Shown here in pieces: positions 1 through 64,000 of a stretch of 64,000 nt of DNA. Within the stretch, counting starts at the first letter, position 1. The number at the start of each line of letters is the position of its first letter. The notes beneath the pieces were generated by a model that ran no database searches, was not told the origin of the DNA, and saw nothing but the letters and a program-made list of their open reading frames with translations. The stretch is from assembly GCF_900129505.1 (NCBI RefSeq), contig NZ_LT670818.1, positions 3,505,001 through 3,569,000 of the forward strand. The letters run 5' to 3'. A program made the translations under genes and the position numbers. This DNA is from Bradyrhizobium erythrophlei. GTDB lineage: Bacteria > Pseudomonadota > Alphaproteobacteria > Rhizobiales > Xanthobacteraceae.

Positions 1-193
1 CATTCCAGCCGACGGTACGGCAGGCCTCGCGCGCCCGCTCCGGGTCGAGATCGACGATCACGGGCACTTCCAGCCCCGGCGTATGCGGCACTTGCGACAG
101 GAACATCGAGCCGAATTTTCCGGCGCCGATCAGTGCGACACGGACGGGCTTGCCGGCGGCGGCACGGGCGTTGAGCAGGTGATGCAGGTTCAT
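1..193 (-). CDS. NAD(P)-binding oxidoreductase, N-terminal fragment (runs off left edge)
   Basis: Only the first 64 codons are inside the window. The start is an ATG at 193. The protein begins MNLHHLLNARAAAGKP and then shows a beta strand followed by the dinucleotide-binding loop GAGKFG at about residues 23-28, and a second strand VPVIVDLD ending in the acidic residues expected to hold the ribose of NAD(P). This arrangement is that of the homoserine-dehydrogenase-like or Gfo/Idh/MocA-like oxidoreductases, and the N-terminus resembles the group that carries a C-terminal SAF domain. The rest of the gene, including the catalytic part, is outside the window, so the substrate cannot be given. Confidence 0.6.
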   Translation of the reverse strand, partial: MNLHHLLNARAAAGKPVRVALIGAGKFGSMFLSQVPHTPGLEVPVIVDLDPERAREACRTVGWN

Positions 194-211
194 GGAGGGG
201 ATCCGATTTCA

Positions 212-301
212 GTCATTCCAGGACACGCGTCTTCGCGTGGACCCTGGAGACAATGCGCGCGAGATTCCGGGTTCGCGTCTTCGGCGCACCCCGGTATGAC
301 G
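212..301. repeat. intergenic palindromic repeat element
   Basis: A short non-coding element sits between two minus-strand genes. Its ends are inverted (GTCATTCC at 212-219 and GGTATGAC at 293-300) and it holds an internal hairpin with arms CACGCG and CGCGTG around 224-239. Such elements, opening with GTCATTCC and closing with a GGxATGAC end, are scattered in Bradyrhizobium-type genomes. No gene is visible in it. Confidence 0.55.
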
Positions 302-312
302 GTGCAAAATTT

Positions 313-1113
313 CTATTCCGCGGCCTGCCGCTGTGCCCGCGCCAGCCGCAGCAGCGCGTCATCGTCCACGGTCTGGATCGGCGTGAAGTCGCGATGGGCG
401 ATATATTCCGGCCTCGTCGGCGTGCGGATGTAGTTGGAAACCGCGTTGAGCGTCAGATAGACGATCTTGCGCGGGTAGGGCGTTATGTTGCCCGCCGAGC
501 CGTGCACCAGATTGCCGTGGAACATCAGCATGCCGCCGGCCTTGCCGGTGGGGGCAACGATGCCGCCTTCCTTCACCAGGCGCGTCACGGTTTCCTCGTC
601 CAGCGTCCACAGCGGGTAGGAGGTGGTCTGAAGGTCGTGCGAAGCCTTGAGGTCGCCAGCGTGCTGGCTTCTCGGCACCAGCATCAGGGGGCCGTTGATC
701 GGCATCACCTCGTCGAGAAAGATCGCGATGTTCATCGCGCGCGGCTCTGGCATGCCGTCGTCGCGCCTCCAGGTGCCGTAATCCTGGTGCCACTGCCAGA
801 CGTCGCCGGTGAAGGCGGATTTGGCGTTGATCTTGTACTGGTGCATGTAGACCTTCTCGCCGAAGATCTGCTCCACCGGATCGATCATGCGCGGATGCGC
901 GCCGAGCAGGCCGAACGCCTCGTTGTAGAGATGGGCCGCAAAGGCGGTACGCGGCGCGCCGCTCTTCTCGCGCCACACTTCGGGGCGCTGGGTGTCGTAG
1001 ATGCCCTCCGCCTCGCGCGCCAACAGGTCCACTTCTTCGCGGGCAAACAGTTCCGGCAGGAACAGCCAGCCCTCGCGGTTGAAATCGTCGATCTGCTGCT
1101 GGGTCAGCTTCAT
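313..1113 (-). CDS. phytanoyl-CoA dioxygenase family protein, EctD-like
   Basis: A 266-residue Fe(II)/2-oxoglutarate-dependent dioxygenase, full length for the PhyH family. The iron ligands are the HxD pair H109 and D111 and a distal His near H204 in LVHGSAGN. The surrounding sequence is close to ectoine hydroxylase: WHQDYGTW followed by DGMP, then NGPLMLVP, then GIVAPTGKAG and GNITPYPR. The EctD signature normally reads WHSDFETWHxEDGMP, so several substrate-facing positions differ here. No ectoine synthesis genes are in the window, so the substrate is probably something else. The start at 1113 has a strong ribosome site (AAGGAGGA about 8 bases upstream). Confidence 0.85.
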   Translation of the reverse strand: MKLTQQQIDDFNREGWLFLPELFAREEVDLLAREAEGIYDTQRPEVWREKSGAPRTAFAAHLYNEAFGLLGAHPRMIDPVEQIFGEKVYMHQYKINAKSAFTGDVWQWHQDYGTWRRDDGMPEPRAMNIAIFLDEVMPINGPLMLVPRSQHAGDLKASHDLQTTSYPLWTLDEETVTRLVKEGGIVAPTGKAGGMLMFHGNLVHGSAGNITPYPRKIVYLTLNAVSNYIRTPTRPEYIAHRDFTPIQTVDDDALLRLARAQRQAAE

Positions 1114-1258
1114 GGCTAGTTCCTCCTTGCGTTTCAGGGACGGAGCCCGTTTATTTTCTTTGCGGAAAGATTAGCACCGGGGCCGCGGTTTACCAGCCCG
1201 GGCAGGGCTTAGCGCCATGACCCACGCGCCGTTCGGGCGCCAAAAAGGGAGAGCTCGA

Positions 1259-1684
1259 ATGGCAGCGAACGACCGGCCGGTGGTGACCCGGAAGGGCTTC
1301 GAGCACGGCAACACCGCTCAATCCGGCGGTCTGAAACTGATGACCGGCGTCGGCCCGCAGCATACGCCGGCGACCCGCATCTGGTTCGGCAAGGCCTCCA
1401 ACCCGCCCGGGTTCCGATCGCTGCCGCATCATCATGGCGAGGCCGAAACCGGCGCCTATCTGCTTTCCGGCCGCGCCCGCATCTATTTCGGCGCGAACTA
1501 TCAGGATTACGTCGAGATGTCGGAGGGCGATTTCATGTTCGTGCCGCCCTACATCCCGCATCTCGAGGCCAATATGAGCACGACCGAAGAATTGTGGTGG
1601 CTGGCCTGCCGCACGCCTGAAAATATCGTGGTCAACCTGCCCGACATCGACGACTCGCTGCTGGCGGGCTACCGGCGCGGGTAA
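1259..1684 (+). CDS. cupin-domain protein
   Basis: A 141-residue single-domain cupin. Motif 1 is seen as LPHHHGEAETGAYLLSGRARIYFG (first part with the metal-binding His cluster near residues 57-63) and motif 2 as GDFMFVPPYIPHLEANMS with its late His. The start at 1259 is preferred over an upstream ATG at 1217 because GGGAGAG lies just before it. Small cupins bind metals and act as isomerases, dioxygenases or sensors. The sequence alone does not choose between these. It is transcribed divergently from the EctD-like dioxygenase and convergently to the hydrolase that follows. Confidence 0.8.
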   Translation: MAANDRPVVTRKGFEHGNTAQSGGLKLMTGVGPQHTPATRIWFGKASNPPGFRSLPHHHGEAETGAYLLSGRARIYFGANYQDYVEMSEGDFMFVPPYIPHLEANMSTTEELWWLACRTPENIVVNLPDIDDSLLAGYRRG

Positions 1685-1722
1685 GAATTCTTTCGCCGGA
1701 ACGACGTGCTCGTTTGGTGGCC

Positions 1723-2532
1723 TTAGCTGTCCAAAAATTCCAGCACGGCTTTGCAGAATTCCTGTGGTGCTTGTTCGAACATCCAGTGGCCGCCGCCCGG
1801 AATCATCGCGGTCTTCGCGCCGGGGACATGCGGCGCCAGCGCGCGGTGCAAGGCGGCCAACGCGCCCGTGGTGTCGGCGCCGCCGATGAACAGGGTGGGC
1901 GTGCGGATCGCTTCCGCTTCGGCCCTTCGAAACGGCTGACGATTTTCGCCGACCTGTCCAATCAACGTGAAGGCATTGTCCCGCAGTTGCTGCTTTGCTG
2001 CAGCGGGTAGCCGTGCCCAGCCGCCGTCGCCCTCGATTCCATCGAAGAAGCCCTTCAGCCCACCGTCGATGTCGCCGTTCTTCACCTTCTCGGCTGAGAC
2101 GGCGATTCCCGCCGCGCGTTGCGAAGGACCGGGCGCCACGGTCGGGTCGAGCGATGAATCCAGTTCGCCGCCGGGTTCGGCCAGGATCAGCTTGCGCAGC
2201 AATTCCGGACGTTGCCCCGCGACGCGAAATGCGAGGTGTCCGCCACGCGAATGTCCCAACAAATCCACTTGTCCCAAACCGAGCTTCCCGATGAAGCCGA
2301 TAACGTCGCTGACATGCTGCGCCATCAGATAATCGCCGCCGACGCCGTCCCAGTGTTCCGGGAAAAAGCGCCGCAGGCTGAGCGAGATCACGCGGTGCTT
2401 GCTCGACAGCGGTCCGAGCACCACCGACCAGGTGCGGAAATCGCCGAGCGTGCCATGGATGCAGACCAGCGGCGGCCCCTTGCCGACCTCGACATAGGCC
2501 ATGTCGTATCCATTGACGCTTAAGGTCTGCAT
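1723..2532 (-). CDS. alpha/beta hydrolase (paralogue of the 4377-5189 gene)
   Basis: A 269-residue alpha/beta-hydrolase fold enzyme. The oxyanion loop is VCIHGTLGDFRTW near residues 23-35, the nucleophile elbow is GHSRGG with S95, and the catalytic His is in the GGGHWMFEQAP stretch near the C-terminus. The start at 2532 (MQTLSVNGYDM) was chosen over an upstream in-frame ATG at 2619 because it aligns exactly with the start of its paralogue at 5189 and leaves room for the promoter at 2613-2641. The two proteins share nearly every motif, so one arose by duplication. Family members are esterases, lactonases or C-C hydrolases; the substrate is unknown. It is divergent from the tautomerase genes. 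Confidence 0.88.
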   Translation of the reverse strand: MQTLSVNGYDMAYVEVGKGPPLVCIHGTLGDFRTWSVVLGPLSSKHRVISLSLRRFFPEHWDGVGGDYLMAQHVSDVIGFIGKLGLGQVDLLGHSRGGHLAFRVAGQRPELLRKLILAEPGGELDSSLDPTVAPGPSQRAAGIAVSAEKVKNGDIDGGLKGFFDGIEGDGGWARLPAAAKQQLRDNAFTLIGQVGENRQPFRRAEAEAIRTPTLFIGGADTTGALAALHRALAPHVPGAKTAMIPGGGHWMFEQAPQEFCKAVLEFLDS

Positions 2533-2612
2533 GGGGGCTTGCGGAGATCGGTGAAGGGTAGCGGATATCATTGCATGGAACGCGCCGCGTGCCCAGTTCG
2601 CAGTGCCCGTAC

Positions 2613-2641
2613 TTGACACCTAGCGTAACTAGGCATATTGT
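2613..2641 (+). promoter_or_regulatory. sigma70-type promoter with embedded palindrome
   Basis: TTGACA at 2613-2618 is followed after 17 bases by TATTGT at 2636-2641, a good housekeeping promoter for the tautomerase gene starting at 2675. The spacer contains the perfect inverted repeat CCTAG-CGTAA-CTAGG at 2619-2633, placed where a bound repressor would block RNA polymerase. A near copy of the palindrome lies over the promoter of the PadR gene at 3297-3311, which makes PadR the likely repressor of both. Confidence 0.6.
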
Positions 2642-2674
2642 AGCGAGGTATCGTTGACGGAGCAGGAGGCTCAC

Positions 2675-2869
2675 ATGCCGGTCGCCAAAGTCTATGTGCC
2701 AGAGGGCATTCTCACGCCGGATCAACGGCGCGAAATCATCAGGGGGATTCACGATGTCATCGTCGGGGTAGAAAAAAGGCCGGCGAATTCGCCGACCTAT
2801 GTGCTGATCACCGAGATTCCGGCAGGCGATTGGGGCGCGAGCGGCAATACCTATGTGCCTCCGACCTGA
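2675..2869 (+). CDS. 4-oxalocrotonate tautomerase-like protein
   Basis: A 64-residue protein of the tautomerase superfamily. The start at 2675 is preceded by AGGAGG and gives MPVAKVYVPEG, so that removal of Met exposes the catalytic N-terminal proline typical of this superfamily. The length matches 4-oxalocrotonate tautomerases, which act as hexamers or heterohexamers on enols and on some halogenated acids. The helix LTPDQRREIIRGIHDVIVGV and the C-terminal GNTYVPPT strand fit the fold. It is the first gene of a short plus-strand run with a Tat-exported relative and a PadR regulator. The real substrate is unknown. Confidence 0.82.
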   Translation: MPVAKVYVPEGILTPDQRREIIRGIHDVIVGVEKRPANSPTYVLITEIPAGDWGASGNTYVPPT

Positions 2870-2907
2870 CCGCCGACAACCATCCCGCATCACCGGAAAA
2901 CTGGACC

Positions 2908-3267
2908 ATGAACATGAAAAACAGGCCGAACAATCACGCAGATTCGCAGGAGGGTGCACGACTGAATCGCAGGGCCGTGCTCATGACGGCGGTGGTCGCC
3001 GCAGGTTCGGTGGCTGGCGTTTCGCCGGCTCTGACGGACAGCGCTCCAGCGGCAAACTATGGTGCGCCGCTGGTGGAGCTCCAGGTTCCGACTGGCGTAC
3101 TCACGCTGGAGCAGAAGGGGGCCATGATCAAGGGCATTACGGACGTTGTTCTCAACGCAATGAAGCAACCGCCGGACCCGGTGCGTAAATCGTTTGTGCA
3201 GATCATCGAAACCGCCGAAGGCGGATTCGGCGTCAATGGTCAGGTATTCGTGCCACGCGGCAAGTAG
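2908..3267 (+). CDS. Tat-signal tautomerase-like protein, exported
   Basis: A 119-residue protein with a twin-arginine signal (NRRAVLM at residues 20-26, then the hydrophobic stretch TAVVAAGSVAGV) followed by a domain that aligns along its length with the tautomerase encoded just upstream: APLVELQVPTGVLTLEQKG against PVAKVYVPEGILTPDQRRE, and GQVFVPRG against GNTYVPPT. The proline equivalent to the catalytic Pro1 is P54, internal to the precursor. For it to become N-terminal, cleavage would have to occur exactly between A53 and P54, which signal peptidase normally avoids. It may thus be a binding protein or may need extra trimming. The start at 2908 is chosen over 2830, which would overlap the preceding gene. 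Confidence 0.72.
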   Translation: MNMKNRPNNHADSQEGARLNRRAVLMTAVVAAGSVAGVSPALTDSAPAANYGAPLVELQVPTGVLTLEQKGAMIKGITDVVLNAMKQPPDPVRKSFVQIIETAEGGFGVNGQVFVPRGK

Positions 3268-3277
3268 CGAGCCCGAC

Positions 3278-3311
3278 TTGACCGGCCGGCCAAAAGCCTA
3301 GTAATACAAGG
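3278..3311 (+). promoter_or_regulatory. PadR autoregulatory promoter, probably leaderless
   Basis: TTGACC at 3278-3283 and TAATAC at 3302-3307 (18-base spacer) form a promoter whose start point would fall on or next to the ATG at 3313. No ribosome site precedes that ATG, so the transcript is probably leaderless. The motif CCTAG-TAATA-CAAGG at 3297-3311 covers the -10 box and is a one-mismatch copy of the palindrome at 2619-2633. Confidence 0.5.
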
Positions 3312-3312
3312 T

Positions 3313-3660
3313 ATGGAAGGCGAAATGCTCAAGGGGCACCTCGACATGATCGTGCTTGCCGCGTTGTCGGCGGCGGGCTCGGCCCATGGCTACGCGGTGA
3401 TCGAGGAGATCAGACGGCGCAGCGGTGGCGCGTTCGATCTGCCGGAGGGCACGATCTACCCTGCGCTGCATCGCCTTGAGCAGGCGGGCCTGCTCAAGAG
3501 CAACTGGATGACCGCGGACTCCGGGCGGCGCCGGCGGGTCTACACCCTGACCAAGACCGGCAGCCGTGCACTGGCCGAGCGGCGTGTGGTCTGGAAACAA
3601 TTTTCCGATGCCATTGGCGGTCTGCTTGGTGGAAACCGGCCACGCGAGAACCCGGCATGA
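3313..3660 (+). CDS. PadR family transcriptional regulator
   Basis: A 115-residue protein with the PadR winged helix: MLKGHLDMIVLAALS, the HGYAVIEEI helix, the PEGTIYPALHRLEQAGLL recognition segment at about residues 47-65, and the RRRRVYTLTKTG wing. PadR proteins repress nearby genes and release DNA on binding small molecules or by unknown cues. The stop overlaps the start of the next gene by four bases (ATGA), and PadR plus a HAAS-type membrane protein is a common pair. It probably represses its own promoter and that of the tautomerase genes through the shared CCTAG palindrome. Confidence 0.9.
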   Translation: MEGEMLKGHLDMIVLAALSAAGSAHGYAVIEEIRRRSGGAFDLPEGTIYPALHRLEQAGLLKSNWMTADSGRRRRVYTLTKTGSRALAERRVVWKQFSDAIGGLLGGNRPRENPA

Positions 3661-4349
3661 TCCAGGATTATCTCGACGGGCTTTCGCGCGAACTCGATTT
3701 TGATCGATCGCTGGCACGATGCGTGCGGCAGGAAGTCGAAGATCATCTCTGGGAAGCCGTCGCGGCGGATCCGGCGGGAAATCTGCTTGAGGCGCAGCGG
3801 CGCGCCGTCGCGAATTTCGGCGATGCGCGGGTCATCGCGGCCCAGTTCGCCGTGCTTTCCCTCGCAAGGCAGAGCAGAAGAGCCGGCGTCGCCGCAGTTC
3901 TCGTCGTCGCCGGCATTTTCATTGCCATGAAGGCCCGTGTCGCCTGGTATGCGGCGACGCAGTGGGCCATCAGCGACGACCTGAGGGCGGTCGGCGGGCT
4001 GGTGGGCATGGTCGACCGATATGCCTTCTTGCTGGCGGCCATCGTCGGGCTCGCCGGCTGGCTCTACATTCGCAGCCGCGAAATTCCTGCTGCGCTCCAT
4101 CCGGCGTATCGCCGGCAGCTTCACCGCTTTTTTGTGCTGTGCTGTACAGCCGCGGCCGCGCTGGCGGTTTCGGTCGTCAGCGATGCGGTGCTTACTGCGC
4201 TTAATCTGCGTGGAACCGAATTGTCCGCGGCGTCTGTGGTCCCGATCATCTCGATGACGATCGAGATCGCATGCGTCGGGATGCTGGTGTTCCACATCTA
4301 CGGTATCGCGCAGCGGGCGGCGTCCGCAGCGGCGCTGATGAAGACCTGA
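3657..4349 (+). CDS. HAAS-type membrane protein partnered with PadR
   Basis: A 230-residue protein. Residues 1-70 form a helical segment (MIQDYLDGLSRELDFDRSL, then RQEVEDHLWEAV, and AQRRAVANFGDARVIAAQFA) typical of the HAAS or permease-prefix domain that is found fused or adjacent to PadR regulators. It is followed by four hydrophobic segments near residues 75-95, 120-140, 158-182 and 195-218. Translation is coupled to padR by an ATGA overlap. Related pairs are thought to sense membrane state or pass a signal to the regulator, but the role here is not known. Confidence 0.7.
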   Translation: MIQDYLDGLSRELDFDRSLARCVRQEVEDHLWEAVAADPAGNLLEAQRRAVANFGDARVIAAQFAVLSLARQSRRAGVAAVLVVAGIFIAMKARVAWYAATQWAISDDLRAVGGLVGMVDRYAFLLAAIVGLAGWLYIRSREIPAALHPAYRRQLHRFFVLCCTAAAALAVSVVSDAVLTALNLRGTELSAASVVPIISMTIEIACVGMLVFHIYGIAQRAASAAALMKT

Positions 4350-4376
4350 CCAAGCCTGGGGTCGGCTGGCCGAAGA

Positions 4377-5189
4377 TTATTCTGCCAGGAATTCCAGCAC
4401 GATTTCGCAATATTTCTGCGGCGCCTGCTCGAACATCGGATGGGTGGCGCCCGGGATCATCGCGATCTGCGATCCCTTCACATGCTTGGCCAGCGTGTGC
4501 AGCACCTGCGGCAGCATGCCCTTGGTGTTGGCGCCGCCTATGAACAGCGTCGGGTTCTCGATCGCCTCGGCGTCCGTCCTGGAGAAGGGCGGGCGGTTAT
4601 CCCTGACCTGACCGATCAGGGTGTGGGCATTGTCGCGCAGCAATTGTTTTGGCGTCGCCGGCAGCCGGGCCCAGGCACCCGGGCCTTCCAGCGCCTCCAT
4701 GAAGAACTTCAGCCCGCCGTCGATGTCGCCTGCCGCGATCTTTTCGGCCGAGGCGGCGAAGCGGGCCGCGAGCGGGGAGGGCGCGCCGGGCTGTGCGCTG
4801 GGATCGAGTGTGGGGTCGAGTTCGCCGCCGGGTTCCGCCAGGATCAGCTTGCGCAACAGATCAGGCCGCCGCTGCGCGACGCGAAACGAAACATGCCCGC
4901 CGCGGGAATGACCCATCAGGTCCACCGGCCCGGCATTCAGCTTCTCGATGAAGTCGATCATGTCGGCGGTGTGCTGCGCGATCGAATAGCTGCCGTCGTG
5001 GCCGTCCCAATGTTCGGGAAAGAAGTGCCGCAAGGAAACCGCGAGCACCCGGTGCTTCCGCGTCAGCGGGCCGAGCACCGGCGACCAGATCCGGAAATCG
5101 CACAACGAGCCGTGCACGCACACCAGCGGCGGGCCGTGGCCGATATCGAGATAGGCCATGTCGTATCCGTTGACGTGAAGCGTTTGCAT
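4377..5189 (-). CDS. alpha/beta hydrolase (paralogue of the 1723-2532 gene)
   Basis: A 270-residue alpha/beta hydrolase starting MQTLHVNGYDMAYLDIG, with the oxyanion stretch VCVHGSLCDFRIW, nucleophile S95 in GHSRGG, and catalytic His in the GATHPMFEQAP stretch. It aligns without large gaps to the protein of 1723-2532, and both share RRFFPEHWDG/RHFFPEHWDG and LILAEPGGELD. The pair flanks the tautomerase-PadR block. The substrate is unknown. No cofactor or signal peptide is seen, so it should be cytoplasmic. Confidence 0.88.
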   Translation of the reverse strand: MQTLHVNGYDMAYLDIGHGPPLVCVHGSLCDFRIWSPVLGPLTRKHRVLAVSLRHFFPEHWDGHDGSYSIAQHTADMIDFIEKLNAGPVDLMGHSRGGHVSFRVAQRRPDLLRKLILAEPGGELDPTLDPSAQPGAPSPLAARFAASAEKIAAGDIDGGLKFFMEALEGPGAWARLPATPKQLLRDNAHTLIGQVRDNRPPFSRTDAEAIENPTLFIGGANTKGMLPQVLHTLAKHVKGSQIAMIPGATHPMFEQAPQKYCEIVLEFLAE

Positions 5190-5240
5190 GGGGGCTCGGA
5201 AAGGTTGGGGATCAGGGCAGGTCGGAGCTACATACGCTGG

Positions 5241-5336
5241 ACGTCATACGCGGGCTTGACCCGCGTATCCATCTCACTTCGCGGGAACTGGCTTTTTCAG
5301 AGAGGAGGGATCACCGGGTCAAGCCCGGTGATGACG
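5241..5336. repeat. intergenic repeat with two perfect hairpins
   Basis: Two hairpins, ATACGCGGG-cttga-CCCGCGTAT at 5246-5268 and TCACCGGG-tcaag-CCCGGTGA at 5311-5331, bracket about 40 bases. The loops cttga and tcaag are reverse complements of one another, so the two ends also form a larger inverted structure. The outer ends read ACGTCAT and ATGACG. This is a typical high-copy intergenic element of Bradyrhizobium-type genomes and holds no gene. Confidence 0.65.
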
Positions 5337-5472
5337 AATTGTGGGTTTCATTCCCCTGCTTTTCCCTGGATAGCCCAAATTTCCCTCGGAAACCGGGTGG
5401 ATCGCAACTATTTCCAAGCCTAGATTCAGGGCCAGCATCAAGCTCAGACATGGGGCAGATTTGGAGCCAGCC

Positions 5473-6015
5473 ATGACAGATCAACATTTTGCAATCTTCG
5501 ACACCGCGATCGGGCGCTGCGGCATCGCTTGGGGCCCGCGCGGCATCAATGCGGTGCAACTGCCGATGGGGACCGAGGACAAGACCCGCGCCCGCATCCG
5601 CCAGCGCTATGGCGACATCGCGGAAGCGCTGCCGTCGGCGGAAGTGCAGCACGCGATCGACGGGATCGTCGAGCTGCTTTCCGGCAAGCCGAACGATCTG
5701 TCGGACGTCGTGCTCGATCTCGACGGGGTGCCGGAGTTCCATCGTGGCGTCTACGATATCGCGCGCAGCATTCCGCCCGGCAAGACCATGACCTATGGCG
5801 ACATCGCCAAGCGGCTCGGCGGCGTCGAACTGTCGCGCGATGTCGGCCAGGCGCTCGGGCGAAATCCCTGTCCGGTCGTGGTGCCCTGCCACCGCGTGCT
5901 TGCCGCCGGCGGCAAGCCCGGCGGCTTCTCCGCCAATGGCGGCGTCACGACGAAATTGAAGATGCTCGCGATCGAGGGCGCGGTGGTCAATCACACGCCG
6001 AACCTGTTCGATTGA
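5473..6015 (+). CDS. ogt: methylated-DNA--protein-cysteine S-methyltransferase
   Basis: A 180-residue suicide DNA-repair protein that moves the alkyl group from O6-alkylguanine to its own cysteine. The active-site motif PCHRV carries C139, preceded by NPCPVVV and followed by GGFSANGG, as in the Ogt/MGMT family. The helix-turn-helix part GKTMTYGDIAKRLGG, with the R of GQALGRNP, provides the arginine finger and DNA binding. The ATG at 5473 is used because GGAG lies at 5463-5466. An N-terminal Ada-like domain is absent. It stands alone between repeat elements. Confidence 0.93.
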   Translation: MTDQHFAIFDTAIGRCGIAWGPRGINAVQLPMGTEDKTRARIRQRYGDIAEALPSAEVQHAIDGIVELLSGKPNDLSDVVLDLDGVPEFHRGVYDIARSIPPGKTMTYGDIAKRLGGVELSRDVGQALGRNPCPVVVPCHRVLAAGGKPGGFSANGGVTTKLKMLAIEGAVVNHTPNLFD

Positions 6016-6020
6016 GATAC

Positions 6021-6171
6021 TTCTCCCTCTCCCCGTTCTTTGCGGGGAGAGGGTTGGGGTGAGGGGCTGCCTCAACGAGTCGACTCGCGGTGAGTCCCCC
6101 TCACCCGCCCGACTTCGCTGCGCTTCGCCGGGCGACCTCTCCCCGCAAGCGGGGCGAGGTGAAGCAATGCG
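6021..6171. repeat. intergenic repeat, probable bidirectional terminator
   Basis: The element between convergent genes contains CCTCTCCCC at 6026-6034 pairing with GGGGAGAGG at 6044-6052, and a second copy of the same kind of stem near 6136-6158 (CTCTCCCC, CAAG, GGGG). It belongs to the CTCTCCCC/GGGGAGAG repeat class that is frequent in rhizobia. Its position between two facing genes suggests it helps end transcription from both sides. Confidence 0.55.
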
Positions 6172-6187
6172 CCACCAGGCCGGCTAG

Positions 6188-7057
6188 CTAAATCGCCTCG
6201 CAGGAAAACCCGTTGCCCAAGCGCCGGATTTTTCCCGTCGAGGGTGAGGGGAAATGCGCGGTGCAGCAAAGCGTGTCGGTGTCGCAATAGCGCTCCAGGA
6301 AATCCCGCCGGGTTGCCGCGGCCTGGCCCTGATCGACGTCGAATTTCGCCGACAGTTCCGGATAGCGCGTCTGCAGCGGCGAGTGCATGAGGTCGCCGCT
6401 CGCGACCGCGACATCCTTGCCCCGGCCGAACGTGAAGGCGACATGTCCGGGCGTATGGCCGGGTGTCGGCAGGATGCGGGCGTGGTCGCCGATCGCAAAA
6501 TCGTCGCGCACGATCTCGGCCCGCCTGGCCTCGACCACCGGCAGCACGCTGTCGGCGAAGGGCGGCACTTCCGCTTTCGCGTTCTGCTCGGTCCAGTAAT
6601 CGAATTCGCTTTTCGCGAAAACGTAGCGCGCGTTCGGAAAGGTCGGCACCCAGCGGCCGTCGACCAGCCGCGTGTTCCAGCCGACGTGGTCAACATGCAG
6701 ATGCGTGCACATCACATAGTCGATGTCGCCGACCGAAAAACCCGCCGCCGCTAGCGCGCGCATATAAGTATCGTCGGTCTTCATGTTCCATTTCGGGCGC
6801 ACCGGGCGCGGCTTGTCGTTGCCGATGCAGCTGTCGACCAGAATGGTGTGGTGCGGCGTCTTCACGATGTAGGACTGGAAACACAGGATCAGCACATCGC
6901 TGTCGTCGATCGCCCTGGCCTGGCGCATCCACGCCCGGTTTTCTGCCAAAAGCTCCGCCGTCAGGCCGGGCAGCATGTCGAGCGCCGGCAGGAAGGTGGT
7001 TTCCTGCTCGATGAGGCGATGGATGGTGAGATCGCCGAGCGTGAACTTGAGACTCAT
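6188..7057 (-). CDS. MBL-fold metallohydrolase (lactonase-like)
   Basis: A 289-residue metallo-beta-lactamase-fold enzyme. The metal motif THLHVDHVGWNTRLVDG near residues 121-136 gives HxHxDH, and TPGHTPGHV near residue 197 supplies the next His. The layout matches the N-acyl-homoserine-lactonase-like MBL hydrolases. AGGAGA precedes the start at 7057. It is the last of four minus-strand genes (a second MBL protein, FAH hydrolase, GST, this gene) with 16 bases between it and the GST. The two MBL proteins share the LHVDHVGWN block and the WVPTF-NARYVF stretch, so they are paralogues. The substrate is unknown. Confidence 0.88.
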   Translation of the reverse strand: MSLKFTLGDLTIHRLIEQETTFLPALDMLPGLTAELLAENRAWMRQARAIDDSDVLILCFQSYIVKTPHHTILVDSCIGNDKPRPVRPKWNMKTDDTYMRALAAAGFSVGDIDYVMCTHLHVDHVGWNTRLVDGRWVPTFPNARYVFAKSEFDYWTEQNAKAEVPPFADSVLPVVEARRAEIVRDDFAIGDHARILPTPGHTPGHVAFTFGRGKDVAVASGDLMHSPLQTRYPELSAKFDVDQGQAAATRRDFLERYCDTDTLCCTAHFPSPSTGKIRRLGNGFSCEAI

Positions 7058-7073
7058 GGCTGTCTCCTGACGT

Positions 7074-7688
7074 TTAAGCCGGCGGCGGCAGCGAGATTTT
7101 CACCGACGGCCGCTCCAGCATCTTCTGATGGAAGGCGTCAAGCTTCGGATAGGCCTTGCGCCAGCCGCAATCGGCAAAGCGGAAATCGGCATAGCCGAGC
7201 ACGCAGGCGAGCGCGATCTGCGAGATGTCGAGCGGGCGCGCCAGCATCTCCGCCTGATTCTCGAAGCGCGCCATGCCGCTCCAGGCGCGCGCCCAATGAT
7301 CGTCCGTCCAGGCCTGCCAGCGCAACGGCTCCGGCCGCACCATCTGCTCGTAGCGGCACAGCAGCATCGAATCGAGCATGCCCTGCAGCATGGAATGCTC
7401 GCTCTTGACCTTCCATCGCGCCGGCCCCGAGGCGGGGATCAGCTTTCCGCCGCCGGCGAGTTCGTCGAGATACTCGACGATGACGTAGGAATCCAGGATC
7501 ACCTCGCCATTGTCGAGGATCAGCACCGGCAGCTTCTTCAGCGGCGTGATGCGTGAATATTCCTCGTTGGGCTGGCCCGGCACCACGGCCGCCGGGACGA
7601 ATTCGATCCTGTCGATCAGGCCAAGTTCGATCGCGGCGATGCGCACCTTGCGGGCGAAGGGCGAGGCCGGGGAGAATGACAATTTCAT
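7074..7688 (-). CDS. glutathione S-transferase family protein
   Basis: A 204-residue GST. The N-terminal thioredoxin-like domain starts MKLSFSPASPFARKVRIAA with a catalytic Ser/Tyr-type turn at SPASPF, then KKLPVLILDNGEVILDSYVIVEYLDE, which holds the cis-proline and the glutathione-binding DS pair. A helical C-terminal domain follows. The start at 7688 was chosen because the upstream extension of the open frame is repeat DNA. It lies between an FAH-type hydrolase and an MBL hydrolase, which resembles aromatic ring-cleavage modules where a GST acts as maleylpyruvate or maleylacetoacetate isomerase. That role is inference only. Confidence 0.88.
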   Translation of the reverse strand: MKLSFSPASPFARKVRIAAIELGLIDRIEFVPAAVVPGQPNEEYSRITPLKKLPVLILDNGEVILDSYVIVEYLDELAGGGKLIPASGPARWKVKSEHSMLQGMLDSMLLCRYEQMVRPEPLRWQAWTDDHWARAWSGMARFENQAEMLARPLDISQIALACVLGYADFRFADCGWRKAYPKLDAFHQKMLERPSVKISLPPPA

Positions 7689-7727
7689 GGAATATCCTTT
7701 TAAAGTAAGGCTTGAAGGATAATGAGT

Positions 7728-7842
7728 CCGTCTTTGCGAGCCAACGGGTCGCGCGTATGCGCGCCCGATGATAAACTCTGCGAAGCAATCCATAACGGCA
7801 GCAAATTGGATTGCTTCGTCGCTTACGCTCCTCGCAATGACG
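7728..7842. repeat. intergenic repeat element (CGTCATTGCGAG family)
   Basis: The element has inverted ends (CGTCTTTGCGAG at 7729-7740 against CTCGCAATGACG at 7831-7842) and an internal inverted pair GCGAAGCAATCCA at 7780-7792 and TGGATTGCTTCG at 7807-7818. A short relative is found at 22731-22748. It lies in the gap between the FAH gene and the GST gene and contains no coding sequence. Confidence 0.65.
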
Positions 7843-7854
7843 GTGTTGGCAACC

Positions 7855-8697
7855 TCACGCCGCGACGATTTCCTGCCGCTGTTCGCCGAGACCCTCGATG
7901 CCGAGCGTGACGACATCGCCGACACCGAGGAATTTCGGCGGCTTCATGCCGGAGCCGACGCCGGGTGGGGTGCCGGTGGTGATGATGTCGCCGGGCTGCA
8001 GTGTCATGAATTCGGAGACGTAGGATACGATCTTCGCACACCCGAAGATCATGGTTGCGGTCGAGCCGGTCTGGCAGCGCTTGCCGTTGACGTCGAGCCA
8101 CATCGACAGCTTCTGCACGTTGCCGATCTCGTCCTTGGTCACGAGCCAGGGGCCGAGCGGGCCGAAGGTGTCGTGCGACTTGCCCTTGGTCCACTGGCCC
8201 AGGCGCTCGATCTGAAAATTGCGCTCGGACACGTCGTTGCAGACGGCGTAGCCGGCGACGTAGTTGAGCGCGTCAGCCTCGGAGACGTATTTGGCGCGGG
8301 TGCCAATGATGATGGCGATTTCGCATTCCCAATCGAGCTTGGTCGAGCCGCGCGGCTTTTCCACCGCGTCGTTGGGGCCGCACAGGCTGCTATTGGCCTT
8401 CGTGAAGATGATCGGTTCGGCCGGGATCTGCATCCCGACTTCGGCGGCATGGTCGGAATAATTGAGGCCGATAGCGATGAATTTGGGCAATCCGCCCACT
8501 GGGGAGCCGATCCGGGGCTTGCCGCTGACGGCGGGGAGCGAGGCCGGGTCGAGGGCGGCGATCTTGGCCAGCGAGGCCGGCGAAAAGGCCTCGCCCGCGA
8601 AGTCCTTCACCTGCCCCGACAGATCGCGCAATTGGCCGGATTTGTCGATCAGACCGGGCTTTTCCTGACCGATTGCCCCGTAACGAACAAGCTTCAT
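7855..8697 (-). CDS. fumarylacetoacetate hydrolase family protein
   Basis: A 280-residue member of the FAH superfamily, with the short N-terminal domain and the catalytic domain from about residue 75: IGLNYSDHAAEVG, IFTKANSSLCGPND, and WECEIAIIIG with the metal-binding acidic residues, then GYAVCNDVSERNFQ and GDIITTGTPPGVG. Members hydrolyse C-C bonds in beta-diketo acids or decarboxylate and tautomerise ring-cleavage products. AGGGAG precedes the start at 8697. Neighbours are GST and MBL genes, so a role late in aromatic or dicarbonyl breakdown is plausible. Confidence 0.9.
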   Translation of the reverse strand: MKLVRYGAIGQEKPGLIDKSGQLRDLSGQVKDFAGEAFSPASLAKIAALDPASLPAVSGKPRIGSPVGGLPKFIAIGLNYSDHAAEVGMQIPAEPIIFTKANSSLCGPNDAVEKPRGSTKLDWECEIAIIIGTRAKYVSEADALNYVAGYAVCNDVSERNFQIERLGQWTKGKSHDTFGPLGPWLVTKDEIGNVQKLSMWLDVNGKRCQTGSTATMIFGCAKIVSYVSEFMTLQPGDIITTGTPPGVGSGMKPPKFLGVGDVVTLGIEGLGEQRQEIVAA

Positions 8698-8835
8698 TTG
8701 GTATCACTCCCTAGGATGGTGGTTGCTTGGATGCTTCTTGGAACAGGGCGGGAGGAAATTCAACTGCCGCCGGCGCTGCCGGGCCATGCTTGGGGCATGA
8801 TTCCGGGCCCAGAAGGCCGACTTTGGGATGATGCC

Positions 8836-9678
8836 CTAAACGATGAATTTGAAGGCATCGTCGTCTCGCCTGATGCGGCCGGCGTTGAAGTGCCCACCGA
8901 TGACCAAGGTCTCGGTATCGGCAAAACGGCCGAACAATTGGCGCCGCGTCGCCGCCGACTGAACGGGATCGAAATCCGCGGTCGACGACCAGTCGAGATG
9001 CGCCATCTGGCAGGGGTGATGGGCGACGTCGCCGGTGAGTAGCGCCTCTTCGCCGTCGGACCGGATGTGGACGCTCATATGGCCGGGACTGTGGCCGGGT
9101 GTCGGGATCAGGGTGATCTCATCGGTAAGCCTGGCGTCGCTGGCGACGAGGTCCGCTCTGCCGGCATCGGCCACCGGCTTCACCGAGTCGTTGAAAACAG
9201 CAACCTTGTCAGGCTCCTCGCGATCGTCGCGCCAGTGCTCGTATTCGGCTCTGCCGAACACGTAGCGCGCATTGGCAAAAGTCGGCACCCATTTCCCGTT
9301 CACCAGGCTGGTGTTCCAGCCGACATGGTCGACATGCAGATGGGTGCACAGCACGGTGTCGATGCTGTCGGGCGCAAAGCCGGCTTCGCGCATGGTTTCG
9401 AGGAACGGACCTTGCCGGTTGTTCCAGGTCGGCACGTTGCGGCCCTGCTTGTCGTTGCCGAGCCCGGTATCGACCACAATCCGGCGGGCCGACGTCTCCA
9501 CCACCAGCGAGTGGATCGACATTTTGAGCCGGCCCTCGTCGGTGGCGAAATGCGGAACGAGCCAGGGCGACTTGCGGATTTCCTCATTGCTGGCGAGCGG
9601 CAGGATGAAGCGCGTGCTGCCGACCGTCTCCAGCTCAACGATTTTCGTGATTTTGACCTTGCCCACTTTCCAGTACAT
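8836..9678 (-). CDS. MBL-fold metallohydrolase (lactonase-like)
   Basis: A 280-residue metallo-beta-lactamase-fold hydrolase with THLHVDHVGWNTSLVNG near residues 109-125 and TPGHSPGHMS near residue 193 carrying the metal ligands. It begins MYWKVGKVKITKIVELE. It is the first gene of the four-gene minus-strand group and a paralogue of the gene at 6188-7057. Probably a cytoplasmic zinc hydrolase that opens a lactone or similar ester; the actual substrate is unknown. Confidence 0.88.
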   Translation of the reverse strand: MYWKVGKVKITKIVELETVGSTRFILPLASNEEIRKSPWLVPHFATDEGRLKMSIHSLVVETSARRIVVDTGLGNDKQGRNVPTWNNRQGPFLETMREAGFAPDSIDTVLCTHLHVDHVGWNTSLVNGKWVPTFANARYVFGRAEYEHWRDDREEPDKVAVFNDSVKPVADAGRADLVASDARLTDEITLIPTPGHSPGHMSVHIRSDGEEALLTGDVAHHPCQMAHLDWSSTADFDPVQSAATRRQLFGRFADTETLVIGGHFNAGRIRRDDDAFKFIV

Positions 9679-9809
9679 TCGGCATTTTCCCTCGGCCTTC
9701 CTTGGCCCTCATTTCTTGGGGGCGCAAGATGCTGGTTTCCGCCGTGGGGCGCAATGGATCATCCGACCTGCCCGCGCGTTGACGATTTGCAGAACGAAGG
9801 AACGCACCG

Positions 9810-10220
9810 ATGCCAGAATTAGCCATTTCGGCCGAAAAGGTCGGCTTTTTGATCGAGAAAATGCGCGAATTCGACGTCAAGGAGGGGGTGTCCGATCCGG
9901 ACTCCGGGTCGAACAGCGCTGACGACAATATGATCGATGTGCTCGAGGATGATGGCGACGATCCCGTGGTGCGCGAGATCACCGGCTTCATCAACGCCAT
10001 GAGCGACGACGAGCAGATCGACCTGGTCGCGCTGATGCGCCTTGGCCGCGGCGACGGCTCGATCGACGAATGGGACGATCTCCGCCGCGAGGCCGCCGAG
10101 GGCCACAACAAGCGGACCGCGAGCTATCTGCTCGGCGAACCCCTGGTCAGCGATTACCTCGCCGAGGGCCTGGACGCGTTCGGCGAGACCTGGACCGACG
10201 AGCGAACGACACCGGTGTAA
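9810..10220 (+). CDS. DUF3775 domain protein
   Basis: A 136-residue acidic protein. It begins MPELAISAEKVGFLIEKMREFDVKEG and holds DEQIDLVALMRLGRG followed by EWDDLRREA and SYLLGEPLVSDYLAEGL, which is the pattern of the DUF3775 family common in alphaproteobacteria. AAGGA precedes the start at 9810. No enzyme motif, signal peptide or membrane segment is visible, and no function is established for the family. Confidence 0.75.
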   Translation: MPELAISAEKVGFLIEKMREFDVKEGVSDPDSGSNSADDNMIDVLEDDGDDPVVREITGFINAMSDDEQIDLVALMRLGRGDGSIDEWDDLRREAAEGHNKRTASYLLGEPLVSDYLAEGLDAFGETWTDERTTPV

Positions 10221-10301
10221 TGACGAAAATGACGGAATTGTTGGCTCGCTGTCGCGGCAATGGTAGTGCGCTCAGTTAAAACTGCACTGCGGCCCGGCAT
10301 C

Positions 10302-10400
10302 GCTTGATCCTCCCGCGTGCGGAGGGTGGCGCGAGCGCCGGGTGGGGGGCTGCTTCAGCAAAGGGAAAGTTCGCGCACTGCCGTGCGCCACATCGTTCGC
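10302..10400. repeat. GC-rich intergenic hairpin repeat
   Basis: CCTCC and GGAGG arms at 10309-10325 form a small stem, followed by GGCGCGAGCGCC and a GGGTGGGGGGCTGC stretch that resembles the repeat at 6021-6171. It lies between the convergent DUF3775 and CBS genes and probably contributes to transcription ending. No gene is visible. Confidence 0.4.
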
Positions 10401-10484
10401 TGCGCTCACGATGTGCGAACGGCGCCGGCGGCGGTGATGTTCGGCGGTAGTGCTTCCGAGCGCTGCGGTCGTTCGGGAACGTAT

Positions 10485-10934
10485 TCAGCCGTTCACAATG
10501 GCCCGTCCACCGTGAATGTATTGTTCGAGCTGAATAATCGTGAACTTCTGATCACCGATGATGCTTTTGACAAGATCGCCGATTGAAACAATGCCAATTG
10601 GCTTTTTTCCCTCAAGCACCGGCAGATGGCGCACGCGCTCCTCACTCATGACGGCCATACATTGGTCAACGGATTGTTCTGGCTGTGCAATGACGACGTG
10701 TCGTTCCATGATGTCGCGCACGGGCGTTGCGGGAGACGTCTTACCCTTGAGAACAACATTCCGCGCATAGTGCCTTTCGGTAATGATGCCAACGAGCTCC
10801 TCGCCTTCCATCACTAGCAACGATCCAATGTCTTTTTCAGCCATTTTCGCGACGGCATCGAAGACGGTAGCATCCGGGTGAATAGACCAAATGTTCCTGC
10901 CCTTCTGATCGAGCAACTGTCGCACCGTAGTCAT
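10485..10934 (-). CDS. CBS-pair domain protein
   Basis: A 149-residue protein made of two CBS motifs: residues 8-60 (NIWSIHPDATVFDAVAKMAE, then GSLLVMEGEELVGIITERHYAR) and residues 72-130 (MERHVVIAQPEQSVDQCMAVM, then RHLPVLEGKKPIGIVSIGDLV). Tandem CBS motifs bind adenine nucleotides and act as energy sensors. The start at 10934 (MTTVRQLLDQKG) was preferred over 11060, since the upstream extension overlaps the next gene. It is close to a YbaK-type deacylase and a DUF2189 membrane protein, a grouping that suggests a stress role. Confidence 0.92.
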   Translation of the reverse strand: MTTVRQLLDQKGRNIWSIHPDATVFDAVAKMAEKDIGSLLVMEGEELVGIITERHYARNVVLKGKTSPATPVRDIMERHVVIAQPEQSVDQCMAVMSEERVRHLPVLEGKKPIGIVSIGDLVKSIIGDQKFTIIQLEQYIHGGRAIVNG

Positions 10935-11050
10935 TTGGATTCTCCCTAGGACACAAGCCCCGGCAAGGTTTTTTGATAGCAATCTGTCAAATTTCCATTG
11001 TCGCTGCTTCGTAATGAACGACGATTGTGACGCGGCCGCATGAGGGCACC

Positions 11051-11554
11051 TTACCCCCACACAATGGAACTGCTTATGCTGTGCGGCGGCTTCTCGCTAA
11101 AGCGGCCGCGTCGTACGTTTCCCATCAAGCGAGCAAACTGCGCATGACTTATATGGAGCAGCGTCTCGTGATCGCCCGCCTCCATATAGATCTCCGGCTG
11201 CGCCTCGATGCTGTCATCCACGATGAGAGGCAGCGTATAACAGTGACCAAGGGGCGGAACAGCCCCGTGCGCGCAATCCGGGAACAGCGGATCGATCTCG
11301 GATTCCGTGGCCAATTCAACATTGTCGCCAAGCTGGTCCCTCAAATCCGAAAGGCGAAGGTGATGCGACGCTGGCAGGACGGCGAGCATGTAGCCGTCAT
11401 TGCGCCGCAGCACGATTGCCTTGGCCAAACGATCCCCCGAAATCCGACACGCCTCGGCGGTACGCACCGACGACATGGTAGGGTCATGCGGGATCACATC
11501 GTATTGGACATTTTCCGCAGTCAAGTATCGCTGCAGTGTGGGAGCTATGGACAT
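11051..11554 (-). CDS. YbaK/EbsC aminoacyl-tRNA deacylase family protein
   Basis: A 167-residue protein with the YbaK/ProX fold: YLTAENVQYDVIPHDPTMSS near the N-terminus, RLAKAIVLRRNDGYMLAVLPASHHLRL around residues 45-70 with the conserved Lys, and FPDCAHGAVPPLGHCYTLPLIVDDS around residues 100-125. Relatives edit misacylated tRNA or act on prolyl-tRNA or modified substrates. The start at 11554 has GGAGG upstream. It lacks any fused synthetase domain. Placed next to CBS and DUF2189 genes on the same strand, probably within a stress-linked group. Confidence 0.85.
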   Translation of the reverse strand: MSIAPTLQRYLTAENVQYDVIPHDPTMSSVRTAEACRISGDRLAKAIVLRRNDGYMLAVLPASHHLRLSDLRDQLGDNVELATESEIDPLFPDCAHGAVPPLGHCYTLPLIVDDSIEAQPEIYMEAGDHETLLHISHAQFARLMGNVRRGRFSEKPPHSISSSIVWG

Positions 11555-11587
11555 GATGGACCTCCGCTGCGTCTTACACATCTCCCA

Positions 11588-12499
11588 TCACTTGCTCTCA
11601 CGGCTCCAGGGGAAGAGAGAAGCCGGGAAATCCGCCGCATAGCGGTGACCTTTCGGCGCGCGGGGTTGTTCTTGTGGAGGATTCGGGTCAGGCTCCACCA
11701 CCTTCCGATAAAGATGCCAGGTGGCATGACCGAGCACCGGCAGAACGACAGCGAGACCGACGAAGAGCGGTAGTGAACCGATCACCAGCAGCGCCGCAAC
11801 AATCAGCCCCCACGCGGCCATGACAAATGGATTTTTCATCACAGCCCGCAGCGACGTCCGGATTGCGTCTATCGCAGTCGCATGCCGGTCGAGCAGCAAC
11901 GGAAACGACACAACACTAACGCAAAGGGCCACGACGGCGAACAGGAAGCCGACGCCGCAGCCGACGATGATGAGCAACCATCCTTCCGGTGTCGTCAATA
12001 TGCGCGTTGCGAAATCGGGAATGCTTGCAGCCGGAGCATGGCCGAATGTTGCAACGTAGAGAGCGTCCGCGGCGGCGATCCAAGTCCCGAACAGAACGAG
12101 CAGGAGCGTGCCGAGTTCGAGCATGGCGCCGAAGGACGGCGCGCGCAACACGTGGAAAGCATCCCACGCAGCGGCTTCCTCGCCGCGCTCGCGGCGGCGG
12201 CTGAGTTCGTAGAGACCGAGCGCGGCAAAAGGACCAATCAAGGTAAAGCCGGCGGCCAGCGGAAAGAGCAGCGGCAGCACCGCATAGCCAAGGACCATTC
12301 TGAACAGAACAAGACCGAGAACGGGATAAATCACGCACAGGATAATGGCGTGACTTGGTACGGCCTTGAAATCCTCCCAGCCCAGGCGCAGGGCGTCGCT
12401 CAAATCGGATAGGCCGATTTTGCGAATGACAAATGGGCTGGCGATGCCCAACGCTTGTGGATTGGGATTTACGACGTTGTCGGAATACTGTGTAGCCAT
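11588..12499 (-). CDS. DUF2189 integral membrane protein
   Basis: A 303-residue protein with about six hydrophobic segments, near residues 50-75, 77-100, 128-150, 172-200, 225-245 and 246-262. It opens with a short cytoplasmic part (IRKIGLSDLSDALRLGWEDFKAVPSHA), as in the DUF2189 family. The Pro-rich C-terminal tail PDPNPPQEQPRAPKG is probably cytoplasmic. The function of the family is not established; members often lie near cytochrome oxidase genes, as here, where the coxMNOP-like operon starts on the other strand 570 bases away. Confidence 0.82.
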   Translation of the reverse strand: MATQYSDNVVNPNPQALGIASPFVIRKIGLSDLSDALRLGWEDFKAVPSHAIILCVIYPVLGLVLFRMVLGYAVLPLLFPLAAGFTLIGPFAALGLYELSRRRERGEEAAAWDAFHVLRAPSFGAMLELGTLLLVLFGTWIAAADALYVATFGHAPAASIPDFATRILTTPEGWLLIIVGCGVGFLFAVVALCVSVVSFPLLLDRHATAIDAIRTSLRAVMKNPFVMAAWGLIVAALLVIGSLPLFVGLAVVLPVLGHATWHLYRKVVEPDPNPPQEQPRAPKGHRYAADFPASLFPWSRESK

Positions 12500-13069
12500 G
12501 GCCGCAGTCTCCCTTGCTCGTGGTCACCGTGGTGAAAACGGCGCCACTAAGTCACGCGTGTCCGCCTCTTGTGCGAAATTCGCGGTCGAGCCGAGTACAG
12601 CAAACCAACTTCAACGAAAGGACCTTCGCCGGACGAAGCCGGCCGCGACCTTCGCGGTGAGTGTAGCGCGATCCACGACAGAAGGAAACTAGCACCCAAT
12701 GGTTGGGTGAATTGTGCGTCTGCACAAATCCTTTGCTGCATTGCGTCACCAAACGATGAGTGCTCGCCGGCGGCACTGGGGGGCGACACACGCCAGACGA
12801 GGGCGCGGCATAATCCGCTATCGATCTATTATTGATCTATTGACGCCGGGCTCGACGCGTACCATCTTCAAATTCTAAACGCCCCCAGCTCCGACGAGAC
12901 TAGCGGTCGTAACGTGTACTCTGTGTGTCATGTTTTGACGTCGCGACCGGTTCAATGGGCGAGGCAAGAGGCACGACGATGGCGAACGTGAAGTCGGCCA
13001 TCGTAACAGTCGTGAGCTCCGCCCTTTAATTCGTATCCGCAGCCTTTAATGGCAAGGGATGAATGAGGG
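12500..13069. other. 570-base intergenic region upstream of the oxidase operon
   Basis: No credible gene was found in this stretch between divergent genes. It contains the tandem repeat GATCTATT at 12823-12830 and 12834-12841, one helical turn apart, running into TTGACG at 12840-12845, which could be the -35 box of a promoter for the oxidase operon; the matching -10 (CATCTT at 12863-12868) is weak. The start of the oxidase gene has AGGG close before it. Confidence 0.4.
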
Positions 13070-13903
13070 ATGGCTGTAGCAATCATATTGCTTTTGGTCG
13101 CGGTCGCCTCGGTGCTGTTTCATCTCTTCAGCCCGTGGTGGTGGACGCCCATCGCCTCAAATTGGAGCTACATCGACCACACGATCACCCTGACGTTCTG
13201 GATCACCGGGGCCGTTTTCTTCGCGGTCGTCGCGTTCATGGCCTATTGTGTCTTCCGCTTTCGACACCAGGAGGGAAGGCAGGCAGACTACAATCCCGAA
13301 AACAAGAAGCTCGAATGGTGGCTCAGCGTAGGTACTGCAATCGGCGTCGCGGCCATGTTGGCACCCGGGCTGGTTGTCTGGCACCAGTTCGTAACAGTTC
13401 CGGCCGATGCGACCGAGGTCGAGGTCGTGGGACAGCAGTGGCTCTGGAGCTATCGGCTTCCCGGAAAGGACGGCCGGCTTGGGACCTCCGATGCCCGCAA
13501 TGTCAGTGCCGACAATCCTCTGGGGTTGAATCCCGACGATCCAAACGGAAAAGACGACATCGTTGTTCAAAACGACGACTTGCACCTGCCGCTTGGAAAA
13601 CCGGTGAAGGTATTGCTCCGCTCAATTGACGTCTTGCATGATTTCTATGTGCCCGAGTTCCGGGCGAAGATGGATATGATACCGGGCTCGGTCACGTACT
13701 ACTGGTTCACGCCCACCCGCACCGGGACATTCGAGGTTCTCTGCGCGGAACTCTGCGGTGTCGCGCATGCGCAGATGCGAAGCAAGGTCGTCGTTGAGGA
13801 AGAGAAAGAATATCACGCGTGGCTGGAGAAGCAGCACACGTTCGCCGAGCTTTCAGGGCAGCGCAATGTCGCGAAGGCGGCCTATAAGTCAGGAAGCGAA
13901 TGA
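13070..13903 (+). CDS. coxM: cytochrome c oxidase subunit II
   Basis: A 277-residue subunit II of a heme-copper oxidase, which takes electrons from cytochrome c. Two membrane helices (about residues 3-20 and 40-63) anchor a periplasmic cupredoxin domain. The binuclear CuA ligands are H190, C225, E227, C229, H233 and M236 (CAELCGVAHAQM), and the aromatic patch GQQWLWSY lies at 121-128. There is no fused cytochrome c domain. The order subunit II, I, III, III matches the B. japonicum coxMNOP cluster, hence the symbol. Confidence 0.93.
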   Translation: MAVAIILLLVAVASVLFHLFSPWWWTPIASNWSYIDHTITLTFWITGAVFFAVVAFMAYCVFRFRHQEGRQADYNPENKKLEWWLSVGTAIGVAAMLAPGLVVWHQFVTVPADATEVEVVGQQWLWSYRLPGKDGRLGTSDARNVSADNPLGLNPDDPNGKDDIVVQNDDLHLPLGKPVKVLLRSIDVLHDFYVPEFRAKMDMIPGSVTYYWFTPTRTGTFEVLCAELCGVAHAQMRSKVVVEEEKEYHAWLEKQHTFAELSGQRNVAKAAYKSGSE

Positions 13904-13978
13904 AAATACCAACGAGGAGATTCTACCTATCGTAGGGCGAACTCGTCGCTGAGAAGAGAGACCGAGGAGGGTATTCCG

Positions 13979-15754
13979 ATGGTCGATGTCCCGTTTGACA
14001 CAGTTGCAGGCGTCTCGCCGGCTGAAGTCGGTGAGGTCGAGCTCTATCATCCGAGAAGCTGGTGGACGAGGTACGTCTTTTCGCAGGACGCCAAGGTTAT
14101 CGCCATCCAGTACTCGATCACGGCAATGTCCATTGGAATGGTTGCGCTGGTGCTGTCATGGCTGATGCGGCTGCAACTGGGATTCCCCGGCACGTTTTCG
14201 TTTATCGATGCCAACCAATACCTGCAGCTTATCACCATGCACGGCATGATCATGGTGATCTACCTGCTCACGGCGTTGTTTCTGGGAGGCTTCGGCAACT
14301 ACCTCATCCCGCTGATGGTCGGCGCCCGGGACATGGTGTTCCCCTATGTGAACATGCTGAGCTACTGGGTCTATTTGCTCGCGGTCGTGGTGCTGGCCGC
14401 GACCTTTTTCGTGCCCGGCGGGCCCACCGGCGCCGGCTGGACGCTGTACCCGCCGCAGGCGATTCTCTCCGGCACCCCCGGGCAGGATTGGGGCATCATT
14501 CTGATGCTGGCCTCGCTGATCCTGTTCATCATTGGCTTCACCATGGGCGGGCTGAATTACGTGGTGACGGTGCTGCAGGCGCGCACACGCGGCATGACGT
14601 TGATGCGTTTGCCCTTGACGGTGTGGGGCATTTTCACGGCCACCGTCATGGCGCTGCTGGCCTTTCCGGCGCTGTTCGTCGCCTCGGTGATGCTGCTGCT
14701 CGACCGCCTCCTGGGAACCAGCTTCTTCATGCCCACGCTGGTTGAGATGGGCCAGCTGACGAAGTATGGCGGTGGCAGCCCGATCCTGTTCCAGCACCTG
14801 TTCTGGTTCTTCGGCCACCCCGAAGTCTACATCGTCGCCTTGCCGGCCTTCGGCATCATTTCCGATCTGATCAGCGTCCACGCGCGGAAGAACATCTTCG
14901 GCTATCGCATGATGGTCTGGGCTATTGTGGCAATCGGCGCTCTCAGCTTCGTCGTGTGGGCGCACCACATGTATGTGAGCGGCATGAACCCGTATTTCGG
15001 GTTCTTCTTCGCCACTACTACGCTCATCATCGCCGTCCCGACCGCCATCAAGGTTTATAACTGGGTGCTTACCCTGTGGCGCGGCGACATCCATCTCACG
15101 GTCCCGATGCTGTTTGCTCTCGCGTTCATCATCACGTTCGTGAACGGCGGCCTGACCGGCCTGTTTCTCGGGAACGTGGTTGTGGACGTTCCGTTGTCCG
15201 ACACGATGTTCGTCGTCGCCCACTTCCATATGGTGATGGGTATTGCGCCGATCATGGCCGTGTTCGGCGGAATCTATCACTGGTATCCGAAAGTCACCGG
15301 ACGAATGCTCAATGAGGCGCTTGGACGATTCCACTTCTGGGTCTCGTTCCTGGGGGCCTATGCGGTCTTCTTCCCCATGCACTATCTCGGTCTTTTGGGC
15401 ATGCCCCGCCGCTATCACGACATTGGCGAAACGGCCTTCATACCGGCATCCGCCCATGACCTCAACGCGTTCATGAGCGTGGCGGCCTTGATTGTCGGCT
15501 TCGCCCAGCTTGTGTTCCTGTTCAATCTGATCTGGAGCCTGTTCAAAGGAAAAGAGGCCGGCGGCAATCCCTGGGGAGCCGCGTCGCTGGAATGGCAAAC
15601 ACCGCAGACCCCGCCGGGGCATGGCAACTGGGGCAAGGATCTCCCTATCGTCTATCGCTGGGCCTACGATTACAGCGTGCCCGGCGCCACTCGGGATTTC
15701 GTGCCGCAAAATGAACCTCCGGCCGGATTGTTGGCGCAGGCGGCCCGCCCATGA
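13979..15754 (+). CDS. coxN: cytochrome c oxidase subunit I
   Basis: A 591-residue catalytic subunit with twelve membrane helices. Low-spin heme ligands are H88 (TMHGM) and H417 (AHFHMVMG), the high-spin heme ligand is H415, and CuB is held by H280, H329 and H330. Y284 of HPEVY is the cross-linked tyrosine and E282 the helix VI glutamate, so this is an A1-type aa3-like oxidase. K358 in AIKVYNW is the K-channel lysine. GAGGAGGG precedes the ATG at 13979. The stop overlaps the next start by four bases. Confidence 0.96.
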   Translation: MVDVPFDTVAGVSPAEVGEVELYHPRSWWTRYVFSQDAKVIAIQYSITAMSIGMVALVLSWLMRLQLGFPGTFSFIDANQYLQLITMHGMIMVIYLLTALFLGGFGNYLIPLMVGARDMVFPYVNMLSYWVYLLAVVVLAATFFVPGGPTGAGWTLYPPQAILSGTPGQDWGIILMLASLILFIIGFTMGGLNYVVTVLQARTRGMTLMRLPLTVWGIFTATVMALLAFPALFVASVMLLLDRLLGTSFFMPTLVEMGQLTKYGGGSPILFQHLFWFFGHPEVYIVALPAFGIISDLISVHARKNIFGYRMMVWAIVAIGALSFVVWAHHMYVSGMNPYFGFFFATTTLIIAVPTAIKVYNWVLTLWRGDIHLTVPMLFALAFIITFVNGGLTGLFLGNVVVDVPLSDTMFVVAHFHMVMGIAPIMAVFGGIYHWYPKVTGRMLNEALGRFHFWVSFLGAYAVFFPMHYLGLLGMPRRYHDIGETAFIPASAHDLNAFMSVAALIVGFAQLVFLFNLIWSLFKGKEAGGNPWGAASLEWQTPQTPPGHGNWGKDLPIVYRWAYDYSVPGATRDFVPQNEPPAGLLAQAARP

Positions 15755-16455
15755 GTGCCATTATCCTGTTCATGGCTGGAATAGCGGTAATTGCGGGATG
15801 GTGGCTCTCGCAGCAAGGGCTGGCAGCCAAGCCCTGGCTGGAGGAAGGAGTAGCCGCCGATTTGCGCGAGCATAGCACTTCATTCCTGCCGCCGGCGAAG
15901 ATCGGACTGGGAGTGTTTCTCGCTGTCGTCGGCTCGTTGTTCGCACTCTTCATCAGCGCTTACTCCATGCGCATGAACATGGTGGACTGGCGGGCGCTGC
16001 CCGTGCCCCGGTTGCTGTGGTTTAACACGGGAGTCCTGGTCTTGAGCAGTGTCGCGCTGCAATCGGCATACGTGGCCGCGCGCCGGGACGACATCGACGG
16101 CGTCATCGTCGGCCTGTGCGCAGGAGGAGCATTCGCCGTTACATTCCTGATCGGGCAGCTCCTGGCGTGGCGCGAGCTGAGCGCTGCGGGGTATTTCTTG
16201 GCCTCCAATCCAGCCAATTCATTTTTCTACCTGATCACTGCGGTACATGGGCTGCATCTGATGGGCGGCCTGGTGGCCCTGGGCAGAACGACTGCCAAGG
16301 TGTGGCATGGCGTCGCGGTGACCCAGGTGCGCCTGAGCGTGGAACTCTGCGCTATCTACTGGCATTTCCTGCTGTTGGTCTGGCTGGTCTTACTCGGTCT
16401 GCTGACAGGCTGGACGGACGATTTCGTCGACATCTGTCGCCAATTGCTCAGCTAG
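15751..16455 (+). CDS. coxO: cytochrome c oxidase subunit III-like protein
   Basis: A 234-residue membrane protein of the subunit III family, with about six helices and the conserved stretch FFYLITAVHGLHLMGGLVAL followed by VELCAIYWHFLLLVWLVL, which carries the typical HGLH and YWHF motifs. Translation is coupled to coxN by an ATGA overlap. Subunit III stabilises the oxidase and its proton uptake. In this cluster a second subunit III-type gene follows directly, as in coxMNOP. Confidence 0.88.
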   Translation: MSAIILFMAGIAVIAGWWLSQQGLAAKPWLEEGVAADLREHSTSFLPPAKIGLGVFLAVVGSLFALFISAYSMRMNMVDWRALPVPRLLWFNTGVLVLSSVALQSAYVAARRDDIDGVIVGLCAGGAFAVTFLIGQLLAWRELSAAGYFLASNPANSFFYLITAVHGLHLMGGLVALGRTTAKVWHGVAVTQVRLSVELCAIYWHFLLLVWLVLLGLLTGWTDDFVDICRQLLS

Positions 16456-16470
16456 CGAGGCAGAGACCAA

Positions 16471-17193
16471 ATGGCAGAGACTGCGCTGACAAACACCGGA
16501 GAATCGGCTGCGCGGATTGCTGGCTGGCGAGGCATCGCCGCCGACTGGTCCTCGGATCAGCGCGCCTTCAAGAATGTTTCCTGGGGGAAGGCCATGATGT
16601 GGATCTTCCTCCTGAGCGACACCTTCATCTTCAGCTGCTTCCTGCTGTCGTACATGACGGCGCGAATGTCCACTACCGTGCCGTGGCCCAACCCCAGCGA
16701 AGTCTTCGCCCTCACGATCGGAGACAAGAAAATCCCGCTCATCCTGATCGCCATCATGACCTTCATCTTGATCAGCAGCAGCGGGACGATGGCGATGGCC
16801 GTCAATTTCGGTTACCGCCGTGATCGTGCGAAAACGGCGGCCTTGATGTTGGCAACAGCGGCATTCGGCGCAACGTTCGTCGGAATGCAAGCCTTCGAAT
16901 GGACCAAGCTGATCATGGAGGGCGTCCGGCCCTGGGGCAATCCCTGGGGTGCGGCGCAGTTTGGGTCGAGCTTTTTCATGATCACCGGCTTCCACGGCAC
17001 CCACGTGACGATCGGCGTGATCTTCCTGGTCGCCATTGCGCGAAAGGTCTGGCGGGGAGACTTCGATGTCGAAAGGCGCGGTTTCTTCACGAGCCGGAAG
17101 GGGCATTACGAGATCGTTGAAATCACCGGCCTGTACTGGCACTTCGTCGATCTTGTGTGGGTGTTCATCTTTGCACTTTTTTATCTCTGGTGA
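16471..17193 (+). CDS. coxP: cytochrome c oxidase subunit III family protein
   Basis: A 240-residue subunit III relative with helices near residues 42-62, 88-108, 118-138, 163-185 and 212-238. The family motifs appear as MITGFHGTHVTIGVIFL and TGLYWHFVDLVWVFIFALFYL. It lies 15 bases after coxO. Two subunit III-like genes side by side could encode parts that both enter the complex, or one may serve assembly. Confidence 0.88.
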   Translation: MAETALTNTGESAARIAGWRGIAADWSSDQRAFKNVSWGKAMMWIFLLSDTFIFSCFLLSYMTARMSTTVPWPNPSEVFALTIGDKKIPLILIAIMTFILISSSGTMAMAVNFGYRRDRAKTAALMLATAAFGATFVGMQAFEWTKLIMEGVRPWGNPWGAAQFGSSFFMITGFHGTHVTIGVIFLVAIARKVWRGDFDVERRGFFTSRKGHYEIVEITGLYWHFVDLVWVFIFALFYLW

Positions 17194-17202
17194 GGTCGCC
17201 GC

Positions 17203-17604
17203 ATGACAAACGTAGCGCTACCCTTGGAAGGACACCAACATTCGCTGCAGGCCCACGCGCAAGACGCAGTGGCATCAGGAACCACGCACACAAAGGGCCA
17301 GCAGCATCCGATCAAGCTTTACCTCGTGGTCTGGGGATGGTTGTTCGTTCTCAGCACCTGCTCCTATCTCGTCGACTACTTTGGCCTCCATGGCTATCTC
17401 AGATGGTCGTTGATCCTGCTGTTCATGGTGTTGAAGGCTGGCCTGATCGTCGCCGTCTTCATGCACATGGCCTGGGAGCGGCTGGCCCTGGCCTACGCCA
17501 TCCTGCTGCCGCCGGTGCTGGTGTTGGTGTTTGTGGCGATCATGGTGTTCGAATCCGACTACACGCATCTCCTCCGGGTCATATTTTTCGCGCCAACGGC
17601 TTAG
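17203..17604 (+). CDS. cytochrome c oxidase subunit IV family protein
   Basis: A 133-residue protein with a His-rich polar N-terminus (GHQHSLQAHAQ) and three membrane helices near residues 40-60, 67-88 and 96-117. The middle stretch MVLKAGLIVAVFMHMAWERL is the typical motif of bacterial subunit IV (CtaF/CyoD-like). It follows coxP by ten bases in the same operon and is expected to stabilise the oxidase. Confidence 0.85.
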   Translation: MTNVALPLEGHQHSLQAHAQDAVASGTTHTKGQQHPIKLYLVVWGWLFVLSTCSYLVDYFGLHGYLRWSLILLFMVLKAGLIVAVFMHMAWERLALAYAILLPPVLVLVFVAIMVFESDYTHLLRVIFFAPTA

Positions 17605-17652
17605 ATACATTGCTTCGTACCAGTAGTGCCTCGTACCAGAAGGAGGGCAGTT

Positions 17653-17946
17653 ATGACCACATACGTCATGCTCGCAAATTGGACCGACCAGGGCGCGCTG
17701 AAAGTCAAGGACTCGCCGCGTCGTCTGGACGCGGCCAAGAAAGCCCTCAAAGATATGAGTGGCGAGTTCAAGCACTTTTTCCTCACCATGGGCGACTATG
17801 ACATCGTCGCGATCTACGAAGCGCCGGACGATGCGGTGGCGGCACGTTTCAACCTGCAGCTGGGCATGCTGGGAAACGTCCGGACGCGCACGCTGAAAGC
17901 ATTTCCTGAAGCAGCTTATCGGGAAATCATTAGCTCGCTGGGCTAG
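17653..17946 (+). CDS. GYD domain protein
   Basis: A 97-residue ferredoxin-like-fold protein with the name-giving GDYDIVAIYEAPDD motif near residues 46-60 and TTYVMLANWTDQG at the N-terminus. AGGAGGG precedes the ATG at 17653. GYD proteins are small cytoplasmic proteins of unknown function, distantly like dimeric alpha/beta barrel monooxygenases. Placement at the end of an oxidase operon is notable but does not show a role. Confidence 0.88.
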   Translation: MTTYVMLANWTDQGALKVKDSPRRLDAAKKALKDMSGEFKHFFLTMGDYDIVAIYEAPDDAVAARFNLQLGMLGNVRTRTLKAFPEAAYREIISSLG

Positions 17947-18124
17947 TCGACCAACGGTGTGCTCAGGAAGAGCCACGGACTTTTCAGATCTGGTTTGCAC
18001 GTGATCTTTCAGGGCGATTGAATCGTTACGCAGCCGATTGGCGAAATGGTCACTGCCGTTTGCGCCGGTGTATTCCTTCGGCAATGGAGACAGTCGAATG
18101 CGCAGTCCCGTTCTCCCGCTCGGA

Positions 18125-18262
18125 GCCGGAATTTTCTCAACCGTCCCTGGGAAGGCCAAGATACCCGGCATCAAGCTGGCCTTTCCAGGCTTGAAATATC
18201 CGAAGCAAATCGACGATATCGTAGCCTATTTCAAGCAGCTCGATTCTACGGGAAAGAAGGCG
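18125..18262 (+). pseudogene. cytochrome c remnant (C-terminal part only)
   Basis: One frame reads GAGIFSTVPGKAKIPGIKLAFPGLKYPKQ and then [17 protein letters not shown], which is the C-terminal third of a class I cytochrome c (the usual form is GTKMAFPGLKxPxxRxDVIAYLK). The Met that would bind heme is Leu here, the CxxCH site and the N-terminal two thirds are missing, and the frame has no proper start. It is therefore a dead gene. Its place between the oxidase operon and heme O synthase suggests that the cluster once carried its own cytochrome c. Confidence 0.75.
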
Positions 18263-18407
18263 GGGATTGTTCCTGCCGGAAGAAAGCTCGCGAAGATGCA
18301 GCAGCGGTGCAGTCGGGGAAACCGGGCCTGCCGCCTTCTGGAGATTGCCTGACAAGAGAATTCTGCAACCGATGGCTTTTTTGAGTACCGGCCTGAAAGG
18401 CGTCACC

Positions 18408-19319
18408 ATGCAAATCAATCGTTCAATTCTCCTTCGCGAAAGCTACGCCAACATCGGGGACTATGTTGCGCTGACGAAACCACGCGTTATGTCGCTGGTC
18501 ATCTTTACCGCACTAGTCGGTCTCATCGTCGCACCAGGCGGTATCGATCCGTTCGCCGGTGTAATTGCTCTTCTTTGCATAGCTGCCGGAGCTGGAGCCG
18601 CAGGTGCGCTCAATATGTGGTACGACGCCGACATCGATGCGGTGATGGCGCGTACCGCCATGCGTCCAATTCCCAGCGGCCGCGTATCGCGCCGGGAAGC
18701 ATTGGTTTTCGGACTTATGCTTGGCGTGTGTGCCATTCTGGCCCTCGGCACTTTGCTGAACATGGCCGCGGCTGCGCTGCTTGCTTTCACAATTTTCTTC
18801 TACGTCGTCGTCTACACGATGTGGCTCAAACGCCGAACGCCGCAAAATATCGTCATTGGCGGTGCGGCTGGTGCACTGCCTCCGGTGATCGGCTGGGTTG
18901 CGGCCGCCGGAAATGTCGGGCTCGAACCGCTTGTCCTCTTCCTGATCATCTTCCTTTGGACGCCACCCCACTTCTGGGCACTGTCGCTCAATCTTGCCGG
19001 AGAATATGCTCGCGCCGGTGTGCCGATGTTGCCGGTCGTAGCCGGCAGGGCCGAAACTAAGCGCCAAATTCTTCTCTACAGCGTTCTTCTGGTTCCGATC
19101 TCACTGATGCCCTGGGCACTGGGGTTCGCGGGAGCCCTCTATGGCGCGGCTGCGGCGATGCTTGGAGCGATCATGATTTTTCTCTCATGGCAACTACGTC
19201 GGAGCAATGACGGAGAAAGGCGGCCTGCTCGTCGCCTGTTCGTGTTTTCGATGCTCTATCTGGTCCTTCTTTTTGGTGTGCTGCTGCTGAATACCGCCCC
19301 CTACGCTCAGTCCCACTAA
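18408..19319 (+). CDS. ctaB: protoheme IX farnesyltransferase (heme O synthase)
   Basis: A 303-residue UbiA-family membrane enzyme that adds the farnesyl group to heme B to make heme O for the oxidase. The first prenyl-binding motif is [19 protein letters not shown] near residues 68-86 and the second is the loop around [12 protein letters not shown] and [13 protein letters not shown]. About nine membrane helices are present. The ATG at 18408 fits the family N-terminus ([13 protein letters not shown]); an upstream in-frame ATG at 18372 is possible. Confidence 0.95.
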
Positions 19320-19389
19320 AGCGTGGTGACAGGGGAGAGGTGAAGCGGGGCGTGCCGCGTTCGGCTGCTATCGTTTCGAGAACCCGTTT

Positions 19390-20379
19390 CTACCGCGCGC
19401 AGTCGACGATGACGGTGCCGAGCTTGTCGCCTTTTTCAACCGCGAGATGCGCTTGCGCCGTCTCGGCGAGCGGAAACTGCGCGGCGATGTTGTGGATGCG
19501 CGGTCCGGCCGCGAGCCATTTGGTGATTTCGCCCTGGGCCTCGGCAAGCAGCGGTGGCGGCAGCGCGAACAGCACCAACGGCCGCAAAGCGATACATTTT
19601 TCCATCAGTACGCGCATCGGAATGGTCGGCGCGCGGTTGCCGTTGGTGGCGTAGACCGCGATCGCCGAATTGATCGCCATGACCTTCAGCGTGGTGGCGA
19701 TGTTGCCGCCAAAATCGACATCGACGACGCGGTCGACGCCGCGCTGTTCGGTGAACGTCATGATTTTGTCGACGACATCCTCGGTCCTGTAATTGAGCAC
19801 CAGATCGGCGCCGGCGAGACGTGCTTCCATATCCTTCATCGGCGAACTGACGGTGGCGATCACGCGTGCGCCGCCCGCCTTCGCCAGTTGCACGGCGTAG
19901 TGGCCGACCGCGCCGGCCCCGCCCGTGACGAGCACGGTTTGGCCCGCGATTGGTCCGTCGCCGAACAGGCAGCACCAGGCGGTCATGCAGGGAATCCCGA
20001 GCGTGGCGCCGGCCGCGAACGAGACGTCGTCGGGCAGCGGCGTCACCAGATAGTCGGCCAGCGCGATATATTCGGCCGCGGTGCCGAAGGCACGGCCGTT
20101 GCGCTGGCCGTTGAACAGCCAGACCCTTTGGCCGACCTCGAACCGCGTCACGCCGCTGCCGACCTGATCGATGACACCGGCGCCGTCGCTGTCGGGGATC
20201 ACGCGCGGAAATTCCAGCGGGCGATAGCTGCCGGCGCGGCGGCCGACATCGGCGGGATTGACGCCGGAAGCCTCGAGCCGGACGCGAACTTCGCCCGGTC
20301 CGGCCTCCGGCGCCGGCATCTCGCCGAACGTCAGGACGTCGGGTGCCGCGCCCGTGCGCTCGTACCAGACCGCCTTCAC
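19390..20379 (-). CDS. NADPH:quinone reductase-like zinc-free oxidoreductase
   Basis: A 329-residue medium-chain dehydrogenase of the quinone-oxidoreductase group. The N-terminal GroES-like part ends near residue 120, and the nucleotide-binding loop VLVTGGAGAVGHYAVQLAK lies around residues 147-165. Zinc-binding cysteines and histidines of alcohol dehydrogenases are absent. The start is a GTG at 20379 whose last bases overlap the stop of the upstream SDR gene (GTGA), so the two are translationally coupled. It probably reduces a quinone or an enone with NADPH. Confidence 0.88.
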   Translation of the reverse strand: MKAVWYERTGAAPDVLTFGEMPAPEAGPGEVRVRLEASGVNPADVGRRAGSYRPLEFPRVIPDSDGAGVIDQVGSGVTRFEVGQRVWLFNGQRNGRAFGTAAEYIALADYLVTPLPDDVSFAAGATLGIPCMTAWCCLFGDGPIAGQTVLVTGGAGAVGHYAVQLAKAGGARVIATVSSPMKDMEARLAGADLVLNYRTEDVVDKIMTFTEQRGVDRVVDVDFGGNIATTLKVMAINSAIAVYATNGNRAPTIPMRVLMEKCIALRPLVLFALPPPLLAEAQGEITKWLAAGPRIHNIAAQFPLAETAQAHLAVEKGDKLGTVIVDCAR

Positions 20380-21161
20380 ATCGTGCCCGGAAATGCGCCG
20401 CCATCGAGCAGGATGTTCTGCCCGGTGATGAAACCCGCCTTGGCGCCGCACAGGAACGCGCAGGCGAGCCCAAATTCCTCCGGGTCGCCGAAGCGCCCGG
20501 CCGGATTGAGCCTGGCGCGTTCCGCAAGCAATTGATCGACGGTTATGCCGCGCTTTTCCGCGTCCACCTTCGCCACCGGACCGCGCAGGCGGTCGGTGTC
20601 GAACGGACCCGGCAGCAGGGCGTTGATGGTGACGTTGTTGATCACGGTCTTGCGCGCGACGCCGGCGACAAAGCCGGTGAGGCCGGAGCGCGCGCCGTTG
20701 GAGAGCCCCAGCACCTCGATTGGCGCCTTCACGGCGGCGGAGGTGATATTGACGATGCGGCCAAACTTGCGGGCCATCATGCCGTCCACCGTCGCCCTGA
20801 TCAGTTCGATCGGGGTGAGCATGTTGGCGTCGAGCGCCTTGATCCAGTCGTCGCGGGTCCAGTTGCGGAAATCGCCGGGCGGCGGGCCGCCGGCATTGTT
20901 GACCAGGATATCCGGATCCGGGCAGGCCTTCAGCACGGCTTCACGCCCCGCAGGGGTGGTGATGTCGCCGGCGACCTCGGTCACGGTGACGCCGGGATTG
21001 GCTTTGCGGATGTCGGCGGCCGTTTTCGCCAGCGCCTCGGCGCCGCGCGCGGTCACCGTGACATGCACGCCTTCGTTGGCCAGCGCCATCGCGCAGGCGC
21101 GTCCCAGGCCCTTCGACGATGCGCAGACGATCGCGCGGCGGCCTTTGATCCCAAGATCCAC
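20376..21161 (-). CDS. short-chain dehydrogenase/reductase with altered catalytic motif
   Basis: A 261-residue SDR. The nucleotide-binding part is CASSKGLGRA (residues 13-22), the NNAGG motif is at 88-92, and the catalytic Ser is S141 in NITSAAVK. Where the YxxxK motif should stand, the sequence is SNGAR (S154 to R158), so both the catalytic Tyr and Lys are replaced. A divergent subgroup of SDRs shows the same SNGARSGL pattern, so this is not simply a mutation. It is coupled to the quinone reductase downstream by a four-base overlap. Catalysis may use another residue, or the protein may bind without reduction. Confidence 0.85.
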   Translation of the reverse strand: MDLGIKGRRAIVCASSKGLGRACAMALANEGVHVTVTARGAEALAKTAADIRKANPGVTVTEVAGDITTPAGREAVLKACPDPDILVNNAGGPPPGDFRNWTRDDWIKALDANMLTPIELIRATVDGMMARKFGRIVNITSAAVKAPIEVLGLSNGARSGLTGFVAGVARKTVINNVTINALLPGPFDTDRLRGPVAKVDAEKRGITVDQLLAERARLNPAGRFGDPEEFGLACAFLCGAKAGFITGQNILLDGGAFPGTM

Positions 21162-21320
21162 TGTTTCACTCCCGTTATGTCAGGTGATTGTTGAAGTCTG
21201 ATTGTTGAAGTCCGATCCCGTCATTCTAGCCAACCCGGGCCGCCCTGATAAGAGACCTCGCTATATCCTAAATGCATATCAGGGAGAGCGGCCCGGCGTC
21301 CGCGGCAAGCGTCCGAGGCT

Positions 21321-21842
21321 TTATATTTGCCGGTCTTTTTTCAGCCGATCGATCGTGGCCGCGACCTCCGGCGGCAGCGAGCGAACGCCGGTTTGGCCGG
21401 CCACCGACAACAGCGGCCGCAGCCTGGAGCCTGCGAGGTAGGAGGGCTGGCGATCCGCTGGAACCACCTGATTGAAGATCATGATCAGCGTGACGGCGAC
21501 GAGGCCGACCCGCACCGCTCCGAGCACGGCGCCGGCGAGACGATCGCCGATGCCGGCGCCGGGTCCGATGGTTTCGTCGAGCACCATGCACATCAGTTTG
21601 CCGAGCACGATGCCGGCCGCGAGGAAAATGCCGAACAACAGCGGCCAGTTCTGCGATACCGGCGCGTCGCCTTGCCCGATGGCCGGCGCGACCAATGACA
21701 TCGCCCAAATAGCGATCGGCATCGCGATGAGATAAGCGAGGATGGTGGCGGCGCTGCGCAGCAGGCCGGAATTAAAGCCGAGGACGGCGGCGATGACCAA
21801 GGCGAGATAGACGACGGCGTCGAAACTGTTCATGAAGGACAC
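21321..21842 (-). CDS. CvpA family membrane protein
   Basis: A 173-residue protein with four hydrophobic segments near residues 10-28, 31-52, 67-85 and 103-122, and the family pattern DAVVYLALVIAAVLGFNSGLLRS with GIGDRLAGAVLGAVRVGLV. CvpA-like proteins are inner membrane proteins known from colicin V production and envelope homeostasis. An alternative start lies three codons downstream. It is divergent from the SDR gene at 21948. Confidence 0.82.
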   Translation of the reverse strand: MSFMNSFDAVVYLALVIAAVLGFNSGLLRSAATILAYLIAMPIAIWAMSLVAPAIGQGDAPVSQNWPLLFGIFLAAGIVLGKLMCMVLDETIGPGAGIGDRLAGAVLGAVRVGLVAVTLIMIFNQVVPADRQPSYLAGSRLRPLLSVAGQTGVRSLPPEVAATIDRLKKDRQI

Positions 21843-21947
21843 TTCTGCTGCCGTGTTTCCTGTATCCGGGTTTGGTCAACGAAACCGGTTTGCGATCGCT
21901 ACAATCGTCTGTATCAAGGAACGCGTGCCAATCTGGCGGAGCTGGTC

Positions 21948-22709
21948 ATGTCGGGTTTATTCGACGTCAGTAAAGAAATTATCCTGATCACCGGCGCCTC
22001 GCAGGGGCTGGGGCGGCAGTTCGCGCGGGTGCTTTCCGGCCATGGCGCGGCTGTCGTGCTGGCGGCACGGCAGACCGCCAAGCTGAAGATTCTGGAGGAC
22101 GAAATCCGGGCGAAGGGCGGCCGCGCGGCCGCGGTGCAGATGGACGTCACGGATATCGGATCGATCGGCAAGGCCATCGACAGCGCCGAAGCAGCGCTCG
22201 GTCCGGTCAGCGTGCTCGTCAACAATGCCGGCATCGCCATCGAAAAGCTCGCGGTCGATCAGACCGAGGCGGACTGGGATTCCGTCATCAACGCCAATCT
22301 CAAGGGCGGCTATTTCCTGGCCACCGAAATGGCGCGGCGGATGATCGCGCGCAATCAGGAAGGCAATATCGTCAATATCGCCTCCGTGCTCGGCTCCGGC
22401 GTGATGAAGTTCCTGTCGCCCTACACGATCTCCAAGGCGGGCATCATCCAGGCCACCAAGGTGATGGCGCTGGAACTTGCCGGCAACCGCATCCGCGTCA
22501 ATGCGTTGGCGCCGGGCTACATCGATACCGAGATGAACCATGATTTCTGGTCGACACCGGCGGGCGAGAAACTGGCCAAACGGATTCCGCAGCGGCGCGT
22601 TGGCGCCGAATCTGATCTCGACGGCGCCATCATGCTGCTGGCTTCGAACGCCTCGCGCTACATGACCGGCAGCGTCGTGACGGTGGATGGCGGGTTCTTG
22701 CTGACGTGA
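21948..22709 (+). CDS. short-chain dehydrogenase/reductase
   Basis: A 253-residue classical SDR. TGASQGLGRQ is the cofactor loop, NNAGIA is the structural motif, and the catalytic set is N, S (NIASVLGS), and YTISK, followed by NRIRVNALAPGYIDTEMN. The C-terminal YMTGSVVTVDGGFLL matches the 3-oxoacyl-reductase-like subgroup. GGAG precedes the ATG at 21948. Substrate unknown. Unlike the SDR at 20376, its active site is intact. Confidence 0.92.
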   Translation: MSGLFDVSKEIILITGASQGLGRQFARVLSGHGAAVVLAARQTAKLKILEDEIRAKGGRAAAVQMDVTDIGSIGKAIDSAEAALGPVSVLVNNAGIAIEKLAVDQTEADWDSVINANLKGGYFLATEMARRMIARNQEGNIVNIASVLGSGVMKFLSPYTISKAGIIQATKVMALELAGNRIRVNALAPGYIDTEMNHDFWSTPAGEKLAKRIPQRRVGAESDLDGAIMLLASNASRYMTGSVVTVDGGFLLT

Positions 22710-22730
22710 GGCGGTAAAGATTCTCTCCAC

Positions 22731-22748
22731 GTCATTGCGAGCGCAGCG
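22731..22748. repeat. truncated copy of the GTCATTGCGAG repeat
   Basis: GTCATTGCGAGCGCAGCG resembles one end of the repeat family seen in full at 7728-7842. It sits in the 79-base gap between the convergent SDR and aldehyde dehydrogenase genes. Confidence 0.45.
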
Positions 22749-22788
22749 GGTTTTAAATCCGCTCTGGTCTTTCTGGAAATTCCGACGG

Positions 22789-24222
22789 TTACGACAGAAA
22801 CCGCAGCAGCTTTTCCATCCGCGCGATCTTCGCGCCGTAGGGCGGATAGAGATCGGCGAGCCGGTTGAACGGCGAGCGATAGAACACCGGCTTCAGCTTG
22901 CTCAAGCTGTCAAACCCCCATTGGCCGTGATAGGCGCCGGTGCCGGAGGCGCCGACGCCGCCCATCGGCTGGTTGATCTGTGCAAAGTGGAACAGGCAGT
23001 CGTTGACGGTGACGCCGCCGGAGACGGTCCGCGCCAGCACCTCGTCGCGTGCCGCATCGTCCTTGCCGAACCAGTACAGCGCCAGCGGCCGGTCATGCCT
23101 GTTGATATAGGCGACCGGCTCCGCGGCGTCCTTGTAGCCGATCACGGGCAATAGCGGTCCGAAGATTTCCTCCTGCATGACCGCCATGTCGGGGCTCGCG
23201 CCGACGACGATGGTCGGCGGGAACTTGCGCTGCGATTTCCAGGCGGGATCGCTCGCTTTTGCCGGCTGCATGATCCGCGCGCCCTTGGCGGCGGCGTCCG
23301 CCACCAGGCCTTCGAGCCGCGCATAATGCCGGTCGGAAACCACCGAGGTGTAATCCCTGTTGTCGGGAGTGGTGCCGAACATCGTCTGCATGCTGGCCTG
23401 CACTTTTTCCGCGAAATCCTGCACCTGCGCCTCCGGCACCAGCGCATAATCCGGCGCGATGCAGGTCTGCCCGGCATTGAGCAGTTTTCCGTAGGCGATA
23501 CGCGCCGCGGCTTCCGCCAGATCCGCGGAGCGGTCGACGATGGCGGGCGACTTGCCGCCGAGCTCGAGCGTGATCGGCGTCAAATTTCGGCCTGCGGCCT
23601 CCGCGACGAGACGGCCAACGCGGGTCGAGCCGGTGAAGATCAGATGATCGAACGGCAGCGAGGCAAAGGTCTTCGCGATCTCCTCATCGACGCCGGTCAC
23701 GACCATTTCGGAAGCGTCGAATTTGGCCGAGATCACCTCTTTCAAGAGCGCGGAGAAACGCGGCACCAGCTCACTCGGCTTGATCATCACGCGGTTGCCC
23801 GCGGCGATCGCGCCTACCGCCGGCGCCAGCGTCAGCTGCAGCGGATAGTTCCAGGGCGCGATGATGCCGACGACGCCGAGCGGCTGCGGGATCAGGCGAT
23901 TCCTGGCGGGCATGAATTGCAGCGCGGTGGCGATGCGCCGCGGCGCCATCCATTTTTTCAGGTGCCTGGCGGTGTGCTTGATTTCGCCGAGCACGAATAT
24001 CTGTTCCGCGAACAGGGTCTCGGTGGCACAGCGATGGCCGAAGTCCGCCGAGATCGCCGCTTCGAAGCGGGCCTCGTTGTCGGCGACGACGGCGCGCAGC
24101 CGCGCCAGCCTGTCGAGCCGCTGCTTCAGCGTCGCCGCCGGTTCGCTGCGCGACAGCTCGAACAGGTGGTGAAAGGTGTCATCCAGGGCGCTCTGGCCCG
24201 GGCTTTTCAATGGCTGGTCCAT
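22789..24222 (-). CDS. calB: coniferyl aldehyde dehydrogenase family protein
   Basis: A 477-residue NAD(P)-dependent aldehyde dehydrogenase. The general base is E220 in LELGGKSP and the nucleophile is C254 in GQTCIAPDY. The cofactor loop FTGSTRVG lies at 196-203 and the N-site as PWNYP. The GQTCIAPDY wording and the lack of the longer N-terminus place it in the coniferyl aldehyde dehydrogenase-like class 3 group, which oxidises long-chain or aromatic aldehydes. The natural aldehyde is not certain. Confidence 0.88.
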   Translation of the reverse strand: MDQPLKSPGQSALDDTFHHLFELSRSEPAATLKQRLDRLARLRAVVADNEARFEAAISADFGHRCATETLFAEQIFVLGEIKHTARHLKKWMAPRRIATALQFMPARNRLIPQPLGVVGIIAPWNYPLQLTLAPAVGAIAAGNRVMIKPSELVPRFSALLKEVISAKFDASEMVVTGVDEEIAKTFASLPFDHLIFTGSTRVGRLVAEAAGRNLTPITLELGGKSPAIVDRSADLAEAAARIAYGKLLNAGQTCIAPDYALVPEAQVQDFAEKVQASMQTMFGTTPDNRDYTSVVSDRHYARLEGLVADAAAKGARIMQPAKASDPAWKSQRKFPPTIVVGASPDMAVMQEEIFGPLLPVIGYKDAAEPVAYINRHDRPLALYWFGKDDAARDEVLARTVSGGVTVNDCLFHFAQINQPMGGVGASGTGAYHGQWGFDSLSKLKPVFYRSPFNRLADLYPPYGAKIARMEKLLRFLS

Positions 24223-24589
24223 GGCGTGTTCCTCGGCGGTTTCTCGGGCGTGTTCCCGGTGGCTCTGACCCGGTTCTTTCTCGTTTCCTTCCCGTTTCCT
24301 TGGCTGGAAAGCTGGGCTTTTGCGCTGGCTCTGGCAAGAGCGCTCTCGCAGGACCGGTTTTCGACGAAAAAGCCGGATTCAGCGGATTTTTGCCGTCATA
24401 AAATCCTCAAAAGTCGTCTCGCGGCCCTTTCCAAAGCGGGTCAGCGTTGGTACATACCCCTCGCGCCCCCACGGCATTCGCTAAGGGGGTAGCCTTCTCA
24501 GGAAGCCTCCGGACGGAATAGCCGCGCTCCGCGCGTTGGCCAAAGACGTTTCGGCACCCGGTTTTTCGGCAAGGCGTGCAACGGTTTAT
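24223..24589. other. 367-base intergenic region before the tRNA
   Basis: No credible gene is seen. The first 80 bases contain imperfect short repeats around CGTGTTCC and GGTTTCTCG. The tRNA promoter must lie in the last 100 bases; TTGGCC near 24537 is a possible -35 box but no clear -10 box was found. Confidence 0.35.
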
Positions 24590-24666
<77 letters not shown>

Positions 24667-24677
24667 AGATCGGCACT

Positions 24678-24713
24678 AAAAACCCAGCAATCTCAATTGA
24701 TTGCTGGGTTTTT
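24678..24713 (+). terminator. strong intrinsic terminator after tRNA
   Basis: A perfect 15-base-pair stem (AAAAACCCAGCAATC at 24678-24692 pairing with GATTGCTGGGTTTTT at 24699-24713) closes a six-base loop, and a run of T ends the second arm. It stands 11 bases after the tRNA end. Confidence 0.9.
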
Positions 24714-24872
24714 GTCTTCAGGGTCGAGCCGTCGCCCCAACAAAATCAATGACTTGGTTTGGTAGGTTCAAATCAGGCACTGGCCGCTGTGGTGGTCACG
24801 GTTACGGCGGTCGCGTTGACGATGCTGTTTGGGTTTCCGATTCTTACTTCGTCCGAAAAGCGGCGTTTCCAG

Positions 24873-25946
24873 TCACGGCGTGATCGCGACCTTGAACACT
24901 CCATCACGTTGGTTCGCGAAGAGTTCATAAGCGGCTTCGATCTCATCCAGCTTAAACCGGTGCGTCACCATCGCGCTCAGGTCGACGCGTCCTGATTCGA
25001 TCACCGCCATCAGTCGTCGCATGCGCTCCTTGCCGCCCGGGCAGAGCGTTGTCACGATCGTATGGTCGCCGAGTCCCGTCGCGAAGGCGTCGACCGGGAT
25101 CCTTAGATCGGCCGAATAGACGCCAAGGCTCGACAAGGTCCCGCCCGGTCGCAACACCCGCAGGCAGGATTCAAACGTCGACTGGGTGCCCAGCGACTCG
25201 ATGGCCACATCGACCCCGCGTCCGTCGGTGAGACGCATGATCTCTGCGACCGGATTTGCTTTGCTGAAGTCCACAACGTGGTCGGCACCGAGACGACGCG
25301 CCATCTCCAGACGCTCGGGCAGCCGGTCGACGGCGATGATCGTCGACGCGCCGAGGAGTTTCGCGCCAGCGGTGGCGCAAAGACCGATCGGACCCTGCGC
25401 GAACACCGCCACCATGTCGCCGATCCTGATCCTGCCGCTTTCGGCGCCGCTGAAACCGGTCGACATGATGTCGGGACACATGAGGACCTGCTCGTCGGTG
25501 AGTCCGTCAGCAACAGGCGCGAGATTGCCTATCGCGTCAGGCACGAGGACATATTCGGCCTGGCAGCCGTCGATCGTGTTGCCGAAGCGCCATCCGCCGG
25601 CAGCCTTCCATCCGTGTTTGGCATCGGGACCATCCTGGGAGCAGCGGCCACACTGGCACGCGTTGCTGTAGCCGCTCGGCGTGATGGCGCCAGCGATGAC
25701 TCGCTGCCCCTCGCGGAATCCTCTGACCTCCGAACCGAGCTTCTCGATCACTCCAACAGGCTCGTGGCCGATCGTCAGACCTTTCGCGACCGGATACTCC
25801 CCTTTAAGGATATGGACGTCCGTTCCGCAGATGGTTGTGGTCGTAATCCGCACCAATGCGTCGAGCGGACCAACATCCGGCATGGACTTCTCTTCGAGCA
25901 CGATCCGGCCCGGCTCGACAAAGACGGCAGCTTTCATTTTTGACAT
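24873..25946 (-). CDS. zinc-dependent alcohol dehydrogenase
   Basis: A 357-residue medium-chain dehydrogenase. Catalytic zinc ligands are C40 (TICGTD), H61 and E62 (GHEPVG), and a further residue near D150 region (CPDIMSTGF). The Rossmann loop reads VFAQGPIGLCATAGAKLLG. Only three cysteines (CQCGRC) remain in the usual structural-zinc loop, as in secondary alcohol dehydrogenases of the TBADH group. It probably oxidises secondary alcohols or related diols with NAD(P). No operon partner is close. Confidence 0.9.
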   Translation of the reverse strand: MSKMKAAVFVEPGRIVLEEKSMPDVGPLDALVRITTTTICGTDVHILKGEYPVAKGLTIGHEPVGVIEKLGSEVRGFREGQRVIAGAITPSGYSNACQCGRCSQDGPDAKHGWKAAGGWRFGNTIDGCQAEYVLVPDAIGNLAPVADGLTDEQVLMCPDIMSTGFSGAESGRIRIGDMVAVFAQGPIGLCATAGAKLLGASTIIAVDRLPERLEMARRLGADHVVDFSKANPVAEIMRLTDGRGVDVAIESLGTQSTFESCLRVLRPGGTLSSLGVYSADLRIPVDAFATGLGDHTIVTTLCPGGKERMRRLMAVIESGRVDLSAMVTHRFKLDEIEAAYELFANQRDGVFKVAITP

Positions 25947-26216
25947 CTGATTTTCCCTGTTCTTGCAGTTCCGATAAAGTCAACCCGATCAAGCCATCGC
26001 TCTGGTCTGACAAGGCGCGATGCTGACGGAGCCGAGCGTTAAGTCACGGGTAATCGCACGCTTGCTTCCCGTCTGCCGCATCCCGCGTTTCGACGTCCTT
26101 CGGTCAACCAGTTCAATTTCCTTGCAGACGGTACTGCTCCCATTGTTGTTGCGACGAATTGAAGGTCACACACCATCGATTGACTTTGCCGGGGCATGGC
26201 ATCGCGGAAACGTCCG

Positions 26217-27329
26217 TTATCGCAAGAACTCCCTGAATCGTTGCAAAGAGAAGAAGAACAGGATCGCTCCGATTACCAGCAGCGCGGCGAGCTGCGGCCA
26301 GACCACATCAAGCCCAGCACCGCGGAACAGCACTGCTTGTGCGAGAATGACGAAGTGGGTGTTAGGCGCGGCGAGCATGATATTTTGGATAATCTCGGGC
26401 ATGCTCTCCCGCGGCGTCGTGGCTCCCGACAACATTTGTAGCGGCATCAGCACGAGCATCATCAAGAGACCAAATTGCGGCATGGTTCCGCCGACCGTCG
26501 CCAGAAAGATGCCCATGCTGGTCATGGCGAAGAGGTAGAGCGCCGTACCGAACAGGAACAGCGCGATGGAGCCTCCGATCGGGACCGACAGCAATCCCTG
26601 CACGACGAACACGAGCGATACGCTGGAGGCCACAAGAACGACAAGACCCATCGACCAGATCTTGCTCGCCATGATCTCGAACGGCGTCACCGGCATGACG
26701 AGCAGATGCTCGATAGTGCCGTGCTCGCGTTCTCGAATGAGCGCGGCTCCGGTCAGGATGATCGACAGCATCGTGATGGAGGAGATGACGTTATTGATTG
26801 CGCCGAACCAGCCCTTGTTGAGCTCGGGGTTGAAGCGTGCCCGGAGCGCCAGTTCGATAGGGAGAGGGGCGGCCGAGCGATAGCGGGCCAGAAACTCGCT
26901 GACCTCATCGCTGACGATGGACTGGATATAGCCGCTCCCGGTGAAAGCCTGCGACATGCGGGTCGCGTCGACGTTGAGCTGGATGGTCGGTGATCTCTGG
27001 GCCAGCATGTCGCGCTGGAAGTTGGGCGGGATGTTGAGCGCGAAAGTATCGAGGCCCGCGTCCATCCGGTCGTCCATCTCGGCCTGCGAGATCAGCCGCG
27101 GTATGGTGAAATAGGGCGGGTTGAACGCCGTGATGATGCGCGTCGCCACCGGCGACTTGTCCTCATCGATGATCGCGAGCGCGGCCTGGTTCAAGGTCTC
27201 CGGCTGCGCCTTCGATGCGGTATAAATGGAGACCGTGAAGGCATAGACGATCAGTATCAGCATCATGGGATTGCGCAAAAGCCCCCACAGTTCCTTGATG
27301 CCGAGCTCAATGATGTTGCCGGTGCGCAT
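26217..27329 (-). CDS. yhhJ: ABC-2 type permease, YhhJ-like
   Basis: A 370-residue ABC-2 permease. One helix lies near residues 18-36, followed by a large extracytoplasmic domain (to about residue 170), then five helices from ITMLSIILTGAALI onwards. The IREREHGTIEHLLVMPVTPFEI stretch is typical of this family. The gene follows rbbA with two bases between and completes the three-gene set HlyD-type protein, RbbA, YhhJ seen in enteric bacteria as yhiI-rbbA-yhhJ. Confidence 0.88.
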   Translation of the reverse strand: MRTGNIIELGIKELWGLLRNPMMLILIVYAFTVSIYTASKAQPETLNQAALAIIDEDKSPVATRIITAFNPPYFTIPRLISQAEMDDRMDAGLDTFALNIPPNFQRDMLAQRSPTIQLNVDATRMSQAFTGSGYIQSIVSDEVSEFLARYRSAAPLPIELALRARFNPELNKGWFGAINNVISSITMLSIILTGAALIREREHGTIEHLLVMPVTPFEIMASKIWSMGLVVLVASSVSLVFVVQGLLSVPIGGSIALFLFGTALYLFAMTSMGIFLATVGGTMPQFGLLMMLVLMPLQMLSGATTPRESMPEIIQNIMLAAPNTHFVILAQAVLFRGAGLDVVWPQLAALLVIGAILFFFSLQRFREFLR

Positions 27330-27331
27330 AG

Positions 27332-30118
27332 CTAGCTCGCTTGTTTCTTGAGAAGCGCCGCGGCAAGAGCGAGCAATATCGGGATGGTCACGAGCAGCGC
27401 TATGAACGGGCCGGACAGATCGGCGAGGTCAAGCCCTTTCGAAAAAGTGCCGCGCGTGATCGTGACAAAATATGCGGTTGGGTAGATCCGTCCGATGACC
27501 GCGCCGGCTCCCTGAAGCGACGAGACCGGATCGATCAAGCCGGAATACTGGGTGGCCGGGATCATGGTGAGCAGCGCGGTCGCGAAGATCGCGGCGATCT
27601 GGCTGTTCATAAACGCCGATATCAGGAGTCCCATCGCGGTCGTAATGATGACGTAGAGAAATGCTCCGGCCGTGAACGCCGGGAAGCTGCCGGTGAATGG
27701 AACGCGGAAGACGAACACGGCGAAGGCGGTCAACAGGAAGAAATTGAGCATGGCGAGCGCGACATACGGAAGCTGCTTGCCGACGAGAAACTCCAACCGC
27801 GTCACCGGTGTCACATAGAAATTGATGATCGATCCCAGCTCCTTCTCGCGCACGACGCTCAGCGCCGCCAATATCGCCGGTATGATCAAAAGGAGAATCG
27901 GGATCACGGCGGGAGCCATGGCCACGATGCTCTTGATGTCCGGGTTGTAGCGGTAACGGATCGCAAGCTGGAAATCCCCGGCGGTCGCGGCATTGCCGTA
28001 GAGCTGCTGTGCCCTCTGTGTCAGCCATTGCGAGTGCATCGCCTGCACATAACCCTTCACGGTCTCCGCCCGCGAGGGCATGGCTCCGTCGATCCACGCG
28101 CCAATCTGAACGTTACGGCCGTGTGCCACATCGCGCCCGAACCCCGGCGGAATCTCGATCGCAAGGCTCAATTCACCACTGCGCATGCGGCGATCGAGAT
28201 CGTCGTAGTCGGTAATAGGGGGCATTTCGGTGAAATAGCGCGATCCGGAGATTTGCAGGATATAATCGCGGCTGATCGTCGTCTCGTCGCGGTCCATGAC
28301 TGCGAACGCAAGATTTTCGACGTCCATGTTGATGCCGTAGCCCATGACGAACATCAGAATGACGCTCCCGAGAATGGCGAGCGTGGCACGGATCGGGTCG
28401 CGTCGCAGCTCGAGCGCCTCTCGCTCGGTATAGGCGAACACGCGCCGCAGATCGAAGAAGCGCATGAGCCGGCGGTGCGCGGCGCCGGGTTGGTCGGCCC
28501 GCGCAGCTTCGATTGTCGCCGCCGGTGCGGCGCTCTGCGGCTTAACATCTGTCGTGCCGATCGCATCCTGCAAATAGGCGACGAAAGCTTCTTCGAGGCT
28601 GCCGCCGCCGCGCTGATTGGCAAGTCTTTCCGGCGTGTCGCTGACGAGCACCTTGCCGGCATGCATGAGCGAGATACGATCGCAGCGTTCCGCTTCGTTC
28701 ATGAAATGGGTCGATACGAAAATCGTGACGTTGTCTTGACGGGAGAGGTCGGACAGGCTCTGCCAAAAGCCGTCGCGTGCCACCGGATCGACGCCGGACG
28801 TCGGCTCGTCCAGAATCAGGATGTCGGGTCCATGGATCAGTGCCACGGCGAGCGACAGGCGCTGGCGGACGCCGAGTGGCAGCGCATCGGGCAACATATG
28901 CATGACGCCGGCGAGATCGAATCGCCGCGCCATCTCCTGGACGCGATTGGCGATGGTTTCGGGGGCCATCCGAAACAGGCGCGCGTGCAGCTCGAGGTTC
29001 TGCCGGATTGTCAACTCGGAATAGAGCGAGAAGGCCTGCGACATGTAGCCGACGCGGCGCCGCACATCCATGTCGTTGGGATCGACCTCGTGGCCGAACA
29101 ACCTGGCTGTGCCTTCGCTCGCCGGCAGCAGTCCGGTCAGCACCTTCATGGTGGTCGTCTTGCCGCAGCCGTTCGATCCGAGAAAGCCGAAGATCTCGCC
29201 GCGGGCAATGCGGAAGCTGACATTGTCGACCGCGGTGAAATCGCCGAACCTCACGGTGAGCTGCTCGGCCTCGATCGCGATGTCGTCGGCGCTTTCGCTT
29301 CGGCGGGGAGGGATCACCACGTCCCTGTGGTCCCGGCGCTGCTCTTCCGGGAGCAACGCGATGAAGGCCGTATCGAGATTGGCCGCGCCTGTCTGCCGCA
29401 GCAGGTCCGCGGGCGACCCCGTCGCGAGTACCCGCCCTTCATCCATCGCAATCAGCCAGTCAAAGCGCGCCGCCTCCTCCATGTAGGCGGTAGCGACGAT
29501 AACGCTCATGCTGGGACGGCCTTTTCGGATTTCGTCGATCAGCTCCCAGAACTGGCGGCGCGAGAGCGGATCGACGCCGGTGGTCGGCTCGTCGAGGATC
29601 AGGAGGTCGGGTTCATGGATCAGCGCGCAGCAAAGGCCGAGCTTCTGCTTCATGCCACCCGAGAGCTTGCCCGCGGGCCGATCCGCGAAGGGGGCGAGGC
29701 GGGTGTCGGTCAAAAGCTGCCTGATCCTGTGTTCGCGCTCGCCTTTGTCGTGTCCAAAAAGGCGGCCGAAGAAATCGGCATTCTCGAAGACCGACAGCGT
29801 CGGATAGAGGTTCTTGCCGAGACCTTGCGGCATGTAGGCGATCTGCGGACAGCTCAGCCGGCGATGTGCAGCATCGGCCATATCGCCGCCGAGCACGTGG
29901 ACCCGTCCCTCCTGAATGGCGCGAGCGCCGGCGACGAGCGAGAGCAGGCTCGACTTGCCGACGCCATCCGGTCCGATCAGCCCGACCATGCGCCCGCTGG
30001 GTAAGTCGAGCGTGATGGCTTCGAGCGCGCGCGTCTTGCCGTAAGACAGCCCGACCGCTTCCAGCCGCACCACGGGCGCCAGAGAGTGGGAGCCGTCTCC
30101 GGTCGACGCGTCGTTCAT
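27332..30118 (-). CDS. rbbA: ribosome-associated ATPase/ABC transporter RbbA
   Basis: A 928-residue protein with two ABC ATPase domains and a C-terminal ABC-2 permease. The first P-loop is GPDGVGKSS at 49-57 with signature LSGGMKQK; the second is GSNGCGKTT near residue 322 with a degenerate signature ([15 protein letters not shown]). The membrane part starts near residue 575 and again holds a large outer domain. In E. coli RbbA was described as a ribosome-bound ATPase affecting elongation, while its architecture is that of an exporter. Start ATG at 30118 overlaps the stop of the HlyD-like gene by four bases (ATGA). Confidence 0.93.
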
Positions 30119-31185
30119 TGGACCATCTTTTCGTTAAGCTGCGCCGGCCATTCCACGTTCGGGTCGAGCCGGACAAACGCCCTGCCGGGAAGCCCGGTCT
30201 TGACCTGTTCGATGTATCGCCGCAGCAGCTCCGGCGAGATATGCGCCCTGATGCGGAACATGAGCTTCTGACGCTCCTCCTCCGTCTCCACCGTCTTGGG
30301 CGTGAACTGCGCGACGTTTGCGACGAAACTGGCCGTGGCGGGAATGACATATTGGGGCGCGGCATCCAGCACGATGCGGACATCCGCGCCGATCGCGACA
30401 CGCCCGGCCTGCGCCGTTGGAAGAAAGAAGGTCATGTAGACATCGCCGAGATCGACGAGATTGAGAACGCGTCCGCCAGCGGCCAGGACTTCCCCGGGCT
30501 GCGCCACCCGGAACTGCACGCGTCCATCACGCGGTGCCTTCAGCGTGCTGTCGTTGATGTCAGCCTTGATGCTCTCGATGGCGGCCCTTGCCGCATCGAT
30601 CGACGCTTCGGCGTCGACCACTTGCGCCCGGGTGGAAGAGATTGCAGCTTCCGACGCCGCAAGCTGAGCCTCTGCCGCCGCCACTGCAGCCTTTGCACCC
30701 TCTGCGGCCGCCCGATCATCGTCGAGCACCTGTTGTGGCACGGCGTTGGTCCTGATCAGTTGCTCGGATCGCTGCAGCTTTCGGCCCGCCGTATCCAGTT
30801 CCGCATTGCGCTGAGCGATCACCGCGGCGGCGGATTTCTTCTCGGCCTCTCGCTGGGCGACGAGGCTTTTGGCGGTATCGACGCTGATGATCGCGCGGCG
30901 CAACTGCGCTTCGGCCTGACGGAGCTGGGCTTCCAGCTGCGTCGTGTCCATGCGCGCCAGCACCTGTCCTGTGGTGACGAAATCGCCCTCCCTGACCAGG
31001 ATTTCCCGGATGCGTCCGGGGGTCTTGGTGGCAATATCGATTTCGACCGCCTCGATACGGCCGTTACCGCTGGCAATTCCCGGAGGGAGATTGTCTCTCC
31101 CGAGCTTCTGCCAGGCGTAGTAACCACCGGCCGCCAGAACCACGACGAGGAGGGCAATCAGCCAGCGTTTTCGACTGCTCCTCAT
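30115..31185 (-). CDS. yhiI: HlyD-family periplasmic adaptor, YhiI-like
   Basis: A 356-residue membrane-fusion protein. An N-terminal anchor ([17 protein letters not shown], residues 9-25) is followed by a lipoyl half-motif, a long coiled coil (about residues 85-215, rich in Ala, Gln, Glu) and the second half ([24 protein letters not shown]). It links the RbbA/YhhJ ABC transporter to an outer membrane channel. Its start lies only three bases after the stop of an RND-pump remnant, so it sits on what was once the end of another operon. Confidence 0.9.
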
Positions 31186-31188
31186 GGT

Positions 31189-31512
31189 CTAGACCGTTTC
31201 TTCGACCGGCGGCAGCCGATTGGTTGATTTGGAAGCCCCCTTCACGCGCTCGCGCAGGCGCTGGAAGGTCACGTAGAGCGTCGGCACCATGAAGACCGCG
31301 ATCGAGCTTGCGGCGAGCATGCCGGCAACCACGGCGATACCGACTGCTCTGCGGCTGAGCTCGGCAGCGCTGGTTGCGACCACGAGCGGCAACAGGCCAA
31401 GAATGAAGGCAACCGAGATCATCATGACCGCACGGAAGCGCATGTGGGCCCCCTGGATCGCCGCGTCGTTGAGCGCCACACCGGCCTCACGTCGCTCCTT
31501 CGCGAATTCGTT
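31189..31512 (-). pseudogene. RND efflux pump, C-terminal remnant
   Basis: About 105 residues match the last part of HAE1-type RND pumps: NEFAKERREAGVALNDAAI, then HMRFRAVMMISVAFILGLLPL, then GIAVVAGMLAASSIAVFMVPTLYV. A full pump has more than 1000 residues, so over 90 percent is missing. The match starts right at the stop codon of the HdeD gene (31511), which marks a deletion joint. An ATG further up in the frame (31542) is inside HdeD and not a real start. Confidence 0.85.
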
Positions 31513-32068
31513 ACGCAGTCCTCCGGACGGACTGAAGCGCATAGAGCAGCCACGCCAGGCCGTGCGAGATCAGGTCGACGCCAAGCAGGAATCCAAGGGC
31601 CCAGACGCTGATGGTCGGGAAACCGAACAGGATCAGAACACCGGCGAGTAATCCGAAGACGCCGGAGATCAGCATCATCCAGCCGTTCTGTCGCCAATAG
31701 GCGAAACCCAGCACGCACCGAATGGCGCCCGACGCGAGCAGCACGGCGCCGAGGAAATAGGTCAGGATCAGGGCGCCGGACGCCGGCTGCGTGAGCAGCA
31801 CGAGCCCGAAAGCGAAATAGAGCGCGCCGAGGATGATCTGCCATGTGAAGCCGCCCCATCCCTTCGTCCAGAACGCATGCATGACCTCGAACGCGCCGGC
31901 CGCGATTGCGGTCAGCCCGATCAGCTTGACGCTGATGATGGTCGCGAACGCGACGTCGCTGAGAGCGAAGATTCCGGCGGCGATCATCACGATGCCAAGT
32001 AGCGCGCAGACCCAGAGTGGAGGCGGACCCAGAGCCTGGATGCCGGACTGGCGGTCATAGACTGTCAT
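31511..32068 (-). CDS. HdeD family acid-resistance membrane protein
   Basis: A 185-residue protein with six membrane helices in three pairs (near residues 18-38, 44-64, 74-92, 97-116, 130-150, 153-175), the layout of HdeD. E. coli HdeD aids acid resistance at high cell density. AGGAG precedes the ATG at 32068. It is divergent from the baeRF gene, and its C-terminus abuts the RND remnant. Confidence 0.9.
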   Translation of the reverse strand: MTVYDRQSGIQALGPPPLWVCALLGIVMIAAGIFALSDVAFATIISVKLIGLTAIAAGAFEVMHAFWTKGWGGFTWQIILGALYFAFGLVLLTQPASGALILTYFLGAVLLASGAIRCVLGFAYWRQNGWMMLISGVFGLLAGVLILFGFPTISVWALGFLLGVDLISHGLAWLLYALQSVRRTA

Positions 32069-32161
32069 GCCATGCTCCTGATCTCTGTGATGATCGGCAC
32101 GGTCGGAATGGTATCTTCCAACCCGCAACGCCGACATCCGACGAAACCCTGAGCCGCGGGG

Positions 32162-32175
32162 TGGGAATATTCCCA
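32162..32175. promoter_or_regulatory. 14-base perfect palindrome between hdeD-type and baeRF genes
   Basis: TGGGAATATTCCCA is perfectly symmetric and lies about 94 bases before the HdeD start and 267 before the baeRF start. The flanks GGTGGGA and TCCCACC extend an imperfect symmetry. It could be the operator for one or both genes; the regulator is not known. Confidence 0.4.
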
Positions 32176-32441
32176 TGCATCCCACCGGAGTTGCGTCGAT
32201 CCCGGGTGAGATCGCCACCGCGAGTTATCGCCTGCCTCGCGGACCCAGCGTCAGGCCGATCCAAGCACCAGTCCCACGCGTAGCGTGCTGAAACACGGGA
32301 GCCTGCGGGTTCCAATGCCAATCAGAAGCTGCTGGATATCTTCCGATGCAGGGCCGCTCTGACGTGGTTCGCAAATTATGGGGGTAGCGAGTGCCGCAAG
32401 CTGCTATGGTTCGGATATCTCAGGCGAGATGGAGATTTGTC

Positions 32442-33563
32442 ATGCTCTATGTCGACATTCCGACTACCGCCGATCTGAAATCACTGATCTCCCACCGCGA
32501 CGACATCTGCCTGTCGATCTATCTGCGAACCTCGCCAGTGACGCAGGAGACCGCAGGCGATCGGATCGAGCTGAAGAATCTGGCAAAGCAGGGCATCCAT
32601 CAGCTCGAAGCGGCGGGTACCGACAAGCGCCGCGTTGCTGCATTGGCCGAACATCTGGACGACCTTATCGACGATGACGAGTTCTGGCGGTTCCAGGCGC
32701 GCAGCCTCGCTGTGCTGGCCACGCCCGACAATGTTCAGACGTTTCGTCTTCCCAACGCGCTGGAGCCCGTCGTCGAGGTGTCCGATCGCTTCTTTTTGAA
32801 ACCGCTGCTGCGGGCTGTCACGTTTCCCCACACCTGTTATGTGCTGGCGTTGTCGGAAGCGATGGTCCGTGTGATCGAGGTGTCCGCTGATTTGCCTGCG
32901 ACACTTGTCAAGGTCGAGGGCATGCCGAAGGGGGCTGCCAGCGCAGTGGGCCGTTCGACCCTGAACGATCGATCTCCGAGCGGTCGCATCCAGGGGGCCG
33001 AAGGCCAGAAGGTGAGGTTGCGCCAGTTCGCACGACAGGTGGATAGTTCACTGCGCGCACTGCTTGCCGGCATCGATATCCCGCTGGTGCTGGCCGCGCT
33101 TCAGCCTCTCGCGTCGATCTATCGATCCATAAATACCTATGCGCATCTGGCATTGACGGGGATCGACGCCAGCCCTGACGCGCTCACTGAAGCTGAACTT
33201 GCGGCGCGTGCCCGCGCAGTGCTTGATGACCTCTATCGTGACGAGATCGCGGCCTTCGCCAGCCGCTTCGAGGCCCGCGAGAACCAGGGTCGCGCGACCA
33301 CCGATATCGCCCAGGCGGCTCGCGCGGCCACCTATGGGGCCATCGAAACGTTGCTGGTCGACATTGATGAAGTCATTCCCGGAAAGGTGTCAGACGTAGA
33401 TGGCAGCGTGACGTTTGCCGACGGACCGAGCGCTGGCAGCTATGGCGTGGTCGACGAAATCGCGCGGCGGGTCATCCACGCAGGTGGCCGCGTCCTCGGT
33501 GTTCGCAAAATCGACATCCCCGAAGGTAAGTCACTCGCTGCCGTCTTGCGTTATCCGATCTAG
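32442..33563 (+). CDS. baeRF-type (bacterial archaeo-eukaryotic release factor-like) protein
   Basis: A 373-residue protein that begins MLYVDIPTTADLKSLISHRDD and LSIYLRTSP, continues through an eRF1 domain 1-like part (WRFQARSLAVLATPDNVQTFRLP), a middle domain (CYVLALSEAMVRVIEV) and ends with an L7Ae-like fold region (VDEIARRVIHAGGRVLGV). This three-domain order is that of the bacterial eRF1-like families, which are predicted to act on ribosomes, perhaps under stress. GGAG precedes the ATG at 32442. It stands alone on the plus strand, divergent from the HdeD gene. Confidence 0.75.
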   Translation: MLYVDIPTTADLKSLISHRDDICLSIYLRTSPVTQETAGDRIELKNLAKQGIHQLEAAGTDKRRVAALAEHLDDLIDDDEFWRFQARSLAVLATPDNVQTFRLPNALEPVVEVSDRFFLKPLLRAVTFPHTCYVLALSEAMVRVIEVSADLPATLVKVEGMPKGAASAVGRSTLNDRSPSGRIQGAEGQKVRLRQFARQVDSSLRALLAGIDIPLVLAALQPLASIYRSINTYAHLALTGIDASPDALTEAELAARARAVLDDLYRDEIAAFASRFEARENQGRATTDIAQAARAATYGAIETLLVDIDEVIPGKVSDVDGSVTFADGPSAGSYGVVDEIARRVIHAGGRVLGVRKIDIPEGKSLAAVLRYPI

Positions 33564-33660
33564 ACCGCGGTCATGATCCAGCTCTGCGCGACGGATACCG
33601 GTGCCAGTTCCGCTTCGTTCCGCTTTTCGGAAACGAGCAACCTGACGAACGCGAAGGTGT

Positions 33661-33895
33661 TTAAGGCAGGGCGGTTTCGATCATGACGCGGTCCCAGCTC
33701 TGTTCGTGACCGGGAAGGATCGTGCCGCTGAGCTGGATATCGAGACGCTCGCCGGTCAGCGTGTAGTTGACCGTGTGGCTGGAGAAGCTGGTTTGGCCAT
33801 GCCAAAGCTGAGCAAGTTCCTCGACATGTGCGCGTTGCCGGCGCGGTGAATTATGGCTGATTGTTCCGCCGGTGGAGCCGTAGACTTTCCGGCAG
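33661..33895 (-). pseudogene. possible gene remnant, C-terminal end of an unknown protein
   Basis: The minus strand holds an open frame ending in TAA at 33661 that reads VYGSTGGTISHNSPRR, then AHVEELAQLWHGQTSFSSHT and VNYTLTGERLDIQLSGTI and LPGHEQSWDRVMIETALP. The amphipathic and polar pattern looks like protein rather than chance, yet there is no start codon before it runs into the amidase gene. I read it as the surviving end of a small conserved protein. The family was not recognised. The remaining part of the gap (33564-33660) shows nothing. Confidence 0.35.
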
Positions 33896-33929
33896 CCCCC
33901 ATCCCGACCGACAAGCGGCCCCTGGCTGC

Positions 33930-35267
33930 TTAGATGCCGGGAATGCCGGGATCAAATGCCAAAACACTCTCCATCCATTTCGCCGCGCGAAGTGTGCGGT
34001 GGTCCTGCCGGTAGGCGCCGGCGATCTGGAGGCCGAGGGGCAGGCCGCGTTTTCCAAATCCGGCTGGGAGCGTCACGGCGGGTACGCCGAGCAAGGTCCA
34101 CGGCGCACAGAATTCCGCGTTGCCGGTGAAGCCCAGGCCTTCCGGCGCTTCGCCAAAGGCCGGCAGGGTCACGATGGCATCGAAGCCGGAGATCTCGGTG
34201 GTAAACGCCGAGCGCAGTTTCTCCTGCTGCGCCTTGGCGGCAAGATATTCCAGTGCGGTATGGGTCTTTCCGGTCTGAACCAGCGATTTCAGGTGATCGC
34301 TGCTGCGGTCGGGAAAGCGTTCGACCAGGCCCTCGAAGATCAGCGCGGCCTCGCTGGCAAGGATGGTGTTGATCGCATGCCAGTTGGCGCGGTCGAGTTC
34401 ACCGAGCTCAAGCTCTTCCAATACGGCGCCGGCGTCGCGCGACTTTGCAATCGCCGCCTCGAACAGCTGCTGCTGTTCGGGTTCCGTCCTCGACCATTTT
34501 TCAAAACGCACGATGCCGAGGCGAGGCCTCTGCAGCGGCTGCACGCCTTGCATGGCATCGATCTCAAAATCGGGAAGCGGCCGGCCATGCGGGTCACTGT
34601 CGTCAGAACCGGCCAGCAGCGACAGCGCAAAAGCGACATCGTCGACCCGTCGCGCGAACAGGCCGACGTGATCGAGCGAAGGACTGAGGGGATGCACCCC
34701 CGTGCGGGGGATCGCGCCGAAACTCGGCTTGAAACCGACGACGCCATTGAACGCCGCCGGCCGGATCACGGAGCCGAGCGTCTGCGTGCCCAGCGCTAGC
34801 GGAACGATGCCGGCCGCCACCGCCGCCGCCGAGCCCGACGACGAGCCGCCCGGCGTGTGCGCAGGGTTCCACGGATTGACCGTCGGCCCCGGATGCCGCC
34901 ACGCGAACTCCGTCGAAACCGTCTTGCCGAAGATCGTGGCGCCGAGATTGCGCAGCCGCTCGACCACCCAGGCATCGCGCTCGGGAACGTGATTGCGGTA
35001 GATCGGCGAGCCGTTGGTGGTCGGCATGTCCGAGGTCGCGATGATATCCTTGATCGCGACGGGAATGCCCGACAGCGGCCCCGGCCGGCGCGCAACGTCG
35101 CGGGGGAGATATTCGAACGCCCTCAGCCTGTGCTCGGCGGCCTCGGCCTGTTCAAGACAGGTCGTGGCGTATTGATCCGCCAGCGTGGAATCGCGCTTGA
35201 AGCGCCTCAGAAGTTCGAGGACTCCCGCGCCGGAAGGCGGTGCGGAGCGCGCAGTCGGATCGGTCAT
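33930..35267 (-). CDS. amidase (amidase-signature family)
   Basis: A 445-residue amidase. The catalytic triad is K73 (VAIKD), the cis-Ser in GGSSSGSAAAVAAG (about S142), and the nucleophile S166 (TQTLGSVIRP). It hydrolyses a linear amide or ureido bond. It is the last gene of a minus-strand run formed by an ABC importer (ATPase, permease, binding protein), so it probably acts on what that importer brings in or on its breakdown product. Ureidomalonase, biuret-type and allophanate hydrolases belong to this same superfamily. Confidence 0.9.
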   Translation of the reverse strand: MTDPTARSAPPSGAGVLELLRRFKRDSTLADQYATTCLEQAEAAEHRLRAFEYLPRDVARRPGPLSGIPVAIKDIIATSDMPTTNGSPIYRNHVPERDAWVVERLRNLGATIFGKTVSTEFAWRHPGPTVNPWNPAHTPGGSSSGSAAAVAAGIVPLALGTQTLGSVIRPAAFNGVVGFKPSFGAIPRTGVHPLSPSLDHVGLFARRVDDVAFALSLLAGSDDSDPHGRPLPDFEIDAMQGVQPLQRPRLGIVRFEKWSRTEPEQQQLFEAAIAKSRDAGAVLEELELGELDRANWHAINTILASEAALIFEGLVERFPDRSSDHLKSLVQTGKTHTALEYLAAKAQQEKLRSAFTTEISGFDAIVTLPAFGEAPEGLGFTGNAEFCAPWTLLGVPAVTLPAGFGKRGLPLGLQIAGAYRQDHRTLRAAKWMESVLAFDPGIPGI

Positions 35268-35357
35268 GCCGGCAAATCCAGGACAAACAGCTCGAACACA
35301 AACAAGCCCAAGACGGAAAGTCGCATGGAAGCCGAGCTCGCGCCAGTGTACCCGGCT

Positions 35358-36326
35358 CTATTTCATCGCCAGCGCCGGTTCGATGAATTTCTTGACGACG
35401 AAGGTCTTGTAGTCCGGCTGGGCGGCGAGGTTGCCGAGCGCGATCTGGGTATCCATCGACACTTTCAGCGCGTCCGCCGTGATGTCCACGCTCGGAGGAT
35501 AGACGCCGTCCGCGAGCATGCGCTTCACCGCGGCTTCGACCACGGCCGGATCGAGTGTCGGAAATTCCTTCTTGGCGATTTCGACGGTTTTCGCTTCGTT
35601 CCTGGTCATGAAGCGCATGGCCATTTCCATGCCGTTCACCACGCGCTGTGCGGTGTCGGGATCGACATCGTTGCGCGCGGTCACGGCGGAGAAGGCGTAG
35701 GCGCCGTACAGCTTCGGAAATCCGAGAACCACCTTCATGCCCTTGGCGACGGCCTGGTCGAGGCCGGGTTCGTACATCACGGCGATGTCGGCCTGCTTGG
35801 CGACGAAGGGGCCGGGTTCCGAACCGATCGCGACCTGGATCATGTCGACGTCGGTCTTGGCATCCATGCCGTTTTCCTTGAGCAGCTTCATGAACAGCGA
35901 GGTGCTGGTGGTCGGCATCAGGCCGGTGACGACTTTCTGGCCCTTGACGTCCTTGACGCCGTCGAATTTGAAATCCGGCGCGGTCGCGATCCAGACCGCT
36001 GCGCCATTGACGACATTGGCGATGATGTTGACCGGGGCTCCCTTCGACGCCGCGATCGCGGTCCATTCGGGTCCGTGGATCGAAAACTGCGCGCTGCCGG
36101 AAATCACGGCCGAGAGCGCGACCGTCGGTGCGCCGGCGGTTTCCTTGGTGAGATCGAGGCCCTGCTGGGTGAAGAACCCCTCGTCGATCGCGACATAGAG
36201 CGGCAGATACAGCATCGACTGGAACGCCTGCGACAGCGTGACCTTCTTGTTGTCCGCGAGCGCCGGCGTAGCGAGCAGGATAGTGATCAGCGCGGTGGCA
36301 CGGGCGATACGCGTAAGCAACGGCAT
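35358..36326 (-). CDS. ABC transporter substrate-binding protein, NMT1/THI5-like
   Basis: A 322-residue periplasmic binding protein with a Sec signal (LLTRIARATALITILLATPALA) cut after ALA at about residue 24. The mature start VTLSQAFQSMLYLPLYVAIDEGFF and the GSAQFSIHGPEW stretch are typical of the NMT1/SsuA/THI5 group, which binds pyrimidine precursors, sulfonates, nitrate or aromatic acids. GGAG precedes the ATG at 36326. Encoded with its permease and ATPase upstream and an amidase downstream. Confidence 0.88.
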   Translation of the reverse strand: MPLLTRIARATALITILLATPALADNKKVTLSQAFQSMLYLPLYVAIDEGFFTQQGLDLTKETAGAPTVALSAVISGSAQFSIHGPEWTAIAASKGAPVNIIANVVNGAAVWIATAPDFKFDGVKDVKGQKVVTGLMPTTSTSLFMKLLKENGMDAKTDVDMIQVAIGSEPGPFVAKQADIAVMYEPGLDQAVAKGMKVVLGFPKLYGAYAFSAVTARNDVDPDTAQRVVNGMEMAMRFMTRNEAKTVEIAKKEFPTLDPAVVEAAVKRMLADGVYPPSVDITADALKVSMDTQIALGNLAAQPDYKTFVVKKFIEPALAMK

Positions 36327-36357
36327 GTGATGTCTCCGTGTGTTCGGCATTGGGGCC

Positions 36358-37212
36358 TTAAACCTGTACCTGATGGGTGGTGTTCGACTGTTTCCAGGGC
36401 AGAATGGTTCGCTCGATGATGTCGATCACGTAATAGAGAGCGAATCCCATGATCATCAGCGTGAACAGGCCGACCCAGACGGTGTTGAGGTCGTACAGGC
36501 TTGAAGCCGTGTAGATCAGGTGGCCGAGCCCGCGCTGCGACGAGATGAATTCGCCGACCACGGCGCCGACCAGTCCGAAGCCGATATTGATCCGGAAGGT
36601 GGCGATGATCGACGGCAAGGTCGACGGCACCACCGCCTTGAAGAAGACCTGGTGCTTGTTCGCGCCCATCGAGATCAAGAGCGACTGCAGGTCGACATCG
36701 GCGTCTTTTGCGGCCTGGTAGGCGGCGATCAGCGCCACGATCGCAGTCAGCGATACCGACAAGGCGACCTTCGATACCAGCCCGGTGCCGAACCAGAGCA
36801 CCACGATCGGCGCCAGCGCGATCTTCGGCACGCTGTTGATGGCGACGATGAACGGCTCGACCAGCCGTGCCACGAACACCGAGTACCATAGCGCCAGCCC
36901 GAGCAATGAGCCAAAGATGGTGCCGATGACGAAGCCCAGAATGGCCTCGAATAGCGTGTACCAGGTGTCCGACAACAGCTCGCCGCTCGCGATCATCTTG
37001 GCGGCAAAACTGAAGATACCGGCCGGCGATCCCACCAGAAAGGCGGAAATCCAGCCCATGCGGACGCCGGTCTCCCAAAACGCGAAGAACAGCACGACGG
37101 CCAATGCCTGCAGTATCGCGCGGCGCAGCGGGGTATCGAAGCTCAGGGAACGCCGGCGGCGGCGCGCCTTGCGCTTCGCGAGGGGAGCCGCGCCGGGCAT
37201 GGTGAGGGTCAC
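36358..37212 (-). CDS. ABC transporter permease
   Basis: A 284-residue inner-membrane permease of the SsuC/TauC group with six helices. The basic N-terminus (KRKARRRRRS) stays in the cytoplasm. The ATPase-contact loop is seen at SLLISMGANKHQVFFKAVVPSTLPSI around residues 187-211. The start overlaps the stop of the ATPase gene by four bases. Confidence 0.92.
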   Translation of the reverse strand: MTLTMPGAAPLAKRKARRRRRSLSFDTPLRRAILQALAVVLFFAFWETGVRMGWISAFLVGSPAGIFSFAAKMIASGELLSDTWYTLFEAILGFVIGTIFGSLLGLALWYSVFVARLVEPFIVAINSVPKIALAPIVVLWFGTGLVSKVALSVSLTAIVALIAAYQAAKDADVDLQSLLISMGANKHQVFFKAVVPSTLPSIIATFRINIGFGLVGAVVGEFISSQRGLGHLIYTASSLYDLNTVWVGLFTLMIMGFALYYVIDIIERTILPWKQSNTTHQVQV

Positions 37213-37991
37213 GCTGTTTTCTCGGTCTGGATGTCGAGTTCGGCGCAGAGCGCATGGAAATAGCCCGAGAACCGGCTATCGCTGCGCGCGGCGATCGGCG
37301 AGTGGGCGTCGATTTCGATGTCATGCACGATCTTGACGCGAGCGGGACGTCCTGAGAGCACGACGACGCGCTTCGACAGCGCGACCGCCTCGTCGATGTC
37401 GTGCGTTACCAGGATGACGGTCTTGTGATAGGTCTCCACCGCGTCCTTCAGCACGCCCTCGAGATAGAGGCGCGTCTGGTAGTCCAGCGCGGAAAACGGC
37501 TCATCGAGCAGCAGGATATCCGGATCCATGATGAGGGTGCGGATCAGGGCCACGCGCTGGCGCATGCCGCCGGACAGGGTTTTCGGATAGGCGTTCTCGA
37601 AGCCGGCGAGACCAAATCCCCTGAGATATTCGCGCGCCTTGCCTTCGGCCTCGATGCGATCGACGCCGCGGGTCTCCAGGCCCAGCAGCACGTTTCCGAG
37701 CACGGTGCGCCAGGGAAACAGCAGGTCCTTCTGCATCATGTAGCCGACGCGGCCGCGCAGGCTTTCGATCTCCTCGCCGCGATAATGCAGCGAACCGGAA
37801 TCGGGCTCGAGCAGGCCGGCGATGATGTTGAAGATCGTGGTCTTGCCGCAGCCCGACGGGCCGATGATGCTGACGAAGTCGCGCTCGTTGATGGCAAAGG
37901 AGAGGTCGTCGAGCACGCGGACCTCGCCGGCTTTGCCGGCAAAAGATTTTCGGACGTTGCGAACGCCGAGCTGGGCGGGAGGTGGCTGCAT
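37209..37991 (-). CDS. ABC transporter ATP-binding protein
   Basis: A 260-residue ATPase with Walker A GPSGCGKTT, Q-loop MMQKDLLFPWRT, signature LSGGMRQRV, Walker B ILLLDEP and the H-switch LVTHDIDEA. The FPWRT wording marks the nitrate/sulfonate/taurine class. The start at 37991 is chosen over 38105, since the upstream extension is intergenic. It is the first gene of the minus-strand importer-amidase operon and is divergent from the amidohydrolase gene. Confidence 0.92.
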   Translation of the reverse strand: MQPPPAQLGVRNVRKSFAGKAGEVRVLDDLSFAINERDFVSIIGPSGCGKTTIFNIIAGLLEPDSGSLHYRGEEIESLRGRVGYMMQKDLLFPWRTVLGNVLLGLETRGVDRIEAEGKAREYLRGFGLAGFENAYPKTLSGGMRQRVALIRTLIMDPDILLLDEPFSALDYQTRLYLEGVLKDAVETYHKTVILVTHDIDEAVALSKRVVVLSGRPARVKIVHDIEIDAHSPIAARSDSRFSGYFHALCAELDIQTEKTA

Positions 37992-37998
37992 CGCCGAT

Positions 37999-38015
37999 AT
38001 ACAGGCAACTTGTAT
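37999..38015. promoter_or_regulatory. candidate LysR-type operator
   Basis: ATACA at 37999-38003 and TGTAT at 38011-38015 form an inverted repeat with a seven-base spacer, a form often bound by LysR regulators. It lies in the 191-base gap between the divergent importer and amidohydrolase operons, and a LysR gene is encoded nearby at 39464. Binding is inferred from position only. Confidence 0.35.
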
Positions 38016-38182
38016 GCCACAGAAGAGAGTGAAAAAGGCTTTTGTTATCAGCCGATTAGAGCGGAGGCGTGGGCTGCTCGAGACACGTGCCGCCTGTTTA
38101 GGCAACGGTTCGATCCGCCACGACGGTTCCCAACGCGAACTGTTCGGCTACATTGGCGCCGTGCGCGGCACGGAGTCTCTCG

Positions 38183-39451
38183 ATGAAACTGGATATTCTC
38201 GTCAAGAATGTTGCCGTGTGGGGCCATGAAGTCCTGTGCGATCTCGGAATCGCCGGCGGCCGTTTCGTCAGCCTCGGTCAGGCTGGCGCTGCCGCGAATG
38301 CCGCCCTCACGCTCGACGCGGAGGGGCGCATGGCCGTTCCCGGATTTGTCGAGCCGCATATTCATCTGGACAAGGCGCTGATATCGGAGCGCGCGCCGGT
38401 CAATGTCTCGGGCACGCTCACCGAAGCGATTGAAATTCTCTGGGAGATCAAGCGCAATTACACGGTGGAGGAAATTGCCGATCGCGCCTCGCGCGTGCTC
38501 GCGCAGGCCCTGGGCCACGGCGTCACGAGGCTGCGCACCCATGTCGACGTCGATCCGATCGGAGGCACGCGCCCGGCCGAAGGACTGATCCGCGCCCGTG
38601 AGCGCTTTCGCGACCTGATGGATATCCAGATCGTCGCGTTTCCGCAGGAAGGCATCGTCAAATCCCCCGGCACGGAAGCCTTGATGCGCGAGGTCATGAA
38701 AGCCGGTGTCGACGTCGTCGGCGGTATGCCCTTCAACGAAAATTCACCGGAAGACAGCCGCCGCCATATCGAAATCGCCTTCGACATCGCCAAGGAGTTC
38801 GACGCCGACATCGACATGCACGTCGATGAGACCGACGATCCGATGGCGCGAACACTCGAAGTGCTGGCCGAATTGACCATCAAGAACGGCTGGCAGGGCC
38901 GGGTCACCGCCGGCCACACCTGCGCGCTGGCGAGCTATCCCAGGAACTATGCCGATCACGTCATCGATCGTCTCCGCGAAGCCAATGTCAACATGATCGC
39001 CAACCCGGCCACCAACCTGATGCTGCAGGGCCGCCTCGACGATTTTCCCAAACGTAGGGGCGTGACGCAGGTCAAGGAATTGCTGGCCGCGGGCGTCAAC
39101 GTCGCCTGCGGGCAGGATTGCGTGCATGACACCTTCTATCCCTTTGGCCAGAACGATCCGCTCGAAATCGCGTTCCTGCTGTGCCACGCATCGCAGATGA
39201 GCCAGCCGGGAGAGATTCTCACCGTGATGGACATGGTCACCGGCAACGGCGCAAGGGCATTGCGCGTTCCGGATTTTCGCGTGGCGCCAGGTGGCGTGGC
39301 GGATCTGGTGGTGCTGGATGCCCGCGACGCGCGCGAGGCATTCGCCACCAGGGCGCCGCGCCGCTGGGTGATCCGCAAGGGCAAACTGATCGCCGAAACC
39401 AGGCTGGAGACGCACCGCTATTTTGATATTCAGGCGGCGCCGGCCAGATAA
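38183..39451 (+). CDS. cytosine deaminase-like amidohydrolase
   Basis: A 422-residue metal-dependent amidohydrolase of the cytosine deaminase group. Metal ligands are H59 and H61 in EPHIHLDKA, a His in DMHVDETDD, one in TAGHTCAL, and the Asp in GQDCVHDTFYPFG. The group includes cytosine, isocytosine, creatinine and triazine deaminases, all of which act on a cyclic amidine. It is the first gene of a plus-strand run with LysR, HyuA, HyuB and a ring-opening hydrolase. Deamination of a pyrimidine or of creatinine would feed the later enzymes. Confidence 0.85.
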   Translation: MKLDILVKNVAVWGHEVLCDLGIAGGRFVSLGQAGAAANAALTLDAEGRMAVPGFVEPHIHLDKALISERAPVNVSGTLTEAIEILWEIKRNYTVEEIADRASRVLAQALGHGVTRLRTHVDVDPIGGTRPAEGLIRARERFRDLMDIQIVAFPQEGIVKSPGTEALMREVMKAGVDVVGGMPFNENSPEDSRRHIEIAFDIAKEFDADIDMHVDETDDPMARTLEVLAELTIKNGWQGRVTAGHTCALASYPRNYADHVIDRLREANVNMIANPATNLMLQGRLDDFPKRRGVTQVKELLAAGVNVACGQDCVHDTFYPFGQNDPLEIAFLLCHASQMSQPGEILTVMDMVTGNGARALRVPDFRVAPGGVADLVVLDARDAREAFATRAPRRWVIRKGKLIAETRLETHRYFDIQAAPAR

Positions 39452-39463
39452 GGATTTTTGAAT

Positions 39464-40357
39464 TTGGATTTTCGCCAATTGCGCTATGCGCTTTCGGTCT
39501 ACAAGGAGCGCAGCTTTACCAAGGCGGCGAAGCGGCTGAATATCTCGCAGTCGGCCGTCAGCGAACAGGTCAAGCTGCTCGAAGAGGAAATCGGCTTCGA
39601 GCTGTTTCGACGGACCTCGCGCGGCATCGAGGCCACCGACCGCGGCCGCACCTTCCTGTACGAATCCGAACGGGTGATGGGCGATCTGCTCAGCCTGTCG
39701 GACACTGCCCGGCGGCTGCGCGGCGCACCGCAAGACACGCTGAAGCTCGGCATGGGATCGGGCATGGCGCAGATCTTCATTCCGCGCATGTTCGCCGATC
39801 TCAGGAATAATCTACCCGGCGTGCGGCTGGAAATCCTGACGGCGCCGACCAAGAATATCTTCAACGAGCTGCACGAAGAGCGGCTCGACGTGGGGATCGC
39901 GATCGAGTCGGATCCCGAGCGGCTGCCGGCCGGACTGGTGTTCGAGCGCCTGATCGACGCCGAGATGGTGTTGATCACCCATCCCAAGCACGCGCTGGCG
40001 CGATCGAAGCAGCCGGTCGATATCGGCCGCCTGGTCGCAGACCCCATCGTCATGAGCGAGTTGACGGTGGGCTACGGCCAGGTAGTGCTGTCGCTATTCA
40101 CCGATCTCGGCATCAGGCCCAATATTCTGGCGGTCGTCGACAATATCGAGACCATCAAGATGATCGTGCAATCCGAGGGCGGCATCGCCATCGTGCCGCG
40201 GGCCTGTGCGGAAAATGAAGTCACGCTGGGATTATTGAAGGCACTGTCCATCGCGCCGGCCCGCAACGTCGTTTTCAGCCTGTTTCGCCGCCGCGAACCG
40301 ATGTCGCGACGCAAGGAATCGGCGTTGCTGAACTTGCAACATATGCTGAAAGCATAG
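39464..40357 (+). CDS. LysR family transcriptional regulator
   Basis: A 297-residue LysR protein. The N-terminal helix-turn-helix reads SFTKAAKRLNISQSAVSEQVKLLEEEIG at about residues 18-45, followed by the linker helix and a type 2 periplasmic-binding-like effector domain. The start is a TTG at 39464, nine bases after AAGGA; another TTG at 39458 lies too close to that site. It sits inside the catabolic gene run and most likely controls this run and the divergent importer, with a pathway intermediate as co-inducer. Confidence 0.9.
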   Translation: MDFRQLRYALSVYKERSFTKAAKRLNISQSAVSEQVKLLEEEIGFELFRRTSRGIEATDRGRTFLYESERVMGDLLSLSDTARRLRGAPQDTLKLGMGSGMAQIFIPRMFADLRNNLPGVRLEILTAPTKNIFNELHEERLDVGIAIESDPERLPAGLVFERLIDAEMVLITHPKHALARSKQPVDIGRLVADPIVMSELTVGYGQVVLSLFTDLGIRPNILAVVDNIETIKMIVQSEGGIAIVPRACAENEVTLGLLKALSIAPARNVVFSLFRRREPMSRRKESALLNLQHMLKA

Positions 40358-40490
40358 GCATTCTGACGCGGGTTGGCTGGATCGGATTTTCCGATACCCC
40401 TATCGATATTCGGCTTTTGACTTGGCGGAACAGGTTGACCCATTCTGCACGCTCCTCGATGACCCCTGATCCGCTGGAGTAATGCGAAGC

Positions 40491-42584
40491 ATGTCTGGTC
40501 AATCCGCCGCCGCGCGGCTTCGCATCGGCATCGATACCGGCGGAACGTTTACCGATATCGTCTCGGTCGATATCGTGTCCGGCGCCACGCAGGTTACCAA
40601 GGTGGCGAGCACGCCGGCCAACCCGGCCATCGGCCTTCTACGCGGCGTGAACGAGATTCTCGCCAACGCCGGCGCGACCACCGACCAGGTCGCGGGCCTT
40701 GCCCACGGCACCACGGTTGCCACCAACGCGCTGCTGCAGGGCGAGATCAATTCGCTCGGCCTGATCGTCAACACCGGTTTCCGGCACATTCTCGAGATCG
40801 CGCGGCAATCGGTGCCGGAAGGGTATGGCAATTCCTATTTCTGGGTGAAGCCCGACCGGATCGTTCCCCTGCAATTCGTCCGCGAGGTCGGCGGCCGGCT
40901 GGATTTTCACGGTCATGAATTGCGCCCGCTCGATGAGGCCAGCGTGCGCGAAGCCGCGCGTTATTTTCGTATCCACGGCATTCGCGCCATCGGCATCTGC
41001 CTGTTGCATTCCTACGCCAACGACGCGCATGAGCGCCGTGCCGCCGAAATCGTGGCGCAGGAATATCCGCAAGCCACCTTGTCGTTGTCCTGCGTGGTGT
41101 TGCCGGAATATCGCGAATATGAGCGGGCGGTGACGACGCTGGTGGACGCCTTCGTCAAGCCGCATATGGAACGCTATCTCAAGCGGGTGCACCAGGAACT
41201 CGGCCTCGGCCTGCAGGACAAGCCGTTTCTGGTGATGCAATCGTCCGGCGGCGTCGCGAGCGCCGATCAGGTGGTGCGCAAGCCGATCACCACGGCGCTC
41301 TCGGGTCCGGCGGCCGGTGCGCTCGGCAGCGCGGTGATTGCCGAGATCGCGGGTTTCCCGGATCTGGTGACGCTGGACGCCGGCGGCACCTCGACCGACC
41401 TCTGCCTGATCGAAGGCGGCAAGCCGCAGGTCACCAATGGCGGATCGGTCGGGCCGTTTCCGGTGCGGATCCCGATGATCGACATCGAGACCATCGGCAC
41501 CGGCGGCGGTTCGATCGCCTGGATCAGCCGGGAAGGTCATCTCAAGGTCGGGCCGCGTAGCGCCGGCGCCGAGCCCGGGCCGATGTGCTATCCGAACGGC
41601 GGCACTGAGCCGACCATCACCGACGCCAATCTGGTGCTGGGGCGGATTCCGCCGGCGCTGATCGGTGGCGGCATTGCCCTGGATGTCGAACGGGCGCGCG
41701 GTGGCATCGCGGCGCTGGCGGCAAAGCTGCCGGGAAAGATGAGCGTCGAGCAGCTTGCCAGCGGCATCATCGAGATCGCCAACTGGAACCAGGCCAATGC
41801 GATCCGGCAGATGACGATCCAGCGCGGCATCGATCCGCGCGCCTTTGCGCTGTTGTCGTTCGGCGGCGCCGGCCCCGCCCAATCCGCCGCGGTGATGGAT
41901 CTGCTCGGCATGAAGGCCTGCATCGTGCCGCCGAATCCCGGCAATCTCTCGGCATTCGGCCTGCTGGCGGTGGACTGGCGCACCGATCACATCGTCACCA
42001 AGGTGATGCAGGAGGAGACGATCGATCTTGCCGAGATCGCCGCGCGCTATGCCGCGCTGGAGCGCGAGGCGGTGACGACGCTGGAGCGCGACGGCATCGA
42101 GGCCTCGCGCATCCGGCTGGTCCGCGAGGCGGATATTCGCTACGCCGGCCAGTCGATGGAGGTCCGCGTCACGGCGCCCGGAGGCTCGGTGGATGAAAAG
42201 TTCCTCTCCGGGCTGATCGGCGCCTTCAATGCCGCGCATCTGAAGACCTTCGGCTATAACTACGCGGGCAAGCAGAAGATCGAACTGGTCAATCTGTGCG
42301 TCTCCGGTTTCGGCCTGATCGAGCGGCCGCAATTGCCGAAGCTCGCGATGCGCTCTGGCCGGCCGGAGCCGAAAGGCAAGAGAGCCGTCTATCTCGGCAC
42401 CGCGTTTCAGGAGACGCCGGTGTTCGACCGTGCGGCGCTGCCGTCCGGGGGCCGCGTCAACGGGCCTGTTATCGTCGAGGAGTTCGGCTCGACCACCGTC
42501 GTGTTTCCCGGCCAAGTTGTCGAGGTCGACCCGCACGGCATTCTTGTCATCCGCCCGGCCGCCTCGCAGGAGATGTCGCGATGA
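40491..42584 (+). CDS. hyuA: hydantoinase/oxoprolinase family protein, subunit A
   Basis: A 697-residue protein with the ATPase-like N-terminal motif GIDTGGTFTDIV at residues 13-24, TTVATNALLQ near 80, SSGGVASADQVVRKP, and DAGGTSTDLC. Together with HyuB it forms ATP-dependent enzymes that open five-membered cyclic amides, such as N-methylhydantoin, 5-oxoproline or hydantoins, or carboxylate ketones. The ATG at 40491 is 11 bases after GGAG. HyuB follows with an ATGA overlap. The actual ring substrate is unknown. Confidence 0.92.
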   Translation: MSGQSAAARLRIGIDTGGTFTDIVSVDIVSGATQVTKVASTPANPAIGLLRGVNEILANAGATTDQVAGLAHGTTVATNALLQGEINSLGLIVNTGFRHILEIARQSVPEGYGNSYFWVKPDRIVPLQFVREVGGRLDFHGHELRPLDEASVREAARYFRIHGIRAIGICLLHSYANDAHERRAAEIVAQEYPQATLSLSCVVLPEYREYERAVTTLVDAFVKPHMERYLKRVHQELGLGLQDKPFLVMQSSGGVASADQVVRKPITTALSGPAAGALGSAVIAEIAGFPDLVTLDAGGTSTDLCLIEGGKPQVTNGGSVGPFPVRIPMIDIETIGTGGGSIAWISREGHLKVGPRSAGAEPGPMCYPNGGTEPTITDANLVLGRIPPALIGGGIALDVERARGGIAALAAKLPGKMSVEQLASGIIEIANWNQANAIRQMTIQRGIDPRAFALLSFGGAGPAQSAAVMDLLGMKACIVPPNPGNLSAFGLLAVDWRTDHIVTKVMQEETIDLAEIAARYAALEREAVTTLERDGIEASRIRLVREADIRYAGQSMEVRVTAPGGSVDEKFLSGLIGAFNAAHLKTFGYNYAGKQKIELVNLCVSGFGLIERPQLPKLAMRSGRPEPKGKRAVYLGTAFQETPVFDRAALPSGGRVNGPVIVEEFGSTTVVFPGQVVEVDPHGILVIRPAASQEMSR

Positions 42585-44470
42585 ACATTCACTCCCCCGC
42601 GCATCCCTGGCCGACCGCGCCGCTGCGCCAGGCGGTAGCGGTCGATCCGATCGTGCTGCAGATCGTCGAAGGCACGCTGAACTCGATTGAGGCGGAGATC
42701 GAATACGCCATCGAGCGCACGGCGCGCTCGCCGATGATCCGCGAAGCCCATGATTTCCGCGTCGGGCTGTTCGACCGCTATTGCCGCAAGCTGACCGGAC
42801 GTTCGTATTCGGCGATGCCGAACGCCGTGGTGCGCGATTTCCCGCCCGACACCATGAAGCCCGGCGACGTGTTCCTGATGAACGATACCTATCTGACCGA
42901 AGGCTCGATCGGGCATCTGCCGGATCTCTGCAGCACGGTGCCGGTGTTTCACCAGGGCGAAGTCGTCGCCTATATCCAGGCCTTCGGTCATCATGACGAT
43001 GTCGGCGGCCGGGTGCCCGGCTCGATGCCGGGCACGGCGGCCACCGTGTTCGAGGAAGGCATCGCGATTCCGCCGGTGAAGATCTACAGCGAAGGCGTGC
43101 GGAACGACGCCGTCTTCAGCATCGTTCGCCGCAACACGCGCGTGCCGGAGATGCTGTCGGCCGATCTCGACAGCGAGATCCAGGCCTGCCTGATGGGCGC
43201 GCGGCGGATGGGTGGGCTGTTCGAACGGTTCGGCCGGGAGCAGGTCGAGGCCTGCTTCCAGGCGATCCTGGAAAAGTGCCGCGATATCTACCGCAACGAG
43301 CTGTTGGCAAAAATCGCCGACGGCGAATATGCCTGGGAGGATTACGTCGAGCACGACGGCATCACCGATCCCAAGCTGCACAAGATCGCGCTGAAGATGA
43401 CCAAGAAGGACGGCAAGATCACGCTCGACTTCAACGGCACCGATCCGCAATCGACCGGTCCGATCAACTGGCCGGCGGACTACGCCGACGGCGCGTTCCT
43501 GATCAAATGGATCGCGCCGATCCTGCGCAATCTCGCCGATACGCCCGAACGCGCCGCGGAGATCCATGTCAATGAAGGCGTGTGCGACGTGTTCGAGGTG
43601 ATCTTTCCCCCAAAAGGCACGCTGATCACGCCGGAATGGCCGGCCGCGACCAATGCGCGATCCTTTGTCCTGTTGCGCTGTCTTGGCCTCCTGGCGGGCG
43701 TGGTCGCCCAAGCCGTCGACGGGCGCATGCCCGCGGATCAGGAGACCATCCGCTATACTGGCTTCTTCGGCACCGGTCTCGACGGCAAGCCGTTCCTGTC
43801 GCGCGAGGTGCTCGGCGGCGGCTCCGGCGGGCGCTATTACGCCGACGGCAATGACGCGATCCACATCGTGCCGGACTCGCGCAACCAGCCGGCGGAATTT
43901 ACCGAGACGCGGTTTCCGCTTCTGGTCGAGAAGCTGGCGCTGCGCACCGATTCCGGCGGCGCCGGTCTGCGCCGCGGCGGGCAGGGCTATGAAAAGCACT
44001 ATCGCGCGCTGGTCGATTGCCGCACCATCGTCACCGCCGACCGGGTGCGGCTGGGTTGCTACGGCCTGAACGGCGGCAAGGCCGGCCAGCCGTTCTGTGT
44101 CACGGTGGATGCCGAGGGCGAGGGTTACGATCTCGGCGGCCTTGTCGATGGCGAGCCCGTGCTGAAGGGGCAGGTGGTCCGCGTCGTCACCACCGGTGGC
44201 GGCGGCTGGGGCGATCCGCTGCAGCGCGAGTTGGAACTGATATTGCGCGACGTGGTTGAAGGCCGGGTTTCTGTTGCAAGCGCGGAAACGGATTATGGGG
44301 TCGTATTTGGGGATGCCGGCGTCGCGGACCAATACGTTATCGACGAGGCCGCGACCCTGCTGCGCCGGGCCGAACTGGGAAAGTTGCAAATTAGCCCGTT
44401 GCCGATGATTGACCGCGGCGAGGGCTATGAAAAGATGCTGCGCGGCGAGCACCGGCCGCGAATGCGATGA
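42581..44470 (+). CDS. hyuB: hydantoinase B/oxoprolinase family protein, subunit B
   Basis: A 629-residue partner of HyuA. Typical stretches are DPIVLQIVEGTLNSIEAEIEYAIERTARSP (first part), GDVFLMNDTYLTEGSIGHLPD with its Asp and His, FGHHDDVGGRVPGSMPG, and DSGGAGLRRGGQGYE. The two subunits work as a complex in the cytoplasm. The length is slightly above that of many HyuB proteins (about 550-600) because of a C-terminal tail after GDPLQRELE. Confidence 0.92.
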   Translation: MNIHSPAHPWPTAPLRQAVAVDPIVLQIVEGTLNSIEAEIEYAIERTARSPMIREAHDFRVGLFDRYCRKLTGRSYSAMPNAVVRDFPPDTMKPGDVFLMNDTYLTEGSIGHLPDLCSTVPVFHQGEVVAYIQAFGHHDDVGGRVPGSMPGTAATVFEEGIAIPPVKIYSEGVRNDAVFSIVRRNTRVPEMLSADLDSEIQACLMGARRMGGLFERFGREQVEACFQAILEKCRDIYRNELLAKIADGEYAWEDYVEHDGITDPKLHKIALKMTKKDGKITLDFNGTDPQSTGPINWPADYADGAFLIKWIAPILRNLADTPERAAEIHVNEGVCDVFEVIFPPKGTLITPEWPAATNARSFVLLRCLGLLAGVVAQAVDGRMPADQETIRYTGFFGTGLDGKPFLSREVLGGGSGGRYYADGNDAIHIVPDSRNQPAEFTETRFPLLVEKLALRTDSGGAGLRRGGQGYEKHYRALVDCRTIVTADRVRLGCYGLNGGKAGQPFCVTVDAEGEGYDLGGLVDGEPVLKGQVVRVVTTGGGGWGDPLQRELELILRDVVEGRVSVASAETDYGVVFGDAGVADQYVIDEAATLLRRAELGKLQISPLPMIDRGEGYEKMLRGEHRPRMR

Positions 44471-44500
44471 ACCCGGGACAAGCGAGAAAGTTTTCAACCG

Positions 44501-45595
44501 ATGGCGATTGAAGTTGCAAAAGTCGAACTAAAAACCGTTCAGGATGCGAGCGGCCTCGAAGGATTGATCGCGGCCGGCAAGTTTGGCGCCGACGAGGTCA
44601 TTGCGGTGATCGGCAAGACCGAGGGCAATGGCGGCGTCAACGATTTCACCCGCATTCTGGCCGACCAGGCCTTTCGCAGGGCGCTGCTCAAGCGCGGCAC
44701 GCGCAACGAGGCACAGATTCACGATGTGCCGATGGTGTGGTCCGGCGGCTGCGACGGCGTCATCACGCCGCATGCCACGATTTTCGCGCGCAACGGCAAA
44801 GCCGGCCCCGCGGACAAATCGCGTCTCGTGATCGGTACGGCGCTGAGCGCGGAACTGCTGCCCGAGGACATCGGCCGTCCGGCGATGGTCCAGAAGGTCG
44901 CGGACGCCGTCAAGGCGGCGATGAAGGATGCCGGAATATCGGACCCGAAGGACGTGCACTACGTCCAGACCAAGACGCCGCTTCTGACCATCGATTCCGT
45001 GCGCGATGCGGAATCCCGCCACCAGACGCTGGCCTGCGAGGTCCATGACTCCATGGGTGTCTCCAACGGCACCACCGCGCTCGGCATCGCGGTTGCGCTC
45101 GGCGAAGTGCCGATGCCGAAGGCCGAGCAGATCTGCAAGGACCTCGATCTCTATTCCTCGGTGGCGTCCTGTTCGTCGGGCGTGGAGTTGACCCAGGCGC
45201 AGATCGTGCTGCTTGGCAACAAGGCCGGCGCCGGTGGCCGTTACCGCATCGGCCATTCGGTGATGCGCGACGCGCTCGACATTGACGGCATCTACGATGC
45301 GATCCGCGATGCCGGCCTCGAACTGCCGGAACGTCCACGATCGGAAGACCTCAAGGGTCGCGTCGTCAATTGCTTCATGAAATGCGAAGCCGACCGCAGG
45401 GGCACGCTGCGCGGCCGGCGGCAGATCATGCTCGACGATTCCGACGTCCATCATCACCGCCATTCCAAGGCGGCGGTGGGCGGCGTGGCGGCAATGGCGA
45501 TCGGCGATCCCGCCGTGTTCGTGTCGGTGGATGCGATGCATCAGGGTCCGCATGGCGGCGGTCCCGTCATCGCGATCGTCGAACTGGACGAGTAG
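44501..45595 (+). CDS. ring-opening amidohydrolase (barbiturase / cyanuric acid hydrolase family)
   Basis: A 364-residue protein of the rare AtzD/TrzD/barbiturase family, which opens barbiturate or cyanuric acid rings. Motifs include [17 protein letters not shown], the Ser-Gly-Gly-Cys-Asp-Gly stretch near residue 80, [10 protein letters not shown] with its Lys near 160, [13 protein letters not shown] near 222-234, and the metal-binding [13 protein letters not shown] at the C-terminus. The three-fold repeat of Ser-Lys sites that marks the family is present. Whether barbiturate, cyanuric acid or another cyclic imide is used cannot be told by eye. It follows hyuAB and precedes an importer and an amidase. 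Confidence 0.9.
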
Positions 45596-45696
45596 GACGA
45601 CGCGCAGAACCGGCACGTTCCTTGCTTAAAAAGTAGGCGTCTTGCCGAGCCGCTTGGCCGAAAGGCGCTGATACAATTGAATGGCAGGAGTGCGGC

Positions 45697-46671
45697 GTGA
45701 CATCGCTGAAACTGACGATCTGCGCCTTTGCGGTGCTGGCCCTGGGGGCAGCCGCGCCGGGCCGCGCGGCCGCGCAGGACAAGGTCGCGGTGGGCGTATT
45801 TCCCGTGAGTTCCTCGCTGCCCTATTTCGTCGCGCTCGAACGCGGCTTCTTCAAGGAGCAGAACATCGAGCCGGAAATGACCAAACTGATGGGTGGTCCG
45901 CCGAACGTCGCGGCGATGATGACCAACCAGATCGAGGTCTCGGCCGTTCTCGTCACGCTCGAGGGGCTGAATGCCAATGTAAAGAAGCCGGGTGTCGCGA
46001 TGTATATCGCGCTGAACAGCCAGACCAAGGTCTGGAAGATGGAGCAATTCGTGGTCCGCAACGGCTTCAAGGCCGAGACGATCGCCGACCTCAAGGGCGC
46101 CAAATTGATGTCGGCGCCCGGTCCGGCCAATCTCAACACCGCCAAGGCCATCCTGGCCAAAAACGGCCTGAAGGACGGCGACTACACCATCGACCAGCTC
46201 GACATGGGCCAGCACATCAATGCGATGACCGCCCGCACGTTCGACGGCGGCTATACGCTCGAGCCCAACGCCTCGATGATGATCAAGGCCGGTGTCGCGC
46301 GCTCGCTCGAAGCCGGCGTGATCTCCAAATATATCCTTGGCGATGAAGAGGCCGACGCCTATGCGGCGGGCTGCGCCATGACCGGCGATTTCATTGCCAA
46401 GCGGCCGGACGTCGCAAGACGCTTCGCCACGGCATGGGGCAGGGCCATCGACTTCATCAACAAAAATCCCGACGAAGCGCGCAAATATCTCGCGGGGAAT
46501 ACGTTCACGCCCGATAACGTCGTCGATATGGTGTCGATGCTGGGCTATGTCATGGCCGGCGACATGAGTGCCAAGCAGATCGGCGACCTGCAGAAGCTGG
46601 CCGATTTTGGCAATTCGATCGGGGTCGTTCCCGAGAAGCTCGACGTCACCAAAGTCCTGCAGAAGTTCTGA
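45697..46671 (+). CDS. ABC transporter substrate-binding protein, NMT1/THI5-like
   Basis: A 324-residue periplasmic binding protein. The start is GTG at 45697 with GCAGGAG just before it. The signal peptide LTICAFAVLALGAAAPGRAAA is followed by VAVGVFPVSSSLPYFVALERGFFKEQN, the family start. The ligand is expected to be a small ring compound, given the adjoining enzymes. ATPase and permease genes follow directly. Confidence 0.87.
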   Translation: MTSLKLTICAFAVLALGAAAPGRAAAQDKVAVGVFPVSSSLPYFVALERGFFKEQNIEPEMTKLMGGPPNVAAMMTNQIEVSAVLVTLEGLNANVKKPGVAMYIALNSQTKVWKMEQFVVRNGFKAETIADLKGAKLMSAPGPANLNTAKAILAKNGLKDGDYTIDQLDMGQHINAMTARTFDGGYTLEPNASMMIKAGVARSLEAGVISKYILGDEEADAYAAGCAMTGDFIAKRPDVARRFATAWGRAIDFINKNPDEARKYLAGNTFTPDNVVDMVSMLGYVMAGDMSAKQIGDLQKLADFGNSIGVVPEKLDVTKVLQKF

Positions 46672-46678
46672 GGCGCCC

Positions 46679-47503
46679 GTGGCCGGAGCCCAATTAGCTG
46701 CGCGAGGCGAACCGGCGGGCAAGGTCGCCGATCCATCATCGCGCACCGCGCCTCACGTCACCATTCGCGGCCTCACAAAACGGTTTTCCGACGCCATCAT
46801 CTACGACAATTTCGATTTCGATATTCCGCGCGGCAAGCTGATGTCGGTGTTCGGCCCCAATGGCTGCGGCAAGAGCACGCTGATCAACATGATCGCGGGA
46901 CTGTTCCCGGTCGATGCCGGCGAGATCCTGTTCGACGGCCAGCCGCTCTCCAGCATCAAGTTCGGCTACGTGTTCCAGAACTACCGCGAAGCGATGTTTC
47001 CCTGGCTGCGCGCATTCGACAATATCGCCTATCCCCTCAAGGTCATGGGCGTGCGGAGAGCTGATCGCACCGCCCGCGTGGAAAAACTCGTCGCCAACCT
47101 GAATGTCAGGATCGACCTCTCTCTCTATCCCTACCAGATGTCCGGCGGTCAGCAACAACTGGTCTCCATCATGCGGGCACTGATCGTCGAGCCGGAAATC
47201 CTGTTCCTCGATGAGCCGTTCTCGGCGCTGGATTATGAAATGACGCTGTTCATGCGCGAGCAGCTGCAGCGCGTCTTCATGGAGACCGCGACGACCACGG
47301 TGCTGGTGTCGCACGATCTGGAAGAGGCGGTGTATCTGTCGGATCGCATCCTGCTGCTGTCGCGGCATCCGGCGCGCGCGGTCGAATTCGTTCATTACGA
47401 CGCGGCGCGTCCGCGCACGCTCAAGACGATGTCGGAGTCCGACTTCATCAGCACCAAGGCGCATTGCCTCGAAGTGTTCCAGCGCGAGGTTCGCAGGGGA
47501 TGA
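46679..47503 (+). CDS. ABC transporter ATP-binding protein
   Basis: A 274-residue ATPase with Walker A FGPNGCGKST, Q-loop QNYREAMFPWLRA, signature MSGGQQQLVS, Walker B ILFLDEP and H-switch VLVSHDLEEA. The start GTG at 46679 lies seven bases after the preceding stop, so it is translated in tandem with the binding protein. It energises the permease at 47511. Confidence 0.92.
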   Translation: MAGAQLAARGEPAGKVADPSSRTAPHVTIRGLTKRFSDAIIYDNFDFDIPRGKLMSVFGPNGCGKSTLINMIAGLFPVDAGEILFDGQPLSSIKFGYVFQNYREAMFPWLRAFDNIAYPLKVMGVRRADRTARVEKLVANLNVRIDLSLYPYQMSGGQQQLVSIMRALIVEPEILFLDEPFSALDYEMTLFMREQLQRVFMETATTTVLVSHDLEEAVYLSDRILLLSRHPARAVEFVHYDAARPRTLKTMSESDFISTKAHCLEVFQREVRRG

Positions 47504-47510
47504 GCGCGCG

Positions 47511-48266
47511 ATGAAACGTCTGCAGGTCCTGCTTCCTTTCGTGGGCGTCGCCGTGCTGCTGGCGGTGTGGTCGCTGACGGTCTGGGCGCGCCTGGTCGAT
47601 CCGGTCCTGCTGCCGTCGCCGATCTCGACCTTCCGCGCGATGTGGATCGGGATGACCAGCGGCAAGCTCGGCGTCGATTTCCTCAAGACGGTCGAGCGCA
47701 CGATCTATTCGACGGCGATCGCGGCGGTGCTCGCGATCCCGCTCGGCATCCTGCTGGGCTCTTCGGAAAAGGTCTATCGCTCGGTCGAGTTCCTGATCGA
47801 CTTCTTCCGCTCCACGCCAGCGTCCGCGATGTTTCCGTTGTTCCTGGTGCTGTTTGGCGTCGGCGACCGCACCAAGATTTCGGTGGCCGCGTTCGGCGCC
47901 GCGCTGGTAATCCTGTTCAACGTTGCCTATGGCGTGATGAACGCGCGCAAGACGCGCATTCTGGCAGCAAGGGTGATGGGCGCCTCGCGCCTCAGGGTGC
48001 TCTGGGACGTGATGCTGCTGGAATCATTGCCGCAGACGTTTGTGGGCTTGCGCAACGGCGTATCGTTGGCGCTGGTGATCGTGGTCGTGGCAGAGATGTT
48101 TATCGGTTCGACCGACGGGCTCGGCCAGCGCGTGTTCGAGGCGCAGCAATTGTTCGACATGCCCGACATGTATGCTGCGATCTTCGCCGCGGGCGCGCTC
48201 GGCTATGGTCTCAATCTCCTGTTCCTCACGATCGAGCGTCGCTTCGTGCACTGGGCTGGCAAATAA
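47511..48266 (+). CDS. ABC transporter permease
   Basis: A 251-residue permease with six helices, the first at residues 7-27 and the ATPase-contact loop at AARVMGASRLRVLWDVMLLESLP around residues 153-175. It is in the SsuC/TauC class. It completes the second importer and is followed after 12 bases by an amidase gene. Confidence 0.92.
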   Translation: MKRLQVLLPFVGVAVLLAVWSLTVWARLVDPVLLPSPISTFRAMWIGMTSGKLGVDFLKTVERTIYSTAIAAVLAIPLGILLGSSEKVYRSVEFLIDFFRSTPASAMFPLFLVLFGVGDRTKISVAAFGAALVILFNVAYGVMNARKTRILAARVMGASRLRVLWDVMLLESLPQTFVGLRNGVSLALVIVVVAEMFIGSTDGLGQRVFEAQQLFDMPDMYAAIFAAGALGYGLNLLFLTIERRFVHWAGK

Positions 48267-48278
48267 CGGAAATTCGAT

Positions 48279-49688
48279 ATGACCGAAAATCTAAGCCGCA
48301 AGACGGCCGTCGAACTGGCATCCTTGATCGCGACCATGGCCGTCAGCCCGGTCGAGGTGCTGGACGCGCATCTGGCCACCATCGCGCGCGTCAACCCGAA
48401 ACTCAACGCCATCGTCACGCTGGTCGCCGATGCCGCGCGCGCGTCGGCCCGGGACGCCGAGGCTGCGGTGATGCGCGGCGACAAGCTCGGCGCGTTGCAT
48501 GGATTACCTGTCGTCATCAAGGATGTGACGCCGACCGCGGGTATCCGCACCACCTACGGTTCGCCGCTGTTCAAGGATAACGTGCCGAGCGAGGACGCCG
48601 AAGTGGTGCGGCGCCTGAAGGCGGCCGGCGCCATCGTGCTGGGCAAGACCAACACGCCTGAATTCGCCGCCGGCGCCAATACCTTCAACGACGTGTTCGG
48701 CGTGACCCGCAATCCCTGGAATCCGGCGCTGAGCCCGTCGGGTTCTTCCGGCGGATCGGCGGTGGCGGTTGCGACCGGCATGGCGCCTTTGGCGCAGGGC
48801 ACCGATTTCGGCTGCTCGATCCGGATGCCGGCCTCGTTTTGCGGCATCGTCGGCATACGCCCGACGCCCGGGTTGACGCCGAACTGGCCGATGCCGCTTG
48901 CCTGGGACCCCGGTCAGGTCAACGGACCGCTGGCGCGCACCGCCGAAGACGCCGCGCTGATGCTGGACGCGATCGCTGGCTTTGGCCGGATATCGCCGAT
49001 CTCGGTCGCGCCGCCCTGGGTTAGCGCGCGGGCCATTGTAGCTGATGCGAAGGACACAACGGGCCTGCGTATCGCCTACGTCTCCGACATCGCCGGTATC
49101 GGCGTCGAGCCGGAAATCGATGCGATCTGCCGCGCGACCGCGCTGTCGCTGCGCGACGCCGGCGCCGTGGTGGAGGAGATCGCGTTCGATATCTCCGACG
49201 GCAAGTCGCCCTATCAGGCCTGGCGCGGGCTTTGGATGGTCGGGCAGCAATTCGCCAATCTCGATCATCTGGAGGAGTTCGGCGTCAATCTTAAAGGCAA
49301 CGTCAAGGCGGGGCTGAAGGTTGGCCCGCTGGATTTTGCCGCGTCCGAACAGAAGCGCGCTCAGCTATTTCAGCGTTTTGCAAGATTCTTCGAGCACTAC
49401 GACCTCCTGATCACGCCGCAATCGCCGGTCAAGCAATTCCCGGTGGAGATGAATTTTCCGACGCTGATCAACGGCAAGAAGCTGGAAAATTACACCGATT
49501 GGATCGCCGGCTCGTTCCTGATCACCCTGATGAGTCTGCCCGGCGGCAGCGTACCGGCCGGCCAGACCAGCGACGGGTTGCCGGTCGGAATCCAGATCGT
49601 CGGTCCGCGCTTCGAGGAGCCAATGATCCTGTCGGTGATGAAGGTCGTGCAGCAGGCCCACCCGATCGGCTGGCCGCCTCACGCCTGA
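48279..49688 (+). CDS. amidase (amidase-signature family)
   Basis: A 469-residue amidase with the full triad K81 (VVIKD), S156 (SPSGSSGGS) and nucleophile S180 (TDFGCSIRMPASF). It is the last gene of the plus-strand catabolic run after the ring-opening hydrolase and its importer. In the oxidative pyrimidine route the product of barbiturase is ureidomalonate, which is cut by an amidase-signature enzyme, ureidomalonase. In the cyanuric acid route the 1-carboxybiuret hydrolase AtzE is also of this family. Either role is possible. Its end overlaps the converging NmrA-like gene by ten bases. Confidence 0.9.
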   Translation: MTENLSRKTAVELASLIATMAVSPVEVLDAHLATIARVNPKLNAIVTLVADAARASARDAEAAVMRGDKLGALHGLPVVIKDVTPTAGIRTTYGSPLFKDNVPSEDAEVVRRLKAAGAIVLGKTNTPEFAAGANTFNDVFGVTRNPWNPALSPSGSSGGSAVAVATGMAPLAQGTDFGCSIRMPASFCGIVGIRPTPGLTPNWPMPLAWDPGQVNGPLARTAEDAALMLDAIAGFGRISPISVAPPWVSARAIVADAKDTTGLRIAYVSDIAGIGVEPEIDAICRATALSLRDAGAVVEEIAFDISDGKSPYQAWRGLWMVGQQFANLDHLEEFGVNLKGNVKAGLKVGPLDFAASEQKRAQLFQRFARFFEHYDLLITPQSPVKQFPVEMNFPTLINGKKLENYTDWIAGSFLITLMSLPGGSVPAGQTSDGLPVGIQIVGPRFEEPMILSVMKVVQQAHPIGWPPHA

Positions 49689-50545
49689 GTTGAGGCCGTG
49701 CGCGAAGCAAAGGCCGCGAGCGAGGTCGGCGGGCGCCCGAGCAGCCAGCCGAGCACATTGGGATTACCCCTGAGGCCGTTGCGCGCATAGGCGCGAAACA
49801 TTTTTATCAGTGTCTCGCGCTGATAATCCGCGATACCCATGCAGCGTGCGCGCTTGTCCCAGGTCTCGACGCCCTCGGCTTCGGCGCGAACGGCCTTGTT
49901 CAGCGCCCGGCCGAAGGTCTCGGCGATCTCGATCTGGCTGAGCGGCGGCGTTCCCGCCAGTTCGTAGGTGGCGCTGGAGTGGCCGCGATTGGTCAGTACG
50001 ATTGCGGCGGCTTCGGCAACATCGTCGAGATCGACAAGGCTTAGCCGCGTTTCGACCGGGTAGGGCACGCGGTAGATGCCGCGGACGACCATTCGGTCCC
50101 ATTCGGCCAAGCTGTTCTGCATATAGGCGGTCGGCTGCAGAATGGTGATGTCCAACCCGGAGCTGAGCAGCATCTCCTCGACCCGCAGCTTGTTCCAGTG
50201 ATGCGGCATCGCCTCGATCTGCGGATGCAGCACGGAGTGATAGACCAGACGCGGGACGCCCGCGTTGGTCGCGGCGGTAATGAGCGCCTTGGCAAAAGCG
50301 ATTTCGTGCGGACTGACGTTGGCACAGATGTGATAGATCGCTTCCGCTCCCCGCACCGCCCGCAAGAGCGCATCCGGATCGTCCATCTCGCCCGCGACGA
50401 TCTCGGAAGCGCCCATGGTGTTCAGATCGGCTCCATGCGCCAGGCTCCGGACAAAGGCACGCACCGGCGCGCCGCGCGCGCCCAGCGCCTTGACGACGGC
50501 CTTTCCGGTCTTGCCGCCCGCGCCGGTGACCAGGATCATGCGCAA
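49679..50545 (-). CDS. NmrA-like NAD(P)-binding protein
   Basis: A 288-residue atypical SDR. The nucleotide-binding loop is VTGAGGKTGKAV at residues 6-17, the middle shows YHSVLHPQIEAMPHHWNK, and DITILQPTAYMQN is the usual NmrA/HSCARG pattern. The catalytic YxxxK is not evident. Members are redox sensors or reductases. It lies downstream of the molybdenum hydroxylase genes on the same strand, 15 bases after the large subunit. Confidence 0.87.
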   Translation of the reverse strand: MRMILVTGAGGKTGKAVVKALGARGAPVRAFVRSLAHGADLNTMGASEIVAGEMDDPDALLRAVRGAEAIYHICANVSPHEIAFAKALITAATNAGVPRLVYHSVLHPQIEAMPHHWNKLRVEEMLLSSGLDITILQPTAYMQNSLAEWDRMVVRGIYRVPYPVETRLSLVDLDDVAEAAAIVLTNRGHSSATYELAGTPPLSQIEIAETFGRALNKAVRAEAEGVETWDKRARCMGIADYQRETLIKMFRAYARNGLRGNPNVLGWLLGRPPTSLAAFASRTASTQA

Positions 50546-50560
50546 TATCCCGACGCGTAC

Positions 50561-52903
50561 CTAGCGCTTCGCATTCTTTGTGAGCTCGAACAGCCGGCTC
50601 GGACTGAGCGGAATCTCCAAAAGCTCCACGCCGCGGGCTTTCAGGTCGAGCGCGTCTTCGATCGCCTGCGCGAACAGCGGGCCGCCGGGAATGGCTCCGG
50701 CTTCGCCGGCGCCCTTGATGCCCATCGGGTTGAGCGGCGACTTTGTTACGGTGTGGCCGAGCTCCATGCGCGGCACTTCCATCGCCGTCGGCAGCAAGTA
50801 GTCGGCGAGCGAGGCGTTGAGCAGTTGCCCCTGGTCGTCGAACACCAGTTTCTCGTAGAACGCGTTGCCGATACCCTGCGCGACGCCGCCGTGAATTTGT
50901 CCGGCCAGGATCATCGGGTTGATCACGGTGCCGCAGTCATGCACCACGACATATTTCAGGATTTTCAGGTCGAAGGTGCGCGGATCCATCTCGACGATCA
51001 TGGCGTGGACGCCATTGGCCGTCGCGCCCATCTTGGGGCCGAAATACTGGGTCGATTCGAGGCCGGGCTCGGTGCCCGGCTCGACCGCGCCGCGCATCGG
51101 ATTGGCCTGGTTGGCGAGATCGCCGAGTTTGACGAATTTGCCGGGGACCCCGACGATGGAAACCTTGCCGTCCTCGAGCACGAGGTCATCCTCGGCGCAT
51201 TCAAAGAGATCGCTGGCGAGTTTCAAGGCCTTCTTGCGCACCACTTTTGCAGCTTCGTTGACGGCGTTGCCCGCGACTACGGCGCCGCGGCTGGCAAAGG
51301 TGCCGGCGCCCCAATAGAACTGGTCGGTATCGCCGGTGACGACGTCGACATCGGCGACCTCGACCCCAAGCTGGTCGGCGGCGATCTGGGCAAACACCGT
51401 GAAGTGTCCCTGGCCCTGGGTGCCGATCCCGGTGGCGACGCTGACCTTGCCGTTGGATTGCACCTGGACCTTTGCCCCTTCATAGGGGCCGATGCCGGTG
51501 CCTTCGACATAGCAGGCGACGCCGATGCCGAGATGGCGGCCTTGCAGCCGCGCCGCCGCCTGTTCGTCCTTGAAAGTCCCGTAGCCGATCGCGTCCAGTG
51601 CCATGTCGAGCACCGGCTCGTAATTGCCGCTGTCGTATTCGAGCACCTCGAAATCCTGGTAGATGATGTCATTGCTGTAGGGGAACGCATCGGGCGGAAT
51701 CAGATTCCGCCGCCGGATTTCGGCAGGATCGATGTTCAGTTCATGCGCGGCGAAATCGAGCAGGCGCTCCATCACGAACACGCCGTGCTGGCGTCCGGCG
51801 CCGCGATAGGGCGTGACGATCGGCAAATTGGTGAACACCTGCGTGAACGTGCTGTCGTAGTTCGGCACGACATAGGGGCCGAGCAGGGTGCACTGGCTGT
51901 TGATCGGCACTGTCAGCCCATAGGGATCGTAGGCGCCGCCGTCGTGCAGGAACACGTCCTTGATGCCGAGGATCTTTCCGTCCCTGGAAAGCGCGATCTC
52001 GGCGTCGTGGATCTGCCCGCGCTCGTGGGTGGTGGCGAAGAAATGCTCCAGCCGGTCCTCGATCCATTTGATCGGCCGGTTCAGTTTCATCGACACCCAG
52101 GGAAGCAGCACCTCCTCGGGGTAGAACATCATGATCTTCGGTCCGAAACCGCCGCCGACGAAGGGCGCGATGACGCGAACCTGTCGCTCGTTGAGGCCGA
52201 GCATGCCGGCGAGACCGTTGCGGACGAACACCGGCGCCTGGGTAGTGTCCCAGATCGTCATCTGGTTGGCGCGGCCATCCCATTGCGCGACCACGCCGCG
52301 GGTTTCGATCGGCGAGGAAATGCCGTGCTCGTACCAGAAACGGCGCCTGATGATGCAATCGGCCTTGGCGGCGGCCGCGGCATAATTGCCCCTGGCCTGG
52401 CGGACATGCGCCGACACGTTGGAGCCGACATCGTCATGCACCAGCGCCGATCCGGCGCTTAAGCCTTGTTCCAGATCGACCACTGCCGGAAGCTGTTCGA
52501 GTTCGACATCGATGTCGTCGAGCGCGTCCTCGGCGATGTAGCGGCTTTCCGCGATCACGATCACCAGCGGTTCGCCGACGTGGCGAACCTTGTCTTTCGC
52601 CAGCGGGACCTGGGTGCGCTCGTGGAAGACGATGCCGTCGATCGGGGGCGGCGGCACCAGGATCGGACCGGGTTGCCAGTAGGCGCCGAGGTCGCCGGCG
52701 ACATAGGCGGCAACGACGCCGGGACGCTGCAGCGCCTTCGAAACATTGATCTTCAGGATCCGTGCATGCGCCACCTGGCTGCGCAGGAACGCGGCGTGCA
52801 GCATGCCCGGCAGTTCGACGTCATCGATGAACAGGGCCTGGCCGGTGAGAAGCCGGCGGTCCTCGTTGCGCCTGATCGGTTCGCCGAAGGTGCGGGTGGA
52901 CAT
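50561..52903 (-). CDS. molybdenum hydroxylase large subunit (xanthine dehydrogenase family)
   Basis: A 780-residue molybdopterin subunit. Conserved loops are VGGGFGPK, TPYRGAGRQHG, GTQGQGHFTVF and GIKGAGEAG with the catalytic Glu near E734. The loop reads PYRGAGR and not AYxCSFR, so this is not a form I carbon monoxide dehydrogenase. The enzyme hydroxylates a carbon next to a ring nitrogen or an aldehyde carbon. Uracil/thymine dehydrogenase, which makes barbiturate, is a molybdenum enzyme of this kind. The start at 52903 (MSTRTFGEPIRRNEDRRLL) lies six bases after the small subunit. Confidence 0.92.
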   Translation of the reverse strand: MSTRTFGEPIRRNEDRRLLTGQALFIDDVELPGMLHAAFLRSQVAHARILKINVSKALQRPGVVAAYVAGDLGAYWQPGPILVPPPPIDGIVFHERTQVPLAKDKVRHVGEPLVIVIAESRYIAEDALDDIDVELEQLPAVVDLEQGLSAGSALVHDDVGSNVSAHVRQARGNYAAAAAKADCIIRRRFWYEHGISSPIETRGVVAQWDGRANQMTIWDTTQAPVFVRNGLAGMLGLNERQVRVIAPFVGGGFGPKIMMFYPEEVLLPWVSMKLNRPIKWIEDRLEHFFATTHERGQIHDAEIALSRDGKILGIKDVFLHDGGAYDPYGLTVPINSQCTLLGPYVVPNYDSTFTQVFTNLPIVTPYRGAGRQHGVFVMERLLDFAAHELNIDPAEIRRRNLIPPDAFPYSNDIIYQDFEVLEYDSGNYEPVLDMALDAIGYGTFKDEQAAARLQGRHLGIGVACYVEGTGIGPYEGAKVQVQSNGKVSVATGIGTQGQGHFTVFAQIAADQLGVEVADVDVVTGDTDQFYWGAGTFASRGAVVAGNAVNEAAKVVRKKALKLASDLFECAEDDLVLEDGKVSIVGVPGKFVKLGDLANQANPMRGAVEPGTEPGLESTQYFGPKMGATANGVHAMIVEMDPRTFDLKILKYVVVHDCGTVINPMILAGQIHGGVAQGIGNAFYEKLVFDDQGQLLNASLADYLLPTAMEVPRMELGHTVTKSPLNPMGIKGAGEAGAIPGGPLFAQAIEDALDLKARGVELLEIPLSPSRLFELTKNAKR

Positions 52904-52908
52904 GGCAG

Positions 52909-53391
52909 TCAGCCCCGCATCCGCATCGCGGCCGTCATCACCGCATCGACGATGTTCTGGTAGCCGGTACAGCGGCACAGATTGCCCGACAGCGCCTCGC
53001 GCACCTCGTCTTCGCTGGGTGAGGTGTTTTCATCGAGAAAGGCCGTCATGGTCATGAGAATGCCGGGCGTGCAGTAGCCGCATTGCAGGCCGTGATGGTC
53101 GTGCATCGCCTGCTGCAACGGGTGGAATTCGCCATCCTTGCCCGCCAGGCCTTCGATGGTCGAAATCTCGTGGCCCTTGGCCTGTACGGCCAGCATCAGG
53201 CAGGAACGAATGGGCTCGCCATCCAGCAGCACGGTGCAGGCGCCACAGACGCCATGCTCGCAGCCGACATGGGTGCCGGCCAGCGCCAGTTCGTGGCGGA
53301 GGAAATCGCTGAGCAGCATGCGCGATTCGACGCGGCGGGTATAACGCACCCCATTCACCGACAGCGTGATGTCGTGGTGGTCAATGTCCAT
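52909..53391 (-). CDS. molybdenum hydroxylase small subunit, two 2Fe-2S clusters
   Basis: A 160-residue iron-sulfur protein. The plant-type cluster is held by C44, C49, C52 and C64, and the second cluster by C104, C107, C139 and C141 (QCGYCTPG and CRCTGYQ). It passes electrons from the molybdenum site to the FAD subunit. The gene lies between medium and large subunit genes; its start overlaps the end of the medium gene by 11 bases. Confidence 0.96.
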   Translation of the reverse strand: MDIDHHDITLSVNGVRYTRRVESRMLLSDFLRHELALAGTHVGCEHGVCGACTVLLDGEPIRSCLMLAVQAKGHEISTIEGLAGKDGEFHPLQQAMHDHHGLQCGYCTPGILMTMTAFLDENTSPSEDEVREALSGNLCRCTGYQNIVDAVMTAAMRMRG

Positions 53392-54256
53392 CGCATGCCC
53401 GCTGGTAAGCCGTCTGCAGCGCGCGTTCGGCGAGAACGCCCGCGACGTGGCGCTGATAATCCGCGGTCGCCTGGACGCTGCCGGCCGGATCGATCATGGC
53501 CTGTACCAATGCAGCGACGTCTTCGAGTGCGTGCGGGGTTACCGCGTGTCCGATCAGGACATCGGCGGCCGAACTGGCATTGACCGGCGTCTCGGCGACG
53601 CCGCAAAAAGCCAGGCGAACCTCGCTGCATTTGTCTTCATTGCCGAGCGTCACCATCGCCGCGACGCCGGCGATGGCAAAGTCGCCGCGCCGGCGCGCGA
53701 TCTCCATGAAGCAGGACCCGGTGCGCGGCTTCGACAACGGCAACCCCACTTCCACAAGCATTTCCTCAGGCGCCAGATCGGTCGTCAGCGCGCCCACGAA
53801 AAAATCGGAAGCGGCAATCCACCGTTCCTGTTTTGCGGTCTGAACGCGGAACCGGGCGCCGAGCGCCACGGCGATCGCGGGAAGCTCGGAGGCCGGATCG
53901 GCGTGCGAAAGATTGCCGCCGATCGTGCCGCGATTTCGGATCTGCGGGTGCGCGATATGCGGCAAGGCCTCGGCGATCAACGGAAACGCACGTGCGAAGC
54001 CCGCATCGCGCTGCAGCGCCCGGTAGCGCGTCAGCGGCCCAAGGCGAACCGTATCGGTGGAGGCGCCGATACCGGCGAGATCCCCGATCTCGTTGATGTC
54101 GATCAGGATCGCTGGCCGGGCCAGCCGGAAATTCATCGCCGGCAGCAGGCTCTGTCCGCCGGCCAGAAATTTCGCGTCGTCGCCATGTTCCGCCTTGAGC
54201 GCGAGCGCCTGCGCGATCGAATGGGCGGCGATATATTTGAAGGGGGCAGGCTTCAT
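53381..54256 (-). CDS. molybdenum hydroxylase FAD-binding (medium) subunit
   Basis: A 291-residue FAD subunit. FAD-binding motifs are FLAGGQSLLPAMNFRLA at about residues 35-51 and RNRGTIGGNLSHADPASELPA at about 109-129. It forms the electron outlet of the complex. The start at 54256 (MKPAPFKY) is the family start. It is the first gene of the minus-strand operon and is divergent from an ABC importer operon. Confidence 0.94.
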   Translation of the reverse strand: MKPAPFKYIAAHSIAQALALKAEHGDDAKFLAGGQSLLPAMNFRLARPAILIDINEIGDLAGIGASTDTVRLGPLTRYRALQRDAGFARAFPLIAEALPHIAHPQIRNRGTIGGNLSHADPASELPAIAVALGARFRVQTAKQERWIAASDFFVGALTTDLAPEEMLVEVGLPLSKPRTGSCFMEIARRRGDFAIAGVAAMVTLGNEDKCSEVRLAFCGVAETPVNASSAADVLIGHAVTPHALEDVAALVQAMIDPAGSVQATADYQRHVAGVLAERALQTAYQRACDGH

Positions 54257-54419
54257 GGCGCTCGCGGGCAAAGCAACGGAGACGCGGTTCTCTCACCGCA
54301 CTGCAAAGTATGCGGCGGCCCTTCGCGCAAGTCAAAAACCGAGCCGTTTTCGGGCCATCTGAAAATCCGATAAGGGCATGTTTGGCCCCGATGGTTGTCG
54401 CTGCCCATTAAAATCTCCG

Positions 54420-54475
54420 CATGCGCAAACATTGAGCGCGCCAATCGCAGCGGCGTTTGTCACTATTTGCGCATG
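54420..54475. promoter_or_regulatory. perfect 10-base inverted repeat between divergent operons
   Basis: CATGCGCAAA at 54420-54429 and TTTGCGCATG at 54466-54475 are exact inverted copies 46 bases apart (about 4.4 helical turns). They lie in the 318-base gap between the molybdenum hydroxylase operon and the importer operon, where a shared regulator would act. Apart from this repeat I see nothing else in the gap. Confidence 0.45.
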
Positions 54476-54574
54476 GCGTTGCAAATGCCGAACTCATTGA
54501 AGCCAGGTGATCCCCGCGTTACGCTGCGGATGGACGGGCGACAATCGTTCGTCGCGCCGATCGCGCCGGTACGC

Positions 54575-55399
54575 ATGAGCAACGAAGCCGATGCCAGGGT
54601 TGAACCAGTGCCGCTGCCGCAACGCCTGGCGGTCGATGTTCGCAATGTTTCACTGACGTTCGAGACCGGCGACGGCAAGGTCGACGCGCTGTCCGACGTC
54701 AGCCTGCAGATCGCCGACGGCGAATTCGTTTCCTTCATCGGCCCGTCCGGCTGCGGCAAGACCACGATGCTGCGGGTGATCGCGGATCTGCAGCAGCCGA
54801 CATCGGGCGCGCTTCTGGTCAACGGCATGAGCGCGGAACAGGCGCGGCTGGAGCGCCGCTACGGCTACGTGTTCCAGGCGCCCGCTTTGTTCCCGTGGCG
54901 TACGATCGAGAAGAACCTGAAGCTGCCGCTGGAGATCATGGGATTTTCCGATAGCGAGCAGCAGCAGCGCGCGGCGCGTTATCTGGCGCTGGTCAATCTC
55001 ACCGGCTTCGAACGGAAGTTTCCCTGGCAATTGTCCGGCGGCATGCAGCAGCGGGTGTCGATCGCGCGCGCCCTGTCGTTCGATCCGGCGCTGTTGCTGA
55101 TGGACGAGCCGTTCGGCGCGCTCGATGAAATCGTCCGCGATCACCTCAACGAGCAATTGCTGCAATTGTGGGACAAGACCGGCAAGACGGTGCTGTTCGT
55201 CACCCATTCCATCCCCGAAGCGGTGTTCCTGTCGACCAGGATCGTGGTGATGTCACCGCGCCCGGGGCGGATCATCGACGTCATCGATTGCAACTTTCCG
55301 CGCGACCGCACCCTGGAAATTCGCGAGACGCCGGAGTTTCTGAAGGTCGCGCAGCGTGTCCGGGTCGGCCTTCGGGCGGGACATTGCTATGACGAGTAG
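54575..55399 (+). CDS. ABC transporter ATP-binding protein
   Basis: A 274-residue ATPase (from the start chosen here) with Walker A GPSGCGKTT, Q-loop FQAPALFPWRT, signature LSGGMQQRV, Walker B LLLMDEP and the H-switch FVTHSIPEA. Starts at 54395, 54473 and 54530 are also open; 54575 (MSNEADARVEPVPL) gives the usual distance to the first beta strand, but none of the starts has a clear ribosome site. It begins a four-gene importer operon with two permeases and a binding protein. Confidence 0.88.
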   Translation: MSNEADARVEPVPLPQRLAVDVRNVSLTFETGDGKVDALSDVSLQIADGEFVSFIGPSGCGKTTMLRVIADLQQPTSGALLVNGMSAEQARLERRYGYVFQAPALFPWRTIEKNLKLPLEIMGFSDSEQQQRAARYLALVNLTGFERKFPWQLSGGMQQRVSIARALSFDPALLLMDEPFGALDEIVRDHLNEQLLQLWDKTGKTVLFVTHSIPEAVFLSTRIVVMSPRPGRIIDVIDCNFPRDRTLEIRETPEFLKVAQRVRVGLRAGHCYDE

Positions 55400-56315
55400 C
55401 GCGCTCACTCTCCCGGTCTCGGGTGCCGGTGCATGGCGGCGCCATCCGCTGGTCGAGCGTTACGCACCCGTCGTCACAATCGTGCTGGCCCTGATCGCGA
55501 TCTGGTACGTCGCCGCATTGCTGATGAACCTGTCGCTGGTGCGCGACGGCTTTGAGCGGGAGGAGGCGCCTTACACCGTCTCCGACCTGATCGCGGGCAC
55601 GATGACGGCCGAGCGGCCGCGGCTGCCGGCACCGCACCAGGTGATCGCAGCCTTCGCCGATTCGGTGTTCGGCTATGCGCCCACCGCGCCACGCAGCCTC
55701 GTCTATCATTCCATGGTGACGCTGTCGGCGACGCTGCTTGGCTTCATGCTCGGCGCGGTGCTCGGCATCGCGCTCGCGCTGATGATCGTGCACAGCCGGG
55801 TATTGGAGAAGAGCCTGCTGCCATGGATCATCTGCTCGCAGATGGTGCCGATCCTGGCGCTGGCGCCGATCTTCGTCGTGGTGCTCGGCGCGATGGGGTT
55901 GCAGGGACTGCTGCCGAAGTCGATCATTTCGGCCTATCTGTGCTTCTTCCCGATCACGATCGGGATGGTGAAGGGCTTTACTGCGCCTGATCCGATGCAG
56001 CTTGATCTGATGCGGACCTGGTCGGCGACCTCGAGGCAGGTGCTATCCAAGCTGCGCTGGCCGTCGGCTGTCCCTTATCTCTTCGCCAGCCTCAAGGTCG
56101 CGATCTCGATTTCGCTGATCGGTGCCATCGTCGCCGAATTGCCGACCGGCGCCGAAGCCGGCATCGGCGCGCGGCTGCTGGCCGGCTCCTATTATGGCCA
56201 GACCGTCCAGATCTGGTCGGCGCTGCTGGCATCGGCGATTCTGGCCTCCGGCCTGATCGGGCTGGTGAGCCTGACCGAACGGATCGTTGCGCGGCGAATG
56301 GGGACGCGGCCATGA
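55389..56315 (+). CDS. ABC transporter permease
   Basis: A 308-residue permease. One helix at about residues 28-46 is followed by a roughly 60-residue outer loop (NLSLVRDGFEREEAPYTVSD), then six helices. The contact loop reads MRTWSATSRQVLSKLRWPSAVPYL near residues 214-237. The start at 55389 overlaps the ATPase stop by 11 bases; its own stop overlaps the next permease by four. Confidence 0.9.
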   Translation: MTSSALTLPVSGAGAWRRHPLVERYAPVVTIVLALIAIWYVAALLMNLSLVRDGFEREEAPYTVSDLIAGTMTAERPRLPAPHQVIAAFADSVFGYAPTAPRSLVYHSMVTLSATLLGFMLGAVLGIALALMIVHSRVLEKSLLPWIICSQMVPILALAPIFVVVLGAMGLQGLLPKSIISAYLCFFPITIGMVKGFTAPDPMQLDLMRTWSATSRQVLSKLRWPSAVPYLFASLKVAISISLIGAIVAELPTGAEAGIGARLLAGSYYGQTVQIWSALLASAILASGLIGLVSLTERIVARRMGTRP

Positions 56316-57436
56316 ATCCGCGACGGCTCAGATTGGGATATATCCTGGCCGTGGCCGGCATGCTGCTTGCCCTGGTGTTGCCGCTCTCGACGCTGGGGGC
56401 CGCCCCCTTGCCGGCGCGGCCGATGCTGCTGGCATTGTCGCTTGCGGCGGCACTGCTGTTCGCCGTTGCCGCCTGGGCAGGTGGGTCGCGTTCCATCGCC
56501 TTCGGCTTCGCCGGCGTTTTCTGCGTCGCAGTGACCGCGCTTGTCCTGCTGCGCGACGCAAGCGTCAGCGGTTCGGCCGGCGCGGGTTTCTGGGCCATGG
56601 TGCTGGCGGTCTGGCTCGCCGCCGCGCTCGGCGTGATGCAACTTGCCTCGGCGCGTCCGCGCGACGAGCGCGCGCGGCGCGCGCTCAATCTTGCGGTTCC
56701 GCTGCTGTTCGGCGCGGCGGTGTTTTATCTCTGGGAAGTATGGGTACGCGGCTTCGGGGTATCCCCGGTGATCATGCCGGCGCCGAGCGCAGCGGCGGCG
56801 AGGTTCGCGTCGTCGCTGGCCGTGCTCGGCGGCGACTTCGTGCAGACCTTCATTCGCGGCGTGCTGATCGGATATGTGATCGGCTGCGGCGCGGGGCTCC
56901 TGGTTGCGATCGTTGCGCAGCGTTTTGCCTTTCTCGGTCGCGGCCTGCTTCCGCTCGGCAATTTCTTTTCGGCACTGCCGCTGGTCGGCGTGGCGCCGAT
57001 CATGGTGATGTGGTTCGGTTTCGACTGGCCGTCGAAGGCCGCGGTGGTTGCGCTGGTGACGTTCTTCCCGATGCTGGTGAACACGCTCGCCGGCCTTTCC
57101 GCGTCCGGGCACATGGAACGCGATCTGATGCGATCCTATGGCGCGGATCATCGCCAGACCCTCGCAAAGCTCTATCTGCCCGCCGCGCTGCCGTTCATTT
57201 TCAATGCGCTGAAGATCAACGCCACACTGGCGCTGATCGGTGCGATCGTTGCCGAATTCTTTGGAACGCCGACGCAGGGCATCGGCTTTCGCATCTCCAC
57301 GGAAGCGGGACGAATGGCGCTCGACATGGTGTGGGCGGAAATCGCGCTCGCCGCGATCGCGGGAATGGCTTTCTACGGACTTGTCGCGCTCGCCGAGCGC
57401 GCGACCACTTTCTGGCATCCATCCTATCGGACCTGA
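56312..57436 (+). CDS. ABC transporter permease with extra N-terminal membrane domain
   Basis: A 374-residue permease. Residues 1-115 hold four hydrophobic segments that are not part of the usual fold; then the standard part begins at PLLFGAAVFYLWEVWVRGFGVSPVIMPAPS with the contact loop LMRSYGADHRQTLAKLYLPAALPFIF near residues 273-296. It starts by an ATGA overlap with the first permease, so both probably form a heterodimer. The additional helices have no known task. Confidence 0.87.
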   Translation: MNPRRLRLGYILAVAGMLLALVLPLSTLGAAPLPARPMLLALSLAAALLFAVAAWAGGSRSIAFGFAGVFCVAVTALVLLRDASVSGSAGAGFWAMVLAVWLAAALGVMQLASARPRDERARRALNLAVPLLFGAAVFYLWEVWVRGFGVSPVIMPAPSAAAARFASSLAVLGGDFVQTFIRGVLIGYVIGCGAGLLVAIVAQRFAFLGRGLLPLGNFFSALPLVGVAPIMVMWFGFDWPSKAAVVALVTFFPMLVNTLAGLSASGHMERDLMRSYGADHRQTLAKLYLPAALPFIFNALKINATLALIGAIVAEFFGTPTQGIGFRISTEAGRMALDMVWAEIALAAIAGMAFYGLVALAERATTFWHPSYRT

Positions 57437-57469
57437 CTCGGCGGGTCCTAACGAGCTTCGGAGTATCGA

Positions 57470-58456
57470 ATGAAGAGAATAGCGGCAATCGCAGCAGGCA
57501 TGACAATGGGTTTGTCGCTGGCGACAGCGCAAGCGGCGGACACGGTCACCATCCAGCTGAAATGGGTCGCGCAGGCCCAGTTCGCCGGGTACTTCGTGGC
57601 CAAGGAGAAGGGATTCTACAAGGACGCCGGCCTCGACGTCACGATCAAGCCGGGCGGCCCGGACGTGGCGCCGCCGCAGGTAATCGCCGGCGGCGGCGCC
57701 GACGTCGTGGTCGACTGGATGCCGTCGGCATTGGCGTCGCGCGAGAAGGGCGTGCCGCTGGTCAACATCTCGCAGACCTTCAAGAAGTCCGGCCTGGAGC
57801 TGACCTGCCGGGCCGACACCGGCATCAAGAAACCCGCCGACTTCAAGGGCAAGACCATCGGGATCTGGTACGGCGGCAACGAGTATCCGTTCCTGTCCTG
57901 GATGTCGAAGCTCGGCTACAAGACCGACAGCTCGCCGGGCGGCATCAAGATCATCAAGCAGGGCTTCAACGTCGATCCGATCCTGCAGAAGCAGGCCGAT
58001 TGCGTTTCGACCATGACCTACAACGAATATTGGCAGGTCATCGATGGCGGCTTCAAGCCGAGCCAGCTGGTGGTCTTCAAATATGAGGACGAGGGCGTTG
58101 CCACGCTGGAGGACGGTCTGTGGGTGCTGGAAAAGAATCTCAAGGACCCGGCGTTCGTGACCAAGATGGCGAAATTCGTCAAGGCCTCGATGAAGGGCTG
58201 GGAATACGCCAAGGCCCATTCGGACGAAGCGGTGAAGATCATCCTGGCCGGCGACTCCACGGGCGCGAAAACCGAGAAGGACCAGAAGCGGATGATGGGC
58301 GAAATCGCCAAGCTGCTCGGTCCCGCCGACGGCAAGCTCGACGTCAAGGATTACGACCGTACGGTTGCGACCCTGATGTCCGGCGGATCGGATCCCGTCA
58401 TCACCAAGAAGCCGGAAGGCGCCTATACCTTCGCCGTCTATGAGGCGATGAAATAA
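57470..58456 (+). CDS. ABC transporter substrate-binding protein, NMT1/THI5-like
   Basis: A 328-residue binding protein. The signal peptide ends at AQAADT (about residue 24). The mature start VTIQLKWVAQAQFAGYFVAKEKGFYKDAGLDV is the typical NMT1/THI5 entry, related to proteins that bind hydroxymethylpyrimidine or its precursors. PDVAPPQVIAGGGADVVVDW and WYGGNEYPFLSW are further family stretches. It completes the third importer. Confidence 0.9.
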   Translation: MKRIAAIAAGMTMGLSLATAQAADTVTIQLKWVAQAQFAGYFVAKEKGFYKDAGLDVTIKPGGPDVAPPQVIAGGGADVVVDWMPSALASREKGVPLVNISQTFKKSGLELTCRADTGIKKPADFKGKTIGIWYGGNEYPFLSWMSKLGYKTDSSPGGIKIIKQGFNVDPILQKQADCVSTMTYNEYWQVIDGGFKPSQLVVFKYEDEGVATLEDGLWVLEKNLKDPAFVTKMAKFVKASMKGWEYAKAHSDEAVKIILAGDSTGAKTEKDQKRMMGEIAKLLGPADGKLDVKDYDRTVATLMSGGSDPVITKKPEGAYTFAVYEAMK

Positions 58457-58601
58457 TCGCAAGCCGGCATCCGACAAACAAGCGGGCGGCCGGCGCAGTT
58501 CGGCCCCCCAAGCAACCAGAACAGCCATCGACACTTGCCTGGACTTCGTAGCGATCGCGTATCGGGAGCCGACCGCCGCAGTATCGGCGGACAGGTTGAG
58601 C

Positions 58602-58823
58602 ATGCATCCCGATAACAGGAACAGAACTTATTATGTTGTGGTGAGTCGCCGCGGTGACGGTACCGATCCCTTCTGCTGGGAGATCCGTCGCCGGCGCGAG
58701 GCCATGGGCGTCAAGGTTTCCGGCTCGGGCTATCGCTCCCATCGGGCAGCGCACGATGCCGGCAACCGGGCGCTGGACCGGTTGCTGGACGACCTTTCCA
58801 AAGAGAGCGAGACAAGCCGCTGA
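58602..58823 (+). CDS. small hypothetical protein
   Basis: A 73-residue basic protein. It begins MHPDNRNRTYYVVVSRRGDG and continues PFCWEIRRRREAMGVKVSGSGYRSHRAAHDAGNRALDRLLDDLSKE, a pattern of three beta strands and one helix resembling the many short single-domain proteins in Bradyrhizobium-type genomes. The ATG at 58602 is used; a TTG two codons upstream is possible. Function not known. Confidence 0.6.
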   Translation: MHPDNRNRTYYVVVSRRGDGTDPFCWEIRRRREAMGVKVSGSGYRSHRAAHDAGNRALDRLLDDLSKESETSR

Positions 58824-58849
58824 CCAGGCGCGGTCAACGAACCTATAGC

Positions 58850-58946
58850 CTTTTCCGTTTCGATAAAATCGAAACGGGGCTCTAGATTCCTGATTTAACG
58901 CGTTTTCTTCACGCGAACCGGTATCCACTTCGCTTGAAAACGCCTT
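58850..58946. repeat. intergenic repeat with 10-bp hairpin, at the end of the AAA gene
   Basis: CCGTTTCGAT at 58855-58864 and ATCGAAACGG at 58868-58877 form a perfect stem with a three-base loop, followed by CTCTAGATTC and GCGTTTTCTTCACGCGAACCGG and ending in GAAAACGCC. This block is a known kind of repeat in Bradyrhizobium-like genomes. It reaches the stop of the AAA gene (58945), which may thus have been cut short by it. Confidence 0.6.
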
Positions 58947-59469
58947 AGCGTAACTTCCCCGCACGCGGCGGAAATCCGCAGATGAACACTCGGCGCCGCG
59001 AGGTGATCGACAGGGGCAGTCTCGAACCGCTCGCAAGGACGACTATTCCATCATACGCCTCGATGCGTTGCAGGAGATCGTTGATTTCGATTTTCGAATA
59101 ACGGTCGTGTGCATCCTTCACGCTCGTGCGCTTTCCGAACAGCGCTTCGGCCTCGTCGAAAAGCAGTAGAGCACCGTTGGCAGCGGCGTCGGAGAATACT
59201 CGGTCAAGATTCTTTTCAGTTTCGCCGATGTATTTGCTCACCACCGCGGAGAGGTCGACACGAAGGAGATCGCGCCCCAATCTCTTCGCCAGCGCCGCCG
59301 CCGCCGCGGCATTCGCGCCGCCGAACAGCAGCGCCCTGCGTCTGGAGCCGGTACGCAGATTCGCCGTTGCGGCAATCGCTCGGACTTGCGCCATCTCCCT
59401 GACGGTCAATCCGGCTCTCTGGCCCGACACGGCCCTGGCCAGCTTGCCAACTTCAGAAGGCTGTTTCAT
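58945..59469 (-). CDS. truncated AAA-type protein with destroyed P-loop
   Basis: A 174-residue protein. From residue 65 it matches AAA ATPases well: LGRDLLRVDLSAVVSKYIGETEKNLDRVF, Walker B LLLFDEAEALFGKR at 101-114, KDAHDRY and the sensor 1 region IVVLAS. But Walker A, normally GPPGTGKT, reads GGANAAAAAA at 50-59, so the ATP-binding Lys and Thr are gone. The usual Asn after LAT is Gly/Ser, and the domain stops after a distorted FPP motif. It is probably a dead or a non-ATPase remnant. The end abuts an intergenic repeat. Confidence 0.7.
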   Translation of the reverse strand: MKQPSEVGKLARAVSGQRAGLTVREMAQVRAIAATANLRTGSRRRALLFGGANAAAAAALAKRLGRDLLRVDLSAVVSKYIGETEKNLDRVFSDAAANGALLLFDEAEALFGKRTSVKDAHDRYSKIEINDLLQRIEAYDGIVVLASGSRLPLSITSRRRVFICGFPPRAGKLR

Positions 59470-59574
59470 GCCATGCCTTCGGCCAGGCGCGGACGGTCGC
59501 TAATGCGCCCATGTCCGGCACCTTAACGGATCATCGGCGTTCGATCACCATGGATCGACGCGGCAAGCCGTCCC

Positions 59575-60558
59575 TCACTCCTTCTTCTGCCCCGACATTT
59601 CCACCACCTTGCGCCAGCGCTCGGTTTCGGTGGTGAGCATGGCGGTGAATTCCCTGGCGTTGCCGGCAATCGGAATCGCGCCGAGGTCGCCGAGCCGCTG
59701 CTTGATGTTGGGGTCGGCAAGCGCCGCGTTGATTTCCTTGTTGAGGAGATCGACGATCTCCTGCGGCATGCCGTGGGGAGCCCCGACGCCGTAGAACGAG
59801 CTGGTTTCATAGCCATGCAGGGTGTCGCCGATCGGCGGCACGTCCGGCATCGTGTCCGACCGCTCTTTCGTGGTCACGCCAAGTGCGCGCAGCTTTCCGG
59901 TTCGCACGAATTCGAACGAGGAGGTGACGTTGTCGAACATGCCCTGGATCTGCCCGCTCATCACGTCGGTGAGGCCCGGCGCCGAGCCGCGATAGGGCAC
60001 GTGAACGAACTGGACGCCGGCCATCGCCTTGAACAATTCGCCGGACAGATGCAGCGAGGTGCCAATGCCGGAGGATGCGATGCTCATCTTGCCCGGATTG
60101 GCTTTGGCATAGGTGATGAATTCCGCGATGGTGTGGACGGGAAGGTCGTTGTTGATCACCAGCACCAGCGGAATGCGGGCGACGCCGGCAACCGGCGCAA
60201 TGCCCTTGGCGAAGTCGAACGGCAGCGTCGGGTCGAACGAGGCGTTGATCGCGTTCGCGGTAGAGGTGAGCAGCAAGGTGTAGCCGTCGGGCGGCGAGGC
60301 GATTACCGCCTGGGTGCCGATATTGCTGCCGGCGCCCGGTTTGTTCTCGACGATGAAGGGCTGGCCCAGCCGCTCCGACAGGCGCTGGCAGACCAAACGC
60401 GACAGCACGTCGGTGGCGCCGCCCGCGGCGTAGGGGACGATCCAGCGCACGGGATGAGATGGGTAAGCCTGCTCAGCCCGCGCCGGCGCCGCCAGGCCGG
60501 CGACAAACGTCATTCCGAAGCCCGCGGCCGAGTGGAGGAAAGCTCGTTTGTTGATCAT
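59575..60558 (-). CDS. Bug-family (tripartite tricarboxylate) substrate-binding protein
   Basis: A 327-residue periplasmic binding protein. A Tat- or Sec-like signal (KRAFLHSAAGFGMTFVAGLAAPARA) is followed by YPSHPVRWIVPYAAGGATDVLSRLV and RLGQPFIVENKPGAGSNIGTQAV, hallmark stretches of Bug proteins. Other conserved parts are FVHVPYRGSAPGLTDVMSGQIQ. These bind carboxylates or amides for TctAB transporters, but no TctAB genes are here, which is usual for Bug orphans. Confidence 0.92.
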   Translation of the reverse strand: MINKRAFLHSAAGFGMTFVAGLAAPARAEQAYPSHPVRWIVPYAAGGATDVLSRLVCQRLSERLGQPFIVENKPGAGSNIGTQAVIASPPDGYTLLLTSTANAINASFDPTLPFDFAKGIAPVAGVARIPLVLVINNDLPVHTIAEFITYAKANPGKMSIASSGIGTSLHLSGELFKAMAGVQFVHVPYRGSAPGLTDVMSGQIQGMFDNVTSSFEFVRTGKLRALGVTTKERSDTMPDVPPIGDTLHGYETSSFYGVGAPHGMPQEIVDLLNKEINAALADPNIKQRLGDLGAIPIAGNAREFTAMLTTETERWRKVVEMSGQKKE

Positions 60559-60825
60559 CGCGGCCTCTCATTTCTTGTCGAGGCCGATATTGCAAGATTC
60601 GTGCTGCGCCGCACGCCGTTCCCGTCATCGTGGTAAAATTCGGGTGCGGTCGACAGCGCCAAGAATGCGCGCCGCGCAGGCGATTGCCGGCGCTTTAATC
60701 AGCCTGCAAATTCCTGGCAACAGCAACGCGGTCTTTACTGTCCTGATTAACGCCTGGTCAGCCAAGTGCGGTCTATAGCTGTCCGGGATCGAATTATAGC
60801 CCGGGGAACAGCAGCCACTTTGGCC

Positions 60826-62649
60826 ATGAGCGCAGAAACCACCGAACAATGGGCGCCACCTGAGAACACGTCGCCGCGCGCAAAACCGTCGGCCGCCAAG
60901 AGCTGGCTGAAGGCGATCGAGCTCACCTCGCGCATCGAGGCCAATCCGTCCCGATTATTTGCCGACGTGGTGGAGGATTGGTCGAACGAGCAGCCGGACC
61001 GTCCCGCGTTGATTTCGGAGACCGAGACCTTCAGTTACCGCACGCTGGCCGAGCGGATCAATCGTTATGCGCGCTGGGCGTTGTCGGCGGGAATTGAAGC
61101 CGGCGATACCGTGTGCCTGATCATGCCGAGCCGGCCGGATTACATCGCCGCCTGGCTCGGCATCACCAAAGTCGGCGGCGTGGTGGCACTGATCAACACC
61201 AGGCTGGTCGGGCTGTCGCTATCCCACTGCATCAACGTCGCGGATGCCGACCATGTCATCCTCGCGGACGAACTCGGCGGCGTCTTCGAAACCGCGCTGC
61301 CCTATCTGAACCGCGCGCCGAAAATCTGGATCCACGGCAGCCGCGGCAACGACGCCAGCATCGATGCCATGCTGGACGCCATGGACGCCATCCCGCTTCA
61401 GCCGTCCGAGCGGCGGGCCGTTACCATCAACGGTCGCGCGCTGTTGATCTACACTTCCGGCACCACCGGCCTGCCGAAGGCCGCCAGCATCAGCCATCGC
61501 CGCATCCTGAACTGGGGCGGCTGGTTTGCCGGACTTACGGGTGCTTCCATCGACGACCGGCTGTACGATTGCCTGCCGGTCTATCACAGCGTCGGCGGCA
61601 TCGTCGCACCCTGCAGCATGCTCTGCGCGGGCGGCTCGGTGGTGCTGGCGGACAAATTTTCGGCGAGCGAGTTTTGGCACGACATCGTGCGCTGGGACTG
61701 CACGCTGTTCCAGTATATCGGCGAGCTCTGCCGCTATCTGCTGCGGGCGCCGCCGTCCGAATACGAAACCGGCCATCGGCTCCGGCTCGCCTGCGGCAAC
61801 GGTCTGCGCGGCGATATCTGGGAGGCGTTTCAGGCACGCTTTGCGATTCCGCAGGTCCTTGAATTCTATGCCGCCACCGAGGGTAATTTCTCGCTCTACA
61901 ATGTCGAGGGCAAGCCGGGCGCGATCGGCCGGATTCCGCCGTTGCTGGCGCATCGCTTTCCGGCCGCGATCGTCCGCGTCGACATGGATTCCGGCGCGCC
62001 GGTCCGCGGCGAAGACGGCCTTTGCATGGCCTGCGTCCGCGGCGAAGCCGGTGAAGCCGTCGGCCGCATCGGCGTGGCCGACGAGGGCGGTGGCCGCTTC
62101 GAGGGTTATACCGATGCCGAGGAGACCGAGAAGAAAGTGCTGCGCGATGTTTTCGCGAAAGGCGATGCCTGGTTTCGCACCGGCGACCTGATGAAGCTCG
62201 ACGCCGCCGGCTTCTTCCACTTTGTCGACCGGGTCGGCGACACCTTCCGCTGGAAAGGCGAGAATGTCGCGACGTCGGAAGTGAACGCGGCGGTTACGGA
62301 CAGCCCGGGCGTCGTCGATGCCGCCACCTATGGCGTCGCTGTCCCCGGCGCCGACGGCCGCGCCGGAATGGCCGCGATCGTGGTCGATGAGGGTTTTGAT
62401 CTTGCGCAACTCGCAGATCATCTGTCGCGCCGGCTGCCGGTCTATGCCCACCCGGTCGTTATTCGACTTTGCGCTGCACTCGACACCACCGAAACCTTCA
62501 AGCAGAAGAAGCAGCAGCTGGCCCGCGAGGGATTCGATCCGCGGCTGGTGACGGATCCGCTGTTCTTCCGGGACCCGGCGTCGGGCGCCTATCGCGAACT
62601 CGCCGCCGCGAACTATGCGCGCATTCTGGATGGTTCGATCCGACTGTAG
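60826..62649 (+). CDS. FATP/FadD-like acyl-CoA synthetase
   Basis: A 607-residue AMP-forming enzyme. The P-loop-like motif is LLIYTSGTTGLPKAA near residues 206-220, followed by YAATEGNFSLYN and the hinge FHFVDRVGDTFRWKGENVATSEV. The wording of the last two motifs is that of the very long-chain acyl-CoA synthetase/FATP group, which activates fatty or bile-like acids with ATP and CoA. The ATG at 60826 is used; upstream frame is open to 60766. The C-terminal catalytic Lys is in TFKQKKQQL. Confidence 0.9.
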   Translation: MSAETTEQWAPPENTSPRAKPSAAKSWLKAIELTSRIEANPSRLFADVVEDWSNEQPDRPALISETETFSYRTLAERINRYARWALSAGIEAGDTVCLIMPSRPDYIAAWLGITKVGGVVALINTRLVGLSLSHCINVADADHVILADELGGVFETALPYLNRAPKIWIHGSRGNDASIDAMLDAMDAIPLQPSERRAVTINGRALLIYTSGTTGLPKAASISHRRILNWGGWFAGLTGASIDDRLYDCLPVYHSVGGIVAPCSMLCAGGSVVLADKFSASEFWHDIVRWDCTLFQYIGELCRYLLRAPPSEYETGHRLRLACGNGLRGDIWEAFQARFAIPQVLEFYAATEGNFSLYNVEGKPGAIGRIPPLLAHRFPAAIVRVDMDSGAPVRGEDGLCMACVRGEAGEAVGRIGVADEGGGRFEGYTDAEETEKKVLRDVFAKGDAWFRTGDLMKLDAAGFFHFVDRVGDTFRWKGENVATSEVNAAVTDSPGVVDAATYGVAVPGADGRAGMAAIVVDEGFDLAQLADHLSRRLPVYAHPVVIRLCAALDTTETFKQKKQQLAREGFDPRLVTDPLFFRDPASGAYRELAAANYARILDGSIRL

Positions 62650-62864
62650 TCGCTGCCGGCTCTATGCATGTCGGTGACGAGCGTCGGGCCCGCGGTCGCG
62701 CGCCAACGATCTCGCCGGATTCGGTTCCATGTTCCGGCGAAATCGAAGCATTTTGTCAACCATCGCATTTACCAATGAACGCGAAAGATCGGCGCATGAC
62801 CGGTTTGCTTCACGTTTTCGCACTATCATGACCGCTTCCAATCGATCGGAAGGCGAAAGAGACC

Positions 62865-63110
62865 ATGTCGGTAAGGTTAAGGATTATCTCAGCGATGCAG
62901 CAGATCGCCACGGAACAGCAGGTGACCTTGCCGCCGCTTACCGACGAACTGTCGCTGCACGAAACCGGTTTCGATTCGCTCGGCTTTGCGATCCTGGTTG
63001 CGCGGCTCGAGGATGACCTCGGCATCGATCCGTTCACGATATCGGAGGACGTTGCGTTTCCGCTCACGGTAGGTGATTTCGTCAGGGCCTACGAAAATGT
63101 CCCCGCGTGA
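62865..63110 (+). CDS. acyl carrier protein
   Basis: An 81-residue free-standing carrier protein. The phosphopantetheine site is S38 in TGFDSLGFAILVARLED, followed by GIDPF and the third helix TVGDFVRAYENV. It is not the housekeeping AcpP (which has the DSLDTVE form). GGAAGG lies upstream of the ATG. The stop lies inside the next gene, a ligase starting at 63097, so the two are coupled; the ligase is the likely loader of this carrier. Confidence 0.88.
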   Translation: MSVRLRIISAMQQIATEQQVTLPPLTDELSLHETGFDSLGFAILVARLEDDLGIDPFTISEDVAFPLTVGDFVRAYENVPA

Positions 63111-64000
63111 AATCTTCACGCTCCGCGACTATCTCGGTCCGGAGCTGAAGGGCCGCACCATTTCGGATGGGCGGCGGGTCGTGTCACTGACGGACATCCT
63201 TGAACAGACTTGCCTGGTCGGCCGCTTTGGCGAGCTCTCCGGCCGCTCGGTGCTGCTCGCCGTTTCCGATCAGCTGATATCGGCGCTAGCGATGACGGAA
63301 CTCGACGGCGTGGCGCGGCGAATGCTGCTGTGTCCGCCGGATCTTAGGGCCGATCACGTTCAAACCCTGATCGACGAAGCCGAAATCGATGCCATCGTCA
63401 CCGACCAGCCATCACGCTGGGCGGATGTCGGCGTTTATCTGGTGATGGCGGCCCGTGCGCCCGAGCGCCGCGGCACCAAGGCAAAGACCGAGCGCGCGAC
63501 CGAATGGCTGATGCTGACGTCCGGCACTTCGGGCGTACCGAAGATCGTCGGCCATACGCTGGAGGCACTGACCGGCGCGATCGTCGCCGACGGTCCGGCC
63601 CGCGGCACCCCGCCGGTGTGGGCGACCTTCTACGACATCAGGCGCTATGGCGGCCTCCAGATTTTCCTGCGCGCCATCCTCAGCGGCGGCTCGATGGTGC
63701 TGACCGAGCCCGGCGAGGCGCTCGCCGATCACGTCGCCCGCCTCAATGCCATGGGCGTCACGCACATCTCCGGCACGCCGTCGCATTGGCGCAAGCTTCT
63801 GATGAGCGGCGCGGCTTCGGGCTTTTCTCCACGCTATGTCCGGCTGTCCGGTGAAATCGCCGACCAGGCGGTGCTCGATGGTCTGCGCAAGGCCTTTCCC
63901 GACGCCTCGATCGGGCACGCTTACGCTTCGACCGAGGCGGGCGTCGGCTTTGCCGTCAATGATGGCCTCGAGGGCTTTCCCGCCAGCATGATCGGGATCA
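63097..64000 (+). CDS. AMP-binding acyl ligase, N-terminal part (runs off right edge)
   Basis: The first 301 residues of an adenylate-forming ligase. Its A3 motif is LMLTSGTSGVPKIVGHT near residues 139-155, and HAYASTEAGVGFAVN near residues 275-289 is the A5 motif. The N-terminal part is shorter than in acyl-CoA synthetases. It overlaps the acyl carrier gene by 14 bases, which suggests that it moves an acid onto that carrier. The end, with the catalytic Lys, is outside the window. Confidence 0.85.
   Translation, partial: MSPREIFTLRDYLGPELKGRTISDGRRVVSLTDILEQTCLVGRFGELSGRSVLLAVSDQLISALAMTELDGVARRMLLCPPDLRADHVQTLIDEAEIDAIVTDQPSRWADVGVYLVMAARAPERRGTKAKTERATEWLMLTSGTSGVPKIVGHTLEALTGAIVADGPARGTPPVWATFYDIRRYGGLQIFLRAILSGGSMVLTEPGEALADHVARLNAMGVTHISGTPSHWRKLLMSGAASGFSPRYVRLSGEIADQAVLDGLRKAFPDASIGHAYASTEAGVGFAVNDGLEGFPASMIGI

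Follow-up and report, generated by a model that had tools for sequence, protein, structure and literature searches.

Which compound is broken down by the genes at positions 33,930 to 58,456 of the window, the whole 64,000-nucleotide stretch of Bradyrhizobium erythrophlei DNA analysed here, and do they act as one pathway? An earlier note had listed a deaminase-like enzyme, a LysR regulator, HyuAB, a ring opener, two amidases, a molybdenum (Mo) hydroxylase and three complete importers. All of these genes were recovered by Pfam and NCBIfam scans, together with an NmrA-family gene between AmdB and CoxL that was absent from the earlier list (Pfam). The locus is probably a LysR-controlled island for the oxidative catabolism of pyrimidine-type rings, which would likely be used as a nitrogen source.

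Gene content of the island

33930..35267, minus strand: AmdA, amidase-signature enzyme (Pfam Amidase, 294 bits)
35358..38105, minus strand: importer 1, NMT1-type binding protein, permease and ATPase (Pfam)
38153..39451, plus strand: Deam, CodA-like Amidohydro_3 amidohydrolase/deaminase (Pfam; ATG at 38183)
39458..40357, plus strand: LysR-type regulator (Pfam)
40381..40395, plus strand: putative operator ATCGGATTTTCCGAT, palindrome of the T-N11-A type, conserved before hyuA in relatives
40417..40422, plus strand: TTGACT, putative -35 element for hyuA, 21 nt downstream of the operator
40482..42584, plus strand: HyuA, ATPase subunit of an ATP-dependent cyclic amide hydrolase (Pfam; DTGGTFTD and DAGGT motifs)
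about 42581..44470, plus strand: HyuB subunit (Pfam Hydantoinase_B, 450 bits)
44501..45595, plus strand: Bar, barbiturase-like ring-opening hydrolase of the AtzD/TrzD/barbiturase family (66% to PDB 5hwe; signature N-H-K-V-D)
45697..48266, plus strand: importer 2, NMT1-type binding protein, ATPase and permease (Pfam)
48279..49688, plus strand: AmdB, amidase-signature enzyme, proposed ureidomalonase (Pfam)
49679..50545, minus strand: NmrA-family NAD(P)-binding protein (Pfam)
50561..52978, minus strand: CoxL, Mo-binding subunit with PYRGAGR loop (Pfam; another ATG 75 nt inside)
52909..53391, minus strand: CoxS, [2Fe-2S] subunit (Pfam)
53381..54271, minus strand: CoxM, FAD subunit (Pfam)
54307-54312, minus strand: CATACT, putative -10 of coxM
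54330..54335, minus strand: TTGACT, putative -35 element for coxM, 21 nt downstream of the operator
54357..54371, minus strand: operator copy before coxM, ATCGGATTTTCAGAT on the minus strand
54395..58456, plus strand: importer 3, ATPase, two permeases and NMT1-type binding protein (Pfam)

A tblastn search of the window with the uracil phosphoribosyltransferase (UPRT) of one relative (E limit 1e-8) found no such gene, in agreement with the earlier note. The sole find of a tRNA scan was a tRNA-Met at 24590, outside the island.

A barbiturase-like ring opener

Bar shares 66% identity with the barbiturase PDB 5hwe, which we take to be the Rhodococcus enzyme, compared to 47% and 41% with two cyanuric acid hydrolases. 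According to PMC3758960, group VI barbiturases of this Toblerone-fold family act on barbiturate and not on cyanuric acid, and are marked by Asn195, His321, Lys325, Val345 and Ser/Ala346 (AtzD numbering), whereas cyanuric acid hydrolases of groups I-III have Arg195, Thr321, Arg325, Gly345 and Gly346. Bar has four of the five group VI residues (N, H, K and V at 195, 321, 325 and 345) and all seven catalytic Ser, Lys and Arg positions, which are also kept in 84 of 84 relatives. Since residue 346 is Asp instead of Ser/Ala, Bar is, as judged from its sequence, a barbiturase-like enzyme of a sister clade and not a strict group VI member. This Asp is common to 81 of 83 distinct close relatives, while R[TES]RGG was found in 30 of 30 distinct family members with less than 60% identity to Bar; for both counts, identical sequences, the duplicates L126 and L131, and L002, which is the copy of the window itself, had been removed. 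The earlier assignment to the barbiturase/cyanuric acid hydrolase family can thus be narrowed to the barbiturase side by the identity and the N-H-K-V signature. Records with close barbiturase-like genes bear the labels Alpha-, Beta- and Gammaproteobacteria, Rokuibacteriota and Acidimicrobiia.

That the locus is instead a cyanuric acid (s-triazine) degradation island is extremely improbable. It would be consistent with the protein family and with the NCBIfam cyanuric acid hydrolase model NF052395, which Bar passes with a score of 449 (cut-off 360). However, Bar lacks the R-T-R-G-G signature, and a separate family member in the same genome has it and fits the model better (522 bits); on these grounds the reading was rejected. 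AmdB likewise scores under the cut-offs of the AtzE models (NCBIfam).

Mo hydroxylase and conserved linkage

To our knowledge, no sequences are firmly assigned to the Mo dehydrogenase and the ureidomalonase of the oxidative pyrimidine route, and a literature search, which most subscription papers lay outside, returned nothing relevant on uracil dehydrogenase. CoxL has its best PDB match in quinoline 2-oxidoreductase (532 bits). Form I aerobic CO dehydrogenases carry the active-site loop AYXCSFR; this assignment was set aside for CoxL, whose loop is PYRGAGR and whose score lies just under the NF040766 cut-off (929.6 of 950). Two XdhC-type genes are found at other places in the 9.18 Mb genome. 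The family set comprised 248 genomes out of a larger group. Sixteen of them have a CoxL orthologue (78-100%, with the next match at 49%), and 14 of these 16 have a HyuB orthologue, compared to 36 of 248 overall (p 1.4e-11; the Fisher tests here and below take no account of relatedness although related sequences are not independent). The CoxL tree comprised 34 sequences with few outgroups.

Homologues of the island's proteins were counted in the best 80 of 108 Bar loci found by similarity to Bar, many of them short metagenome contigs: importer 2 binding protein in 37, AmdB in 35, HyuB in 32, LysR in 28, deaminase in 15, CoxL in 10, UPRT in 6, malonyl-CoA decarboxylase (MCD) in 5 and a MatB-like protein in 4. 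The earlier note had regarded a lack of linkage between Mo hydroxylase, hyuAB and ring opener in other genomes as evidence against its reading; all three are linked in other genomes. The comparison of gene order that it had suggested shows a three-subunit Mo hydroxylase linked to the barbiturase in relatives as in the island, as expected for an oxidative pyrimidine pathway, for example Bar-AmdB-CoxM-S-L in L105. The fullest co-directional array is hyuA-hyuB-coxM-coxS-coxL-permease-barbiturase (L042, L047, L140), and L095 has the order deaminase-Bar-AmdB-MCD-MatB. An NmrA gene adjoins CoxL in several relatives. Such linkage recurs in many other genomes, so the grouping of these genes is not a chance of one genome.

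The linkage is not uniform. Among 36 full-flank Bar loci, no association between HyuB and CoxL was found (p 0.60), and around Bar in Nonomuraea (L127), the ten scanned neighbours were mostly shikimate-type and other genes, with no close pathway partner. Several relatives without barbiturase keep hyuAB, and three of them also the Mo hydroxylase: G088, G124, G189 and G230 have no Bar in the interval from hyuB to importer 2, and the G095 island is missing both Bar and AmdB but keeps hyuAB, coxMSL and both importers. These losses indicate that the genes do not form one obligatory linear route.

Amidases, deaminase and importers

AmdB is present in 30 of the 248 family genomes, not counting four weaker matches (50-51%; G053, G079, G100, G133). 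AmdB and AllF/AllG-type genes are mostly mutually exclusive, with both in only 1 of 36 full-flank loci (p 0.013), and such a replacement is expected if both act on ureidomalonate. AllF/AllG-type genes, which resemble the oxamate carbamoyltransferase AllFGH of E. coli (PMC11326118), are linked to Bar in AmdB's stead in L057, L064 and L100; the window has no AllFGH-type genes.

In the PDB, Deam matches a cytosine deaminase best (281 bits, compared to 195 bits for N-isopropylammelide hydrolase) and differs from this deaminase beside the catalytic Asp. The importer 3 binding protein has its best PDB match in a pyrimidine-precursor binding protein. Of 18 full-flank loci that contain HyuB, 17 also have the binding protein of importer 2. 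No copy of the operator described below was found within two mismatches near importer 1, AmdA or Deam, so these may be accessory. The earlier proposal of a pyrimidine-type importer is supported for importer 3; a place of importer 1, AmdA and Deam in the same regulon, and the use of cytosine by Deam, would be conjecture.

Elsewhere in the genome, one match for MCD and three for urease alpha exceed the cut-offs, and the genes for malonate and urea use expected for the oxidative pathway are thus present. No MatB-like gene was found beside the MCD gene (E 1e-15). The dihydropyrimidinase cut-off is passed at three places; at two inspected loci no reductive pyrimidine dehydrogenase was noticed, and three frames beside one of them matched no NCBIfam model (E 1e-60).

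A shared operator-promoter

The earlier reading can be refined in two respects: hyuA and coxM share one operator-promoter, and hyuAB-coxMSL is a conserved array of its own. The element consists of ATCGGA-N3-TCCGAT, 21 nt and TTGACT, and also precedes hyuA, coxM or Bar in relatives. LysR-type regulators recognise target-promoter dyads of the shape T-N11-A, and the same dyad at the putative hyuA and coxM promoters would fit a LysR regulon. The LysR protein encoded just upstream is its presumed controller.

The composite promoter has 37 matches in 2.02 Mb, compared to 6-10 anywhere in three shuffles, and 32 of the 37 lie 70-195 bp before an aligned start (hyuA 28, coxM 3, Bar 1); these counts are without L002, L126, L131 and L147, and L149-L154 are also outside. 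The enrichment before hyuA partly reflects discovery, since the operator was first noticed in an alignment of the same loci; this applies less to the 21-nt spacing and to the sites before coxM and Bar. In 12 of 38 hyuA upstream stretches of relatives (without the window and the same four loci), no operator was found within one mismatch. Of 12 relatives in which coxM does not immediately follow hyuB, four (L124, L125, L133, L137) have no recognisable operator before coxM, the best having 4-5 mismatches. The operator pattern is not over-represented in the window alone (6 matches vs 5.35 expected).

A possible second, ATP-driven ring opener

HyuA and HyuB have the domains and the two phosphate-binding motifs (DxGGTxTD and DxGGT) of the ATP-dependent lactamase/hydantoinase family, which includes CapAB, N-methylhydantoinase and IaaCE. 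In contrast to these, the island's HyuAB has a Mo hydroxylase and a barbiturase as linked partners, and its scores (508 and 192 of 1000; NCBIfam) do not reach the cut-offs for CapA and CapB. The indoleacetate cluster with IaaCE also has a Mo hydroxylase partner. According to PMC8453981, an enzyme of the HyuAB type is likewise proposed there to open an oxidised N-heterocycle with ATP, but the ring differs from that of the island. HyuAB may be a second, ATP-driven ring opener outside the published oxidative pyrimidine pathway. In the literature search, with most subscription papers outside it, nothing linked barbiturase with hydantoinase, and nothing relevant on thymine-derived methylbarbiturate was found.

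Proposed pathway and alternatives

The oxidative pathway of Rhodococcus erythropolis leads from uracil via barbiturate and ureidomalonate to malonate and urea (cited in PMC3758960 and PMC4051656). Its first description dates from the 1950s, and it has been termed rare (PMC3758960). The island shares with it a barbiturase-type opener, a Mo hydroxylase and an amidase, and its genome has MCD and urease genes elsewhere, all of which favour the pyrimidine proposal of the earlier note. It differs by Asp346 in Bar, by the lack of UPRT in the window and by the addition of HyuAB, three NMT1-type importers and the shared LysR-type operator. We infer that ring compounds would enter via importers 3 and 2, CoxMSL would oxidise a uracil-type to a barbiturate-type ring, Bar would open it to ureidomalonate, and AmdB would split the latter into malonate and urea for MCD and urease. 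HyuAB could open with ATP a ring that Bar handles poorly, such as 5-methylbarbiturate from thymine or another CoxMSL product.

The island could alternatively degrade some other, still undescribed N-heterocycle, such as a bicyclic compound derived from a purine or flavin, which CoxMSL hydroxylates and whose two rings HyuAB and Bar open. Two ring openers and an N-heterocycle-type Mo hydroxylase under one promoter element would fit this, as would the occurrence of hyuAB-coxMSL away from Bar and the PucR and NCS1-permease genes that neighbour it in Embleya. Nevertheless, this is rather unlikely, as the MCD, MatB-like and UPRT genes beside Bar in some relatives indicate uracil-type substrates, and Bar-AmdB loci without hyuAB exist. 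Gene content in G088, G124 and G191, where LysR-hyuAB-importer 2 occurs without an adjoining Bar and without a CoxL orthologue (in G191 beside nitrite-reductase, Mo-reductase and siroheme genes), would suit an independent lactam or hydantoin scavenging unit of HyuAB and importer 2 that has no more than nitrogen-type regulation in common with the pyrimidine genes. Such independence is improbable given that seven loci (L042, L047, L139, L140, L141, L143, L145) carry hyuAB-coxMSL as an array of five co-directional genes and that, in 27 of 36 family genomes, a PF09663 gene is found no more than 1.3 kb from HyuB.

CodA-family enzymes can take creatinine, and the best PDB match of HyuA is N-methylhydantoinase (474 bits). 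With deaminase, hyuAB and amidase all in the island, the CodA-like enzyme could make N-methylhydantoin, HyuAB open it with ATP and an amidase finish, while Bar and CoxMSL would be otherwise employed. This creatinine/hydantoin route is very unlikely and is weakened by the linkage in relatives: the deaminase favours full-flank Bar loci without hyuAB (9 of 18, compared to 2 of 18 with HyuB, p 0.03), although L080, L087 and the Embleya locus L128 hold both. The promoter element of hyuAB is also the same as that of coxM, and a PF00860 permease (uracil/xanthine type) lies inside the array of L042, L047, L139 and L140.

Within the favoured reading of oxidative pyrimidine catabolism, it is a tentative and somewhat doubtful extension that CoxMSL and HyuAB form a complete, barbiturase-independent, ATP-driven route, in which HyuAB would open the barbiturate-type product of CoxMSL, perhaps 5-methylbarbiturate from thymine. 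If this is true, several lineages could lose barbiturase and ureidomalonase and keep the remainder under the same LysR promoter.

The oxidative pyrimidine pathway itself is already known; new here would be HyuAB as an added opener and the shared operator-promoter. The island and its relatives provide concrete gene candidates, predicted to be co-regulated, for uracil dehydrogenase and ureidomalonase, and with the composite promoter element, other genomes can be searched for the regulon. The island further predicts a barbiturase-independent branch, whose proposed ATP-driven opener is preceded by this shared element.

Island content and ring opener

All the genes listed for the island in the earlier note were found in the window by Pfam and NCBIfam scans, together with a further NmrA-family gene (49679-50545). 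The host genome comprises 9.18 Mb in one contig. Since island HyuB occurs in 1 of the 17 genomes of the genus that were examined, namely this genome alone, the island is patchy and was probably acquired; its G+C content (0.63-0.64) is near that of the flanks (0.61-0.63). The island is bordered by a protein of the baeRF group (Pfam baeRF family 11; 32391-33563) and followed, at 59575-62649, by a TctC-type binding protein and then by an AMP-binding enzyme that has no more than about 26% identity to a relative's MatB-like protein. The oxidative pyrimidine pathway is already known, and we infer that the island belongs to it; no earlier description of a HyuAB branch, the common promoter or an AllFG variant was found in the literature searched.

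Judged by its sequence, the ring opener Bar (44501-45595) is barbiturase-like. Its top PDB match is barbiturase 5hwe (494 bits, 66% identity), and cyanuric acid hydrolases reach at most 324 bits (6bum 47%, AtzD 41% identity). According to PMC3758960, five residues distinguish the two activities: Arg195/Thr321/Arg325/Gly345/Gly346 in AtzD-type enzymes and Asn/His/Lys/Val/Ser-or-Ala in group VI, which includes a characterised barbiturase. Bar carries N-H-K-V-D, as do 81 of 83 distinct relatives with at least 60% identity, and the other two (Nonomuraea, Embleya) carry N-H-K-V-A, so that the fifth residue deviates in all close relatives except these two. All 30 distinct relatives below 60% identity have R[TES]RGG, among them the second family member of the same genome (G000 C1:792533-793618; loci L001, L122; R-T-R-G-G), which outscores Bar with the cyanuric acid hydrolase model (522 versus 449 bits). 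The seven catalytic Ser/Lys/Arg positions are retained in 84/84 sequences. The position aligned to Arg188 is Asn in both 5hwe and Bar, whereas glutamine is reported for barbiturases in PMC4051656. NCBIfam NF052395 (cyanuric acid amidohydrolase) accepts Bar with a score over its cut-off, and automatic annotation may therefore misname the barbiturase-like clade.

The top PDB match of the deaminase is a cytosine deaminase (281 bits). Beside the catalytic Asp, however, it carries Cys, and Phe in place of the Trp of the matched chain, so that cytosine is not assured as the substrate.

Gene linkage and separability of the modules

The linkage of the Mo hydroxylase with the ring opener, which the earlier note proposed to compare in relatives, is present there. 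Locus L105 has the order Bar-AmdB-CoxM-CoxS-CoxL, and L042, L047 and L140 have HyuA-HyuB-CoxM-CoxS-CoxL-PF00860 permease-Bar. The same order recurs in L139 minus Bar, with an amidase after the permease, and L141, L143 and L145 carry HyuA-HyuB-CoxM-CoxS-CoxL at only 39-62% identity, without Bar in the fetched stretch. For L143/L144 (genome G443) and L141/L142 (G404), the Bar homologue is on a contig separate from the hyuAB-coxMSL array. L095 reads deaminase-Bar-AmdB-malonyl-CoA decarboxylase-MatB, and Embleya L128 combines hyuAB, deaminase, NCS1 permease, PucR, NmrA, AA_kinase, Bar and CoxLSM in about 27 kb.

Partners were counted within the fetched stretches at set identity thresholds for the best 80 of 108 Bar loci (75-95% identity). 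These were the importer-2 binding protein (37), AmdB (35), HyuB (32), LysR (28), deaminase (15), CoxL (10), AllF/FdrA-type (10) and AllG (9), and more rarely uracil phosphoribosyltransferase (6), malonyl-CoA decarboxylase (5) and MatB-like proteins (4). HyuB stands immediately upstream of Bar (gap below 1.3 kb) in 27 of the 80. Thirty-six of these loci extend 7.9 kb or more to either side; among them, the importer-2 binding protein accompanies 17/18 with HyuB versus 2/18 without it (p 6e-7), AmdB (21 loci) and FdrA (7) meet only once (p 0.013), HyuB and CoxL show no association (p 0.60), and 7 lack AmdB, FdrA and HyuB at the set thresholds.

In the family survey (248 genomes), CoxL orthologues were found in 16 (78-100% identity; next match 49%) and HyuB orthologues in 36 (76-100%; next match 54%), with both in 14 and CoxL without HyuB in G004 and G010. 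A PF09663 gene lies within 1.3 kb of HyuB in 27 of the 36; among the remaining nine, G184 and G182, at contig ends, are poorly judged. In 9 of its 16 genomes, CoxL shares a contig with Bar, HyuB or AmdB at a distance of up to about 20 kb:

G000, G169, G208, G161, G189, G230, G095, G244, G004

In the other seven, all multi-contig assemblies, it is on a different contig, adjoining importer-2 genes in G010. In G117 (L138 7759-14255), CoxL immediately adjoins importer 3 with no CoxS/CoxM match between. Across 289 genomes of the class, this one included, relatives of Bar (E 1e-125), HyuB (E 1e-190) and CoxL (E 1e-225) were found in 6, 6 and 5 genomes at these limits.

Bar is dispensable in some relatives. 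It is absent between hyuB and importer 2 in G088, G124, G189 and G230 (gaps 109-158 bp), and no PF09663 match was found in these genomes, the G230 assembly being 87% complete. By tblastn, AmdB is full-length in G230 and in G124, where one TGA was noted; the G088 and G189 copies each occupy two frames. The island of G095 (9.1 Mb, single contig) reads LysR-hyuAB-importer 2-NmrA-CoxLSM-importer 3, without Bar or AmdB, and the two other family members of this genome are about 45% identical to Bar. G191 keeps hyuAB-importer 2 and short Bar-like remnants, with Bar-AmdB-deaminase on another contig. In these relatives, hyuAB is thus separable from Bar-AmdB. It is separable from CoxMSL as well, since the family survey found no CoxL orthologue in G088, G124 and G191; one is kept alongside hyuAB in G095, G189 and G230.

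Two neighbourhoods are noted separately. In G191 (L132 2112-9654), LysR-hyuAB-importer 2 adjoins nitrite-reductase, molybdopterin-reductase and siroheme genes, which suggests nitrogen scavenging. In G095 (L112 3272-8330), LysR-hyuAB is immediately preceded by an amidohydrolase and by another Mo hydroxylase of a different kind (FAD gene plus fused FeS-Mo gene).

A putative shared operator-promoter element

Alignment revealed the same palindrome in the LysR-hyuA and coxM-importer 3 gaps, with the T-N11-A dyad that classically marks LysR-type sites.

40381-40395, + strand, putative operator before hyuA: ATCGGATTTTCCGAT; 21 nt on, TTGACT at 40417-40422
54371-54357, - strand, putative operator before coxM: ATCGGATTTTCAGAT; 21 nt on, TTGACT at 54335-54330, then 17 nt to CATACT

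In the window taken by itself, the pattern is as frequent as expected by chance. Among the fetched relatives, counted without the window, sites with at most one mismatch within 300 bp precede hyuA in 26/38 cases (shuffled mean 0.05) and coxM (at least 55% identity) in 5/16 (shuffled 0.00). Elsewhere they precede Bar in 4/88, the importer-2 binding protein in 1/48 and LysR in 2/34, and none precedes AmdB (0/45), Perm2 (0/44), HyuB (0/41) or the deaminase (0/19). Overall, there are 46 sites in 1.96 Mb versus 5-14 in three shuffles. Four of the 16 coxM genes directly follow hyuB and thus need no promoter of their own; best sites of the other 12 have one (n=5), two (n=2), three (n=1) or four to five mismatches (n=4).

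The composite element (operator with at most three mismatches, 21 nt, TTGACT with at most one) occurs 37 times in 2.02 Mb, window included, versus 6-10 anywhere in three shuffles, and 32 of the 37 precede hyuA (28), coxM (3) or Bar (1). An operator with a weaker -35 at the same distance is also found before Bar in four loci whose Bar stands apart from hyuB (L062, L070, L073, L090); L070 has one before a Mo hydroxylase gene of another type as well. Before coxM, the spacing measures 20 or 22 nt in L032, L033, L114 and L120, and no good -35 was seen in L123 and L136. The element before hyuA is missing in L139, L141, L143 and L145. Importer 1, AmdA and the deaminase may be accessory, as the window has no operator in their vicinity.

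Proposed reactions

The nearest solved structure to CoxL is quinoline 2-oxidoreductase (532 bits; next a CO dehydrogenase, 508 bits). With the loop PYRGAGR, the natural reading is that CoxMSL would hydroxylate an N-heterocycle. For the importer 3 binding protein, the best PDB match (58 bits) binds N-formyl-4-amino-5-aminomethyl-2-methylpyrimidine, and HyuA keeps both phosphate-binding motifs. HyuAB family members open lactams, hydantoins and 5-oxoproline, and such ring opening is proposed for oxidised indoleacetate, according to PMC8453981. In a CoxL tree with few outgroups, one clade (support 1.0) joins copies beside Bar-AmdB (L105), beside hyuAB only (L139, L141, L143, L145) and beside both, and also takes in L080, L087, L128 and an extra L119 copy. 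This is consistent with one Mo enzyme type that would feed either ring opener.

AllF-type genes are linked to Bar in 10 of the best 80 of 108 loci, sometimes with AllH and AA_kinase, and in L057 such a gene occupies the place of AmdB. Loci with AllF/FdrA-AllG-type genes linked to Bar homologues are:

L100, 11186-18781
L064, 10578-18130
L057, L082, L103, L104, L109

Some of these also carry AllH, AA_kinase, malonyl-CoA decarboxylase and MatB-like genes; in other loci, the amidase takes the place of the AllF/FdrA-AllG-type genes. In E. coli, AllFGH turns oxalurate into carbamoyl phosphate and oxamate (PMC11326118). By analogy, the AllF-type loci suggest phosphorolysis of ureidomalonate, possibly an energy-conserving fate, and the exchange between AmdB and AllF-type genes supports AmdB as the candidate ureidomalonase.
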